A stretch of 64,000 bases of DNA from Beroe forskalii (taxonomy: Eukaryota; Ctenophora; Nuda; Beroida; Beroidae): contig WFMF01000082.1 in NCBI GenBank assembly GCA_011033025.1, positions 186,001 to 250,000 on the forward strand, read 5' to 3'. Position numbers and translations under genes: made by a program. Below, one piece after another: positions 1-64,000 of this stretch (its first letter is position 1; each line of letters starts with the position of its first letter). The notes under the pieces were generated by a model, which saw only the letters and a program-made list of their open reading frames with translations, ran no database searches and had not been told where the DNA came from.

Positions 1-116
1 TCTGATCTTTGAGGTTGTCAGGCGTTGCCTGACCCCCCCCCCCTCTGACGACGTCAGACAACTTTGAGAAAGCTACCCAAACCGTTAAGGTCTGATTATC
101 ATTACTGCATTTTCAG

Positions 117-1318
117 AGCTGTACGCGATTCCCTGGTTCTTGACTATGTTCACACACGTGTTTCCTCTTCAGAAAATATTCTACCTGTGGGATACCATGC
201 TACTCGGTTTGATTTTAAATGAACAGAACATTTCTGTAGATTCAAAGTTAAATTTAACCGTGCTTCCTATTCTCATGTCTCCAACCACGCCCATTTATGT
301 ATGAACTGTTTGGAAACCTCCTGGCCCCCTTTTACTCTTTCACCATTCCTTGCCTCCATTGAGACCCCCATGCCCAGAAACCCTTTTAAACCCTCCCCCA
401 TTAAAGATCTTATTCAACCCCCATCCCCGCAGGGAACTCTTCCTTTCCCATGTTCCTGGGTGCTGCAGTCCTAATCCAAGTCAGAGAGACACTTCTCTCT
501 TATGAGTTCAACGAATGTATCCTTCTCTTTTCCGACATGCCTGATGTGGACATCGAGCAGGTTCGAGTCATATTGAAAATTATGTTCCAGGGTTGAATTT
601 GAGTTATTATTCTATTAGCTCAAAATATGTTGTAGTAGGACTTCATAGGGATTTAAATATGATCGGGTGAAAGCGATGCCACTTTTATCCCAAAATTTCT
701 CTAGATGATAATTCTTTGTTTCAGGTGATAAAGGAAGCGATGAAGATGTACCACATAACCCCAATGACGCTAACTTGGCGCAAGCACAGCTACTACCACC
801 AAGAGAACGTGCTACTGCCACCTAAGCCACCTGAAGGCGGCTCCAAGTACACCTACAACTTCACCAACACCTTCCTCTCGGAGCACGTGGCGAGCTTCCC
901 GGACATGCCAGGACTCAAGGAGGAAAGCTGCGGACGGATCTTCATCCAGGACCTGGCTAAGCTCCTCCGCCTCCAGGAGAGTCTGGAGATGCGGGGCGGC
1001 TCCCCCACCTACCGTACTGTGGTGGCGGACATCCGGAGCTCGGATGTGTTTGGGGTGGGGCATCTCCCGGACAGTCTCAACATCCCGGTTACTGAGGATC
1101 TGGTAACGAGTGAGGGGGCACCCACCTCCCCCGCCGCTAAGCGCCTGCTCGCCCACCGGCGCCGCAGAGACTCCCTGACCTTGGTGGTGGGACCTAACCA
1201 CACGGCTACCAAGCGGTTCTGTGACGTGCTCATCGGCCTCCACTTCCTTCACGTAGCGGTAGTGCATGGGGGTACCAGCGCTCTCTCGCAGGCGGGCATG
1301 TTGTGCGCCTCTTCTTAG
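117..1318 (+). CDS. TBCK: TBCK, C-terminal part (end of TBC domain and rhodanese domain), 5' truncated by window edge
   Basis: Three exons are visible: 117-206, 433-560 and 725-1318, each with AG acceptors, GT donors and matching phases. The first reads [18 protein letters not shown], which is the highly conserved end of the TBC (Rab-GAP) domain of TBCK. The second reads [18 protein letters not shown], again the TBCK sequence after the TBC domain. The third carries a linker and a rhodanese-like domain ([25 protein letters not shown]), then ends at TAG 1316-1318. In known family members TBCK joins a pseudokinase, a TBC domain and a rhodanese domain, and acts in mTOR signalling and mRNA/endosome traffic. 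The rhodanese Cys loop is degenerate (VVGPNHT), as in other TBCKs. The last 14 codons are the founder of the 42-bp repeat that follows. The N-terminal half lies left of the window or is missing. Confidence 0.9.
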
Positions 1319-2070
1319 GGCGCCCTCTCCCAGGCAGGCATGTTGTGCGCCTCCTCTTAGGGCGCCCTCTCCCAGGCAGGCATGTTGTGCGGCTCCTCTT
1401 AGGGCGCCCTCTCCCAGGCGGGCATGTTGTGCGCCTCTTCTTAGGGCGCCCTCTCGCAGGCAGGCATGCGCCTCTTAGGGGCGCCCTCTCGCAGGCAGGC
1501 ATGTTGTGCGGCTCTTCTTAGGGCGCCCTCTCCCAGGCAGGCATGTTGTGCGCCTCCTCTTAGGGCGCCCTCTCCCAGGCAGGCATGTTGTGCGCCTCTT
1601 CTTAGGGCGCCCTCTCCCAGGCGGGCATGTTGTGCGGCTCTTCTTAGGGCGCCCTCTCCCAGGCAGGCATGTTGTGCGCCTCTTCTTAGGGCGCCCTCTC
1701 CCAGGCAGGCATGTTGTGCGCCTCTTCTTAGGGCGCCCTCTCGCAGGCGGGCATGTTGTGCGCCTCATCTTAGGGCGCCCTCTCCCAGGCGGGCATGTTG
1801 TGCGCCTCTTCTTAGGGCGCCCTCTCCCAGGCGGGCATGTTGTGCGCCTCTTCTTAGGGCGCCCTCTCCCAGGCGGGCATGTTGTGCGCCTCATCTTAGG
1901 GCGCCCTCTCGCAGGCGGGCATGTTGTGCGCCTCATCTTAGGGCGCCCTCTCCCAGGCAGGCATGTTGTGCGCCTCCTCTTAGGGCGCCCTCTCGCAGGC
2001 GGGCATGTTGTGCGCCTCATCTTAGGGCGCCCTCTCCCAGGCGGGCATGTTGTGCGCCTCCTCTTAGGGC
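1278..2070 (+). repeat. 42-bp minisatellite built from the TBCK stop-codon region, about 19 copies
   Basis: The unit contains GGCATGTTGTGCGCCTC followed by TTCTTAGG and GCGCCCTCTCCCAG. The first copy is the true 3' end of the TBCK reading frame ([12 protein letters not shown] stop), so each copy repeats that peptide's codons and a TAG. Because 42 is divisible by three, long artificial reading frames run through it on both strands. One copy near 1465-1493 is shortened. It probably lies in the TBCK 3' UTR. Confidence 0.95.
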
Positions 2071-2863
2071 GGGCTCTCACATCGTCAGAGGAGAGCATTA
2101 AACGTAGAGGATTCTTTGGAATTCGCCAAACTTGCGGTGTCATGAAATAAGTTCCCTTGAGCGGTGAGCTACTTCTGCTTTGCTGCTATGAGAATGCCTT
2201 ACCAGGGAGCTCCTTGGACTCAAGTTCGGAATTTTAGGCCAAATAACAGGAGGCTTCTCGCTTTGTATGATAATAGTATCACTGTTACGGGGAGAGTCAA
2301 GAGGACAAGAGGTCTAGGTTATTAAGGTTTAGCATTAAGTTTTGTCAGGGTAAGGGTTTTTTGGGAATGCAAGGGACCAAGAATATTTAGTTTAATTGGT
2401 CCGTCATTGAGCCGGTGTTATTATGGATTTTATCAGTTTCCATTGGTTGCCAAGGACTACTGTGTAGTTTATATGTTCGTGTTTCAAGATTGATCTTGAC
2501 GAAAGATAATTGGCATGATTCAGATGCTTCTTGACTTAATTTGTACGATCTACAGCTACTGAGTTATTGAAGAGATATAGGATAAAGATTGAACCCCAGA
2601 GATAAATTCATGTGGCTTAAACTCAGATTCAGTTGCCCTCTATGCTACGATTGCAGGTTAATCTTCCATAATTTATTGTCCGTTAATTGCTTTTTAAGTG
2701 TTTTTTATGTCAAATTTTGATTCGATAACATTTATTGCTGTGATACAATTAGTAGTCATTCATATGTTGAAATAGATTATAAGAATTCAACGGAATACAA
2801 AAAGATGTAAATCACAAAAGCAACTGCTAAAACACAGTCAAATCCCCTCTAACATTCCTCTCA
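2071..2863. other. Intergenic; TBCK 3' flank and SIX 3' flank
   Basis: I see no coding exon here. The sequence is AT-rich and non-repetitive, and probably holds the convergent 3' ends of TBCK (+) and the SIX gene (-). No convincing AATAAA with a clear context was found on either strand. Confidence 0.5.
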
Positions 2864-4183
2864 TCACCGCTGCAACATGTCGAGTATAGTCCTAGCATCC
2901 TCTGGTGACTGAGCCGCCCTCTTCTTGGGTTGGATGACATGTCCGGATCCCCTCTGTCTGCCCCTCCTGTTCTTGAAGAAGTTGGAGACCTGGCTGTAAG
3001 AGAGCCGTGCCTTGGCTGCCAGAGCTCGCTTCTCCTCTGGTGTGGGGTAGGGGTTGGCGTCGTAGAACTCCTGGAGGGTGTTCCTGGAGGACTCCTTGAA
3101 GAGATGCCGGGACACGTCTCCGTTCCAGATGGTCCGAGGGAAGGGCTTCCGCTTCCGGAGTCTGTATCTGTCGACTGCGTTGAGGACTTTGCCGCCCCGT
3201 TGAGCTGACGCTTGCCGGTAGATGGTTTCCGTCCAGACCTCTTGGAATTGCTGGTGAAGTCTCTCAGGGAGGCTGGTGGAGGAGATGAAGTCGAGGACTT
3301 CCTCAAAGAGACCGTCTGACAACATCTCACGAGCTGTGATGAGGGCTGAGTTCTCCGCGATGAGGTCAAACATGTCAGGTGCTGTGGAGGAGGAGGAGGA
3401 ATCAGTGATTTCAGCAGGCAGAGAAGGTATAGAGTCAAGGGAAGAAGTGAGGGAGGAGGTGAGAGAAGAGCTGTCGGAGGAGGTAGGAGGAGAGATGTCA
3501 GGGGGTGTCAGGAAGGGTGGCATGTCAGATGACTGAGCAAGGTAACTGGTGTACTGATTGCTGATCTGTTCCTCTGATGACAGGGAGTTGTAGGAGTACT
3601 GCTGATAATGGGATGGTGTGTACTCAGGTCCGGTCTGCTCTCCTGGTATCAAGTGGGAGTAGGGAGGTGTGGAGGGGGTGTACTCTGATCTGCTCTGCTC
3701 ATCTGATGAGAAGGGGAGAGAGGGGTTGCTGTACTCTGATCTGCTCTGCTCATCTGATGTGAAGGGGAGAGGGGTTGCTGTACTCTGATCTGCTCTGCTC
3801 ATCTGATGTGAAGGGGAGAGAGGGCTGCTGTAGTCTGATCTGATCTGCTCATCTGATGTCAAAGGAAGGGAGGGGAGGCTGTAGTCTGGAGTTCTCCCCT
3901 CAGCTGGGGAGATGCAGTGGGGTTGGTAAGTTGCTGGGGGCTGACTCAAGATGAAGTGCCCCTGAGCTACGGGATCTTCAGGGCTCCATTGTGTGTTGGC
4001 AGGGGGAAGGAAGGGTAGAGAGGCATTGCTCAGCCATGGCTCATCAAATGTGAAGTAAAGTGGCACTGGGGATGTGGACAGGTCCGGCTGGGGGTGGGAG
4101 GGGAAGGTCGGAGTAGATTGGAACTTCGGGTAGGTGACATCTTCTGGAGACAGCTGCTGTTGGTAAACTTCGTAATCACACAT
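2864..4183 (-). CDS. SIX-class homeobox transcription factor, intronless, divergent
   Basis: A single open frame of 439 codons. Residues 1-265 are low-complexity, rich in Ser, Pro and Thr, with 16-17 residue repeats of the type [16 protein letters not shown]. Residues about 270-348 match the second half of a SIX domain ([20 protein letters not shown] is the SIX-homeodomain junction). The homeodomain runs to about residue 411 and ends [16 protein letters not shown] proteins are nuclear, sequence-specific regulators of eye, muscle and neural fates. Two things are odd. The first third of the SIX domain is not recognisable. The homeodomain position-48 tryptophan, nearly invariant in the WFKNRR signature, is Phe (residue 402, codon TTC). 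Single-exon structure could mean a retrocopy, but SIX genes often have few introns. Subfamily (Six1/2, 3/6 or 4/5) is not settled; the junction fits Six4/5 or Six1/2. Confidence 0.85.
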
Positions 4184-4254
4184 CTCAGCTTATAGATTGT
4201 TGTTGGTGTTGTTGTGGAGTATGACGAATGATGACGAAATGATTCGTAACTGCC

Positions 4255-4261
4255 TTATATA
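4255..4261 (-). promoter_or_regulatory. TATA box of the SIX gene
   Basis: On the - strand the sequence TATATAA lies about 72 bp upstream of the ATG at 4183. A start site about 30 bp downstream would give a 5' UTR of roughly 40 bp, rich in AAC triplets. Confidence 0.6.
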
Positions 4262-4560
4262 CAGAACATCTGAATTCTTGTTGCGTTGGAATTGTGGTTT
4301 CGACTGCCTTGTAACAAGGTTATATGATTGGAATCTGATCAGCCATGATTGGAATTCACCTCTACGAGCATGTTGGATCAGGTGTCAGCATTCTTTTGGG
4401 GATGCCTCGAGAACTGCGTCGTAGGTTATGAGATCTCATGTCATGATCTGTGATCTGATGACCACACACGAGCAATGATAAGTATCACATATCATGTGCT
4501 ATTCTGGCACAAGGGAACATGAGATTCTTTCTTTTTTAACTGCACAGATTCTATCTAAAG

Positions 4561-4679
4561 CGCACAATTTTGTTGCCAGACGTTGCCTGCCCCATATTTT
4601 TTTCAAGTCGGGGCGCGCGCGCTTCGCGCGCGCGAGGGGGCCAGGCAACGCCTGGCAACAATTTTGCGCTTCATCGAGC
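4561..4679. mobile_element. Short hairpin (foldback) element with GC-rich loop
   Basis: The arms at 4561-4591 and 4642-4679 are inverted copies around TTGCCAGRCGTTGCCTG. A second inverted pair, GCGCGCGC-TTC-GCGCGCGC, sits in the centre. The same palindromic motif recurs near 15-60, 5070-5120 and 47763-47782, so this is a dispersed family. Confidence 0.7.
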
Positions 4680-4789
4680 CCTCTGTAAATCGAGCAATTT
4701 TGAACAAAGCCCCTTTTTCAACGGCTGTAATTCTTGGGGGCTGAAGTCCCAACAATATTTTCAAATTGAAAACTTTTCCATTGAAATTT

Positions 4790-5061
4790 TATCTTTTATT
4801 CAAATTATCATCAACTACAAGCTCTGATTGAGCTCAAAAATTAGTCTAAAACTATCCAAAATTTCGATCAGCACGCATTTGGTTCAAGGCTCATTAGACC
4901 AGCCTTTTTTTACCCCCCCCCCCTATCTTCTATTCAAATTATCATCAACTACAAGCTCTGATTGAGCTCAAAAATTAGTCTAAAACTATCCAAAATTTCG
5001 ATCATCAGCACGCATTTGGTTCAAGGCTCATCAGACCAGCCTTTTTTACCCCCCCCCCCCC
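4790..5061 (+). repeat. Direct duplication, two copies of about 134 bp
   Basis: Copies begin at 4790 (TATCTTTTATTC) and 4924 (TATCTTCTATTC). Both end in a run of C after CAGCCTTTTTT. They are nearly identical. Confidence 0.85.
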
Positions 5062-5237
5062 AAAGACCGAGATTCGCCAGACGTTGTCTGGCCACTGGCC
5101 AGGCATGGCAACGTCTGGCAAAATGAGATGCAATTGCAATGCAAATTAAGACACTGCTCTTCTTGAAGCAATAAATGGCCATGTTTATTTTGAACTGACG
5201 TCGCAGAAATTTTAACCGTCGCTTTATTTTACCTATT

Positions 5238-6530
5238 GGCCTTTATTTAGCCGGCCTTTTTTAACTTCCTAAGCCCGCATAGGTGTGTGTACGCGCCGCG
5301 CGAGCCACACAGGGATATACGTGTTTATTATAGCAATTTTTTAACCGGCCCTTTTAACCGGCCCTAGGGACAAAAATCAAATCATATATATTTTTGTACC
5401 TTTTAAACCGGCTCCTTGGAGAAAATTTTTCAAGCAGTTCCCAAACCAAGAATTTTTGCTAAAAAATAGCCAAAAAATCCAACTCATATTATAAGTAAAT
5501 TGCATGAAAAACTCAAATCCTGGTGTAATATCATGATCTAGGTCATTATCTGTGTTTATCTGTGTTATATAACGACGGTCAAATGAATTTAACAGTACAT
5601 AAGCCAAGTAACAAAAGTTTCATCTGACCTAAATCAGCTGGCCTTTAATTTATTCGGCCCCACATTAACCGGCCGTTTTATGACCGGTCCTTTAGACAAA
5701 AATCTCAAAGTCTTTTTTGCCCTTAAGGGCCGGTTAAATAAGGGCCACAAAAAAGAACTGCGATTAAACCGCCGCGGTCATACGAGCGAGTTACTGCGGG
5801 AGACTTCAGACTTTCGGGAGTCCTCTGGGCCCCAGGATTCCGGCAGGAGTACTACTACTCCTGTAGGACTCCCAGAGTATCAGCCGTTCAGGAATCCCCC
5901 GCAGTTATTCGTTCGCTGTCGCCTTCGGCGGAAGGCGTCAGACAAATTCGTTCGTATGATCCGATTAAATTTGAAATGCACGCGCGCGTTAATCATTTCT
6001 GATAAACGCGCGCGTGTATTAATTGTCATAAACGCGCTCAAAGAACAAAGCGCATGTTTTCGCGCCTTACGTTTATGTATGTGCCACGGTTAACCAACGT
6101 GGCAAATATACAGTTCTGACATATATTATTGGCCTTTATTTAACCGGCCCTTAAAGACAAAAATGACTTTGAGTTTTTTGTCCAAAGGGCCGTTAAAAAA
6201 GGCCGGTTAAAGTGGGGCCGGTCAAATTAATGGCCAGTTAATTCAAGTCAAAGGAAACTTTTATGACTTGCCTTATACAATGTTAAAATGTCTTGAATGG
6301 CATTATGTAACTAGGGATTTGGATCTTTTGGCGCAATTTATTAAGTATGAATGGGTTTTAATGACCATTTTGGAGCATAAAATCCTTGATCTGGTGAACA
6401 CTATGAAAAATTTGTCCAAGGGGCCGGCTAAAACGGTTCAAAAATGATTCTATTTTTGTCCATAGGGCCGGTTAAAAAAAGGGCCGGTTAAAAAAAAGGG
6501 CCGGTTAAGGGCCGGAAATTGAGATAAAAG
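5238..6530. mobile_element. GGCC-rich foldback element
   Basis: Many inverted copies of AACCGGCCCTT and AAGGGCCGGTT flank a centre near 5760-6115. An inner pair of arms (about 5640-5755 and 6120-6240) carries TAGACAAAAATCTCAAAGTC on one side and its inverse-related version on the other. I recognise no transposase; the 137-codon frame at 5680-6093 crosses an arm and has no family resemblance I can name. Confidence 0.65.
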
Positions 6531-7034
6531 GCTAAGTAAAGACGGCCAGTTGAATTACGGTCATTTGCAGGGACTTTCATAGGGAAACAAATTGAAGCAC
6601 TTGAAGTTTTGAATAATATTAACACAAATTAGGAATGAGAATTATTAAACTTGAAATTGGTAAAACAGAAAATTGATAGTAAACAGATCTGGGATAGCAT
6701 TAAATATAATAAACACTTGGCCAATCATTTATCAAAAGGCATCATACTATCGTAACACGAAATGATAACTGGAACTTTGGAAGTGCATACTCCGTATATT
6801 ATCACAATTAAAGTATAAGTAGGGGGGGGGGCCAACGCCATTTTAGGCCATTTAGAGCCATGAAATTCTAGGGCCATTTTGCGATTTTGGATATGTTGAT
6901 GGCCCTAAATGGCCCTACATTTTACTTCAAATATCTGTCCGTAGATATGATTTGAAGTATTTGTACGACGGTTTTTCATCCACATATGGCTGTGTGTGTG
7001 ATAAAATTAGGATTTCACTACTGTCAAGCAGATT

Positions 7035-10000
7035 TTAATGAAATTAAATGATCCCATGTTTAATCCTACTGATCCCATCCGGTGAATCCCTACTGCTCCC
7101 GTGGTTAATCCCTACTGATCCCCATTGGTTAATCCCTACTCCTCCCATGGTTAATCCTTTGTGATCCCCTGGTTAATCCCTACTCCTCCCACGGTTAATC
7201 CTTTGTGATCCCCCTGGTTAATCCCTACTGATCCACGGTTAGTCCTACTGATCCCATGGCTAATCCCAACTGATCCTAGATGGTTAATCCTTACTGATCC
7301 CATGGTTAATCCCTACTGATCCGGCCTGGTTAATCCCTACCGATCCCCTGGCCCTGGTTAATCCCTACTAATCCCACAGTTAATCCCTACTGATCCCCTG
7401 GTTAATCCCTACTGATCTTCTGGTTAATCCTTTGTGATCCCCTGGTTAATCCCTACTGATCCCACGGTTAGTCCCTACTGATCCCATGGCTAATCCCAAC
7501 TGATCCTAGATGGTTAATCCTTACTGATCCCATGGTTAATCCCTACTGATCCGGCCTGGTTAATCCCTACCGATCCCTGGCCCTGGTTAATCCCTACTAA
7601 TCCCACAGTTATTCCCTACTTATCTCCTGGTTAATCCCAACTGATATCATAGTATCATGGTTAATCCCTACTGATCCCATGGTTAGTCCCAACTGATCCC
7701 ATGGTTAATCCCTACCAATCCCCTGGTTAGTCCCTACTCCTCCCATGGTTAATCCCTACTGCTCCCATTGGTTAATCCCTACTCCTCCCATGGTCAATCC
7801 TTTGTGATCCCCTGGTTAGTCCCTACTGATTCCATGGCAGCATGGCTAATCCCAACTGATCCTAGATGGTTAATCCTTACTGATCCCATGGTTAATCCCT
7901 ACTGATCCGGCCTGGTTAATCCCTACCGATCCCCTGGCCCTGGTTAATCCCTACTAATCCCACAGTTACCTAATCCCTACTGATCCCCTGGTTAATCCCT
8001 ACTGATCCCCTGGTTAATCCCAACTGATATCGTGGTTAATCCCTACTGATCCCATGGTTAATCCCTACTGCCTCAATGGTTAATCCTTAGTGATCCCCTT
8101 GTTAATCCCTACTGATCCCATGGTAAGTCCCAACTGATCCCATGGTTAATCCCTACCGATCCCTTGGTTAGTCCCTACTCCTCCCATGGTTAATCCCTGA
8201 TGAAACCATTGTTAATACCCAACTTATCAAATAGCTAATCCCTACTGATCCCATGGTTAATCCCTACTGATCCCCTGGTTAATCCCTTTTGATCCCATGG
8301 TTAATCCCAGATGATCCCCTGGTGAATTCCTATTCCCTACTGGACCCATGGTTAATCCATGTACTGATCCCATGGTCAATCCCTACTGATCCGGGCTGAT
8401 TAATCCCTACTGATCCCATGGTTAATCCCTAATGATCCCATGGTTAGTCCTAACTGATCCCATGGTTAATCCCTACCGATCCCTTGGTTAGTCCCTACTC
8501 CTCCCATGGTTAATCCCACCTAATCCCATGGCTAATCCCTAATGATACCATTGTTAATACCCAACTTATCAAATAGCTAATCCCTACTGATCCCATGGTT
8601 AATCCCTACTGATCCCCTGGTTAATCCCTTTTGATCCCATGGTTAATCCCAGATGATCCCCTGGCGAATTCCTATTCCCTACTGGACTCATGGTTAATCC
8701 CTGTACTGATCCCATGGTCAATCCCTACTGATCCGGGCTGATTATTCCCCACTGATCCCATGGTTAATCCCTAATGATCCCATGGTTTATCCCTACTGAT
8801 CCCATGATCAATCCTACTGATCCCCCGGTTGATCCCTACTCCTCCCATGGTTAATCCCTACTAATCCCATGGCTAATCCCTAGTAATCCTATGGCTAATC
8901 CCTGATGATACCATTGTTAATCCCAACTGATCAAATAGCTAATCCCTACTGATCCTATGGTTAATCCTTACTGATCTCATGATTAATCCCTACTGATCCC
9001 ATGGCTGATCCCTAAGGATACCATTGTTAATCCCCAACTGATCCCATGGTTAATCCCTACTGCTCCAATGGTTATTGGTTAATCCTTAGCGATCCCCTGG
9101 TTGATCCCTACTGATCCCATGGTAAGTCCCAACTAATGCCATGGTTAATCCCTAGTGCCGAACCCCTGGTTAATCCTTACTCCTCCCATGGTTAATCCTA
9201 AGTGATCCCATGGCTGATCCCTGCAGATACCATTGTTAATCCCTACTGATCCTATGGTTAATCCTTACCGATCTCATGATTAATCCCTACTGATACCATT
9301 GCTAATCCCTACTGATCCCATGGTTAATCCCTATTGATCCCATGGTTAATCCCTATTGATCCCATGGTTAATCCCTAGTACTGATCCCATGGTGAATCCC
9401 ACTGCTCCCATGATTAATCCTTAGTAATCCCATGGTGAATCCTTACTGCTCCCATGAATAATCCTTAGTGATCCCCTGGTTAATCCCTACTGGTCCCCTG
9501 GTTTACCCGGCTACTGATCCAATGGTTCATCCCTACTGATCCCCTGGTAAATCCCTACTGATCACATATATAGTCCCTACTGATCCCCTGGTTAATAATC
9601 TCTACAGATCCCATGGTTAATCCTCTACTGTCTACTGATCTCATAGTTAATCCCTACTGATAAAATTGTTAATCCCTACTGATCCCATGGTAAATCCTCT
9701 ACTGATCCCATAGTTAATCCCTACTGATTCAATTGTTAATCAATCCCTACTGATCTCCTGGTTACTGATCCCCTAATCCCTGATCCTGATTAAACTCTAC
9801 CCAAGGTTAATCCCTACTGATCCTTGGTAATCCCTACTGATCCCATGGTTAATCCCTACTGATCCCATGAGTTGTTACCTACTTATCCCATGGTTAATCC
9901 CTAGTACTCACCCCATCCCATGGTGAATCCCTACTGCTGCCATTGTAATCCCTACTGATCCCCTGGTAAATCCCTACTGATCCCAAGGTCAATCCCTACT

Positions 10001-10798
10001 GATCCCATGGTTCAATAATATCTGCTGAGCTCCAATGGTTAATACTTAGTGATCCCATGGTTAATCCCTGCTGATACAATGGTTCATTCCTAATGATCCC
10101 ATGGTTGATCCCTAATGATCCTATGGTAAATCCCTCCTGACCCCTGCAAACCCTACTGACCCCATGGTTAAACCCTACTTATCCCGTGGTGAATCTCAAC
10201 TGGTTAATCCTATGTGATCCCCTAGTTAATCCCTACTGGTCCCATGATTAATAATCCCTACTGATCCAATGGCCATGGTTAATCCCTACAGATCCCTGTT
10301 AAATCCCAACAGATCCCATATATAATCCCTACTGATCCTCTGGTTAATCCCTACTGCTCCAATGGTTAATCCTAAGTGATCTCCTGGTTAATCCCTACTG
10401 ATCCCATGATTTATCCATACTGACCCATGGTTAATCCCTGATGATCCCCTGGTTGATGCATATTCACTACTGATCCCGTGGTTAATCCCTGTACTGATAC
10501 CATGGTTGATCCCTAATGATCCTATGGTAAATCCCTACTGATCCCCTGGTAAGACCCTACTGACCCCATTGTTAATCCCTACTCATCCCATGGTTAACCC
10601 ATAGTACTGATCCCATGGTGAATCCCAACTGCTCCCATGGTTAATCCTTAGTGATCCAGGATCCTTTGGTTATAGTTAATCCCTACTGGCCCCACTGTCC
10701 CAGGGTTAATCCCTACTGACCCGATGGTTAATCCCTACTGATCCCATAGATAATCCCTACTGATCCCGTGGTTTAATCCCAACGGATTCCATGGTTAA
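7035..10798 (+). repeat. Satellite of about 22-23 bp units, consensus GGTTAATCCCTACTGATCCC
   Basis: Well over 150 imperfect copies run head to tail. Units differ at the dinucleotides after GATCCC (ATGG, CTGG, ACGG). A higher-order block with GATCCGGCCTGGTTAATCCC followed by CTGGCCCTGG recurs near 7320, 7550 and 7910, which shows segmental amplification. A short continuation lies at 11994-12110, beyond the nested element. No open frame of note. Confidence 0.95.
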
Positions 10799-11990
10799 GG
10801 GATCGTTCACATATTACGTAATCAGCCGAGGGGGGAGGGGGTTTTCAAATGATTACGTTTGATTACGGAGGGGGAGGGGGGGTTTGGCTCATGATTACGT
10901 AATCAAAATATCTAAATTTTAATGAAAATTTCCAGGATTTTCACGAAAATTTAATAAATTTTCATGAAAATTTAACAAATTTTCACAAAAATTTCAAGCA
11001 TTTTCACGAAAATTTAACAAATTTTTATAAAAATTTCAAGCATTTTCATGAAAATTTTTCGAATTTTCGTGAAATTTATTTACGGCTTTTCATAATATTT
11101 TAAAGAATTTTCATGAAAATTTAAAGGATTCCCGAATTTTTATTTCTATATTGGGCAACATAGTCATAGTTTGTAGTTCTCCCCATATAGGAGGGATGAT
11201 CTACATTTGTGGAAGTCTTCCGAATCTTTTCAGTGCCTCTTTGTGTATAACTATTTGCTGCTCTGCGGTTGATCAGAGGCCTTCCCTTTCCTTTGGTTCT
11301 AGAGTTGATGCCAGAGCAAGTCTTTGCATATGCCTGCAGCTTCATAATCCATAAATCAATCTTTTTGAGTTTTTGATGAAAGTGTACAAAGCTGCAGTTG
11401 TCTGTAAAATGTCTGTTGCCAGACTCTGATCTAGCACTTATAAGGGATAGTGACTCTGATCTGGATCTTGGTCTCTGTCGGCTTTGGTGGCAGTTGAGCA
11501 GGACAAAGATAGGTACTGAGCTTCATTTTGTCGGTTTTGAAGGAGATTGAGGTGGGACCAAGACGTGGGTTTCCAGCTCTTTAGTGGAACTGGGAGTTTT
11601 TGGTGTAGGAGAGGAGAAGGATGATGAGGCAGAGGAGAATGAATACGAAATATCAATGGAAGAGTAAAGGAGGAGGAGTCCATCTTGCTGTCAGAGGAGT
11701 TGTCGTACTCGTAGGCAGGATCTTTGTAGGAAAAATAAGCTTTGAATGTCATCTTCAGGTCCATGATGTTGATGGTTCAAGAATTGAAACACACGATACT
11801 GTTCTAATTTTTTGATGGATGATATAGTTCTTGGTGATGCTGAAAAGTCTGGAGAGGGGGGGTTGGGCCATGATTACGTAATATTTTCCCCAAAAGAGGG
11901 GGGGTTTGGCCATGATTACGTTTGATTACGGAGGGGGGAGGGGGGGTAAAAAATGCCCAAAAATTGATTACGTAATATGTGAACGGTCCC
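10799..11990. mobile_element. Non-autonomous PIF/Harbinger-like DNA element inserted in the satellite
   Basis: Terminal inverted repeats are GGGATCGTTCACATATTACG on the left and its inverse with one mismatch on the right. The insertion is flanked by TAA on both sides (10796-10798 and 11991-11993). A 3-bp TAA/TTA target and GGG-starting ends fit PIF/Harbinger. Both ends also carry G-rich blocks next to GATTACGTTTGATTACGGAG. The interior (11120-11830) has short frames on both strands, but none that I can assign to a transposase or Myb-like protein. Confidence 0.75.
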
Positions 11991-13589
11991 TAATCCCTAC
12001 TGCTCCCTTGGATAATCCTTAGTGGTTAATCCCTACTGATCCCCTAGATAATCCCTACTGATCCCATGGTTGATCCCCTACTAACCCCTGGTTAGTCTCA
12101 AATACCCTTGGGAATCCCTGCCATACTGAAATACTGCTCCCTACTTGTCTACTTATAACTATTGCCCCAGTTAATCCCTTGAACTACTGAACCTCCGGTG
12201 AATGACCATTCAGAGCCGATGTTACTGATGTTAGTGAAGTAAAGCAGTAATGGGGTCAGTAAACCAACATTAGGCGTTCACAAGGGGCTGATAGGGGTCT
12301 TCCAGGACGTCAGTTAAGGGTCACCAGGGGTTCACTAACTCACTAAAGCGTTAGTAAGTGGTTATTAAATAAAGTTAGAGATTCACCATCCATAGGGGTC
12401 CCGAGTCAAGGGGTTTTACGAGAGGGTCAAAAGTATCAAAATTAAGAGTGGATCACCAGTAGGCAATTGGCACCACAAATCAGCCGAGGGTTGGTACTTA
12501 GTAGGATTTCATAGGAGATGAACATGACGTGGTCAAATGAGGGGGTTATTTGGGGTTACTAACCCCGTATGGGGGGTAAGTAGGAGGTCGGTTGAGTTTC
12601 ACCAGTGGCTCAGTAGGATAATTTCCCACAGGGATCTCGCGATGTTCCACCGAAGGGCATGATCTTGAGGCCAAATTCCAAAAGAACAGATGAAGGACAA
12701 AATAAGGAACCTTTTCATAATTTAGGTGACATCGCTAGGCACAATTTGTATAGCCCTCAGTGTGCTTTACCGAATAATACCCAGATATTGAACTTGAAAA
12801 GTGAAAAGAACTTTTGTCTGTCCGAGATAGAGTGCTCTGATCAAAAGCTTGATCGCATACCCCGTCAGATATCATGAAAGTAGTCTAAAGTAGCTCATAT
12901 AATCATGATTATGGTATTTTGTGTCTTGTGAATGGGTTAAAAAGACCGGAAATTATCAATTTTGAAGGCCATAATCAATTGGTTTTAAATCTGGAATATT
13001 TCAATTTTGAAGGCCATTTAAGGCCATTTAAGGCCATATTTTCTAGGGCCATTTTGCGATTTTGAATATGTCGATGGCCTAAAATGGCGTTGGCCCCCCC
13101 CCTAAGTATAGACATAACAAAAGCTGGAAATATAACAAAATCTGCCCTTTTATAGTTTTATGAAGTACCTATAATAAGCATAATTAATTAATTTAAAATC
13201 TACATTTTCTCCTGTCATTCTTTCAAACAAGGACTATTGAGAACTGTAATTTAAATATAGCAACGATAATTTATTATTATAGTGTTCCTATTATAATTTA
13301 AAATTTAAAAACCTATGTTGTCCCATGCATGATGATAGAAAATACTGCAGTATTGTGGAAAATAACTTTAAAATAGTTTCTGGATAGAAGAAATGACAAC
13401 AATAGGATAAACACTAGTTGACTACGTTCTACAACATGTCATATCGGCTATAAGAGGTCACATAATAACAGATTACTTTCCAAGTTTCTACATTTCAGGA
13501 AGTGTCTACTACTTTTCAAGGGTGACGGATCTGCAAGAGATCCAGGTTAAGTGTCAGATACTGAGAGAATATAGTGCTCGGAGTCACCT

Positions 13590-15573
13590 TTATTTCTTCT
13601 TGTTCTTCTTCTTCTCCTTGGCGAGTTGTTTAGCCCGATGTGAGCTGTACAACTTAAATGTGACAAAGCCTGAAATAATGAAACTCAGATGATACAGCCG
13701 ATGTAAGTGTGGATATAATATGCTCAGACATAAGTAAAGTAGGGGTTAAGGTCTAGGAACTGAAGTGTTTCAAATCGCAAGAATTCAAATTCGCAAATTC
13801 GTTGCTACTATGATAACGGTTATGGACACCTTCATGTAAAAGTGGCAATTTCCCGCTTTTCAGAAATTGGTTAAAATCGAAAATGTTGAATATCTTTGAC
13901 AATTAACATGATAATCAGTTGAAATTTTTCAGATATCAGCAAGTGGGTAATTTGAGGATAATGGAATCACTAAAATACAAAATTTCATTAATAAGGCCCG
14001 ATTTGATACAAAAAACACTTTTGTGACTTTGCTATCCATTGGAACACTGAATATAACCATAGAGGCTAAAGGAGGTAACTAGCCCTGTTGATATGTCACT
14101 TCTCAATATGTGGCTGATCTGGGGTCATGGAAACACGCATAAATCGCCTCAATATGGTAATTTCAACACAAAGCTAAATGTGTTGTTATTATCAATAATT
14201 TAGCAGCATTTATGCCTTTTTCTTGTATAAGAGATAGTGAAAATGTTTGCTATCGCATACAAATCAAAAAATTTATCTGAATTAGTTAAAATGGCCGAAA
14301 ATGATAATTTATACACAATTGTGATATTCTAATCCATTTCTTGGCCAACTAACATTACATTTCTTTTGATATGATTACTAATTGGTTCTTTATTGCATAG
14401 CAGTACCTAAAATTCTCGCCAAATAAAGTGAAGATTTAACTATCAACCACTTACATAGGTTTAAAAACACAAAGTTGTGAATTCTGGAGAGAAAATAATA
14501 GAATTGTGTCTTTATAACCATAAACTTTGGCTATAGGATTGGCAACTCCTGTCAAGATGATTGTAAAGGGTTACTCTTGTCATCCTATTCATTGAAATGT
14601 GGCTAATGATTATATTTGTGCTCAAAACTGATAATTTACACACACTTCGGTATGATAGTGACAAAATTATCCAAATTCGGCCAGATAATGAATATTCTGT
14701 TTTCTATAATTCCTTAAAATCACTGCAAGATCAATCCAAAGCATTTGGTAACCAAGAAATAACCGAAAATCACTAAAAAGATCGAAAATGAGGTTTCAAA
14801 AACACGTTCTAGCAATAGAGAAGCAAGTTGTACCACAGGGAAATGTGTCTTAATGCTCCATTTTGGCTTATGATATGAATTTTTTATCCTAGCTAAGCCA
14901 TCAATTATGTAGTGCCTCACATTTTTACCAGCCTTGGAAGCCTCAATTCAGGCCTGGCTTGGAATTGCAGTCTCTCTAAGAAGAGGCTTGTATCAACTTT
15001 AAACTCGTGTTTTTGTTATCATGATTAATAAATCAATACAATTTTCAGTAGGTATGGTCCAGTGTACCAGTGCTTCAATTATCTGGTAGTTAGATATTGA
15101 TAAAAGTGGTTGAAATTCGGATTATAGACCACGTTATCATCTTCATTGCTTGAGGCCTGTGTTTCTGTTATCATTAAAATGGCCGAGATTAATTTAGTTC
15201 TAATTCTTTTCACAGATCAATTTTGGTTTTGATTTTTTCGACATTGTATGCCACCACCACTCTATTTAACGAAGGTCAAGGTCAATTATTGTGTAAACTT
15301 TGTCTAATGATAATAAAATCACATTCTCTGACAAAACTTGGAATCAGGCAAAATTGCCACTTTTACATGAAGGTGTCCTTATATTTATACTATCAAAGTG
15401 AATAGATATCATCCACGTTTCATATGCGAAGCCCTATTTTCGGAGCAATATTTCGTCTGTTTTCAAGGTACAACTGACTCACCGAACAGGGAAATGACGA
15501 CGATAGCTGGGAGGATAAAGACAGCAGGATTATAGGCCTGTCCGTGTATCTGGTCTCCTCCGATCTCAACCAT
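13590..15573 (-). CDS. Small single-pass membrane protein, 56 aa, two exons
   Basis: Exon 1 runs 15573 to 15483 and exon 2 runs 13669 to 13590, joined in phase 1 with a GTGAGT donor and a TTTCAG acceptor. The protein starts MVEIGGDQIHGQAYNPA, has one hydrophobic segment (VFILPAIVVISLFGFVTF) at about residues 18-35, and ends in a Lys-rich tail KQLAKEKKKNKKK. This layout, with a short polar N-terminus and a basic cytosolic tail, is typical of small tail-type or single-pass ER/mitochondrial proteins. I do not recognise the family. The stop codon lies inside AAATAAAGG, so it could overlap a polyadenylation signal. The 1.8-kb intron has no other gene that I can support. Confidence 0.7.
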
Positions 15574-17888
15574 ATCCCACTACCGTTACTCCTATAACCT
15601 AATCAATGTACTAGTCAATGTATAAAGTAGTCCTTCTAATCGTGATGTACTCAGATACGTATCGCGTTACATTAGTACGCACTTGTATATGTGACGCGAC
15701 AGTACACGAATATGTAAAGGATTGAGAGAAATTAATCAAAATAAGAAAATTATCAAATTTATAATTAGGCTCAATTCAATTAAGTAAAATGCAGACTTTT
15801 AAAACCACAGAACATTTCAGGTTTAGTCATTCATGCTTTCAAGTGTGGCCTGTTGCTTCCGGCCTGTTTCCGCACTTAAGAAATTAAGAAGCTAAAACTG
15901 CATCAAAGAAACACATACTTCATTGATAATTTAGCTCTGATGAGCATGGACAGTCCGGCAACCCAAAGTAGGACACAGATTTAGCTCATGCCACGAAAAA
16001 ACTTAATCCTGGCCATCCTAGATACATGCAAAATCCTTTTCAAAATATGCAGTTTTGAGATATTTCCAACTCCCAAGAAAAAAATGCATAAAATTACTTG
16101 AGCTCTATCTTTATTTTAGAAACGAATGTGCATTTTAAAAAATAAAATTGTGCATTTTTGAGTTTATCTACTTTCCATATCAAGGGATTCTTGTCAGTAG
16201 CTGTGAAAATGAAAGTGCATGTTTTAAGCACTGAAATGAAAATTATGCATGTTTCAATTATGCATGTTTCAAATCTCATTTGTATTAAAAAATCGTAATT
16301 GTATTCATAGAAATTGTACGTTGAATAAAATTACGATTTTATGCATAATATTAAATTGCCTCCAGATCCCAATCTACTGGATTTAATCTTCATCTCTGTA
16401 GAAATTTTAACTACATTACATTTGCTAAGGTACCTTGATCTTAAATTACGCTGAAATAAAGAAATAAGAGTTATATAATCCTATTGAGGTGACAATTTTA
16501 TTTATAGAAAACGTCTGGCTTCTGGGGGCTGCCGCCCCCAGACCCCTGCTTCACATGTTATCAATCGACTGAACTTTCAGGACAGAATTAAGAGTTATAT
16601 AATCCTATTGAGGCGACAATTTTATTCATAGAAAACGTCTTACTTCTGGGGCTGTCGCCTCAGACCCCCTACTACATGTTATCAATCGACTCAAGTAATA
16701 GGACAAAAAGAGTTAAAATCCTATTGAGGCGACAATTTCATTTAAAGAAAACGTCTGGCTTCTGGGGGCTGCCGCCCCCAGACCCCTGCTTCACATGTTA
16801 TCAATCGACTCAACTTACAGGACAGATAGAGTTAAAATCCTATTGAGGCAACAATTTTATTTATAGAAAACGTCTGGCTTCTGGGGGCTGCCGCCCCCAG
16901 ACCCCTGCTCCACTTATTAGAAATCAACTCAACGTGCAGGGAGCTTTTAGGATGCTGCTGAGAGGAAATTTTGAAATTGATTTCGTGCAACTGTGAATAA
17001 TTTTTGTTGTATATGAAAACAGAATTTGCCTGCGCAAAAAATATGCAGTTTTGTGATTTCAAACTCAGGATACATGCAAAAAAATATTTTTTCGAGGTAT
17101 GATCTAAATACAATAATACGATGTGTCATCATGATGGCATGGTGTGATCGTCTAGACTAAAAGTGATGGAGAAACCTTCAGAGATGGACAGAAACTAACG
17201 CAATATGCATCACAATTACTGTCAAACATATTATATTGGTAAACTCAAACTCCTGACTCTATGTGAAACTTGAAACGTCACGATGACGTAACGACACAGT
17301 TTCGATCTGTTGACACTTTAAAGTTTGACACTCTAAAAGTATAACCCTGGCACTCTGGTTGTAACGACAGGTCACGTATGTTTCACAATGTGGTTTTAGT
17401 AGGAAGCCCTGTGGTTTTGGGAAGCCCTACCTTCTTAAATTGAAGATGTTTCTCAAGTTGTCTCATTATGATGATATTTTAGGAAACCAAAATTATCCAA
17501 AATATGCTACAGTATTTTCGGATCAAGTATAAAAATAAAGCTTCCCATGAAGTAAGAAGTCAGCAACATAAATCAATACACTTTTTACTTATCATTAAAA
17601 CGTACAAAAAATAAAAGTAAAAAGTAATGAATCATATAATTATACCAAGATCATTGATTATCAATACAAATGCTGATGAATGTTATACTAAAGTTTTAAG
17701 GAAAAACTGGGACTTATTTGCCCACTTATGAAAGAACTGACATTGTCCACGTTCTCACATTTTATGATGTTCATCAATGCGATCAGTGGGTCACGTAAAA
17801 TTCTTGATGAAAATGAAAAGTTCTCCTAAAGAAGTTTTATCTAATTGAAACATTGAAGGCTATGAAAATGTTGTGAGAAGTACACAAA
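15574..17888. other. Intergenic, with one tandem repeat block
   Basis: No exon could be supported. Apart from the tandem repeat at 16467-16943 the region is AT-rich unique sequence. Short frames on the - strand (16094-16279, 16832-17113) are repeat-derived or random. Confidence 0.5.
16467..16943 (+). repeat. Four copies of a 118-124 bp tandem repeat with an internal hairpin
   Basis: Copies start near 16467, 16591, 16709 and 16828 with AGAGTTATATAATCCTATTG or AGAGTTAAAATCCTATTG. Each contains AAAACGTCTGGCTTCTGGGG followed by CTGCCGCCCCCAGACCCCTG, so the GGGGGC/GCCCCC core can pair. Copy 2 has lost part of the hairpin. Confidence 0.9.
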
Positions 17889-18638
17889 TCATTTCTTCCA
17901 CAAAGGCCACAGGGCTTCATCGTGAATTGACCAGATCTTGGAGTATTCTTCATCAGAGCTGCTCATTAGAACGTAAGACATGAACTTAGCACAGTCCGCT
18001 GCAGGTGACACTTTGTTCTGAGCCTGGATCATGTCAAAGAACTTGACATGAGGCAGATCCATGTCCTTAGCCAGCTGGAGATGGCCCCACAACCCCTCCG
18101 TGTCCACGACCCCTGGCTGCACCATAGCCACCCCCACGCCACCCGGCACCAGCTCCGTAGCCAGCTGCTCGTACAGCCGGTGGAACGCCATCTTGGTAAT
18201 GCCGTACATGGCTGTGCCTGGCTGCGGGGGTCGTGATGTCACGCCAGTCCCCACGTGCAGAATCCTGCCGCGCGCCGCCTGGAGCCGGGGGAGGAACCCC
18301 TGAGTGAGAGCCAGGGGGGCCACCACATTGACATCCATAGCGTACCTGAACGCTTCCTCGTCAATAGTGCCCACTCTGGCGGGAGTGCCCACTGCTGCGT
18401 TCTGGATCAGGAAGTGTACGTTCTCCTCAGGGGGAATAGCACTCAGGATGGCAGTCCTTCCCTCCTTCGAGGCAATGTCAGCCTGTAGGACCGTGATCAG
18501 GTCAGGGGCGTGGCTCTGCACTGACAGCAGGGGGTCCAGTCTCCGACCTATAGCTAGCACCTTCACTCCTTTGCTGGACAGGTCTTTGGCAACAGCGGCA
18601 CCGATTCCGGTACCAGCTCCTGTTACTACAGCCCACAT
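17889..18638 (-). CDS. Short-chain dehydrogenase/reductase (sepiapterin/benzil reductase-like)
   Basis: A 249-residue classical SDR in one exon. The nucleotide-binding motif TGAGTGIG is at residues 6-13. QNAAVG replaces the usual NNAG, and the catalytic pair is YGITK. PGVVDT and the C-terminal layout resemble benzil/sepiapterin-type reductases, which are cytosolic NADPH-dependent carbonyl reductases. The expected Ser about 13 residues before the Tyr is not clear: VGTGVTS offers Thr or a shifted Ser. I chose the ATG at 18638 (MWAVVTGAG), because SDR folds start a few residues before TGxxxGxG. An in-frame ATG 20 codons upstream (18698) exists, but TTGCAG just before 18656 looks like a splice acceptor, so that stretch is probably intron or 5' UTR. 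Confidence 0.85.
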   Translation of the reverse strand: MWAVVTGAGTGIGAAVAKDLSSKGVKVLAIGRRLDPLLSVQSHAPDLITVLQADIASKEGRTAILSAIPPEENVHFLIQNAAVGTPARVGTIDEEAFRYAMDVNVVAPLALTQGFLPRLQAARGRILHVGTGVTSRPPQPGTAMYGITKMAFHRLYEQLATELVPGGVGVAMVQPGVVDTEGLWGHLQLAKDMDLPHVKFFDMIQAQNKVSPAADCAKFMSYVLMSSSDEEYSKIWSIHDEALWPLWKK

Positions 18639-19485
18639 GATACAGCTTGCAAGTTGTCTGCAATCGGAGGGGGAATTACATAATACCACAAGGGGCAACC
18701 TAGATGAGAAGCGTTATTAATAGTTTTATTATCAAAGAGGTCCACACAAGTTGGTCATGGAAAACAAAATTGGATCAAAAAGATGAAAAAATATAATGAT
18801 AAATTTTCCTGAAGTTGCGATTGAAAGTTGCTGTAAAATTGAAGTCAAGAAAGACAAGATCGTAAAAATAAATCGTCATACTACGTTAATTTCATATCGA
18901 GTAAAATACGATAAAAATCCGTACAGTACAAAAGGTATGTATGCAATTTATACAAAATCAGAACACAAAGAAATAATATTGAAACGAAGCGCCAGACACC
19001 ATTTACACTTCATGATTCATCTACCAGAAACATGACACACCGCACAGAGCCAAATCAGCTAAAATTGCGAATAATTCACATGGAGTTGCGTTCAAAACAA
19101 TCATCCGTTCAGTAAGTCAGTATACTAGCTTACTAAACGATCATTAAACTAATCACATAGAACATAAAAGTGGAAATATACAGATCATATATCTATAAGA
19201 TAAGAGATCATATATCTATTTGACACCTGTAGACAGGTGTCAAATCAGACAAAATAAGATACTTTTATGCTAGTTACAGACAGTGGAAAAATAGTGGGCT
19301 CACTCTTTAAAATTCACTCACTCCTTCACACCGCATACAGACAGTTATTCACACTTAGCGCTCACTACACAGATCCTATATGAAGTATAAACTTTTTACA
19401 GATCACACACACACTCACACATGCACACTCCATACAGCTCTCCACACAGTCAATTAGTCACGTATCCAGCCCTCATCCCACGCTC
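18639..19485. other. Intergenic between SDR and STRAP
   Basis: No gene is seen. The region is AT-rich. A short perfect repeat of ATCATATATCTAT with a small palindrome (GACACCTGTAGACAGGTGTC) lies near 19175-19240. Confidence 0.5.
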
Positions 19486-22400
19486 TCAACTCCTGACGAA
19501 GTCGTGGTTGCTCGGACTGCAATTCACCGCGGGGATGTCCGGGGTTTGCCAGAGTCCGTACGTCCGTCCAACGTGGTTCTGCCACAGTCGGATAGTTCCG
19601 TCCTCGCTGCCGGACGCGTACAGTTCACCGTCCGGCGAATACCTGAGAGAGTAGGGGTGAGATGGTTAATACCTGTGAGAGTAGGGGTGAGCCAGGTTAA
19701 TTCTACCAGTGAACACCTTTAGTGGGCAGGGGTGAGCCAGGTTGATTTAACCAGTGAATACCTATGAGTGTAGCCTGTGTGAGCCAGGTTAATGTTATTC
19801 CAGCGAATACCTGAAGTGGCCAGGTGTGAGCCAGGCTGAATACTAATCAGTAATCAGCGAATATCTGCAGCCAGCTGCTAATTGGCCTGTTGCCAGTTAT
19901 TAAAGTAACACAGTTTAATAAGAGAGATAGAGGCCGAGGCCCAAAACAATGAAGAAATCAACTTCTCAAATGAACAATGAAGTATTTGATTAGTAAGTAC
20001 CTACGTCCATCTTGCCATATCTTATCGTATAAAGTAGATAAGGATAGCCTGCTCGAGCTTTTTGCGCTGATTATTGCAATGTGAATCACTACAATTCCAT
20101 GATTGGAGATACAATGATAGAATGATAATCTGATCAAAAGGGCAACAAACAAGTTTGATTTCCGATGGCTTTCAGAAGCCCAGCAAGTGATTTTGGGTGT
20201 AGCATCCCTTACAGAATGATACTCTTCCAGTCACTACAAATCGAGTATACAGTACTGATGTAGTAATGTACAGTTTCAATTAGTGTATCACTCGTGTATA
20301 ATAGTGTATATAAGTGTACCCATATAAGTGTACACTGTACACTGCCATGAATTCTACATGTATTTATGCTTTCATGATTAAAATGATAAGTTTATTGGTG
20401 GATGAAGTAGGTATGTTATTATCAAGTACCCCGAGACTACCTGATGCAATGGACCGGACCAAAGTGCTTCTTGTAAGACTCGAGAATGCTACCGGACTCT
20501 ATGCTGACCTTGTACACATGTAGATCCTCCCCGCCACACACGAAATACCTCTGAAATAGTGGGAGAGTGAGTAACAGAGCAAAATGTTGTAGGTACCATC
20601 AATCATGGTTTTGAACGCCCCAGATATAGAATCAAATTCCCAAACTTTGGTTCTATGCCAAGCCTGGATCGAGGTCCGCAGGATGACAATATCCCAAGTT
20701 CAAGGGATGCCAAATAACCATTAACCAAACAGAACAAAGTAACATAGGACGACTGATTCACGCACCTGGTTGACGTGGAGGGAGGCGCTGTTGACAGTGC
20801 AGGGGAGGGTGCAGGTGCGGAGGAGGTCGAAGGTCGTCACGTCGTACAGAGCCACGCAGTTCCCGTAGGGAACAGTCACTACCCCCTCCATCAGTACCAT
20901 GCCTGGGGGAGGGGTTAGTTTGAGAGGGTTAATCTAAGGGAGGGTCAGGGATTTCAGACTGAGGGGGGTTTGAGGGTTTTACAAGGGCACCGTCACCACC
21001 CCCCCAAACAGTACCATGCCTGGGAGGGAAGGGGTCAGCCTGGGGGAGGAGGGTCAATTTGAGGGGGGTCAAACTGAGGGGTCATTTCGAGGGGTTTACT
21101 AGTTGGCCAGGTAGTCAGGTAGCGCAGTGGTTAAGGCATCGTACTTTCAATCGAGAGGTTGGTGGTTCGATTCCCGGCCGTGCCTATCGTGCTAAGGGTG
21201 AGAATTCTCACCTAAGCAGCCACACGGTTCACTCAGCCGAGCGTACAGGAAACTGTGCGGGAGGGTTAAATGAGGAGCTGCCCATTGCAGCGAAGTCTCG
21301 GGCGATGAAAGTATGGATTACACTTCCTTAACCGTCACTGGCTTGATTATACTTGAATCCTTCGATTCCTGTCATTGGCTGTTACAGCTGTTGGAATAGA
21401 AGTAAAATCTTCAAAATAAAAAAGGGCACCGTCACCACTCCCTCCATCAATACCATGCCTGAGAGGGAAGGGGTCAGGTTGAGCGTTTTACTCCTTTATT
21501 ACCATGCCTGGGAAAAGCTGATTAGGGGGGGGGTGAGGGGCAGAACCATGCCTGGGGAGGGGGTCAGTTGGGGTTTTACTTCTGTTTGGCAATCAGCTGA
21601 GAGTCTGAAATAAGGAAGAAATTAATTAAAAATAAAACAAAATAACAATCAACAAGCCATCACCAACTTGTACAGTGTACACTTGTACAGTTGAAATTGA
21701 TGATAATATATCAAGAGCATTACAAACCATTTATTGCTTGATCAAAAGGTTGTGATTTGAGTTCTTTGTTGGACCTCCTATCCCACATCTTCATTGTATT
21801 ATCTTCACCACAAGATATGAAGAAGTTGTCGTTCTTCAGGAACCTGCATCCTTTAATGATGCCGTTGTGTGCTGAATACTCCTGGAGTTATATTTACTTG
21901 ATACCTATTCCGTTTAAAAAGGTTTGTTTTTTTAATATAAAAAGCCATAAAGGGCCAAAACCCTAATCAGTGACAATTTGCTATTTGAAAGCATGCAATT
22001 GTGATAGATGATTTCTTATGCCATACACTGCTAACATTTGCAGACAGTGTTATAAATTTCGCTTTATGACACATCGAAATAAACTTGCATATAACAAAAC
22101 AAATCTATAATATAAAATTCAAGTGTATTCATGTATAGATGTATCTAAATATGAAACTTATAAGTGTGTGAGCAAGTTTACCTCCTTGGCCGCCCCAGGG
22201 TGACGCATGTCGAAAATGCTCAGTTTGGACTTTGAGGTGCCAGTCAGAAGTAACGTTGCGTCGTGGTTGATGGAGACAGACTTCACCTGAATTTCATCAA
22301 TTATTGCTTCATATTATTATTTTTCATTATTCTAGAATGATACCTGAAGTGTCATGACATCTGAGAATGAATTTGAAATGTAAACGCATGCGCCATTTCA

Positions 22401-25400
22401 TAATTCTAATTTATTGATGTCACTAAACTTATACCACCAACACCTTCACATTGGTGGTATCAGGGGTAACTGAAAACAAGGCGATGTGTTTTACATTATT
22501 TGGCGATGATGCAGGAGTAACATTGCAGAAACTCGCTTAGAATTTGACCTGAAGTTAACCTGAACTCAGAGCTACTCAACAAAGAGGTGTCAGAATGAAA
22601 AGCTGAGTAGTATGTTTTATAAACCTACTTCTTATTACTCATGTTGATTATTGAAGAAGAGCCCCAAGCAGTAAAGCAGTGCCTGGCTCAGTGATACCTC
22701 TCCTCTACACGGATTGTTCCTTGGAAGGTCATTAGCTTCGAAGCGTCAGCGCCATTGATCACAAATCATGTGTGAAGAATTGAATGGGATATACTGTCGT
22801 TTATTCCGAGTTATACTAAAATCAGTGCCCGGTGATATTATATTCCGTATCTCAAGGCAGATGATCTAAGCTTATTCCACTTGGGGAAGCAGTGAGGATT
22901 ATTATGTGGTATATTTAAAAACGTTTGAAGGTGTGAATGTGGATTCTTCCTTACATAATGTAAAGCTATGATCTACTTTGATGAAATCCGGTCATATTGT
23001 CAGTGCCTTTAAATCTTGTGTTTTCAAGACCCGTCTGTTTGGCGTGTCTTTACTTTATTTCTAAGATTCTTGCTAGCTAAGAGGGATTTTCTTATAATAT
23101 TCAAAATTTACTCGTCAGGACATTTTTCGGTCCTCCTTTCATCTTATTTAGCTTATGTTTTCCATTTGAGCCTTGCGCTGCAATGTCCATCAGAATGGAG
23201 TCTGTTCAATGGTCAAGTTACGTGACTATCATACTACAACAGACACCACCTTTACCTAATTTATTTCGAAAAAATATCATTGGACCACGTTTGTCAAATG
23301 TTTGATAAGGCTACCTTATTTTTTTGTAATTACTTAATTAAGCAGTTCAATCTTGGTAGCTCCCACACTATTATGTCGCGACAGCACAGTCTTATAACGA
23401 TTTATCAAGATTTTCAATGACTACCGAGCAGAAAATTTACACAGGTGTTGTAGCATCTGTGTTCATTGGAAGTCCATATTTTACTATTATCTCACTCTTC
23501 TTATGTCAGTAGGAGTCCAGCCAATTGAAGGTAAGAATAAACCTGAGCCCAGCCATGAGTTTTAAACTATGTTCTCAATTTTGAATGAAATGGAAGTAAT
23601 TAGGTAGCGAAATACTCAACTAAGTCCTAATTCTAAGTCAATAATGTTTAACTCAATTTTAAATTCACAAGTATTGTTTCTTCTTCAGGAGCAGATTGTG
23701 GACTGTTGTGGTGGGGTGCTTGTGCAAATAGTTATGAACAAGTTAGGATTACAGATAAACCTGGTAGCTCAGTTGCAGACTGTAGAGAACAATGTAGACA
23801 AATTAACAAATGTGAAGTGTTTTTTATGCCATGGCCATTCCTTTATACACCCCATTGCTATTTTCTAACCAAGGAGGCATTAAGTTTGTGTGCCAGAGAT
23901 ACTACTGAAGAGTTTTTCACATATTCTCTTGATGACTGTTTTGAAAAAGGTAGGTTCTTTCTACTGGAGCTGGTACACAAGAACCTAACCGGTTGGTAAC
24001 AAATGTAAAATGATTTTTGTAGATAAAGAAAATAAAAACCAGCAATTTATCAAATATATGAATGAAATCTTACACACTTAGATATTATGTTTGTGCATTC
24101 ATCAACATGAGCACACTGAGCAGGTATTGGATAACATGCAGTTTGATGGCTGTGGGACCAGGGGGCAACTAGAAGTTTTAATATTTCACTGAAATTGAGT
24201 ACAACATGTTATTAACCTCCGAATCTAGCACTGCATTAGTTCCATTGCTAAGAAAATATGTTCAATTCAACATATTATATCTAATGAATTATGAGAATAG
24301 AAATATTCTATTAACACAGATATCTTGTTCCCAGAAATATACCTATCATTTCAGCTTTCATCCACTATACATTAGTGAGTAGTGACTGAAATGTATGAGA
24401 CTGCCAAGCTTGTATATAAACACAAGTTATAACATAGCTGCTATCAAAAGAATATAATAGCTGGGTAGCAATTTACATTTTAATTTTTCTTCAATTTCAA
24501 ACCCAAACAATTTATATCAGTAGATTTGAATAGTGCTATGCTAGTTGCATGACCAAATTGTCTGGTTCCTCCATGATGAAAAAGCAAAATGTTTGTTAGA
24601 AAGGTGAATACCTAAGATTTCATAACAAGAAGTTCTTAGTGGAATTTTTTGTATACTGCACTTTCAAGTTCATAGGTGTTTTTAAGATAACATACCTGGT
24701 AAGTCTGAGTAGGTTCAAAGGTTGGTTTAAATAAGAAGGCAAGCACAAATACAATTCAAATCTATTGTAAATTCAGATTGTTATAGTAGTAGACTTACAA
24801 TATGAGAGTGTGAGCAAGATGCAAGACAATCCCCGGTTGCTGCATCCCAGAAGTTTGATATGAAATCGGCTGCTCCAGTTGCAACTCTTTCACCACTGTA
24901 ACTGATATCCACAGCCCATATTGCTCCTTTGTGACCCTCAAATGTTCCCAGCCAATCTCCTGAAAACATGATTCCACATTAATCAGTGACCATTCATACT
25001 AAAACATAACCATTTTCAAACTATCCTTCAGCTGAAATTGAATTGAATTGAATACCAATAATTTTCAATATGATAGCAGTATATATTTTAACAGTTTGTG
25101 TAAAGAAGCTCCTTGGTTGTGCTGAGGCACAACACTTAGCCCAACACAAAGACTATCAACATTCAACAAGTCTGTTGCATTGGATAAAATTCTGAAAATA
25201 CAAATACAGTATTCAAATCATAATGAAATCATGAAGAAAAGACAAATTAAGTTTCTATCCCAAATTCAAAATCTTATAATGCTTAATTGCTTATATTAAG
25301 AAAACAAAGGTTGTCACTACAAATTGAAAAGGAATCTCTCCTGTTCCACCTTCCCGGAGTTGTGGTTTACCATCTTTACTGGCACTAACAAGATAATATG

Positions 25401-25485
25401 AGCCATCATCAGTGATGTCACTGAACTCAATATCAACAACAGGTCGACTATGTCCAGTACAAGTGATAGGTGTCTGACGAATCAT
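19486..25485 (-). CDS. STRAP: STRAP (serine-threonine kinase receptor-associated protein), WD40 protein, 7 exons
   Basis: Exons on the - strand: 25485-25350, 24959-24799, 22286-22182, 21881-21728, 20902-20766, 20550-20441 and 19642-19486. They join in phase to 319 codons plus stop. The start MIRQTPITCTGHSRPVVDIE and later GHKGAIWAVDIS, ESYKKHFGPVH and YSPDGELYASGSEDGTIRLW follow vertebrate STRAP throughout. STRAP is a seven-bladed WD40 scaffold that works with the SMN/Gemin complex and TGF-beta receptor/Smad7. The C-terminal tail is shorter than in vertebrates (about 350 aa) and ends NHDFVRS. The exon 1-2 join uses donor GAAG/GTGGAA and gives LREGDWLG, three residues shorter than the vertebrate form. 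Introns carry a SINE and a + strand Cys-rich exon pair. Exons 5 and 7 have tandem copies of their acceptor regions. Confidence 0.93.
19636..19895 (-). repeat. Degenerate tandem copies of the STRAP exon 7 acceptor region
   Basis: On the - strand the true acceptor reads CTACTCTCTCAG/GTATTCGCC. Upstream of it, five diverged copies of 45-55 bp repeat the same arrangement: CTCACAGGTATTAACC, CTAAAGGTGTTCACTGG, CATAGGTATTCACTGG, CTTCAGGTATTCGCTGG and CTGCAGATATTCGCTG, separated by AACCTGGCTCACCCCT. Each copy is a plausible decoy 3' splice site. Confidence 0.8.
20860..21560 (-). repeat. Diverged copies of the STRAP exon 5 acceptor region, split by a SINE
   Basis: The exon 5 start (on + strand GTCACTACCCCCTCCATCAG then TACCATGCCTGGGGG) recurs at about 20988-21030 and 21427-21470, with shorter remnants near 21499 and 21545 (ACCATGCCTGGGG). 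Copies are joined by G-rich spacers containing GGGGTCAG and TTTGAGGG. The SINE at 21110-21425 sits in the middle of the series. Confidence 0.75.
21110..21425 (+). mobile_element. tRNA-derived SINE
   Basis: The head has an A box-like TAGCGCAGTGGTTAAGGC and a B box GGTTCGATTCC at tRNA spacing, then CGGCCGTGCC. The body follows for about 200 bp and ends in an A-rich tail (AAAATAAAAAA near 21412). It lies in the STRAP intron between exons 5 and 4. The acceptor and anticodon stems do not pair well, and there is a long non-tRNA body, so it is a SINE and not a tRNA gene. Confidence 0.8.
23503..23949 (+). CDS. Partial Cys-rich (PAN/apple-like) exon pair nested in a STRAP intron, opposite strand
   Basis: Exon 23689-23949 reads ADCGLLWWGACANSYEQV, then DCREQCRQINKCEVFF and PHCYF, and ends in DDCFEK before a GTAGGT donor. 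The Cys spacing is that of a PAN/apple domain, an extracellular carbohydrate or protein binding module. An upstream segment ending VGVQPIEG at 23530 with a GTAAGA donor joins it in phase 1 and could be the end of a signal peptide. The frame stays open upstream of the ATG at 23503, so the real start may lie further left or in another exon. No downstream exon was found before STRAP exon 2. It could be a real nested gene or a transposed fragment. Confidence 0.45.
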
Positions 25486-26104
25486 TTTAATACAACACTC
25501 TTGCTCAGAAGATGATATCTAATTAACAATTTACTACTCAACTGAGATATCTAATCAACTAACTATTTCTTGAAATATATTCCAATCAAAAGAACATTTT
25601 TTTGTAAGTTTGTAAGACATCAAGGTATCCACAAACTCTTTAATCAAACTCCAGAAGGGTTCCATCAGGTAGTGGCATGAGGGATGACAGCAAGATCCAA
25701 ATGAACAACACCAAGATGAGTGGCGGGCACCATTTTGGAATCATCAACATTAAATATTTAAGCAGTAGAGTGTTGCCCTACCCTCCACGGCATGCACTTT
25801 TGTCGCATATGTGTCCAGACCACTCAATTGACAGATGCCTCAATAAAGACACAGATTTCCCCTGCATGCTTCAACTTTCTACATGAATTCTGCCAAAAGA
25901 ACACAATTTTGCATGTCTTTATCGAGGCCTTTTTTAATTGAGCAGTCTGCAAACATATGGGTGTCAGCTGGGAAACAAAACCCTCCAAATTTCAGAGTGT
26001 CGCACACTTCGGATGGGTGAAATCCTTCTGAGCAGTCATGTCTGAATCCTGATCTTGATGATTTCTGAAACTTGGTAATCTTGGTGTGACTCATTTAGAT
26101 CTGA

Positions 26105-26190
26105 TTGCTCTCCACATTGCATTACCTAAAGGGATCATGTTTGTGTTCAAGTATGGAGTTGGAGAAAAGTCTTGCTGATTGATTTCTTGA
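26105..26190 (+). repeat. Dispersed repeat copy A1
   Basis: The stretch CTCTCCACATTGCATTACCT through GTTGGAGAAAAGTCTTGC and TCTTGAAGAAAGATTT recurs almost unchanged at 48508-48605 and in a more diverged form at 48890-48990. Origin unknown; probably a decayed transposon. Confidence 0.8.
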
Positions 26191-27474
26191 AGAAAGATTT
26201 TTAATGATTCAAAAAATTGTAATTTTGCTTATTTACTTTTAAACAACACAGAACAGAAAATCGGCATCATTATTTATTTTGTTTTTCATATACCCATACA
26301 CCTTCATAGATACGACTTTGGGTTTTATCTGGTCATGGTGTTAGACCTTTTGATTCACTAAAATAAAATAAAATAAACCATTTGATATTAGGCACCTGTA
26401 ACATTCGTCAGTTTGATCAAATGGAATTGGTCAATGGATTTACTCCATTTGAACTAATGTTGTGTTTTACTGGTCCCTAATGTCTTGAATCATATTGTTT
26501 AAATGAGCAATATTGAGTTCAGAGTTGTTTCCCTACTAGCTCAAATATCTTCTATTTAAAACACATAAAAGATAAAGATGAAGATAAAACTTTTTGCTTT
26601 ACAGCAACACGGTTCCACAACAAACTCTTCACAAAACTACATCGCTCATCAGTCGATAAAATGAAGTTGATCGATCAACCAATCACATTTGATCGACCGC
26701 TGTTCCATGCATGCATCTTACATCAACAATTGTCACAAAACTGTTTCTATGATTCACTAGGATTTAAACTGGATAGTGGATCTTACAGACCACATTTGGT
26801 ATAGGAAATTAACAATTAACATTAGGAGAAAAAAGCAAGCCTACAGCTACAGCAAGCCTACATTATTCGGTTCTTTTCAAAATTTAATAGGATTAACAAA
26901 TTCATCTAACCAGATGCTTACGTGCGCGTGTGCGGCATACGGCTACTTTCTGAGGAGGAACGACGGCGCGCCGCGCACAGAATAGGGCGTTGGTTAGGGT
27001 AGATTAACAAGCAACTAGTAATAAGCCGTGTCGCGTCGTGTGCGCGTTTGCTAAACACATATACCCCTGTTGAATTGCAGTTGCTTCGACGGACGTTGCC
27101 CGTCTATTCCTGAAGGCGCAAAGTGACGTCCAAATGTGGAACGTTGCGCCGCGCGCGCGAGGCGAGGGTAGGCGAGCCCACACAGGGATATACGTGTTTA
27201 GCAAAAAGATATACGACATACGTGTTTAAAAAAATTTTCGAAAAATTATAAAGAGCATAATAAATTGTTTGAAAAAGGCAAAAATGAAAACAGTTTGCCT
27301 GAAATTTCTTTGAAGAGTGAAAAAGGCTGTTTTGATCTTGCCAAAAGCTTGTTTGCGTTTTTTCTTTTTCTTTCGCTATTTTATAAGCTTAGGTGACTGG
27401 AAACTTAAAAAATAAAATTTGGGACAAATGCAAACAACTCTTAATCATTTATATTTTTATGTTTGAAGTGATTG

Positions 27475-27645
27475 ATCATTGATGCAGTGAAACACAAATC
27501 TCAAAAATGATATCAAACCCACACACTATGTATACCACTAATCGACTGACAGTTTCGAAATTAAATATTTCTTCTTCAGGATCTCCACATAGTGTAACAC
27601 AACATTCTCAAATTTGATTGTAATTAGTAGTGTTGTTAAGTTTAA
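27475..27645 (+). repeat. Dispersed repeat copy B1
   Basis: GATTGATCATTGATGCAGTG and ATCAAACCCACACACTATG recur at 49115-49200. The last part (CTCAAATTTGATTGTA then AGTAGTGTTGT) recurs at 54530-54580. Confidence 0.75.
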
Positions 27646-29211
27646 AACAATTTATATTTTTACTTTTTTTTTTTCATTTTTGGTGCAATGTTCACTGACC
27701 ACCTCCCCTGCCATGCGTGGAAAGGTGGCAGCTCTGCATAGTGGATCCACTTTTCCTTACCTGGGTGCCAGATGATCACATCTATATAGATGCCAATTGA
27801 GTTGGGGGTGCCCTCGGAAGATTGACTACCTTAATCCCTGTGGCAAGTGGCTACATAGGCCTTATCCTGTGACCTTTGAGTACATGGGCTCTGATGGCGA
27901 GTTGTGCTGATTTGTAGTGGTTATTGTAGTATAGTATGTATGTATGTTGCAATGATTTGGTGGGTTTGTACTAATTTTATTGCAGAAGAGTTAGTTTTAT
28001 ATGGCGGGGGACATCTCCTTCCTGCTTCATGACATGGTGTGCTTTAGTTTAGAAAATGTATCTGTGCCTGCCCTCAGTGGCACAACTCTGTTGAGCTGGG
28101 ATGGTACTTGTTGGTTTGGGGTCAGCTGATTGTTGTAGGCAATCTCATGATAGGTGCCTGCTGAGAAAATTGGTGAAAGCAGAATGATGTGTTCCATGGG
28201 GAGGCCATAATGACATCAGGATGGTCATCATGACTACATCATGGCAGGATGGGGAGATCATAATGCCCTGACACTATAATAAGACTATTGGGAGGTAAAA
28301 TTTTTTGGGAATGACCACTTGGTCCTATTTCTACATGCAAGGCTTTTAAATGGATTCCCTTATTTGAAACAGTAATTCCGTTTTTGAATCAGTAAATTGA
28401 TTTATTGCTTGCCAAGTTTATCATAATCATATTTTGTTTCTAAACTGGAGCTGCTTAAGTCATGTTTAATGTTCATTCTGTTCAATTTTCCCTTTAAGCA
28501 TTTATTCTATGTCAAATTGTTGAACTGTTAGTTGAATTGTTTTTGTAGCACAGCCGGGCAAGTTTTTTAGTTGATATGTCACTATGATATAAAAGCTTAA
28601 ATTTGTGTGCTTTATTTGGATCTGCATAGATCTCTGATGAAGGCATTTCTTTTATGAATCATATCAGAGACTATGGATGGAGCTGTTGGCTCAACTTTTG
28701 CAAAGACTGTATTTGTTGTACAAAGAGGATTAAATGTTATGGCATTTTTGATTATTTTAAGCTGAGTACCATAGATAGGTGCATAATTGAATGATTAGTG
28801 CTGATAAGTGCCCTCACTTCATTGTGTTGCCCAGATGGCATATCTTATCTATCCAAATTATTATCATTTTCTGTATCTTATTTGTAGAACAAATACAGTC
28901 TTAATAAGTTTTCATTATTTTAATGTCATAAGGAGGCTTTGACAGATCCAGAAAGAGGTGGAAGTTTGAAGATAGTTGAGTTCTGAGAACATTGTAAATG
29001 TGTTCATCAAAATCCATTTTATTTTATTTTGAATTTTTGACCAAGTCAACTAGAAATGTTTTGTTGTCATACCAAGTTCCGATTGATTGTGTACTTGGGA
29101 CCTGTCTGCCCTTCCTTTAACGGCAGTCAAATAACTGTTTTCAACTGTTTTTTGATTTATCACCTTTAACTCAAATAGCTTTTTCAACTGATTTCTCATT
29201 TCAGGCAGGTC

Positions 29212-32200
29212 ATGGAGAATCCTGAAGGTTTTATCTGTGCTGTTATGGTTTTGAGAGGGCATGATGTCAATAAACGAGCATTTCATCTTCAATCACCTGT
29301 TGACAACCAACTTGGCAAGGCAACAAAGTTCCTGCAATTTATTCAAGAGAGACGAAAACTTGAGCAGCAGTAAGTTGGTGGTTGTCATATTTATAACCTT
29401 ATCAGTCCTTTTTGGAAATACTATGAAACACTACCATAGGTATCATAAGTATTAGTACTTTTTATTTTACATAAGATCTATTGTTACCTAGGTATGCCTT
29501 TCACTATTACTTGTTCTCCTCTGACATCTACCTGACTGATTTTTTCTAAAATAAATTTCATTCGAGGATACTGTTAACTGCATTTGTCTTGAATATATTG
29601 ATTACACAGGCAATTATTGACAATTCTTAGCCTTTGTTAATATTTGTCTTATTAAACTCTCATAATGATTGCCCTGGTGCTTTTCCTTTGGCACAACCAG
29701 AGAAGCCCCTTTTACAACTAAAGAAATTAGAGCAGCAATTATATTTGTTCAGTGTGCTGTAAATATTTATATTAAATCAAATGTATTTATGACACAAATA
29801 TGTCTTATCACTGACACAAATATGGCTTATCACTGAGACCAGTATGACCACTGAAGTATAAATGAAACCAGTATGTAGATGAACTGACACTAGTAAAAAG
29901 TATAGCTGAAACCAGTGTGATTATTCTTGACACTAGAACTTGCAGTGCGACTGGATAACACTTGACACCAGTGTAGGTGTAAAGTGTTAACTTGTGAAGT
30001 ATAGCTTACACCACTACACCAGTGTGATATATGTGACACTTGTTTGAAGTAGTTGACACCAGTGTACTTGCCTCACTTAGACACTGCAATTTGCATTACT
30101 TATTCATTTATGTTTTAAAGGTTCTTCTTCCATCTCATATTGTAATCATCTTCTTCAGGTTTGGGCAGCGCCAGGAGACTAAGGAGCAGCGGAGGTTACA
30201 AGTTGAGGAATTAGTTCACTGCCATGGGTTTACTGACCGTGCTGCCTTCCTTGCACTTTCACAAAACTCTTGGGATACCTCTAGAGCCCTTCAATCACTC
30301 ATGAAAGCAGCTAAGACAAAGAAGAAAATCACTGAAAGCTCTGAAAAGCCCCCAGTGCAGAGTGAACAAAAAGAACAAAAACTGGCTCAGAGTTATAATG
30401 ATGATACTACCAAGGCACGATTTAATTATCTACCAATTTGTTATTTCATCCCTGGCACTCTGGCATATCAAATCACCTATTGAAGCAACATCAATTGGTG
30501 CCAGGGTATCTAATTGGATCAATCATAATTCATCAGGATTATGCCTATTGATTTTATTAGTTTTGATAAGATATTGTGGAAAAGAGTCAATATGTTGATG
30601 AAGTAATGACACTATCCCTACCAAGATTGAATTGCCTGAAGAGCTGCTCTCTCAGTTGGAAGTGGAGACAAAAAACAGTGCTTCTACCTGTCGCCGTGTT
30701 TTCCAGCAGACAAATGGTAACTTCCTGGAGACCAAGAGGCTTCTCTTGGAGAGAAGGCAGCAGGCTCAAGAAAGGCTTGATAGAAGCAAGGTCAAAAATC
30801 AGGAAAGGTAAGCAAAAGACCCTGAGTTGCCTTAGGTACTAAAGTTATGGTGTGAACATATTGCCTGTAGACTTGTAGAGACCTAAAGCTGCAAAGGTTA
30901 CACCAGTGAGCTCAGTGAAATTTGACATTGAAATTATGGCATCGTTCTTTCCAAGATCAATTAATTAAAAATGATTAAAATGAAAAGTGCTGCTATGAAC
31001 ACCGCTGTTCATTTGTGTTGTAGTCAGGTCGTGAGTTAAATTTGTGTAACGTATCACGTGTTCCTTTCATATTTCTAATCAGTGGCGTCTCAATCTGAAA
31101 AAAGTTGTATTGACTTTGCACTGGGTTTTATTGATAGTGATACTATCTATTTTCCTAATAAGATTGAAGAGAGAAGATGATCTGGAAAAGTTTATGAAAG
31201 CCACAGGATATGAAGAAACCAAAGTTCGGGCAATCTTAGAGCATTACAACTGGAGCTTTGAAAAGGCTATGCAACAATACGAGAAATACCAAAACCGCAA
31301 GAAACAGGGAGAAAAACTGGAAGTTTCTGAAGCTTCCACTGACAGTCTGATGAATGACTTTAGGTTAGTTAATTGAAATTGTATTTTTCATGTACAGTAA
31401 CATCAAAAGTTGACTTCCTTATCAATTTGTTGATTAATGCGTTGCTTGGTATTCAGCCAAGTAATAAATAGGTACCTAAGTACCGTTATCAAGTTATAAG
31501 CACTGGACCTATGATATATTGTGTTCCCTTGTCCCTCCTGCACTTTCCCCCAGGATCCAGGAACTAGCTGTGGAGGAACGCAGGGACCTCGAGCAGTACT
31601 TCTTCTCCCGGGATACTCTGGTTGAGATAGTGAAGATGTTCGACCAGTTCGACAATCCGTGTTGTCTCGTGTGCCCCAGTGTGGCTCATGTGTGCCACTG
31701 TCTCAACAGAGATGCAGCTCTGCTTGACATAGATGAGAGGTAGGGTAACAGGCATTGCTCTGGAGGTGTGGATTGGAGGACATTTTAAGATGCAAAGGGG
31801 GTTGTGAAGAGGGGTGTGCCGTGTGGGGTGTGCAGTAGGAGGATATGAGTATGCAGAAGTGCACTACTACTGTGCTTTTTGTTGGGGGAGTTATACTCGG
31901 TGTATTAGAATTTTGGCAGATTTCTTCGATTTTCCACGGCCTATCACGTGATCTCTTTAGTGTGTGATACCAAATGGACTAATCGGATCATTCAATTTGA
32001 TAGGCTGTCGAAGATCTGAGCAAGTTCTAATACGCCGAGTACAAAAGTATTATAATGTCCTGATAGCTGCTTCCCCACCCAGGTTTAGTTACCTGCCCAG
32101 GTACATCAGGTACAACCTCTTCCAGCCATCTCCCCTCACTCACTACTTTGATCTGATACTCTTCGACCCTCCTTTCTTCCAGGTGAGACTTGTAGTTTAT

Positions 32201-32771
32201 CTCGTATTTCGTAATATTAGGAACTGGCATACAAGCAAATATTCAGTCGTACCCCATCTAACCCACAAGCTATCATTGAAAATGCTCCCACTGTATCCGT
32301 CAACAGCCTCCTTTCCTAGATATCATCATTTCCTGGTATCTCCCAACACTTTCCTAGATACCATCATTCTGACCTCACCCACCACATTGTACCAGCCTCC
32401 TTTCTTAGGTGTCACCATTCTGACCTCAGTCCTCACCCACCAATTTCCTAGATTTATCATTGTGGCATCTCCCAATTTCCTGGGTGTGATCATTCGGACA
32501 TCTCCAATCACTTTCCCCTTCTCCCCAGGTACCAATGGAGGATCTTGTCCGGACTGTTGACGTCGTGTCACACGGTAACACAGACACGAAGGTAGTCGTA
32601 GGCTTCCTGCGTCGATCTGAGCTACCCCTCCTCCAGGCATTCTCCAAATACTGTCTCTACCCCAGCGGCTACCACCCGGGCTATGCTAGGGTCAGGGACT
32701 CCCGCAGGAGGAACTACCAGTTTTATACGAACTGGGATGGACTGCCCCGGAACGGAAACAAAATCCCTTAG
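29212..32771 (+). CDS. UBA-like / PF10237-type methyltransferase fusion protein, 7 exons
   Basis: Exons 29212-29369, 30159-30414, 30626-30807, 31163-31363, 31554-31739, 32083-32182 and 32529-32771 join in phase to 441 codons. The C-terminal half has QYFFSRDTLVEIVKMF, ALLDIDERFSYLPRYIRYN, the catalytic DPPF motif and a final FYTNWDGLP. This is the layout of PF10237 methyltransferases (EEF1AKMT1, which methylates eEF1A lysine, and ZCCHC4, which makes m6A in 28S rRNA). The N-terminal half holds three helical segments of UBA/TAP-C type: HGFTDRAAFLALSQNSWDTS, CRRVFQQTNGNFLETKRLL and GYEETKVRAILEHYNWSFEK. Human relatives lack these. The exon 2-3 intron appears to be GC-AG (CCAAG/GCACGA). The first ATG follows directly after an acceptor (TTTCAG), so a further 5' exon exists. 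Confidence 0.75.
32295..32528 (+). repeat. Degenerate repeat upstream of methyltransferase exon 7
   Basis: Four or five poor copies of about 40-50 bp contain CTTTCCTAGATACCATCATT or TTTCTTAGGTGTCACCATT, followed by CTGACCTCACCCACC. The real acceptor CCCCAG/GTACCAATGG ends the series. The resemblance to an acceptor copy is suggestive but weak. Confidence 0.45.
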
Positions 32772-33266
32772 TTTCCCGTGTTTTTTGTGAAAGGTTATAA
32801 TCCGTGAAGATAGATTTAATATTCAAAAGTTTAATTGATTCTGTGCTTTAAAGCTTTTAGTTTTGTTTTATTTCGTACGTTTTAACTTTTGCTGATTGTA
32901 GCAGAATTTGTTAGTTTTCGTTTTTTATTCTCTTATTGTTTTTAGTCAGCTGACCGAGTTAAATTTGAGATATGTCATCAGTCATGTTAGATTTTTGAAA
33001 ATTGTATTATAATGTATGTAAATGCATGTATATATTATGTAGTTGACCTTATTTAAGTATTTAGTTTTTCTTCCTCTTCCTCAATAAGACCTAATTGATT
33101 TTTAAAAGCTGCCAGTCACTTCAAACTTGCTACGAACATAATTTAGTCTTCAACATACAGCATTAAATCATTGCAATCCACCTTGTCACTCCGCAGTCCG
33201 TCTTGCAAGCCGGTGCACTTATTTACTAACCTATTATCGAATGTGTAATTAGCTAACTCCCTCCGA

Positions 33267-33321
33267 CATTGACCAATCAGTGCGCGAGTTGACTATAAAC
33301 TCGCGCACTGATTGGCCAATG
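33267..33321. repeat. Near-perfect hairpin palindrome
   Basis: Arms CATTGACCAATCAGTGCGCG / CGCGCACTGATTGGCCAATG are separated by a short loop (GACTATA). Arm length is 24 bp with one mismatch and one gap. Each arm carries a CCAAT box on one strand. Confidence 0.85.
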
Positions 33322-33449
33322 TCACGACAATTTCAGGATCACAGCTCACAAATCACATACCTACTAGAGTACTGGGTGATCCCATACTCCCTTCCATGAG
33401 AATAACACGCGCTATTTAGCTATTCACAGTAAAAACTGTAATAAGCGGT

Positions 33450-34075
33450 TACAGGTGACCGTATACCGGCTTACATGGAGGGCGACAGCCGAGAAATGGG
33501 GTTGGGATGAGACAGGCGTGCCGGGTTCATTATGGGTATACGGTCACTACTATGGAAGATTATTTGGAAACAGCTGGGGCCTACTATTCTCTGACCAAAT
33601 AACAGTATTTCTTCCCACTCGGGTCTGACGACCCTCGTCCGGATTCAACTTAAGTAGATTTTTGAGTGCTCCTTTATAATATCAAATTTCATTTTAAGCT
33701 TTTTTTACACTGTAATTCAGTGGAACCGTATAACCAAACTTACACGGTCGCTAAAACAGCTTGGGAGGGTATAATATAAATTATACCCTCCCAAACTTTT
33801 ACGACCGTGTAAGTTTAACTCTCTTCACTGTGCAAAAAGGTTAAAATAAAATTTGATTTTATCGACACTCAAAAAATTACTTCCAGGTGAGACTTGAAGT
33901 TCATCTTGTCTTTGCAATAAAAAGTAGGCCCCACTATTTCAGTCGGGTATATCATTCCATGATCTCAACTGTGACTTATTACCTTTGATAATGAACTCGG
34001 CACGCCTCGTCCATTATTAACCACAGTCTCGGCTGTCGCCTCGACCATATAAGTTACGGTATACGGTCACCACTG
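33450..34075. mobile_element. Foldback MITE, about 630 bp
   Basis: The ends are inverted copies of GGTGACCGTATACCG, followed inward by GGCGACAGCCGAGA and GGCGTGCCG on both arms. The centre near 33770-33800 is a perfect palindrome (GGGAGGGTATAATATAAATT with its inverse), flanked by inverted ACACGGTCG. Much of the element can fold on itself. No coding capacity. Confidence 0.8.
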
Positions 34076-34224
34076 TAAATTAATAATATGTAACTTAACC
34101 ATGAATCTAAGTGACCACCAACGGCTCTAACCAAATGACATCAGAAATGTGAATAAATTATAACCAATTTTGATAATTTTTTGTCAATCAATAATCCGTT
34201 GTCAGTCAATAATGTCAGTCATTA

Positions 34225-34560
34225 TTGATTTGATGATTCAGATCAAGTCATGACCATGACCAACAATACTATAATGATTCAGATCTAGTCATGACCATGA
34301 CTAACAATACTATAATGATTCAGATCTAGTCATGACCATGACTAACAATACTATAATGATTTAGTTCTAGGCATGACCAATGACCATGACTAACAATTAT
34401 ACTATAATGATTCAGATCTAGGCATGACCATGACTGGCAATGCTATAATGATTTAGTTCTAGGCATGACCATGACTGACAATGCTATGTTGATTTAGATC
34501 TAGGCATGACCATGACTAGCAATGCTGTGTTGATTCAGATCTAGGCATGACCATGACTGA
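34225..34560 (+). repeat. About 40-bp minisatellite carrying the start codon of the Met/Pro-rich gene
   Basis: Eight copies of GATTCAGATCTAGGCATGAC then CATGACTGACAATGCTAT run head to tail. The last copy continues into the reading frame as ATGACCATGACTGACGAGC, so each copy repeats the two possible start codons and the first four codons. Upstream copies would open short frames. Confidence 0.9.
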
Positions 34561-37500
34561 CGAGCTCTGGACTCGGGAAGGTTGGCAGATTCCGGGCAGT
34601 GACGACGAGATGGAGTACGACCTGACCAAGTGCATCGACAGCAAACTCACTGCTTGCTTCGATGCCCTCACGTAAGCTGCCCAGCAATGATTGACCGAGT
34701 CGTCGGCCTCTGCCTCGGTATTTACCGAGGATTAATCCTTAGTTTCACCAAGGACTTCGGCCAGAGAAGTCATTCCTGGGTCAGAGGGTCAACTGAAGAC
34801 TCGGCCAAGTTTTTTTACCGAGATTAACGCTTTAACGTTGTACCGCGGCCTCTGTCTCGATAACAAAAACTCCCCTCGGTCGATCATTGCCGTTCAGTGT
34901 TTGTAACTTAAAAGCTTGCTTTGATGACTCATATTTTACTGTAGATTTAAGGTTTTGAAATTTCAGCGAATTATTGATGTATTTCGGTACTCTCATAATA
35001 TATATGGATTCTATCGCACAAAGCGATAGCTCACATTTACGTGATAATAATTTTTCAGGAAGCAAAAAACTCTGAAAGTTTCACCAGCCATGTACGGTAG
35101 ACCGATCGTCTCATCACTTCAAGCAGGCTTCGACAGCAAAGACCCGTCACAGGCAAGCGAGGCTGCTCCCAAACAACTTGCAGACGACAATGACAGGTAC
35201 TTTATCTTTCTTCTCCCCCGGCCCAGTCAATCTTGATATATTTCACTGTTGATATTCAATATTTCTCTTAGCTGACGATATTCACGAGTTTTCCCCAAGT
35301 GCTATTTCTATTTTCAGCTCCATATTCGACACATTCGACTATCATGAGGATAAGGGAGCTGATAACATTCGCAAGAGGTCTTACCCCACGGGTAAGACAC
35401 ATGATGAATTGTTCATTTTACTGTACCAGTAATCAGTATACCCTTTGACTTAACACTTTTCAAATGGGCGTTCCTCCAATAACAGTTGTGTTAGTGAATA
35501 GTAGATCTTGATAATGATTATTCATCGAAAATATTAAATACCTAGTACCAATTTCAATTGGTTCAATCCCTTGGACAGTTCGACCCTTCTGAAGCATAGC
35601 TTCATCCCCCCCCCAAGAAATTTTGAATAATTTTGGGTCAGATAAGGTAGGTGGGGGTTGCCCTAATTTTAATGATTCTGGGGGGACTTGGACTGGAGGG
35701 GGAGTGAAAAAATTCAGGGGGGATTGGGATCTGGCAGAAGAATTTCAAAATTTGAGATGAAAATCCTATTTCCGTAGTATTTTTCTCCGACCCTCTGGCT
35801 TCTGGTATGTATCTTTTGCAAGACTGCCAAATAACTACAGTACTTCAATTCCCTGCCATTTTCAAGTGATATCAACTTATCTGTTGTGTTTCTATGTTCT
35901 AATATTGTGTTGACAATATCCCTGAGACTTGCTTTCATGCCACTAAGTGTCACTTCATAGCTTTAATTATATTCAAGGATTAATTAACAATTTACATTAA
36001 AATTAAACTTCATTACCATTTCTGTCATTAGATGTATTATATGTTAAAACTCAAAATTAACTAAATTTCTTGTCTGACTTGCGATGTCAGCCACATTTCA
36101 TAGTTTACATACTTTCATCTTGTCATTAAGTTTCTTGTTTCGATTGAACACATTTCAATGGACATATTATCTTAGAAAAATTTTCTAAGTTTTTGGTGGG
36201 GTGTTGGTCGAAATTTTGAAATTCAGGGGGCGGGTGCCCAAAAGGGGGGGGGGATTGAGGATTTTGAAAATTCAGGGGGGGGGTTTGTCAAGGGGGGAGT
36301 TGAAAAATTCAGGGGGGGGGGATTGGACCCAGGATGAAGCTATGACCCTTCTTAACCCATTATAACAAATTGAAACAAAGTCCGTATATTTTGCTCTGAA
36401 CGAAATTGGTAAATAATCCACAATGGCATATGACAATCGACAACATAGAAAAAATTGATCAAAAATCCAGTGCTACAGCACATAACCGTTATTATTGAAA
36501 AAACTGCACTTGTATATATCGTAACATGAAATCAAACCCTCAAAATCTAAATAATATCACAGCAAAACTCTAAATTTGTAAACCAAACTTAATACTTTGC
36601 TGAACAGCACTATATCATATTATCAAGTACAGCACTACAGCCACCCTGTGTCACGGTTAGGTGTGTGTGAAGTGTCCTGAGGTATCAACTCTCCGTTCAA
36701 AACTCTCTAAGCTTCCAGCAAACTCATGGACAGCCGCTCAAGGAGGGCCAGCTGTCTTACCACCGCCTGGTAGAGAATGTCGAAATCATCGACATCCACG
36801 TCAGCGTGGCAGTCGACACTGGGGAAGACCATGTCAGGAACACACACGTCAGGAGAGTCGATCACCTCCGAGATGGAGTGATGGATGGAGTTGATGGTCT
36901 GGATGGCATCAAATCCCAGCTCCTTGTACTTTATACTGGCGAAGCAGTAGAGGGTCTCGTAGGTGGCCATCAGCTCCACGCCCAGCTCCTTGTTACTCAA
37001 CAGGACCTGATGCTCGTCCAGGCAGATTCCGTCCTTCTTGACAGGGAACTTGCTGACCACTGTCTCCATGATGCTCCGGGAGTCCAGCCAGCAACTCTGC
37101 AGAGACTTGCTGATGGGCCGCGTCATCATGGGCACTTCCTGCTGATGGATATAGCTGCTGCCTCAGTGTAGAGGGTGTTAAGGAGGAGGACCAGGGCTGT
37201 TGAGAGGAGAGAAGTGACGGTAGTCATCGTAGAGTGGTTGTAGGAGTTCAGTAGTCAGTAGGAGCTCAGGAGAGAGACTTGTTCGGGTGACTTGCCGGTC
37301 TCCAGGGCCCCTTTTTATACTGAGGGTACAGGGAGAGTCCGGGGTAAACCTGGTCCTGTTTAGTGGGCAAGCTGGTCCATTGTTTGCCATTTCTTAAACG
37401 GTCAATTGTGCCAAGGTGGGTGCCTTAAACGGGTACCAGAGCTTGGAATTCCATTAGCGACAATTTATTGCACGAATTTGCGAGTAATTCTTTTAAACCA

Positions 37501-40500
37501 AATGTTTAAAACCCTTTCAAACCAATCCATTGTGCAAGCTTGTAAAGTGTCCATCAAACTCTAAAAGAATGAAAGGTAGTGCTAAATGCAAATGGTTGAT
37601 TTGTGCCTTTATTGTTGCACAAATTTTTAATGGAATTTCGAAATACCTCTCAAATTTTAATTAGTTTCCTGGGAATAGGGACATCTTAGAAGCAACACAC
37701 CTGAATTGCTTTGTGATGTCCACGGTCGATCAAATCGAAATGCTCACTGGGTTTAGATTTAAAACTTTTAAAGTTTAAGTCCGTTTGGTATCGGATCGGT
37801 GCTAAAGCGGCGCCAGACCAGAATTTAAGCTTTATAAAGGCGTGAAGACTTATTAATAAAGACCGGCGTGCATGGGGCGATATCGAATTTTAGTCAGTAA
37901 ATCGGACTTAGCTGAATTTTTTAGAGTTTTCGGTTGATGGCTGATCATGCATTAAATTCAAATTGAATTTGATTGAATGCTTTTCACCACAATCAGAACT
38001 TAATGATAGAATAATAGCCCGACAAACTGGGAATGATTTTTCACGCCTCGATGATCCCGTCAGAACGTTATAGCACATTATATCAAAACATGATCTATGA
38101 TGAATACTTAAATACTGAATACTGATTATGATTGATACAGAACGCATAAAAACAACTGCCTAAGAAATGGCTATCAATGACCAAACATTGTTACAAACAA
38201 AAGGACAGAAAACGACCCAAAAAGGGACCAAAAGCGCGGACAGACATAAACTTAATAACTTCTTAATTAAGACTAGCAGGCACGGGGCCCTGCTAATACA
38301 CTACAAATTTGATTGATAACTTACTCGGCGCTGCTGCGCAGTACCTCATTCGCAACGGCTAACACTGCATTTCAAATAAATTGAATACTTTTTACCGCAT
38401 CAAAAAATTCCAATCAAGATCGAAAGTAATACATACCTAGCAACGTAATGAAAACGGCATCAACAGGAATGAACGCGCGCGCAATTTATCTGCACGTGCA
38501 ATTTTCTTTCACCATTCCAGCGCGCGTGATTTCGTTCAAAAACTTTCCAATTTGCACGTCCTTATCACATGCGCTCGGTTGAGCCAACGTTATGGCTTCA
38601 TATCATAATGTAAGATATTTTCTTGTGTTTGAAAATATCCCCATTTTAACGAACAAGCATGCGATTGTACTTCAATTTAAAAGCGTGCTTGATGCAGTAA
38701 ATCAAGCTAAATCAAATTACAACCTTTTCGCAGGTTACCAAAAGAATCCATGTCATCCTCTCACAGTTATTTAACTATTAAATATTAGGTACTAACTGAT
38801 TCTGATACTCTGATAAAACGTATTATCAACGTTATTATTAATGGGCATCAGATGGTTTTATGTTTATATTTACATATTTGTTTGTTTGTACATCGTTATG
38901 GAAACAGTTTTCCATGCCTTTGATCGAATATTATGCGTTCATATCGTCATATGTTTAAAGACGTATGACAAGTTTACATGACATTTAACAGCACAAAGCC
39001 AAAACAGTTAGCTTTCAAACGTTATTTAGTAATTAATAAACTACGAAAAAGTATTGAAAATTGTTGAAAATATTGCAACATGAAAATTTTGGGTGCCCAC
39101 GTTTAATCGGACCTAACTCAGCCTGTTGCATTGAAAAGGCCGAAAAAACAAAACAACGGAAACATACGTCCCAGTGGAATAATTTTTATAAGAGGCTGGG
39201 AATGGGGATTTCGCGGGAAAAACGGCTTTTTTTCTGTCTAGCGGCGTGTCTAAGACTACTTCAGTCATGATTTCATTCTCGATAGCGTTGAATTACATGT
39301 CTTCACTAGGCAACATGAGACGATGACGTTACGAGATAACAGATACAAATGGAATAATGCGAAATCACTTTCTTTTCACTACATGCGCCGCGCATTAGTA
39401 TGTATCAGGCAAAGATGGAAGTTCTGCGGAGGTTACTTCGTATGCAAAGCAAGTAATGTTATTAGTGAGTGTGTTTGCGCGCGTCAGCGCGCAACACTAC
39501 TCAATCCATTAAATTAAGCTTGGAACTCGGGCGATATAACGCAAAGAGCTGCACGTTCATTATAATTTATACTATCATGGAGTCATAAAGTAGCAAAAAT
39601 GCCTTTTTGCGTCATAAGGATTTCACTATCCAAACAGGGACCTCGAAGTCAACATTGCTAAGTACATTATTTCGAAACATATTGAGCCATATGGCTGATA
39701 AGGTTCCCACATTCCAATGAATCACAAAAACACTGCTTCACGACAAAAGTTGATTTAATGAGTTCCTGGATGTATAAACAAGCGATGGAATCCTTGCAGC
39801 GGATTTTAGGAGTCCCTGGCTACTTTTGGAGTCTGGCAGCTAGTTTGGGAATATTTTGGCTAGATTAGGATCCTGGTAGCTTTTTAGGAATGAATGACGC
39901 GCGTTTTGTGCGCGTTAATTGGATTCTGACGCAGTTTGGAAATTGCTCCTTTATCAAAACTAGCGAGTTGAGACCATGATAATAATTGCGCGGCGTAAAA
40001 TAGCCAAATATTAATATCAAGTTTCTGTCAACCTAAATGGGCTTTTTTGCTTCGATTTGGACAAATTTTGGCTGGGATTGCCGCTCCAACATTCCTCATA
40101 TTATTCCACTGGGACATACGTTACCCCAGTGTACAACAGAATATGTACCCATGAATCAGTCAGGTGACGCAACTTTTCACCCGCGGACGTGCATTTGGCG
40201 CGCGCATATTTCATGTAGTCACGTACTGTGTACACGGAATATATACATACATTTTGATACATTTTGAAGGGTTTAGATCATTGTATTTTGTAGCGCATAA
40301 ATAGAATGTATTTAGAGAGATGGCCACAGGTAAGATGAATGGCAGAGGAAATTTAAAGTGGCCGTAAAATACATCTAAAAACTGACGTAGTTCTTGTTTG
40401 TTGAAAGTACATGCTTACGTGTAATTAAAGAATTAAGCATAGGAAAAGGGCTTACCGTTTAATAATGTTTTATCATTCTTTATCATGTAATGTTGTACAA

Positions 40501-43462
40501 TGTACTTCTATACTCTCCTTGCTGTTTGATTGGTCACAAGGAATACCATTTAAACACTTAAATACTAAAGAAATAACCCTAATAATCAACGAAAAATGCA
40601 CTACCTTCTAGGACAAGAGGTATACAATAGTTTGTATCTATACAGGTACGGCAAAGCAAGCAAGTAAGAAGGCTACCCTTGGCAATGCTATGAACAATAT
40701 GATGCGACACAAGCGACTTGAAGATATGAGCACTAGACCCCAGGTACTTTAGATAAATTAGTAATTCACCGCTGGGTGTGTGAGTTGCTGAGGTTTAGCT
40801 AGCTTATTCCTATTCCCTGTTTGCGTGGCCGTATGTGGGGCAGTTCAACATCGATCGATTTGAAATCCCTCATTTCACAAGCATTAACACCTTTCATTAT
40901 CATTTTGTTAAAATTAACACCCTAATCAAGCTCTTATTCTTCTTCATTTCGTTCCTTTAAGATTTTATAATCTCACAGAACTCAAATTCCTATTCTCTGG
41001 AGCTTAGGGTCTCACAGAATGATTGAATTTGAACACCTCATTTTTTCAATTATTCACTAAATCAGTTTGAATTTGAGTTCCACCATTCATGGTTTATCCC
41101 GTTCCGCACATACCAGTTTGCAAATAACCCTTTCTCTCCAGCTGCAGATGATGAAAGGCAATATGTTCCCTGGGGGAGGGGAGGGAGGGCCTTTTCCCGG
41201 AGGCCCTGCAGGTCGGGCACCGCCCCGCAGTGCCTCAGTGCAGGATATCACACAAAACGTGATGGCTCAGAGCAGGACCATCAACGAGAGTATAGCCTCG
41301 CTAAACATGCCAAACAGGAACAAGAACATGCCCATGACAACGCCTCATCCTACACCGCTAGGACAGCCCAACAGCCAGGTTTGAGGGGGACGAACTTCTG
41401 TTTGTGGAGCTGACGTTTACATAATCAATAATAACCAGCTTCGAATGTCTGCAAGTTATTTTGACAGTGTATCTGGCCCACTCTTTGGGATGTTGTGTTT
41501 TCATTTGACGCGCAGCAGTTTTATGTGGAGTTGAATGCGCGAAATATCAATTAAGATCTGCATGTACTGTAAATCTTATTTGACGCGCACAGTTATTTGA
41601 CAGCAGGCGGCCTTGTTGATCAAACCAGTTTGAGTCCAACTTAAAACTTTCGCTTTTCGGTTATTAGTAGATTGGTTGATCTACTGACCAATACCATGTT
41701 AATGTCTGTTTCATATTCTTGTCCACTGCAGAACAGCTATTTTAGAGAGAGGTCAAAGAGATGTTAAATCACCGCAATAAGTAATTTGTTCTCGCGCCCT
41801 CTGTCCAGCACAGAACACTGCCAAATGGTGTAAACCGATGCTTGTGAACAATTTTGAATTCCCCTGTCCCTCTTTACTTCTTTAAAGTACACTGTGTTTC
41901 AGGGAATGGAAGTACCTCGGTCTCCTAACATTTCATCTCCTAACGCGGGGTTTAACAACATGTCTCCCATGTCGCAGTAAGTTGTAAACATGACATCGCC
42001 GATGTGTTAATTTGCAATTGCGGACTCTGTTGAACCGCTTTCGTTGGATTCTGACTTTTATCTTTATCTGCAACACCACCATTTTCTAATTAATGTACCT
42101 TCTATGAATTTAACCTTATTCCTTATCGTTATACGACTTCTCCCCCGCAGTATGGGCGCTAGAATGGGGCCGCCGCCCCCAAACCAGACCATGATGTCTC
42201 CCAACATGATGATGCGAGGTGTAATGGGGCCGGACCAACGCGGCATTCCCAACCAACACTTCCCCATTCAGTCCATGGGTTAGTGGCACTTATCCCATTG
42301 AAATACGTTTGTCAGATGTAAACAAATAAAGCGATACATAGTGCATCATCGGCCCTCAATTTGGTCGAATAAGGCTGAAAATTTTAAAATGTTTATTTGA
42401 TTAGAAATTCCTCTCCTAAGGTGACCCTATAGCGATGCAGCAGCATCTAATTAGAAATTCCCCTCCTAAGGTGACCCTATAGCGATGCAGCAGCAACAAC
42501 AGATGTACCAGCGGATGGCTGGCGGCATGTACCCCGGCCCCCAAGGCCTTACACTGGTCCAGGGCAGCAACATAGGGCCCCGAATGGTCTACAACCCAGT
42601 CAGTGGACAGACCATCATGACAACCCAGCACTCAGGGCCAATGATGGCAGGGAATCCTCAGATGTCAGGCAACAACTCACTTTCGAGAGCAGGTAGGGAG
42701 CGCGTGTAGCATCTGTATTGCCACAACCTTCCATCTCCGTAAATTGTTTTAGATTAACTGGAAATAGCTGAATAGCTCTTCTTTGTATCATTAGACTTAA
42801 TGGTTAAGTATATGTTTCAAATGGCTACCCTCACACTAACTCTCTCAGGGATGATGGGTCCGGGTGGGGGTATGATACCAGGGATGGGTCCTGCACCACC
42901 CAACATGTCCGCTGCTAACTTAGTACAGAACCAGGCAGGTCTGCCCATGCCTCAGAAGATGGTGCCTGATAGTCACCAGCTGGTCGTCAGCCAGCCCATG
43001 CAGCACCCTGGCGTGATGATGGGCAGTCCCTCGCTCCCTCCAAACCACACCATCTCCAACTTCCCAGGGGGACCTCACGGCCTCCCTCCCAGCTCCATGG
43101 CCCACATCTCCAGGGAGATGCAGCTGGCGGCCATGTCACGTGACCCGGCCATGTCACGTGACATGGCACGCAGCGGAGGGGGACCACCCTCCATCCTCTC
43201 CCCTGAAAACAAGGCTAAAATGTCGAGTAAAATGCCCGGGGGACTACCAGTGAGCTCCTCCTCAGCTGGCATGATGCCCCCTCCCATGTCACCAGCTGGT
43301 AACATGGTGTCTCCTGGTAACGCCTCCCTCCCCATGCCTGGTAACAGGACTCCCCAGCAACGCACCCCTCCCACCACCTCACCAGCTGAACGAGACAACA
43401 TCACTCTGAACACTGCAGTGGCGGAACCTCTCACAGCTGACGACTCTATGAACCCTGCCTAG
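34547..43462 (+). CDS. Met/Pro-rich nuclear-type protein of unknown family, 9 exons
   Basis: Exons 34547-34671, 35059-35196, 35318-35391, 40646-40743, 41142-41378, 41903-41976, 42151-42278, 42483-42692 and 42849-43462 join in phase to 565 codons. The start is MTMTDELW; the second ATG (34553) is equally possible. Residues 1-145 are acidic then basic (FDTFDYHEDKGADNIRKR, ASKKATLGNAMNNMMRHKR), a likely folded or interaction region with nuclear-localisation character. The rest is low-complexity, rich in Met, Pro, Gly, Ser and Gln (AMQQQQQMYQRM), as in transcriptional cofactors such as SSBP, BCL9 or mastermind; I cannot assign it to any of them. Intron 3 is 5.3 kb and holds a - strand gene and a hAT-like element. 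A polyadenylation signal AATAAA lies near 44583. Confidence 0.75.
35591..36344. mobile_element. Non-autonomous hAT-like element
   Basis: Ends share CATAGCTTCATCC in inverted orientation, and the block is flanked by a perfect 8-bp direct repeat ACCCTTCT (35583-35590 and 36345-36352). An 8-bp target duplication is the hAT hallmark. The left end has four extra bases (GAAG). G-rich stretches next to both ends (AATTCAGGGGGG) are inverted relative to C-rich ones. No transposase. Confidence 0.65.
36707..37227 (-). CDS. Secreted four-helix cytokine-like protein, frame interrupted after the signal peptide
   Basis: From the ATG at 37227 the - strand reads MTTVTSLLSTALVLLLNTLY then TEAAAIS, a good signal peptide with a cleavage site near AAA, and stops at TGA 37126. 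Starting one base back, near 37140, a second frame runs EVPMMTRPISKSLQSCWLDS to the TAG at 36707. It has four amphipathic stretches (about SKSLQSCWLDSRSIMETVVS; ELGVELMATYETLYCFASI; AIQTINSIHHSISEVID; FDILYQAVVRQLALLERLSM) and five Cys. Size, secretion and four helices fit a helical cytokine or similar hormone fold. Family membership is inference only. The two frames need a one-base correction, so this is either a sequencing error, a recent pseudogene or unusual expression. It is single-exon and nested in the intron of the Met/Pro-rich gene. Confidence 0.55.
37311..37319 (-). promoter_or_regulatory. TATA box of the cytokine-like gene
   Basis: On the - strand the sequence CAGTATAAAAAGGGG lies 85-90 bp upstream of the signal-peptide ATG. 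This is a near-ideal TATA element and puts the start of transcription near 37285. Confidence 0.75.
37400..40645. other. Intron 3 of the Met/Pro-rich gene, right part
   Basis: I see no further gene here. Several short open frames (38592-38774, 39061-39270, 39323-39517, 40037-40267) have no splice context or family resemblance. A palindromic GCAGGC-type repeat (CTAGCAGGCACGGGGCCCTG) at about 38272 is shared with 53985-54030. Confidence 0.5.
42400..42499 (+). repeat. 50-bp duplication of the exon 8 acceptor of the Met/Pro-rich gene
   Basis: Copies at 42400-42449 and 42450-42499 each contain ATTAGAAATTC, CCTAAGGTGACCCTATAG and the exon start CGATGCAGCAGCA. The phase requires the second acceptor (exon at 42483). 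Use of the first (42433) would keep frame for 16 codons and then meet TAG, so it would truncate the protein. Confidence 0.9.
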
Positions 43463-44677
43463 CTGCGAATGTCACGTGACTTTAAAAGGACTGTTTGACT
43501 CCGGTGTGGAAATGTGGAAATGAGCGGAAATCTGTGACTCGTTTATTATTTCAATGTCCTCCTCAATCCTAGACATTTAGGAGATACAGGGAAAATCCTC
43601 AGCTTTGTTTATGTGCTCTGTCGTGCTATGCAAACTGTAAAGGTAGTCCGCTATTCGCGATATTGTTTCTCAATAAGCCAGTAACGAGTAGTTACAAATG
43701 AGGCATGGCTATCTAAAGAGAAAATGTATTTTTAAGAAATATTAATCAACCCTGAAGTTGATAACCCGAAAAGTTTTTTTGAAACTGTCGAAAAGATTAC
43801 AGCTCAGATTACAGATAAGGTATAAAGAGCTGACTATTGGAGCATGTTGAATTATTAAACTTTGTCAAAAAGCTTGATGATACAGTTTTATCTTGTATCA
43901 TCTTGTATTCTAAAACTTTAACTTGATAAATGTATCCTTGCATCTGTTTATTTGTTGCTCTACATGACCTTGTTAAATGTAAGTTCAGTTTGAATTACTA
44001 TAGATTTGGATTTTGAATTACTTATTTTTATTTTAAAAGTCGGATACTGTTGATTCGGACATGCCCTAATCATTATTTTTGGTGCAACTGCGCTGTCGAA
44101 TTTGTAATCAATCCTGGGCTATTTGATTCATTAACTTCTTGTTTAAATTGATCTGCATTCTGCTAGTGTGAGTCGTATACTTACAATATTCCATATTCAT
44201 CATTATTATTATTGGGGATGTTTATTGAAGCTGGATATTTTATTGAATTTTTATTCCATTTTCAGCTAAATATTTATTTAATTGTAAAATTATTGTTTAC
44301 TATTGTTTTATTGTTTCCAGTGAACCTTATTTTTCTGACGCTTTTCCATTGATTTCTTGCCATAACGTCATACTTATTCGTGTGATCTTGGTTCGATTGA
44401 TAGAGGGATTGATGAAGATACGCAATTTGCATTTTTTATAATCGAACAGTTTGTTAATAATTCTAATTTGAGCATTTCGCGCAGATGTTATCTTCATCGA
44501 TCCCCAATTAAATCTAAGGCATAAAAGCAATTATATGTTGTTGTTTTTTGAGGAAAATCAATTGGATGTATTGCGTTTCATTCAATAAAAATCTTAACTA
44601 TTTACTGTCTTTAAGAAAGTAATTAAAGAAATTATGAGATTTAACTCTTTCACTTTTCAAGGTTCTAGCTAAGTGAC
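43463..44677. other. 3' UTR of the Met/Pro-rich gene and FKBP6 promoter region
   Basis: No exon is seen. AATAAA at about 44583 is a candidate polyadenylation signal for the upstream gene. FKBP6 starts 95 bp further on, so its promoter must overlap this end. Confidence 0.5.
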
Positions 44678-47600
44678 ATGGATCATCAAGAAACAGAATC
44701 TCAATCAGGCAGATATCATGATCAGGTGCGTTTGAATTTGATGATCTGCTTTTAGGTTTTTGGCATTTCTACATCATGATATTGATTAATTGTCCGAGCT
44801 GCGTGGTATTTCGTCAAAAATAAGTTTTTTGTTATTATTTTACACCCATCATTTCAGTTTTACAAGAAGGAGGTGCGGTTGGAGGAGGGTATCGATGCTC
44901 AGGACCTGTTCAGTGGGAAGGGATTCACTTTCTCAGTCAAGGACGAGGGTTTTGAAGCTGATATTGCCAATGACATGAGTAAGATCAACAAATGGGATTC
45001 CTCAGAGATATCATCTGTGGGCATAGACCCTTCAGCGCACGAGGGGGTAAGTGAATGAGTGGGGGATTGACCCCTCAGCACATGAGGGGGTAAGTGAATG
45101 AGTGGGGAATAGATCCTTCAGCGCACGAGGGGGTAAGTGAATGAGTGGGGCATAGACCCTTCAGCGCACGAGGGGGTAAGTGAATGAGTGGGGAATAGAT
45201 CCTTCAGCGCACGAGGGGGTAAGTGAATGAGTGGGGGATAGACCCTTTAGCACACGAGGGGTAAGTGAATGAGTGGGGGATAGACCCTTTAGCACACGAG
45301 GGGTAAGTGAATGAGTGGTTTCTGTGGTGATTAAAACCCTTCAATGCACGAGGGGGGGTAAGTGAATGAATGATGTGATGTGGCAATAATTCTAGCATTT
45401 ACAGTAGGATAACTACTTCCTTGTGTTGTTAATGCATCCTCTTGAACTACAATTTAATATGCGCAAAAACTAATTCACTTTCAGTTTCGTTTATTGAAAA
45501 AAAACATGATTTCAGTATTTCAGCATAACTTTCTTTAAATAAACCAGCTGTCCTGCAGGGACCTTTCAAAGGTATCGAGCACCTGTTCACTGAAACAATT
45601 GCTGAGAGTGAGGTGCCTGATCAGAGGATCCTCAAGCAGACAGTCAAGCCTGGAAGTGGGCCTTTAGTTCCCTCCCGAGCTTTTGTTAAAAGTGAGTACA
45701 GAAGTGGGCCTTTAGTTCCCTCCCGAGCTTTTGTTAAAAGTGAGTACAGAAGTGGGCCTTTAGCTCCCTCCCGAGCTTTTGTTAAAAGTGAGTACTGAAG
45801 TGGGCCTTTAGTTCCCTCCCGAGCTTTTGTTAAAAGTGAGTACTGAAGTGGGCCTTTAGTTCCCTCCCGAGCTTTTGTTAAAAGTGAGTACAGAAGTGGG
45901 CCTTTAGTTCCCTCCCGAGTGAGTGCAGAATGAGTGTGTTTATAACTCACAAGTTACAACTCGCCAAAACGGTCGTATGATAAAAGAGACTGATCCAATG
46001 CCTCTGCTACTTAGAAATCCCTGTAATAGACCCCGTGTTCTCGTTCTGATTAATCGATGCGTCCTGAGTATGTAATTGTTACATCGCAATCTGAAGATAA
46101 TTCCACAATCTATCCGAAGACAGTCTAACTTCATCCTTTCAGTACACTATTCGAGCTACGTTGAAGGACACGACGAGCCCACTGACTCCACTCGACTCCG
46201 GAATCGGCCTCACGGTTTCATCTTGGGGGAAGGAGTGAACATCCCAGCCATAGACCTGGCTGTGGCTACCATGAAGAAGAACGAGAAGTCCCGATTCCTG
46301 GCGGACTACCAGTTCTGTTACGGAAAAATGGGAGTTCCTCCCAGGATACCGATGAAAGCAAGATGTGGGTTTCAAGATCAATATATGATAAGCTAAGCCC
46401 TATTTCCAAAACACAATTTGTTAATATGCACTTTAGTTTCTTGCGTGTAGGGCAAGAATTACAATGTACCTGTGCTGTTCGAAATACCAAGATGTGTAGG
46501 GCTGTGTACTGACACTCTATCAATCTTCAGTGCTGTTCGATATAGAAGTCATGATGTTCATTGACGATAACAAGATTAACGAGTATGACGCTCTGGCGCC
46601 AGAGGACAGAAAGGGCATTTCTCTGAACGATATCCTCAAACTTGCTGCCATTTGCCGCGAGGTGAGCCGCGAAACACGGCATCATAATTTAAACCCCGCA
46701 CGCGAAAATAATAGGTGGCTCAACGTCATCAATATACTGCACTACGCTATGATAATGTCGTCATCTTAACGAATTTAGGACAGTAATATAAACATTGAAC
46801 ATAATGTGGCTTCTGACCTACTCTTCCATTTCAGAAAGGTAATGAGAACTTCAAGAAAAGTACCAAGACGGCGTATAACAACTATTTGAAGGGGTATAAG
46901 ATTCTGGACGGACACTCGCCTGCAAATGATGACGAGGAGACCCAGCTTCAGAGCGAAAAGGTTGGGTTTAATCTTGTACTCATGTACATTCAACAATGTA
47001 TATTTGCGTAGTCGTACCCGCCTCTATTTATACTGTTGATACATTTTACGAACTAACCTTGGAGTTCTGAGGTCCGAAGTCCGTAGATGACAATGAATTC
47101 AATGATACACATCAAGTCATAATGGTGTATTTCAGAAAACCATAATAAATGTTCTCTAGACCATGCATATCCTTCAGATAAAGATCCTGCTGAACCTCTC
47201 ACAATCTTGTCTGGAGCACGGCAAGACAATCGACTGTCGGATGTACACGAAGGAAGCAATCCAGTATCTCAACAACGAGGCTCTCAAGAACCCCTTCAAA
47301 CTCGGAAAGGTATGATTGATTCCTGTTTCCTGTGCATGACTATGGGCTCCGCAATTTCACCCAATTACCCCTCATCGTCCGATTAAAATAATGAAACAAA
47401 TAATTACAACCAATTTCGTCAATCAACGAAATTCGTGTCATTGATTTCTTTAATCTGAATCGTCCGATTAAAATAATGAAACAAATAATTACAACCAATT
47501 TCGTCAATCAACGAAATTCGTGTCATTGATTTCTTTAATCTGAATTGAGACTGAGAGTCTGAGGGTATGAATTGGGAATATCTCTCCCTCAGGCGCACTA

Positions 47601-47778
47601 CATCATGCACAAGAGTTGGATGAAGGAGTGTAAGTTACGGGAAGCTAAGCAAGCCTTGGAGGAAGCTGTCAAACACGCTCCAGAGGACGCCACCATCAGG
47701 GATCGCCCTAAAATCCTTAATTGTTTGTCAGACGAGCGCGAAGCTGGGGCCACGAACTACTTGCCAGGCGTTGCCTGA
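44678..47778 (+). CDS. FKBP6: FKBP6/Shutdown-type inactive peptidyl-prolyl isomerase with TPR region, 8 exons
   Basis: Exons 44678-44725, 44858-45046, 45559-45691, 46143-46364, 46531-46661, 46835-46960, 47178-47309 and 47593-47778 join in phase to 388 codons. The FKBP domain shows IHYSSYVEGHDEPTDSTRLR, GEGVNIPAIDLAVATM, QFCYGKMGVPPRIP and LLFDIEVMMF. The active-site Trp of FKBP12 (IRGW) is absent, as in vertebrate FKBP6. TPR-type helices follow (GNENFKKSTKTAYNNYLKGY, IKILLNLSQSCLEHGK, AKQALEEAVKHAPED). FKBP6 and Drosophila Shutdown are HSP90 co-chaperones that load piRNAs into PIWI proteins in the germ line. The C-terminus after ATIRD is replaced by a tail that ends inside a dispersed palindromic repeat. 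Exons 2 and 3 carry tandem repeats of their donors. Confidence 0.85.
45020..45370 (+). repeat. About 43-bp minisatellite carrying the FKBP6 exon 2 donor
   Basis: Seven to eight copies of GGCATAGACCCTTCAGCGCA then CGAGGGGGTAAGTGAATGAG. The first copy is the real exon 2 end (ATAGACCC... GAGGGG/GTAAGTG). Every copy keeps a consensus donor, GGGGTAAGTG. Confidence 0.92.
45654..45920 (+). repeat. 48-bp minisatellite carrying the FKBP6 exon 3 donor
   Basis: Copies of GTGGGCCTTTAGTTCCCTCC then CGAGCTTTTGTTAAAAGTGA, with donors at 45692, 45740, 45788, 45836 and 45884, plus a partial sixth copy. All keep AAAA/GTGAGTAC. As 48 is divisible by three, use of a later donor adds 16 codons (SGPLVPSRAFVKSEYR-type) per copy for the first two repeats. 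The third and fourth copies carry TGA. Confidence 0.92.
47376..47545 (+). repeat. Direct duplication of 85 bp in FKBP6 intron 7
   Basis: CGTCCGATTAAAATAATGAA starts copies at 47376 and 47461; they are essentially identical up to TTCTTTAATCTGAAT. This one does not touch an exon. Confidence 0.9.
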
Positions 47779-49299
47779 CCCCTGCGCAGTGCGCGCGCCC
47801 AGAATCGCAGAAAAAATTTGGGACATGCATCGAACGATGTTACGCTGTCCTTGGCCTGCGCTTCGCAACGGCCGCATAGGTTTGTACGCGCCGCTGCGCC
47901 TTCCGCAACAAGACAGACTGGGGACATCGCGCCGTCGAGGGACATACGAACATTTACGCAATGTTTGTTCGCGCGCGTGCTTTTCATTTTTTGAAATTTT
48001 ACACTCCATTTAATTGATGAATCTGGCAAAATGAATATTTTGTTGGCCAGATTTTGCAAAAAATGAGTCAAAATATGCTACTTTTCTGATTAAAAAATTA
48101 TTTTCGAAAAAGACCCAAAAACTCCAATCTCTATAAGTCATTTTGAAGGGAATTTTTCAAGCTTAATTTAGTCGAAATTATGGTTTAGCTAGGGCGCCAT
48201 CTATTGCCATCTATTATAACTATATTTGTTGTTTTTGGTCTGAAATTTGTCCAAAATGTGACCAAACTTGAAAATGATCTCGAAAATTTTCCACTTGAAG
48301 ATAAAATTATGGTGTTTTTTCATGGCATGCTGCTTAAATTGACGTTTATGACAGGGATGAAATCAAGAAATACCTTTAAGAAACTAACAATATTTAACAG
48401 TTATTTTTATGTTAATTCACTTAACAATGAAACCTGTCTTTTTCTCTATGTTCAACATAGCATATTTTCCTTGCTATGTAATATGGTTTTTTGCTTGTGA
48501 TCCTACTGCTCTCCACATTGCATTACCTAAAGGGATCATGTTGGTATTCAAGTATGGAGTTGGAGAAAAGTCTTGCAGATTGTTGTCTTGAAGAAAGATT
48601 TCTTTTTAATTCAGATATGTGATACATCAAATATTTGCAATTTGTGAAACATTCAGGGGCCATCCATATAGGGTGTCCGCAAAGTTTCGGCTATTTTAGA
48701 CCCCTCCATCCCCTCCCCCTTGTCTGCAAACGTCTGCAACCTGAAATACCTCCCCCTTCTTTGCAGACGTCCTTCATGGATGGCCCCTAACAGAAATCAA
48801 ATTTCAAGAAGTCAATTTTTGGCCTAAGATAGCATTGTGGACAACTGTGCTGATGATGCCTGCACACCATTCATCTTGGTGTGACTCACTTGCATCTTGC
48901 TGTTAACCATATTGTATTACCCATTGGATTATGGTGTTGTTCAAGCACATAGTTGGAGAGAAGTCTTGCATATTGAGGTCTTGAAGAAATAATTCCTAAT
49001 TGTATGGTTATTTTTATTAAATATAATTTATTTTAAATCAGGTTATTAAAATGTTTTGATATGTATTGATGGTTGATTGATTTTCTATGTTTATACCATT
49101 TTGTACTGTATGTTTGATATGATTGATCATTGCAGTGAAACACAGAAATCTCAATAATGAAATCAAACCCACACACTATGAACCACTATTCTACTGTCAG
49201 TTTAAGATAAAAAATATTTTGTACTGTAACTTGACTTAAATTTATGTATTAAATTGGCTGTACATATAATGAAATACATCTACAGGAAAGTTATGAAAG
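47779..49299. other. Intergenic repeat-rich stretch between FKBP6 and AP180
   Basis: It begins inside a GC-rich dispersed palindromic repeat, then holds dispersed repeat copies at 48508-48605, 48890-48990 and 49115-49200 that match 26105-26190 and 27475-27600 upstream of STRAP. No coding exon is supported. Confidence 0.6.
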
Positions 49300-51129
49300 A
49301 TGGCCTCAGTGGTGGATAGACTTCAAGCTGCAAAATATACAATCACAGGAAATGATGTTTCTAAAATCGTTGGAAAATCAACAACCCATGAAATGGGTGC
49401 CCCCAAAAGGAAACATCTTGATTACCTCATTGGTTCAACTCATGAGCCGAATGTTTCCCTACCTGATTGTGCTGATATGTTGCTAGCCAAGATACAAGAT
49501 CCCAGTTGGGTCGTAAGTATCAAAGCAATGATGTCATTACATCACTTGATGAATGAAGGGAATGAAAAGTTCATGCGATATATGGCTTCAAAAGGAAACA
49601 GTTTTGAGTTTGTTAGTGAAAAAGAAGGGCCCATGGCAAAAGAGATGTCTCCATTTGTACATAAATATGGTCATTATCTTAGTGAAAAGTGTCATTGCTA
49701 TAGACAAGCAACTACTGATTTTGTAAGAATAAGTGAAACAAATTTTTTGAAGCAAGCTTCTGCTGACAAGCTCTTGGCTTATCTTCCTATTTTGCAAAGA
49801 CAAGTTGATGGAATTGTTAATCTGGAAATACATAGTTCTGACATATGCACTGAAATAAGTAGGGCTACATTCATCTTACTTTTTAAAGATCTAATTGCAC
49901 TTTTCAAGGTATACAATGAAGGAATGATCAATATGTTGCAGTTATATTTTGAAATGGAGAAAAAGCATGCTCGTGAAAGCTTTGATCTCTATAAAAAGTT
50001 TATTGTCCGCATGGGAAAAATTGAACAATTCCTTAAGGTTGCTGAGGATGCTGGAATTGATCAAGGAGATGATGTTCCAGATTTGTCAAATGCACCGAGC
50101 TATTTAGTTTCAGCCCTAGAAAACCATTTGATTGCACTAGACAAGAAAGGAGGTCCAAGTACACCAATTTCGTCACCTACAACTCTTTCAAGATCTCCCA
50201 ACCCAGCAGGCAGACAAGCAACAGAAACTCCTTCTGCAGCTGCATTTGGAGAAAGTTCTCCATTTGGAGATAGCTTTGACCCACCTAGACAGGATTTACT
50301 ATCTGATCCCATATTGGTTAATACCTCTGATCAAACTCAAGCAAATTCAACTCCAGGAACTGACCATATGGACCTACCAGATCTATGGAACACTCCTAAA
50401 GCTGCACCTACTATTCATAATAACAGTAGCGTTGTTGTTGAGCAATCCTTTGATGTTTTCAATTCAGGGACAAATTCTTCTAATCTTTTTCCCACCATGC
50501 CAGCTAATAACCAACAAGCTGCTACATTTGATCTTCTCACAAGTTCAAATGAACCAGCAGCACCAGGGTTTGCTGAATTTGATGTTGCAGAAACCCCATC
50601 AAATGACTTGCTAATGCCAGACAAAATTAATACAGTGTCACAAGAAGAAAAAGTTCAGAATGTGAGGTCTCTTATGCAAGATTTAGATCTTGGTCTCAAA
50701 AGTGCTGCAGCAAACTTTAGTTTAAGTTCAAATAGTGCTAATAGGGGTGGTCCTGCAGTAGGACCTGTTCGTCCTATCTCATCAGGGGCTACTTATAACC
50801 CATTCATAAGACCAGGTTACCCAATGATGAACAATGTTCCTAATAACAACTTGGGAATGCAAGGCAACATGCCTATGACTAATACAATGCCAGCTATGAA
50901 CTTAGGAATGCATGGAAATATGATGATGGGTCAGTCTTCTGCCACATTGGGTCAAGTTGGACAGATGCCAGGAACAATGAACTTGATGCAGCCTAATCAG
51001 CAATATCAAACAGCAAACCCAAATAACAATTTATTGCAGTTCAGTTCTTTAACCACGGGATCCAGTGGGTTCAGTAATGCACCTCACAATAATCAACAGG
51101 GTCAAGGCACATTTAATCCATTTGGCTGA
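49300..51129 (+). CDS. AP180/CALM-type clathrin assembly protein, intronless
   Basis: An intact 609-codon frame. Residues 1-285 are an ANTH domain: ITGNDVSKIVGKSTTHEM, the PIP2-binding block GAPKRKHLDYLIGSTHE, SWVVSIKAMMSLHHLM, YNEGMINMLQLYFEMEKKHA and LYKKFIVRM. The rest is unstructured with clathrin/AP2 and EH-domain motifs: DLLSDP, FDLL, TYNPFIRPG and a C-terminal TFNPFG. The family recruits clathrin and SNAREs in endocytosis at the plasma membrane. Canonical PICALM/AP180 genes have many introns, so a full-length frame without one suggests an expressed retrocopy. Codon use is clearly more AT-rich than in its neighbours. The frame has no breaks, and the start context AAGATGG is good. AATAAA lies at about 51543. 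Confidence 0.92.
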   Translation: MASVVDRLQAAKYTITGNDVSKIVGKSTTHEMGAPKRKHLDYLIGSTHEPNVSLPDCADMLLAKIQDPSWVVSIKAMMSLHHLMNEGNEKFMRYMASKGNSFEFVSEKEGPMAKEMSPFVHKYGHYLSEKCHCYRQATTDFVRISETNFLKQASADKLLAYLPILQRQVDGIVNLEIHSSDICTEISRATFILLFKDLIALFKVYNEGMINMLQLYFEMEKKHARESFDLYKKFIVRMGKIEQFLKVAEDAGIDQGDDVPDLSNAPSYLVSALENHLIALDKKGGPSTPISSPTTLSRSPNPAGRQATETPSAAAFGESSPFGDSFDPPRQDLLSDPILVNTSDQTQANSTPGTDHMDLPDLWNTPKAAPTIHNNSSVVVEQSFDVFNSGTNSSNLFPTMPANNQQAATFDLLTSSNEPAAPGFAEFDVAETPSNDLLMPDKINTVSQEEKVQNVRSLMQDLDLGLKSAAANFSLSSNSANRGGPAVGPVRPISSGATYNPFIRPGYPMMNNVPNNNLGMQGNMPMTNTMPAMNLGMHGNMMMGQSSATLGQVGQMPGTMNLMQPNQQYQTANPNNNLLQFSSLTTGSSGFSNAPHNNQQGQGTFNPFG

Positions 51130-52244
51130 AATTTGTTCTTTGATTGCATTTTATGTCCATTGTCTTATATCATTTAAGAATATATAAGCAGTGAACTGAT
51201 ATAAGTGTGATACCAGCAGAAATGAAATATATAGTTAGCTTGGAGTTTAGTATCATATATTTTACAATGTAGAGAAGATTTTTAATTTCTAGATGTTCAT
51301 AATTAGTCAGTAAACAGCTTTTAAGTGACACAAAAAGTAACTGTTCTAACATATTATGACGATTCTTATTGATTACATATCGTGAAATGCACTTAATGGA
51401 CAATTGATTTACTAATAATTTTGCTGTGTTAAAATATCTCAATAAATACCTATGATAAGAACTTTTTAGGCTCCTCATACTAATCGACATATACTATGTA
51501 CATCAAATTACCTATTGTCATGAAAATGCTTAACAAATAAGTGAATAAATATTAAAATGATTGTTTAAAAATGTAGTACCAGGCTTTTCAATTTTGCATT
51601 TTACTTGTTAGTTTATTAATCTTTAATCCTTGTACAAATTTCATTTTTTGCTTAAAACTGCAAAACTTTGAGTAAAATTACTTTCAAGATTGAGATGGCT
51701 ATTGAATTATTCTCAGGCGAATACACAAATTAATTTCTCAGGCGAATACACAAATTAATTTCTTGGAGGAATGTCTAAAATACAAATCAAACATAGCTAT
51801 GTAGATAAATTCTTTCCTAACAACAACATGCAGTTGAGATTTTCTAAAATTTTAGGTATGAAAAATGTTGTGAAATGCAGGACATTCAGAACATAGATTG
51901 CCACCGATATGTATTGAAATTTTATGTTGTGTATGTATAATCAATTATTGATGTAAAATCACGTTTTTAAGATCATTTTGTTCATTGTAACTTGTTTAAG
52001 TTGACTGAATTACAAAAAGTGGTACTGATCCTCAATAGTGCATGGATATATGTCAATACATTATTGATCACTTATTATTGCTTTATGCATTATCGACCAC
52101 TTGAAATAATAAAGACTTTTGACCTGAAATAGAATGAGACCACCCCAATTAAGTTGTTTATGGAGCCATGCATCAAATTATTTGCTTCAATTATGTAACA
52201 CGAAGTTTTTTGAGCAGGGTTCAAATGAAAATGAAGGGCCTGTG
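51130..52244. other. 3' flank of the AP180 gene and TBCK promoter region
   Basis: AT-rich, no exon seen. A small direct repeat (TTCTCAGGCGAATACACAAA twice) lies at 51710-51760. Confidence 0.5.
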
Positions 52245-55200
52245 ATGCCACCCCATGATCTAGAGGGTGGGTGTTTTGGCGTAGTTCCCTTCCATGTTGC
52301 ACCTCATCCTCACAACTGTATCAGCAACAATGGACTTCCCATCACCCACAACTCTATACGGGTCATCGGCCGGTTTGCCGACCTTGCTGGGCTAACTCAC
52401 CCAAATATCTGCAGATACCTCGATATAATAAGGTAGGCATTTATTTCTTTTAAGATATCAACTATTGATCGATGCTTTAATGCTTACTCTTTTATTTGAC
52501 ATGATTTTGACTACGCAATACAAGAAAGGTATGTATACCCTTATCGTACAACAAAACAACCCCTAGGTATGTAGAGTGTTCAACACTAATCTTCATAACA
52601 CCTTGCACAAATTAAAGTATTCTTTTTATTGGACTATTCACTCGACTTGTATCTTCGTATGCAATTATCATCTGTTATCCTAGTGTTGCAATTAATCCCC
52701 AGAGGCAAGGGGGAGATGGTTGGTGTGGTGCAAGAATACCACAAAGACACCCTCCTTTCCCTCATGTCTGGACCTTCCTTCGACCTCTCCTCCCTCTCTA
52801 CATCCATTCGCCAAGTCATGTACGATCTACTCAACGGTCTCCACTACCTCCACTTCAGAGGAATTGGTAAGTTCTTAAGTAGGTAGGAGTTCGGGAGATT
52901 CCTAGTGGGCATAGAGGACTGTGGGCATAGAGGACTGTGGGCAAACGCGACTGTGGGCATAGGGTACGGTTACCGTTAATTGCAGTCAATCATAAAAGTA
53001 CACAAACATGTATCATGTTTCACAGACTTCCCTAAAGTTGATTAATGATAGTTGATATATCTTACATTCATTTTATATGTGTAAATGAATAATGGACTCA
53101 TCATGAAATGCATGAACTTATAAACTTCAAACTTGTTATAAATTTACTTTAAACCCCCAAGACATGACATGGTCTATTCGCTGCAACTTTGTACTGTGTT
53201 TTATAGATTACAATATGTTGATATTCTACAGTTAAACTACATATTGCCTCGAATCGTAGATCTAATATTTTGAGTTTTATTGCACCAATTTAATGATGAT
53301 AATCTTATATATAATTTCGTAAGAGCACGTGAATTATGTCTGTCTGTGCGGGCGCACAGTTTAAATTTGAGCTTGCCAAGTAAATATCAAGAGAAACGAA
53401 GGCTAAGCTGGGCTAAGTCGCACCGTTGCTATGGATACACGTATTCTGCACGTGCAGATTATGATCAGTTCTATGCGAGTACTTTCTGATACGTTGTTGA
53501 CTGCTGCATTTTAACGTTTGAAAGAACGGCGTGCTTACTGTTTTTCTTTTGAAATTCAAGATCTGAAGACAGAGGACGACCTTATGGCTGGCATCGTGGA
53601 GACTGTTTCTGATAGCATCTCTTCATAAATCTGTGACAGACGTCGGTCGATTTAAATCAATGCTGAGTTGATGGTAACAGAAAATGTGAAATTAGAACAA
53701 TTAAAGATTGAACAAACTCAAAATCAAATTGAATCGAATTTGGGCATAGCACATTGCGATTTTGGCGTGAATCAATGCTTTAATTTAACGTTCAGTATGA
53801 ATACGATACTCGGTTTTAATTTTCAGATTGAACTATATCATACAAGCAAATTATAATAATCAAAACTTGCAGGGTCCAGCATTAATAAAAGTTACCAACG
53901 AATAGTGGTAAATTTTGCTCCTTCATAAAAATTTTGAGAGCTTATTATTTGGTCTGTATTATCTAGCCGGCCCAACGTAGCGCCGCCGAGTCAACTATGT
54001 ATTAGCAGGCCCATCGGGCCTGCTAGTTATTGATAAAATGATAAGATAGTCAGCGTGGCCAAGGACAAATATTACATTTTAATTCCTCAGTGAACAGATC
54101 GGTCGCTCTTCACAACGTAATGTTAGACAGTTGGAGTGGAACTGCAAAGCTCGCTAACTTTGGTTTCTACTACTTGGTCAACGGTGGAAAGGCCGTTGAG
54201 TTCTTTGTTGGGGACATGGCCCTTTCTGCTCCTGAGGTGTTTCTAGCAGTTACTCTGCAGCAATAGTTACTTTTTGCGTGCGGGGTCGAAATAAGCGTTT
54301 GTGAGGTGGCTGCCAAATCATTTTACCTAGAATTTTGGTGATATTGCTATTGATATGATCCAATAGCTGTACACTGTACAGTAATGACTGATCAATAAAA
54401 CAATTGATGCTCTTTATAATCCAAGAAACACAGCAATGATATTAATTTGTCTACATGTTTCGGTCCATCTCCGTTTTCAGGACAATTAACATCTCATATA
54501 TCATTAATAAGCCTTCTGGCTTCCTACCTCAAATTTGATTGTATAAAGTAGTGTTGTAAAGTTTAAAAACTGTACAGTAATGTTCACTTCACAGTTCCAA
54601 TAATTGTAATATACTTGTATACTCTGATACTCTAGTAGCATTGTCCTACCAGCCAAAACATTGATTATATCTCATATAATTTAACACACTAGCCAGACTA
54701 TCTTTTGGAGTGAAGTCTTATTAACTGTAGGTATCTATAGTATACATTCAATACATGATTAGTTAGGTATCTACTATACATTGAATTCACGATTAGGTAG
54801 GTATCTACTATACATTCAATACACGATTGCCGATCAGTGATTGGTACTCTACCCCCACTCAAATCATCATATAACAATGTGTTATTGTTATCCAACAGGT
54901 GTAAGTCCCTACTAAGTGTGACATCTGGTCCCTAGCTCTCATCCTCCTTTCCCTTCTGAAGGGCAGCCCTCTGTCAGCTGATACCTCCTTCTCCGGCCTT
55001 CTAAAAACCCTGTTCTCTGGTAAACTCACTCTGGCCCAGAAGTGTGAGCAGCTTAACATCGACATACTCCCAGAGTTCGAGGAAGTTAGTGACTCTTTAC
55101 AACTATTTACTTGATTTACTGATTGACTGATTTGACTAGTCCTCAAACTATGATTCATGTCACCTATTTTGGCACTGTTCTATATAAATTTACTGTGCGA

Positions 55201-58200
55201 TGATTCTTGAAGAGAGAGATTATTTTGAAATATTATTTTCGACGATCGAAAATACTGTTTTATTAATCTTACATTAGTACATTAGATCAGTTTATAGTTC
55301 ATTCCTTAAAAAGTTAAATTGATTCGATTAAACAATTTCAATCCATTGGGTTTTTATAAGATTTTTTAGTTTTAGGTAAGAGCCTGGTGATAAAACGAGT
55401 CCTACAACAGAAGACTTAATCTCGACGTTTTTCAAAGGTAAAAATTGTTGATCGTTGTTTTAATGAATCTTTGTTACAGATAAAAATGATATTAAACTTT
55501 GATTCTATATGGTATATATCCAGTATATCTGAGTATCTATTAACGTTCATTGCCTCACTGACCGAATTGATTACGGTTAGGTGAGTCCTACTCCTTCTCT
55601 GTCATGGATCTCACCTCATCTCCACCTGACTCTCTATTCATCAGATGGTGGTACGTGGTGAGAGTCCCTCCTCCCTTCTCTGTGCGAGATCTCACCTCAT
55701 CTCCACCCTGACTCTCTATTCATCAGATTGTGAGGTACGTGTAGGTGAGGTCCCTCACTCCCTTCTCTGTCATGAGATCTCACCTCATCTCCACCCCTGA
55801 CTCTCTATTCATCAGATTGTGAGGTACGTGTGGGTGAGAGTCCTCACTCCCTTCTCTGTCATGAGATCTCACCTCATCTCCACCTGACTCTCTATTCATC
55901 AGATTGTGAGGTACGTGTAGGTGAGGAGTCCCTCACTCCCTTCTCTGTCATGAGATCTCACCTCATCTCCACCCCTGACTCTCTATTCATCAGATTGTGG
56001 TACGTGTAGGTGAGTCCTCACTCCCTTCTCTGTCATGAGATCTCACCTCATCTCCACCCCTGACTCTCTATTCATCAGATTGTGAGGTACGTGTAGGTGA
56101 GGAGTCCTCACTCCCTTCTCTGTCATGAGATCTCACCTCATCTCCACCCCTGACTCTCTATTCATCAGATTGTGAGGGTACGTGTAGGTGAGGAGTCCCT
56201 CACTCCCTTCTCTGTCATGAGATCTCACCTCATCTCCACCCCTGACTCTCTATTCATCAGATTGTGAGGTACGTGTAGGTGAGAGTCCTCACTCCCTTCT
56301 CTGTCATGAGATCTCACCTCATCTCCACCCCTGACTCTCTATTCATCAGATTGTGGTACGTGTAGGTGAGGAGTCCTCACTCCCTTCTCTGTCATGAGAT
56401 CTCACCTCATCTCCACCCCTGACTCTCTATTCATCAGATTGTGAGGTACGTGTAGGTGAGGAGTCCCTCACTCCCTTCTCTGTCATGAGATCTCACCTCA
56501 TCTCCACCCCTGACTCTCTATTCATCAGATTGTGAGGTACGTGTAGGTGAGGAGTCCTCACTCCCTTCTCTGTCATGAGATCTCACCTCATCTCCACCCC
56601 TGACTCTCTATTCATCAGATTGTGAGGTACGTGTAGGTGAGAGTCCCTCTCCCTTCTCTGTCATGAGATCTCACCTCATCTCCACCCCTGACTCTCTATT
56701 CATCCAGGGTACGTGTGGTGAGGAGTCCCTCACTCCTTCTCTGTCTTGAGATCTCACCTCATCCTATTCATCTCTCCTTCTCTGTCATGAGATCTCACCT
56801 CATCTCCACCCTGACTCTCTATTCATCAGATTGGTACGTGTAGGTGAGGTCCTCCTTCTCTGTCATGAGATCTCCTCATCTCACCCTCTCTATTCATCAG
56901 ATTGTGAGGTACGTCGTAGGTGAGAGTCCTCACTCCCTTCTGTCATGAGATCTCACCTCATCTCCACCCCTGACTCTCTATTCATCAGATTGTGAGGTAC
57001 GTGTAGGTGAGAGTCCCTCACTCCCTTCTCTGTCATGAGATCTCACCTCATCTCCACCCCTGACTCTCTATTCATCAGATTGTGAGGTACGTGTAGGTGA
57101 GGAGTCCCTCACTCCCTTCTCTCTGTCATGAGATCTCACCTCATCTCCACCCCTGGCTCTCTATTCATCAGATTGTGAGGTACGTGTAGGTGAGGTCCCT
57201 CTCCTCCCTTCTCTGTCATGAGATCTCACCTCATCTCCACTGACTCTCTATTCATCAGATTGTGTGGTACGTGTAGGTGAGGAGTCCTCACTCCCTTCTC
57301 TGTCATGAGATCTCACCTCATCTCCACCCCTGACTCTCTATTCATCAGATTGTGAGGTACGTGTAGGTGAGAGTCCCTCACTCCCTTCTCTGTCATGAGA
57401 TCTCACCTCATCTCCACCCCTGACTCTCTATTCATCAGATTGTGAGGTACGTGTAGGTGAGAGTCCTCACTCCCTTCTCTGTCATGAGATCTCACCTCAT
57501 CTCCACCCCTGACTCTCTATTCATCAGATTGTGAGGTACGTGGTGAGGAGTCCTCACTCCCTTCTCTGTCATGAGATCTCACCTCATCTCCACCCCTGAC
57601 TCTCTATTCATCAGATTGTGAGGTACGTGTGTAGGTGAGGAGTCCCTCACTCCCTTCTCTGTCATGAGATCTCACCTCATCTCCACCCCTGACTCTCTAT
57701 TCATCAGATTGTGAGGTACGTGTAGGTGAGGAGTCCCTCACTCCCTTCTCTGTCATGAGATCTCACCTCATCTCCACCCCTGACTCTCTATTCATCAGAT
57801 TGTGAGGTACGTGTAGGTGAGGAGTCCCTCACTCCCTTCTCTGTCATGAGATCTCACCTCATCTCCCACCCCTGACTCTCTATTCATCAGATTGTGAGGT
57901 ACGTGTAGGTGAGGAGTCCTCACTCCCTTCTCTGTCATGAGATCTCACCTCATCTCCACCCCTGACTCTCTATTCATCAGATTGTGAGGTACGTGTAGGT
58001 GAGGAGTCCCTCACTCCCTTCTCTGTCATGAGATCTCACCTCATCTCCACCCCTGACTCTCTATTCATCAGATTGTGAGGTACGTGTAGGTGAGGGAGTC
58101 CTCACTCCCTTCTCTGTCATGAGATCTCACCTCATCTCCACCCCTGACTCTCTATTCATCAGATTGTGAGGTACGTGTAGGTGAGGAGTCCTCACTCCCT

Positions 58201-61200
58201 TCTCTGTCATGAGATCTCACCTCATCTCCACCCCTGACTCTCTATTCATCAGATTGTGAGGTACGTGTAGGTGAGGAGTCCTCACTCCCTTCTCTGTCAT
58301 GAGATCTCACCTCATCTCCACCCCTGACTCTCAGATTGTACGTGTAGGTGAGGAGTCCCTCACTCCCTTCTCTGTCATGAGATCTCACCTCATCTCCACC
58401 CCTGACTCTCTATTCATCAGATTGTGAGGTACGTGGTGAGAGTCCCTCACTCCCTTCTCTGTCATGAGATCTCACCTCATCTCCACCCCTGACTCTCTAT
58501 TCATCAGATTGTGAGGTGAGGAGTCCCTCACTCCTTCTCTGTCATGAGATCTCACCTCATCTCCACCCCTGACTCTCTATTCATCAGATTGTGAGGTACG
58601 TGTAGGTGAGAGTCCCTCCCTTCTCTGTCATGAGATCTCCTCATCTCCACCCCTGACTCTCTATTCATCAGATTGTGGTGAGGAGTCCCTCACTCCCTTC
58701 TCTGTCATGAGATCTCACCTCATCTCCACCCCTGACTCTATTCATCAGATTGTGAGGTACGTGTAGGTGAGGAGTCCCTCACTCCCTTCTCTGTCATGAG
58801 ATCTCATCTCCACCCCTGACTCTCTCTTCATCAGATTGTGAGGTACGTGTAGGTGAGGAGTCCCTCACTCCCTTCTCTGTCATGAGATCTCACCTCATCT
58901 CCACCCCTGACTCTCTATTCATCAGATTGTGAGGTACGTGGTATGTGTAGGTGAGGAGTCCTCACTCCCTTCTCTGTCATGAGATCTCACCTCATCTCCA
59001 CCCCTGACTCTCTATTCATCAGATTGTGAGGTACGTGTAGGTGAGGAGTCCACTCCCTTCTCTGTCATGAGATCTCACCTCATCTCCACCCCTGACTCTC
59101 TATTCATCAGATTGTGTGGTCATGAGAGTCCTCACTCCCTTCTGTCATGAGATCTCACCTCATCTCCACCCCTGACTCTCTATTCATCAGATTGTGAGGT
59201 ACGTGTAGGTGAGGAGTCCCTCACTCCCTTCTCTGTCATGAGATCTCACCTCATCTCCACCCCTGACTCTCTATTCATCAGATTGTGAGGTACGTGTAGG
59301 TGAGGAGTCCTCACTCCCTTCTCTGTCATGAGATCTCACCTCATCTCCACCCCTGACTCTATTCATCAGATTGTGAGGTACGTGTAGGTGAGGAGTCCCT
59401 CACTCCCTTCTCTGTCATGAGATCTCACCTCATCTCCACCCCTGACTCTCTATTCATCAGATTGTGAGGTACGTGTAGGTGAGGAGTCCCTCACACCCTT
59501 CTCTGTCATGAGATCTCACCTCATCTCCACCCCTGACTCTATTCATCAGATTGTGAGGTACGTCAGAGTCCTCACTCCCTTCTCTGTCATGAGATCTCAC
59601 CTCATCTCCACCCCTGACTCTCTATTCATCAGATTGTGAGGTACGTGTAGGTGAGGAGTCCCTCACTCCCTTCTCTGTCATGAGATCTCACCTCATCTCC
59701 ACCCCTGACTCTCTATTCATCAGATTGTGAGGTACGTGTAGGTGAGGAGTCCCTCACTCCCTTCTCTGTCATGAGATCTCACCTCATCTCCACCCCTGAC
59801 TCTCTATTCATCAGATTGTGAGGTACGTGTAGGTGAGGAGTCCCTCACTCCCTTCTCTGTCATGAGATCTCACCTCATCTCCACCCCTGACTCTCTATTC
59901 ATCAGATTGTGAGGTACGTGTAGGTGAGGAGTCCTCACTCCCTTCTCTGTCATGAGATCTCACCTCATCTCCACCCCTGACTCTCTATTCATCAGATTGT
60001 GAGGTACGTGTAGTTGAGGAGTCCTCACTCCCTTCTCTGTCATGAGATCTCACCTCATCTCCACCCCTGACTCTCTATTCATCAGATTGTGAGGTACGTA
60101 GGTGAGGAGTTCTGTCATGAGATCTCACCTCATCTCCACCCCTGACTCTCTATTCATCAGATTGTGAGGTACGTGTAGGTGAGGAGTCCCTCACTCCCTT
60201 CTCTGTCATGAGATCTCACCTCATCTCCACCCCTGACTCTCTATTCATCAGATTGTGAGGTACGTGTAGGTGAGGAGTCCTCACTCCCTTCTCTGTCATG
60301 AGATCTCACCTCATCTCCACCCCTGACTCTCTATTCATCAGATTGTGAGGTACGTGTAGGTGAGGAGTCCCTCACTCCCTTCTCTGTCATGAGATCTCAC
60401 CTCATCTCCACCCCTGACTCTCTATTCATCAGATTGTGAGGTACGTGTAGGTGAGGAGTCCTCACTCCCTTCTCTGTCATGAGATCTCACCTCATCTCCA
60501 CCCCTGACTCTCTATTCATCAGATTGTGAGGTACGTGTAGGTGAGGAGTCCCTCACTCCCTTCTCTGTCATGAGATCTCACCTCATCTCCACCCTGACTC
60601 TCTATTCATCAGATTGTGAGGTAGGTGTAGGTGAGAGTCCCTCACTCCTTCTCTGTCATGAGATCTCACCTCATCTCCACCCCTGACTCTCTATTCATCA
60701 GATTGTGAGGTAGGTGTAGGTGAGGAGTCCTCACTCCTTCTCTGTCAGGTGTAGGTGAGATCCCTCTCACCTCATCTCCACCCCTGACTCTATTCATCAG
60801 ATTGTGAGGTACGTGTAGGTGAGGAGTCCTCACTCCTTCTCTGTCATGAGATCTCACCTCATCTCCACCCCTGACTCTCTATTCATCAGATTGTGAGGTA
60901 CGAGGAGTCCCTCACTCCCTTCTCTGTCATGAGATCTCACCTCATCTCCACCCCTGACTCTCTATTCATCAGATTGTGAGGTACGTGTAGGTGAGGAGTC
61001 CCTCACTCCCTTCTCTGTCATGAGATCTCACCTCATCTCCATCCCTGACTCTCTTGATGCTCGTGAGCTAGAAGACCCTCTTTCTCACGCCTGTTCATTG
61101 GAGGAGTTGTATGAATTGTGGAAAATGGCCGGTGGGGATGTTATGTCGGAACTTGAAAAGTGAGTGAGCACCAGCATACTAACTACTAACCACTAAAGTT

Positions 61201-63692
61201 AGTCTTGAGTAGCGGAACTTAGTAACCCTGTGCTATTTCTAAAGTATTTTATTTTTAGAAAGTTCTAGAAAGGAAATCTGGTATTTGAGTCTATTTCTGT
61301 ATTTAGGTAATTCTACCAAAATACTTAGCATCTTCGACCCACACTGGAAATAAATTCCAGTCAAATTATTTGCCACTTTAACAAAGGATCAAGCCACGAA
61401 ATCATTAACTTGTTTCCCTTACAGTCTAAATCTCGGCTGTATAATCACATTCGTCGCAATAGCTACAATAACACTTATCAGTGTATTATTGTTTGAAATC
61501 TATTGTTTCTTTCCACAGTCCTTATTCCAACTCCCCCAGGTTCGGGTTGGTGCGCGGCTCTATTCCCATCTGTGACATGCCCCTGGTAACGCTACCCTCG
61601 GGGGAGGTGGTAAAGGAGCACCATGACAACGTACTAGGGCACAGACAAACTGTCTACCCTCTCTCTCCTGCCCTCATTGTCAAGCGACTAGCTCACGTCG
61701 AGCCAGAGGTAATAATGAGCTACCTTCCAAACACAAGGAAATGTATCTTTATATCTTGTGCAATTTATACCAGAGGTAATAATGAGTTATGAGCTACCTT
61801 CCAAAGCACAAAAAATATATCTTGTGTGCTGGCGGTATACATGCAGTTTATACCAGAGGTATTGCGGATATCTCGCTGTGTGAAGAACTGCCTTACTGAC
61901 AAATTACCTACGTTAATACCAACTAATCTGGGTTTGTGTTGAGAAGCACAATTTGTAATGCAGATATCGCTGTATGAAGTACCTACTGCCTTACTGATAA
62001 CTTACGTTACTATTAGCTTACCTTCATTCTAAGTTAGAATTTCTAACTTTCCTTGCTGCTATTGTTTCACTGTTATTAATTCTTTAATTCAAATCACTTG
62101 TTAATTAGGTGCTAAAGAGAGAAAACTGACATAACACCATGACCTATTGTAATAGCAATGACTGCTCCTCGTGATGAGAGCAAGAAGTATTTGTACATGT
62201 TAGCTCTGATCTCATGACAAAAACTACACCATCGCATTATTGACTTTTCTTCTGAAATATTAAAATAAAAACGCAATGAGTGTTTTGTGTTCATATGTCA
62301 TAATGAGTTAATTTGACAGCTCACAATGATAATTACAACACTCAGGTCTACTACCCCCTGGTCCTAACTAAGACCAAGTTATCACAAGGCATGCAGGACA
62401 TGTCATCCCTTCCCATCGTCATCAAGGAACGTAACATTGAGTACCAACTCCACCGAATCAAGCTCTTCAAGGCGCTCTTGTATGTGAGTACCTGCCACGT
62501 GCTCTGTGACACGTGACGTGTTCTGTGACCTGTCCTGTGACCTGTCCTGTGTTTTAGGACACATCACGTGATATGTCACGTGACATGACGTGTGACGTGT
62601 TGTCAACTTAGCAACGTGTTTTGTGCAGCTCTTTAGTCCCTTTCATACGTGCATATTACCAACTGGATGGAAATAAGTCTGACTGTCTGACACAATTCTA
62701 ACTTTTGTTTCCAATCCTTTCAATATCTCAGAATGTACAAGCTTCATAATTCTTACATACTTCGTTGCATACTCCAGCAATGTTTAATTTAATCTGAAAG
62801 GCGATATGGTAAATGTTTTCCTGCGAGTTTTCCTGAATATTGGTAAACAAATGTCCATACCTTAGTACCAGAAATATAGGCGACAAGAAATTAAGGCGAT
62901 TTTGGAAAAATCGCCTTAATTTCTTGTCGCCTTAATATCTGGTCGTCTAAATATATGGTCGTCTTAATTTTTTAAAAGACTTCATTTTCAGTTATTTTTT
63001 CTCCACAATCGACTATTCCCAATATAGGAACACAATAAATCACTTGATAGCCAGTTATCAGTGCAATTAGCAGCAAAACCAAATTAAATGCCTATTCAAG
63101 TATTATTTTAGTGGAAATCTCATCATCATTCTAATCTTCATCTGATGTAAAGATGCCGGTATATTGACTCTAGAATGTTGATTGACCGGTTTAAAAATCT
63201 CAGGATCTGATGTAGGTACTGTATTTTGAGGACTCACTCAACAAGAAATGTTCTGTATTTTTGTTCAATTTTATAGTCATTTCATAGCCATTTCAATTAA
63301 AAAAATCGTTTATTTTCGAAAAAAAAACTTCAATTTGAACTCCAGGAAAAAATCGCCTTAATATCTTGTCGCCTAAATATCTTGCGCCTTAATTATTAGT
63401 CGCCTATATTTCTGGTACTAAGGTAGTTTTGATATGCCTTATTGTTCATTTGCCAATGATAACCGTCAATTCGCATTATCTCGCGACGAATTCCATCTAT
63501 CGGTAATTGTTCTCTACGGCAATTATATATGCAGATAATTCATGATGAACATCGGTGGTACCTGATTTGCTAAATTCGTCATCTTATTTCAGTCGTATCC
63601 AGCGTCTACAGACTTCATCATGAGGGAAGCGGAGCTGGACGTGCCTCCTTTGCTGCGTGCTTTAGTATGGTCTGCTCTTCTCAATGTCAAAG
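52245..63692 (+). CDS. TBCK: TBCK, N-terminal part (pseudokinase to start of TBC domain), continues beyond window
   Basis: Exons 52245-52432, 52703-52866, 54091-54236, 54917-55084, about 55381-55437, 60973-61159, 61519-61708, 62346-62483 and 63593-63692. Reads include NGLPITHNSIRVIGRFADL, THPNICRYLDI, HNVMLDSWSGTAKLANFGFY, CDIWSLALILLSLLKG, CSLEELYELWKMAGGDV, PIVIKERNIEYQLHRIKLF and LDVPPLLRALVWSALLNVKG, which follow human TBCK in order up to the TBC start. The kinase catalytic HRD is NRS and DFG is NFG, so it is a pseudokinase as in other TBCKs. The start ATG at 52245 (MPPHDLEG) matches the human start by length. The join between 55084 and 55381 is out of phase, so a small exon is missed there. 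Intron 5 holds a 5.4-kb minisatellite and intron 8 a MITE. Confidence 0.9.
55580..61047 (+). repeat. 91-bp minisatellite, about 60 copies, carrying the TBCK exon 6 acceptor
   Basis: The unit runs ATTGTGAGGTACGTGTAGGT, GAGGAGTCCCTCACTCCC, TTCTCTGTCATGAGATCTCA, CCTCATCTCCACCCCTGACT, CTCTATTCATCAG. The last copy is the real exon 6 start: TTCATCAG/ATTGTGAGG is the acceptor in phase with exon 5, and the unit body codes EESLTPFSVMRSHLIS before diverging to PDSLDARELEDP. So every copy repeats the acceptor and the first 75 bases or so of the exon. The unit length is not a multiple of three, and upstream copies would frameshift or stop. Copies differ mostly by small deletions. Confidence 0.95.
61700..61870 (+). 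repeat. Two to three copies of the TBCK exon 7 donor region
   Basis: The exon end CCAGAG/GTAATAATGAG and the next 60-70 bases (CTACCTTCCAAACACAAGGA, ATATCTTGTG) recur from 61770, and CCAGAGGTATTGCGG begins a third partial copy near 61853. All keep a donor-like GAGGTA. Confidence 0.8.
62484..62610 (+). repeat. Low-complexity CACGTG/GTGAC tract at the start of TBCK intron 8
   Basis: Right after the exon 8 donor, GTGACACGTGACGTG and TGTGACCTGTCCTG repeat irregularly, with several TCACGTGA palindromes, which are also E-box-like sites. A pair of the same TCACGTGA sites lies in an exon of the Met/Pro-rich gene near 43140. Confidence 0.7.
62868..63425. mobile_element. MITE of 558 bp with perfect 27-bp inverted ends, in TBCK intron 8
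   Basis: The ends read TACCTTAGTACCAGAAATAT followed by AGGCGAC, and the exact inverse on the right. If the outer TA is the target duplication, the element begins CCTTAGTACC and fits a Tc1/mariner-type MITE. Inner subterminal copies of TCGCCTTAATNTCTTGTCGCC make further hairpins. No coding capacity. Confidence 0.85.
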
Positions 63693-64000
63693 GTAATTTA
63701 TACCATTGTGCACTGCCAATGGAATGGCCATGGTTTATGTACATAGACACAATGTGTAAACTGTAACGGTGGGACAAAAAGTACAGGTAGAGCTAAACTA
63801 CTAGCAAAACTTTTAGCAAATTTCCGTGCAGATTTTCATTGAAGTCACTTACTAAATTGCGCGGCGCCGGCCGCGCGCGCATGCAGCTCAGATCGAGCGT
63901 GCGCACGTCGGTTCCGCAATTTGCAGCTGCGTGCTCGGTTGTTGTGTGTTCCCTAGCATTCCTCTACACTATAACAATGATTTCTATGTGGCCTCATGGG
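63693..64000 (+). other. TBCK intron 9, cut by window edge
   Basis: The GTAATT donor follows exon 9 at 63692. A CG-rich palindromic stretch (GCGCGGCGCCGGCCGCGCGC) lies at about 63859-63880. No exon is seen. Confidence 0.6.

Follow-up and report, generated by a model that had tools for sequence, protein, structure and literature searches.

Minisatellites across exon boundaries in several genes of the ctenophore Beroe forskalii, and their placement relative to chance

Several genes in a 64-kb stretch of Beroe DNA (the window, meaning the whole stretch that was analysed) carry tandem repeats whose units run across an exon boundary, a stop codon or a start codon. These arrays are best understood as mirage minisatellites, which would be born at random in a minisatellite-rich genome and survive where one boundary stays intact, a reading to which we give a probability of about 0.68. 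The mirage structure has already been published; what is new is the ctenophore host and the density of the arrays. The interpretation put forward in an earlier note on this DNA is partly supported.

Anatomy of the boundary arrays

All eight boundary repeats named in the earlier note exist: six are direct calls of Tandem Repeats Finder (TRF), the STRAP exon 7 repeat is called in part and the STRAP exon 5 repeat was read by eye. Unit-by-unit reading also bears out the claims that the terminal copy is the working boundary in the named arrays and that the units combine coding and intron sequence. All six directly called arrays lie on the plus strand. The stop array of TBCK-A (1278-2078, 42 bp x 19) begins within the final TBCK-A codons, with the coding copy first and TAG present in 19 of 19 units. 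The array at the start of the Met/Pro-rich gene (34233-34558, 41 bp x 7.7) lies upstream of the start-codon region and includes it (ATG at 34547 and 34553), and the exon 8 acceptor of the same gene (42482/42483) falls within a duplication at 42400-42495 (50 bp x 1.9). Both FKBP6 donor arrays were split into units at the GGTAAGT or GTGAGT motif itself, with unit lengths nonetheless regular: at exon 2 (donor 45045; array 45019-45318, 43 bp x 7) GGTAAGT occurs in 8/8 units, including one degenerate unit past the array end, and at exon 3 (donor 45691/45692; array 45653-45919, 48 bp x 5.6) GTGAGT occurs in five complete units and a truncated sixth. In the exon 3 array the reading frame stays open for about two more units before reaching a stop. 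Intron 5 of TBCK-B is mostly occupied by a 91-bp array (55593-61054, 91 bp x 61), which ends inside the exon 6 coding frame; the acceptor position used there, 61024/61025, is a guess.

The STRAP repeats lie on the minus strand and are degenerate. Copies of the exon 7 acceptor (19636-19895, unit of about 45 bp) read CTCTCAG/GTATTCGC...; TRF called only 19683-19835, and the degenerate remainder was read by eye. Copies of the exon 5 acceptor (20860-21580) read CCCCAG/GCATGGTACTGATGG... with other sequence in between; they were likewise found by eye, with no TRF call of a boundary array, and CAGGCATGGT occurs five times on this strand by the same reading, the working copy counted. Two further cases had been offered as weaker. 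The TBCK exon 7 donor stands, as two to three degenerate copies reading CCAGAG/GTAATAATGAG... (61704-61870, plus strand, by eye, no TRF call), and the methyltransferase exon 7 array stops about 22 bp short of the acceptor.

Units spanning an exon-intron boundary are also present on contigs C277, C248, C321 and C489. Donors are duplicated at FKBP6 exons 2 and 3 and on C277 and C248; acceptors are duplicated at Met/Pro exon 8, TBCK exon 4 (copy A), TBCK exon 6, STRAP exon 7 and on C489. The five arrays that strictly cross a boundary in the window are 1-15% exonic, which matches expectation if the terminal copy alone is exonic.

Unequal arrays in two TBCK copies

TBCK-A and TBCK-B match over about 15 kb in a manner resembling a segmental duplication, with exon identities of 92-99.5% (84% in one short exon). 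The concatenated TBCK-B exons gave no match in PDB at E 1e-15, and the final TBCK-A exon gave none in Pfam. Two boundary arrays are common to both copies. The stop array has 19 assembled copies in TBCK-A vs about 62 in TBCK-B (L005 1869-4481), and the exon 6 array has about 13 in TBCK-A (L004 4543-5753) vs about 61 in TBCK-B, a three- to five-fold difference. At the exon 4 acceptor, TBCK-A carries a 70-bp x 14 boundary array (L004 2963-3916), and the matching region of TBCK-B is single-copy (54899-54954, plus strand). Reading the 70-bp array as a clean birth was rejected, since TBCK-B may instead hold a collapsed array whose frame is broken.

Haplotype concatenation was also rejected as the source of the two TBCK copies, given that the FKBP6 region at 42100-47700 occurs in full once and the TBCK match extends over about 15 kb. 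A search of the assembly found no allelic copy of window positions 42100-47700 and no full second copy of FKBP6 or of the Met/Pro gene end. The final two exons of FKBP6 do recur on C469, where the intron is shorter (about 130 vs 245 bp), a difference compatible with either a recent or an older origin of the 85-bp intronic repeat.

Array placement outside and inside the window

Placement outside the window was assessed in dynein and myosin genes located by homology with repeats disregarded (60 introns, 51 kb). Arrays with a period of at least 12 make up 13.8% of this intron DNA and those with a period of at least 20 make up 10.3%; overall, arrays occupy 12-14% of intron DNA in these genes. By comparison, TRF called 13% of the genome as repeats in the ctenophore Hormiphora (PMC8527503). 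Three of 38 arrays cross a boundary, vs 2.59 expected for random founders barred from exons (P = 0.49). The count becomes two without a low-scoring junction on C321 (56.6), which was kept in the "confident" set; the array there includes about 5 exonic bases. Adding 36 predicted introns, for a total of 96, gave 4/45 crossings vs 3.65 expected (P = 0.51). Compared with random positions, TRF arrays show no excess at edges in these 60-96 introns, chosen irrespective of repeats. A crossing rate close to chance for very abundant repeats requires no edge-seeking mechanism. The power of this sample is limited, however: the observed/expected ratio has an interval of 0.3-2.8 outside the window and 0.7-3.2 with the window included, and these intervals are compatible with a two- to three-fold bias toward edges.

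It should be noted that the 60-intron set omits a near-duplicate gene on C173 (4 of 64 introns) and retains other low-score junctions, and that four myosin junctions (C1) derive from a query aligned to its own gene. Ab initio gene prediction performed too poorly to be used on the window and served as a supplement in dynein genes only, where an exon was accepted if homology supported it or its coding score was high. Two dynein boundary arrays lie beyond the first intron map, one of which entered the 96-intron count and the other no count.

Array coverage relative to the nearer splice site shows no peak at the exon edge in the outside introns; the intronic minimum adjoins the boundary. Coverage is 1.1% in the adjoining 30 exonic bp, 4.6% at intron positions 1-10, 9.9% at 11-30, 12.9% at 31-60, 13.1% at 61-100, 10.2% at 101-200, 20.6% at 201-500 and 13.8% deeper.

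Inside the window, which was selected for study because of its boundary repeats, 5 of 31 merged arrays (period at least 12; 90 hand-placed boundaries) strictly cross a boundary vs 1.75 expected for random founders, a post hoc P of 0.026. One further array ends over the Met/Pro start codon, whose marker was set 4-10 bp too far right, and another is STRAP exon 7. Among the remaining 24 are three wholly exonic arrays, the methyltransferase array and, within the STRAP exon 5 region, a 15-bp array. Counting six, seven or eight crossings would give P = 0.006, 0.001 or 0.0002. Window introns alone show four crossings vs 1.26 expected (P = 0.03), and those of at most 1 kb show three vs 1.72 (P = 0.24). 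The claim that placement exceeds chance holds nominally within the window and is not established outside it, and the impression that boundary cases predominate is not borne out, with only about 7 of the 31 window arrays being such cases. The observations that run counter to random placement are the nominal window excess, the donor-word pairs described below and the dynein arrays beyond the first map.

Origin of the arrays and relation to known systems

Under the favored reading, local duplication through slippage or unequal exchange would produce ordinary tandem arrays at more or less random places. A founder duplication that happened to span an exon edge would add copies on the non-coding side, and the resulting boundary array, decoy splice sites included, would be tolerated as long as the terminal copy still functioned. 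Wholly exonic arrays would mostly be lost to selection, and subsequent unequal exchange could change copy number rapidly.

An unlikely alternative is that array birth is truly biased to exon edges, donors above all, through transcription or splicing, with R-loops, replication stalled at exon-intron composition steps and repair of spliceosome-bound DNA as candidate causes. A slightly narrower form, in which birth or growth is biased to active splice donors and exon edges are minisatellite hotspots, seems a shade less likely again. Besides the crossing excess in the window, such a bias would fit a genome-wide motif test (a single donor word and its mirror), in which the donor-like word occurs in 945 short tandem pairs vs 122 for the mirror word, single sites numbering 6031 vs 4967. 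If the bias is real, these pairs would be its trace and not that of a few large arrays. Among the 100 tandem-pair rows listed, however, two arrays supply 58, and seven loci resemble one dispersed 52-bp family. Despite the large excess of copies, the excess by locus is not significant in the comparable part of the list: the donor-word/mirror per-site ratio is 1.5-2.2, with P = 0.22 and 0.06 for the two versions of a test that used shortened places (the ends of long runs) and set aside a family and a satellite chosen post hoc. Strong donor-like sites in repeat units likewise number 7 vs 0 mirrored in 37 arrays from the window and two flanking stretches, a group that counts TBCK and SIX duplicates twice, and 6 vs 3 in 50 arrays outside; across all arrays the difference is not significant (P = 0.27 and 0.19), and the outside mean is reversed. 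The lack of an excess in the outside sample, the minimal coverage at edges and the choice of the window for this very feature also speak against an edge bias.

It is very improbable that the copies are maintained by selection, with decoy splice sites, upstream starts or repeated stops regulating genes or varying proteins. The examined copies do keep their splice and stop signals, and two boundary arrays are retained in both TBCK copies, but high identity between copies suffices to explain the intact signals, copy numbers differ severalfold between the TBCK copies, the exon 4 acceptor has 14 units in one and one in the other, and the 43-bp units of FKBP6 exon 2 would shift the frame. Misassembly of noisy long reads into arrays, or into arrays of wrong length, has a fainter chance still. 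In exons 1 and 4 the two TBCK copies do show one-base homopolymer differences that resemble uncorrected read errors; yet five contigs (C936, C248, C277, C321 and C489) carry boundary arrays, in several gene families, the array copies differ by substitutions, and amphioxus arrays of the same kind lie in genes found by RT-PCR to be regularly spliced (PMC3087553). Least probable of all is that the arrays are new introns born from tandem duplication of exon segments (the AGGT model), a known route (PMC3443670) that has been suggested for amphioxus mirages (PMC3087553). In Met/Pro intron 7, STRAP intron 6 and FKBP6 introns 2 and 3 the array lies against a single intron end, with different sequence running to the opposite end, and among the introns examined TBCK intron 5 alone is almost entirely array.

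The Beroe cases take mirage minisatellites beyond cephalochordates into a ctenophore, where their density is high, and the chance expectation is given alongside them. Minisatellite-rich genomes would be a good place to study ignored decoy splice sites, array growth and a possible feed into intron gain, and a donor bias, if proved, would suggest that tandem duplication has a source linked to transcription or splicing.

The novelty suggested in the earlier note is not supported, as amphioxus mirages have the same structure. In Adh3 and the globins BflGb6 and BflGb9, minisatellites lie across exon-intron boundaries at 5' or 3' ends, with units of 10-160 bp, AG or GT retained in many copies and unstable length (PMC3087553). 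The Beroe units also span the exon-intron boundary, at donors and acceptors alike, and those of boundary-crossing arrays (31-91 bp) fall inside the published range. Unlike the amphioxus cases, the Beroe arrays occur in a ctenophore, in several genes within tens of kilobases, reach up to 61 copies and include a stop codon and a start codon. Human segmental-duplication genes, which are recent duplicates, also have internal tandem repeats at exon-intron boundaries, which can alter splicing (PMC2812944). The minisatellite position is shared, and TBCK is duplicated here; the human repeats, however, are tied to segmental duplications and proposed new introns, whereas FKBP6 and the Met/Pro gene end lack a full second copy and most Beroe introns are longer than their arrays. 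As in intron gain by tandem duplication, local duplication copies splice signals (PMC3443670); in that process the duplicated segment itself is the intron and both its splice sites lie in copies, whereas in Beroe the array is appended to one intron end.

Anatomy of boundary arrays in the window

Tandem arrays are abundant in the window (C936:186001-250000, from an assembly of 216 Mb in 1,134 contigs), where 50 rows returned by Tandem Repeats Finder merge into 31 arrays with periods of at least 12 that together cover 13.4 kb. Sequence reading and splitting of arrays into units bore out the earlier note in that exon-edge arrays are real at all eight places it named (the TBCK stop, STRAP exons 5 and 7, the start and exon 8 of the Met/Pro-rich gene, FKBP6 exons 2 and 3, and TBCK exon 6), each copying an exon edge, stop or start codon, with the working boundary being the first copy for donors and the stop and the last copy for acceptors and the start. 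Signals persist in the copies. TAG is present in 19 of 19 units of the stop array of TBCK-A, one of two TBCK copies on this contig (window 1278-2078). GGTAAGT occurs in 8 of 8 units at FKBP6 exon 2, the last unit being degenerate, and GTGAGT in five full units and a truncated sixth at FKBP6 exon 3; FKBP6 units were delimited at the donor motif itself, so that the regular unit lengths are what carry the point. Both STRAP cases, like the weak one at TBCK exon 7, consist of degenerate copies, and Tandem Repeats Finder missed these three wholly or largely. Arrays also occur within coding sequence, for instance in both copies of the SIX gene.

Boundaries in the window (90 including starts and stops) were hand-placed from reading frames and GT/AG signals, the position of the TBCK exon 6 acceptor being a guess. 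Matches in Pfam back a kinase domain for TBCK and FKBP_C for FKBP6, as well as genes of the SIX homeodomain, ANTH and short-chain dehydrogenase types. No Pfam match was obtained for the last exon of TBCK-A, nor any PDB match for the TBCK-B exons at E 1e-15. Apart from the Pfam-supported domains, the names TBCK, STRAP, FKBP6 and methyltransferase are presumed assignments, made in the earlier note and by us. In the methyltransferase gene, CTACCAAG flanks an apparent intron on both sides (window 30414 and 30625), which has a GC donor in the hand-built model. Away from annotated genes, a 22-bp unit (TGATCCCATGGTTAATCCCTAC) forms a 3.7 kb array (window 7049-10798) and a second, small one at window 12023-12094.

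Placement of arrays relative to exon edges

Chance expectations were derived by placing the founder (first tandem duplication) of a unit of length u anywhere outside exons, from where it spans a given boundary from about u-1 start positions. Strict crossings, in which the unit spans a placed boundary, number 5 of 31 arrays at the 90 window boundaries against 1.75 expected (P = 0.026). The tally rises to between 6 and 8 crossings (P = 0.006 to 0.0002) once the start codon and the degenerate arrays of STRAP are included; this count comes from a window selected for this very feature and leaves out degenerate arrays elsewhere. Window introns alone show 4 of 15 arrays crossing against 1.26 expected (P = 0.03), and those of at most 1 kb show 3 of 10 against 1.72 (P = 0.24).

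Outside loci were picked by protein family (dynein genes on contigs C248, C277, C321 and C489; myosin loci on nine contigs), and their introns were located through spliced alignment, using a dynein frame that lacks introns and, for myosin, five exon peptides from a single gene. This yielded 64 introns, those of myosin from seven contigs. With one near-duplicate gene left out, the test set comprised 60 introns (51 kb), in which 38 arrays make up 13.8% of the DNA. The claim that boundary cases lie far above chance holds nominally in the window but not here, where placement is near random: 3 of 38 arrays cross against 2.59 expected (P = 0.49; 0.39 to 0.87 with other scores, periods and intron-length limits). 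These crossings are at C277 9264, where GGGTCCTGCTGGAACAG|GTTAGTCG is present seven times, at C248 15803 and, weakly, at C321 5843. Donor-like units revealed two boundary arrays beyond the first intron map, at C277 2440-2675 (donor) and C489 6385-6500 (acceptor); when 36 predicted introns are added, 4 of 45 arrays cross against 3.65 expected, a count that takes the C489 array as the fourth crossing and leaves out that at C277 2440-2675. Pooling outside and window introns gives 8 crossings against 4.91 expected (P = 0.12, ratio interval 0.7-3.2). Array coverage in the outside sample is 1.1% in the 30 exonic bases beside a splice site; intronic coverage is 4.6% at 1-10 bp from the splice site, 9.9% at 11-30 bp, 12.9% at 31-60 bp, 13.1% at 61-100 bp, 10.2% at 101-200 bp, 20.6% at 201-500 bp and 13.8% deeper. 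Targeting of exon edges by arrays is not established.

Genome-wide, the donor word CAGGTAAG forms 644 + 301 tandem pairs 22-52 bp apart against 60 + 62 for its mirror, with 6,031 and 4,967 single sites, respectively; among the first 100 donor-word pairs listed, 58 come from two arrays (C110, C122). A large array at C122:285852-287613 carries the word every 43-58 bp or so. Up to contig C196, where the donor and mirror lists are comparable, there are 28 donor-word and 15 mirror loci (per-site ratio 1.5, P = 0.22), or 21 and 8 (ratio 2.2, P = 0.06) after a pruning chosen after the fact, which set aside a 52-bp family and counted the C184 satellite once. When repeat units were scanned for strong donor-like sites, the 37 arrays from the window plus its two flanking stretches had 7 such sites and no mirrored ones; for the 50 outside arrays the counts were 6 and 3. 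Neither contrast reaches significance over all arrays (P = 0.27, 0.19), the outside mean running in the opposite direction. On these results, a modest bias of arrays toward donors may still exist.

Intron-free frames and other observations

Intron-free long reading frames were seen for a dynein heavy chain, an ANTH-domain protein and glutamate receptors (L061 at C1024:1419001-1429000, C534:78781, window 49297-51129, and stretches L042, L043 and L049). The dynein gene on C248 does have introns, and its exons align with the L061 frame at 34-88%, which suggests that some of these frames are retrocopies. The receptor frame L049 best matches ML032222a (E 2e-64) and then 4zdm (2e-49), which we take to be chains from the ctenophores Mnemiopsis and Pleurobrachia, with vertebrate receptors at ~4e-45 and weaker; a second receptor frame, L044, showed no such preference among the 60 matches listed. 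Contig C1134 is mitochondrial (13,339 bases, 17.5% GC), its COX1 being consistent with genetic code 4. Taken together, these features fit a ctenophore best.

Duplicated copies and comparison with known arrays

TBCK occurs twice on C936 through a direct duplication of ~15 kb that also carries the SIX gene, the segments (C936:176846 to ~191900, and 238075 to ~258900, window 52075-64000) lying 61 kb apart. Exon identity between copies A and B is 92-99.5% in 11 of 12 exons compared, the short fifth exon having 84% and many gaps; one-base homopolymer differences between them suggest read errors. Array copy number differs between these duplicates, with 19 versus ~62 copies at the stop, ~13 versus ~61 at exon 6, and 14 units of 70 bp in copy A versus one in copy B at the exon 4 acceptor. 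The last may be a collapsed array, because the hand model of copy B meets a stop at this acceptor. The last two FKBP6 exons are also copied at C469:1668843-1669275 (95-97% identity, shorter intron).

Exon-edge arrays would originate by duplication through slippage or unequal exchange and would survive where one boundary remains intact, while exonic arrays would be lost. Among the papers listed in searches of part of the literature, none reported them in ctenophores; for the ctenophore Hormiphora, 13% of the genome was designated as repeats by Tandem Repeats Finder (PMC8527503). The earlier note had regarded the system as undescribed, a view that gives way to the amphioxus mirages, which are reported to be unstable in length, to carry AG/GT signals in many repeats and to leave splicing regular (PMC3087553). 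The exon-edge arrays of Beroe belong to this known kind, and their novelty lies in the host and the density.
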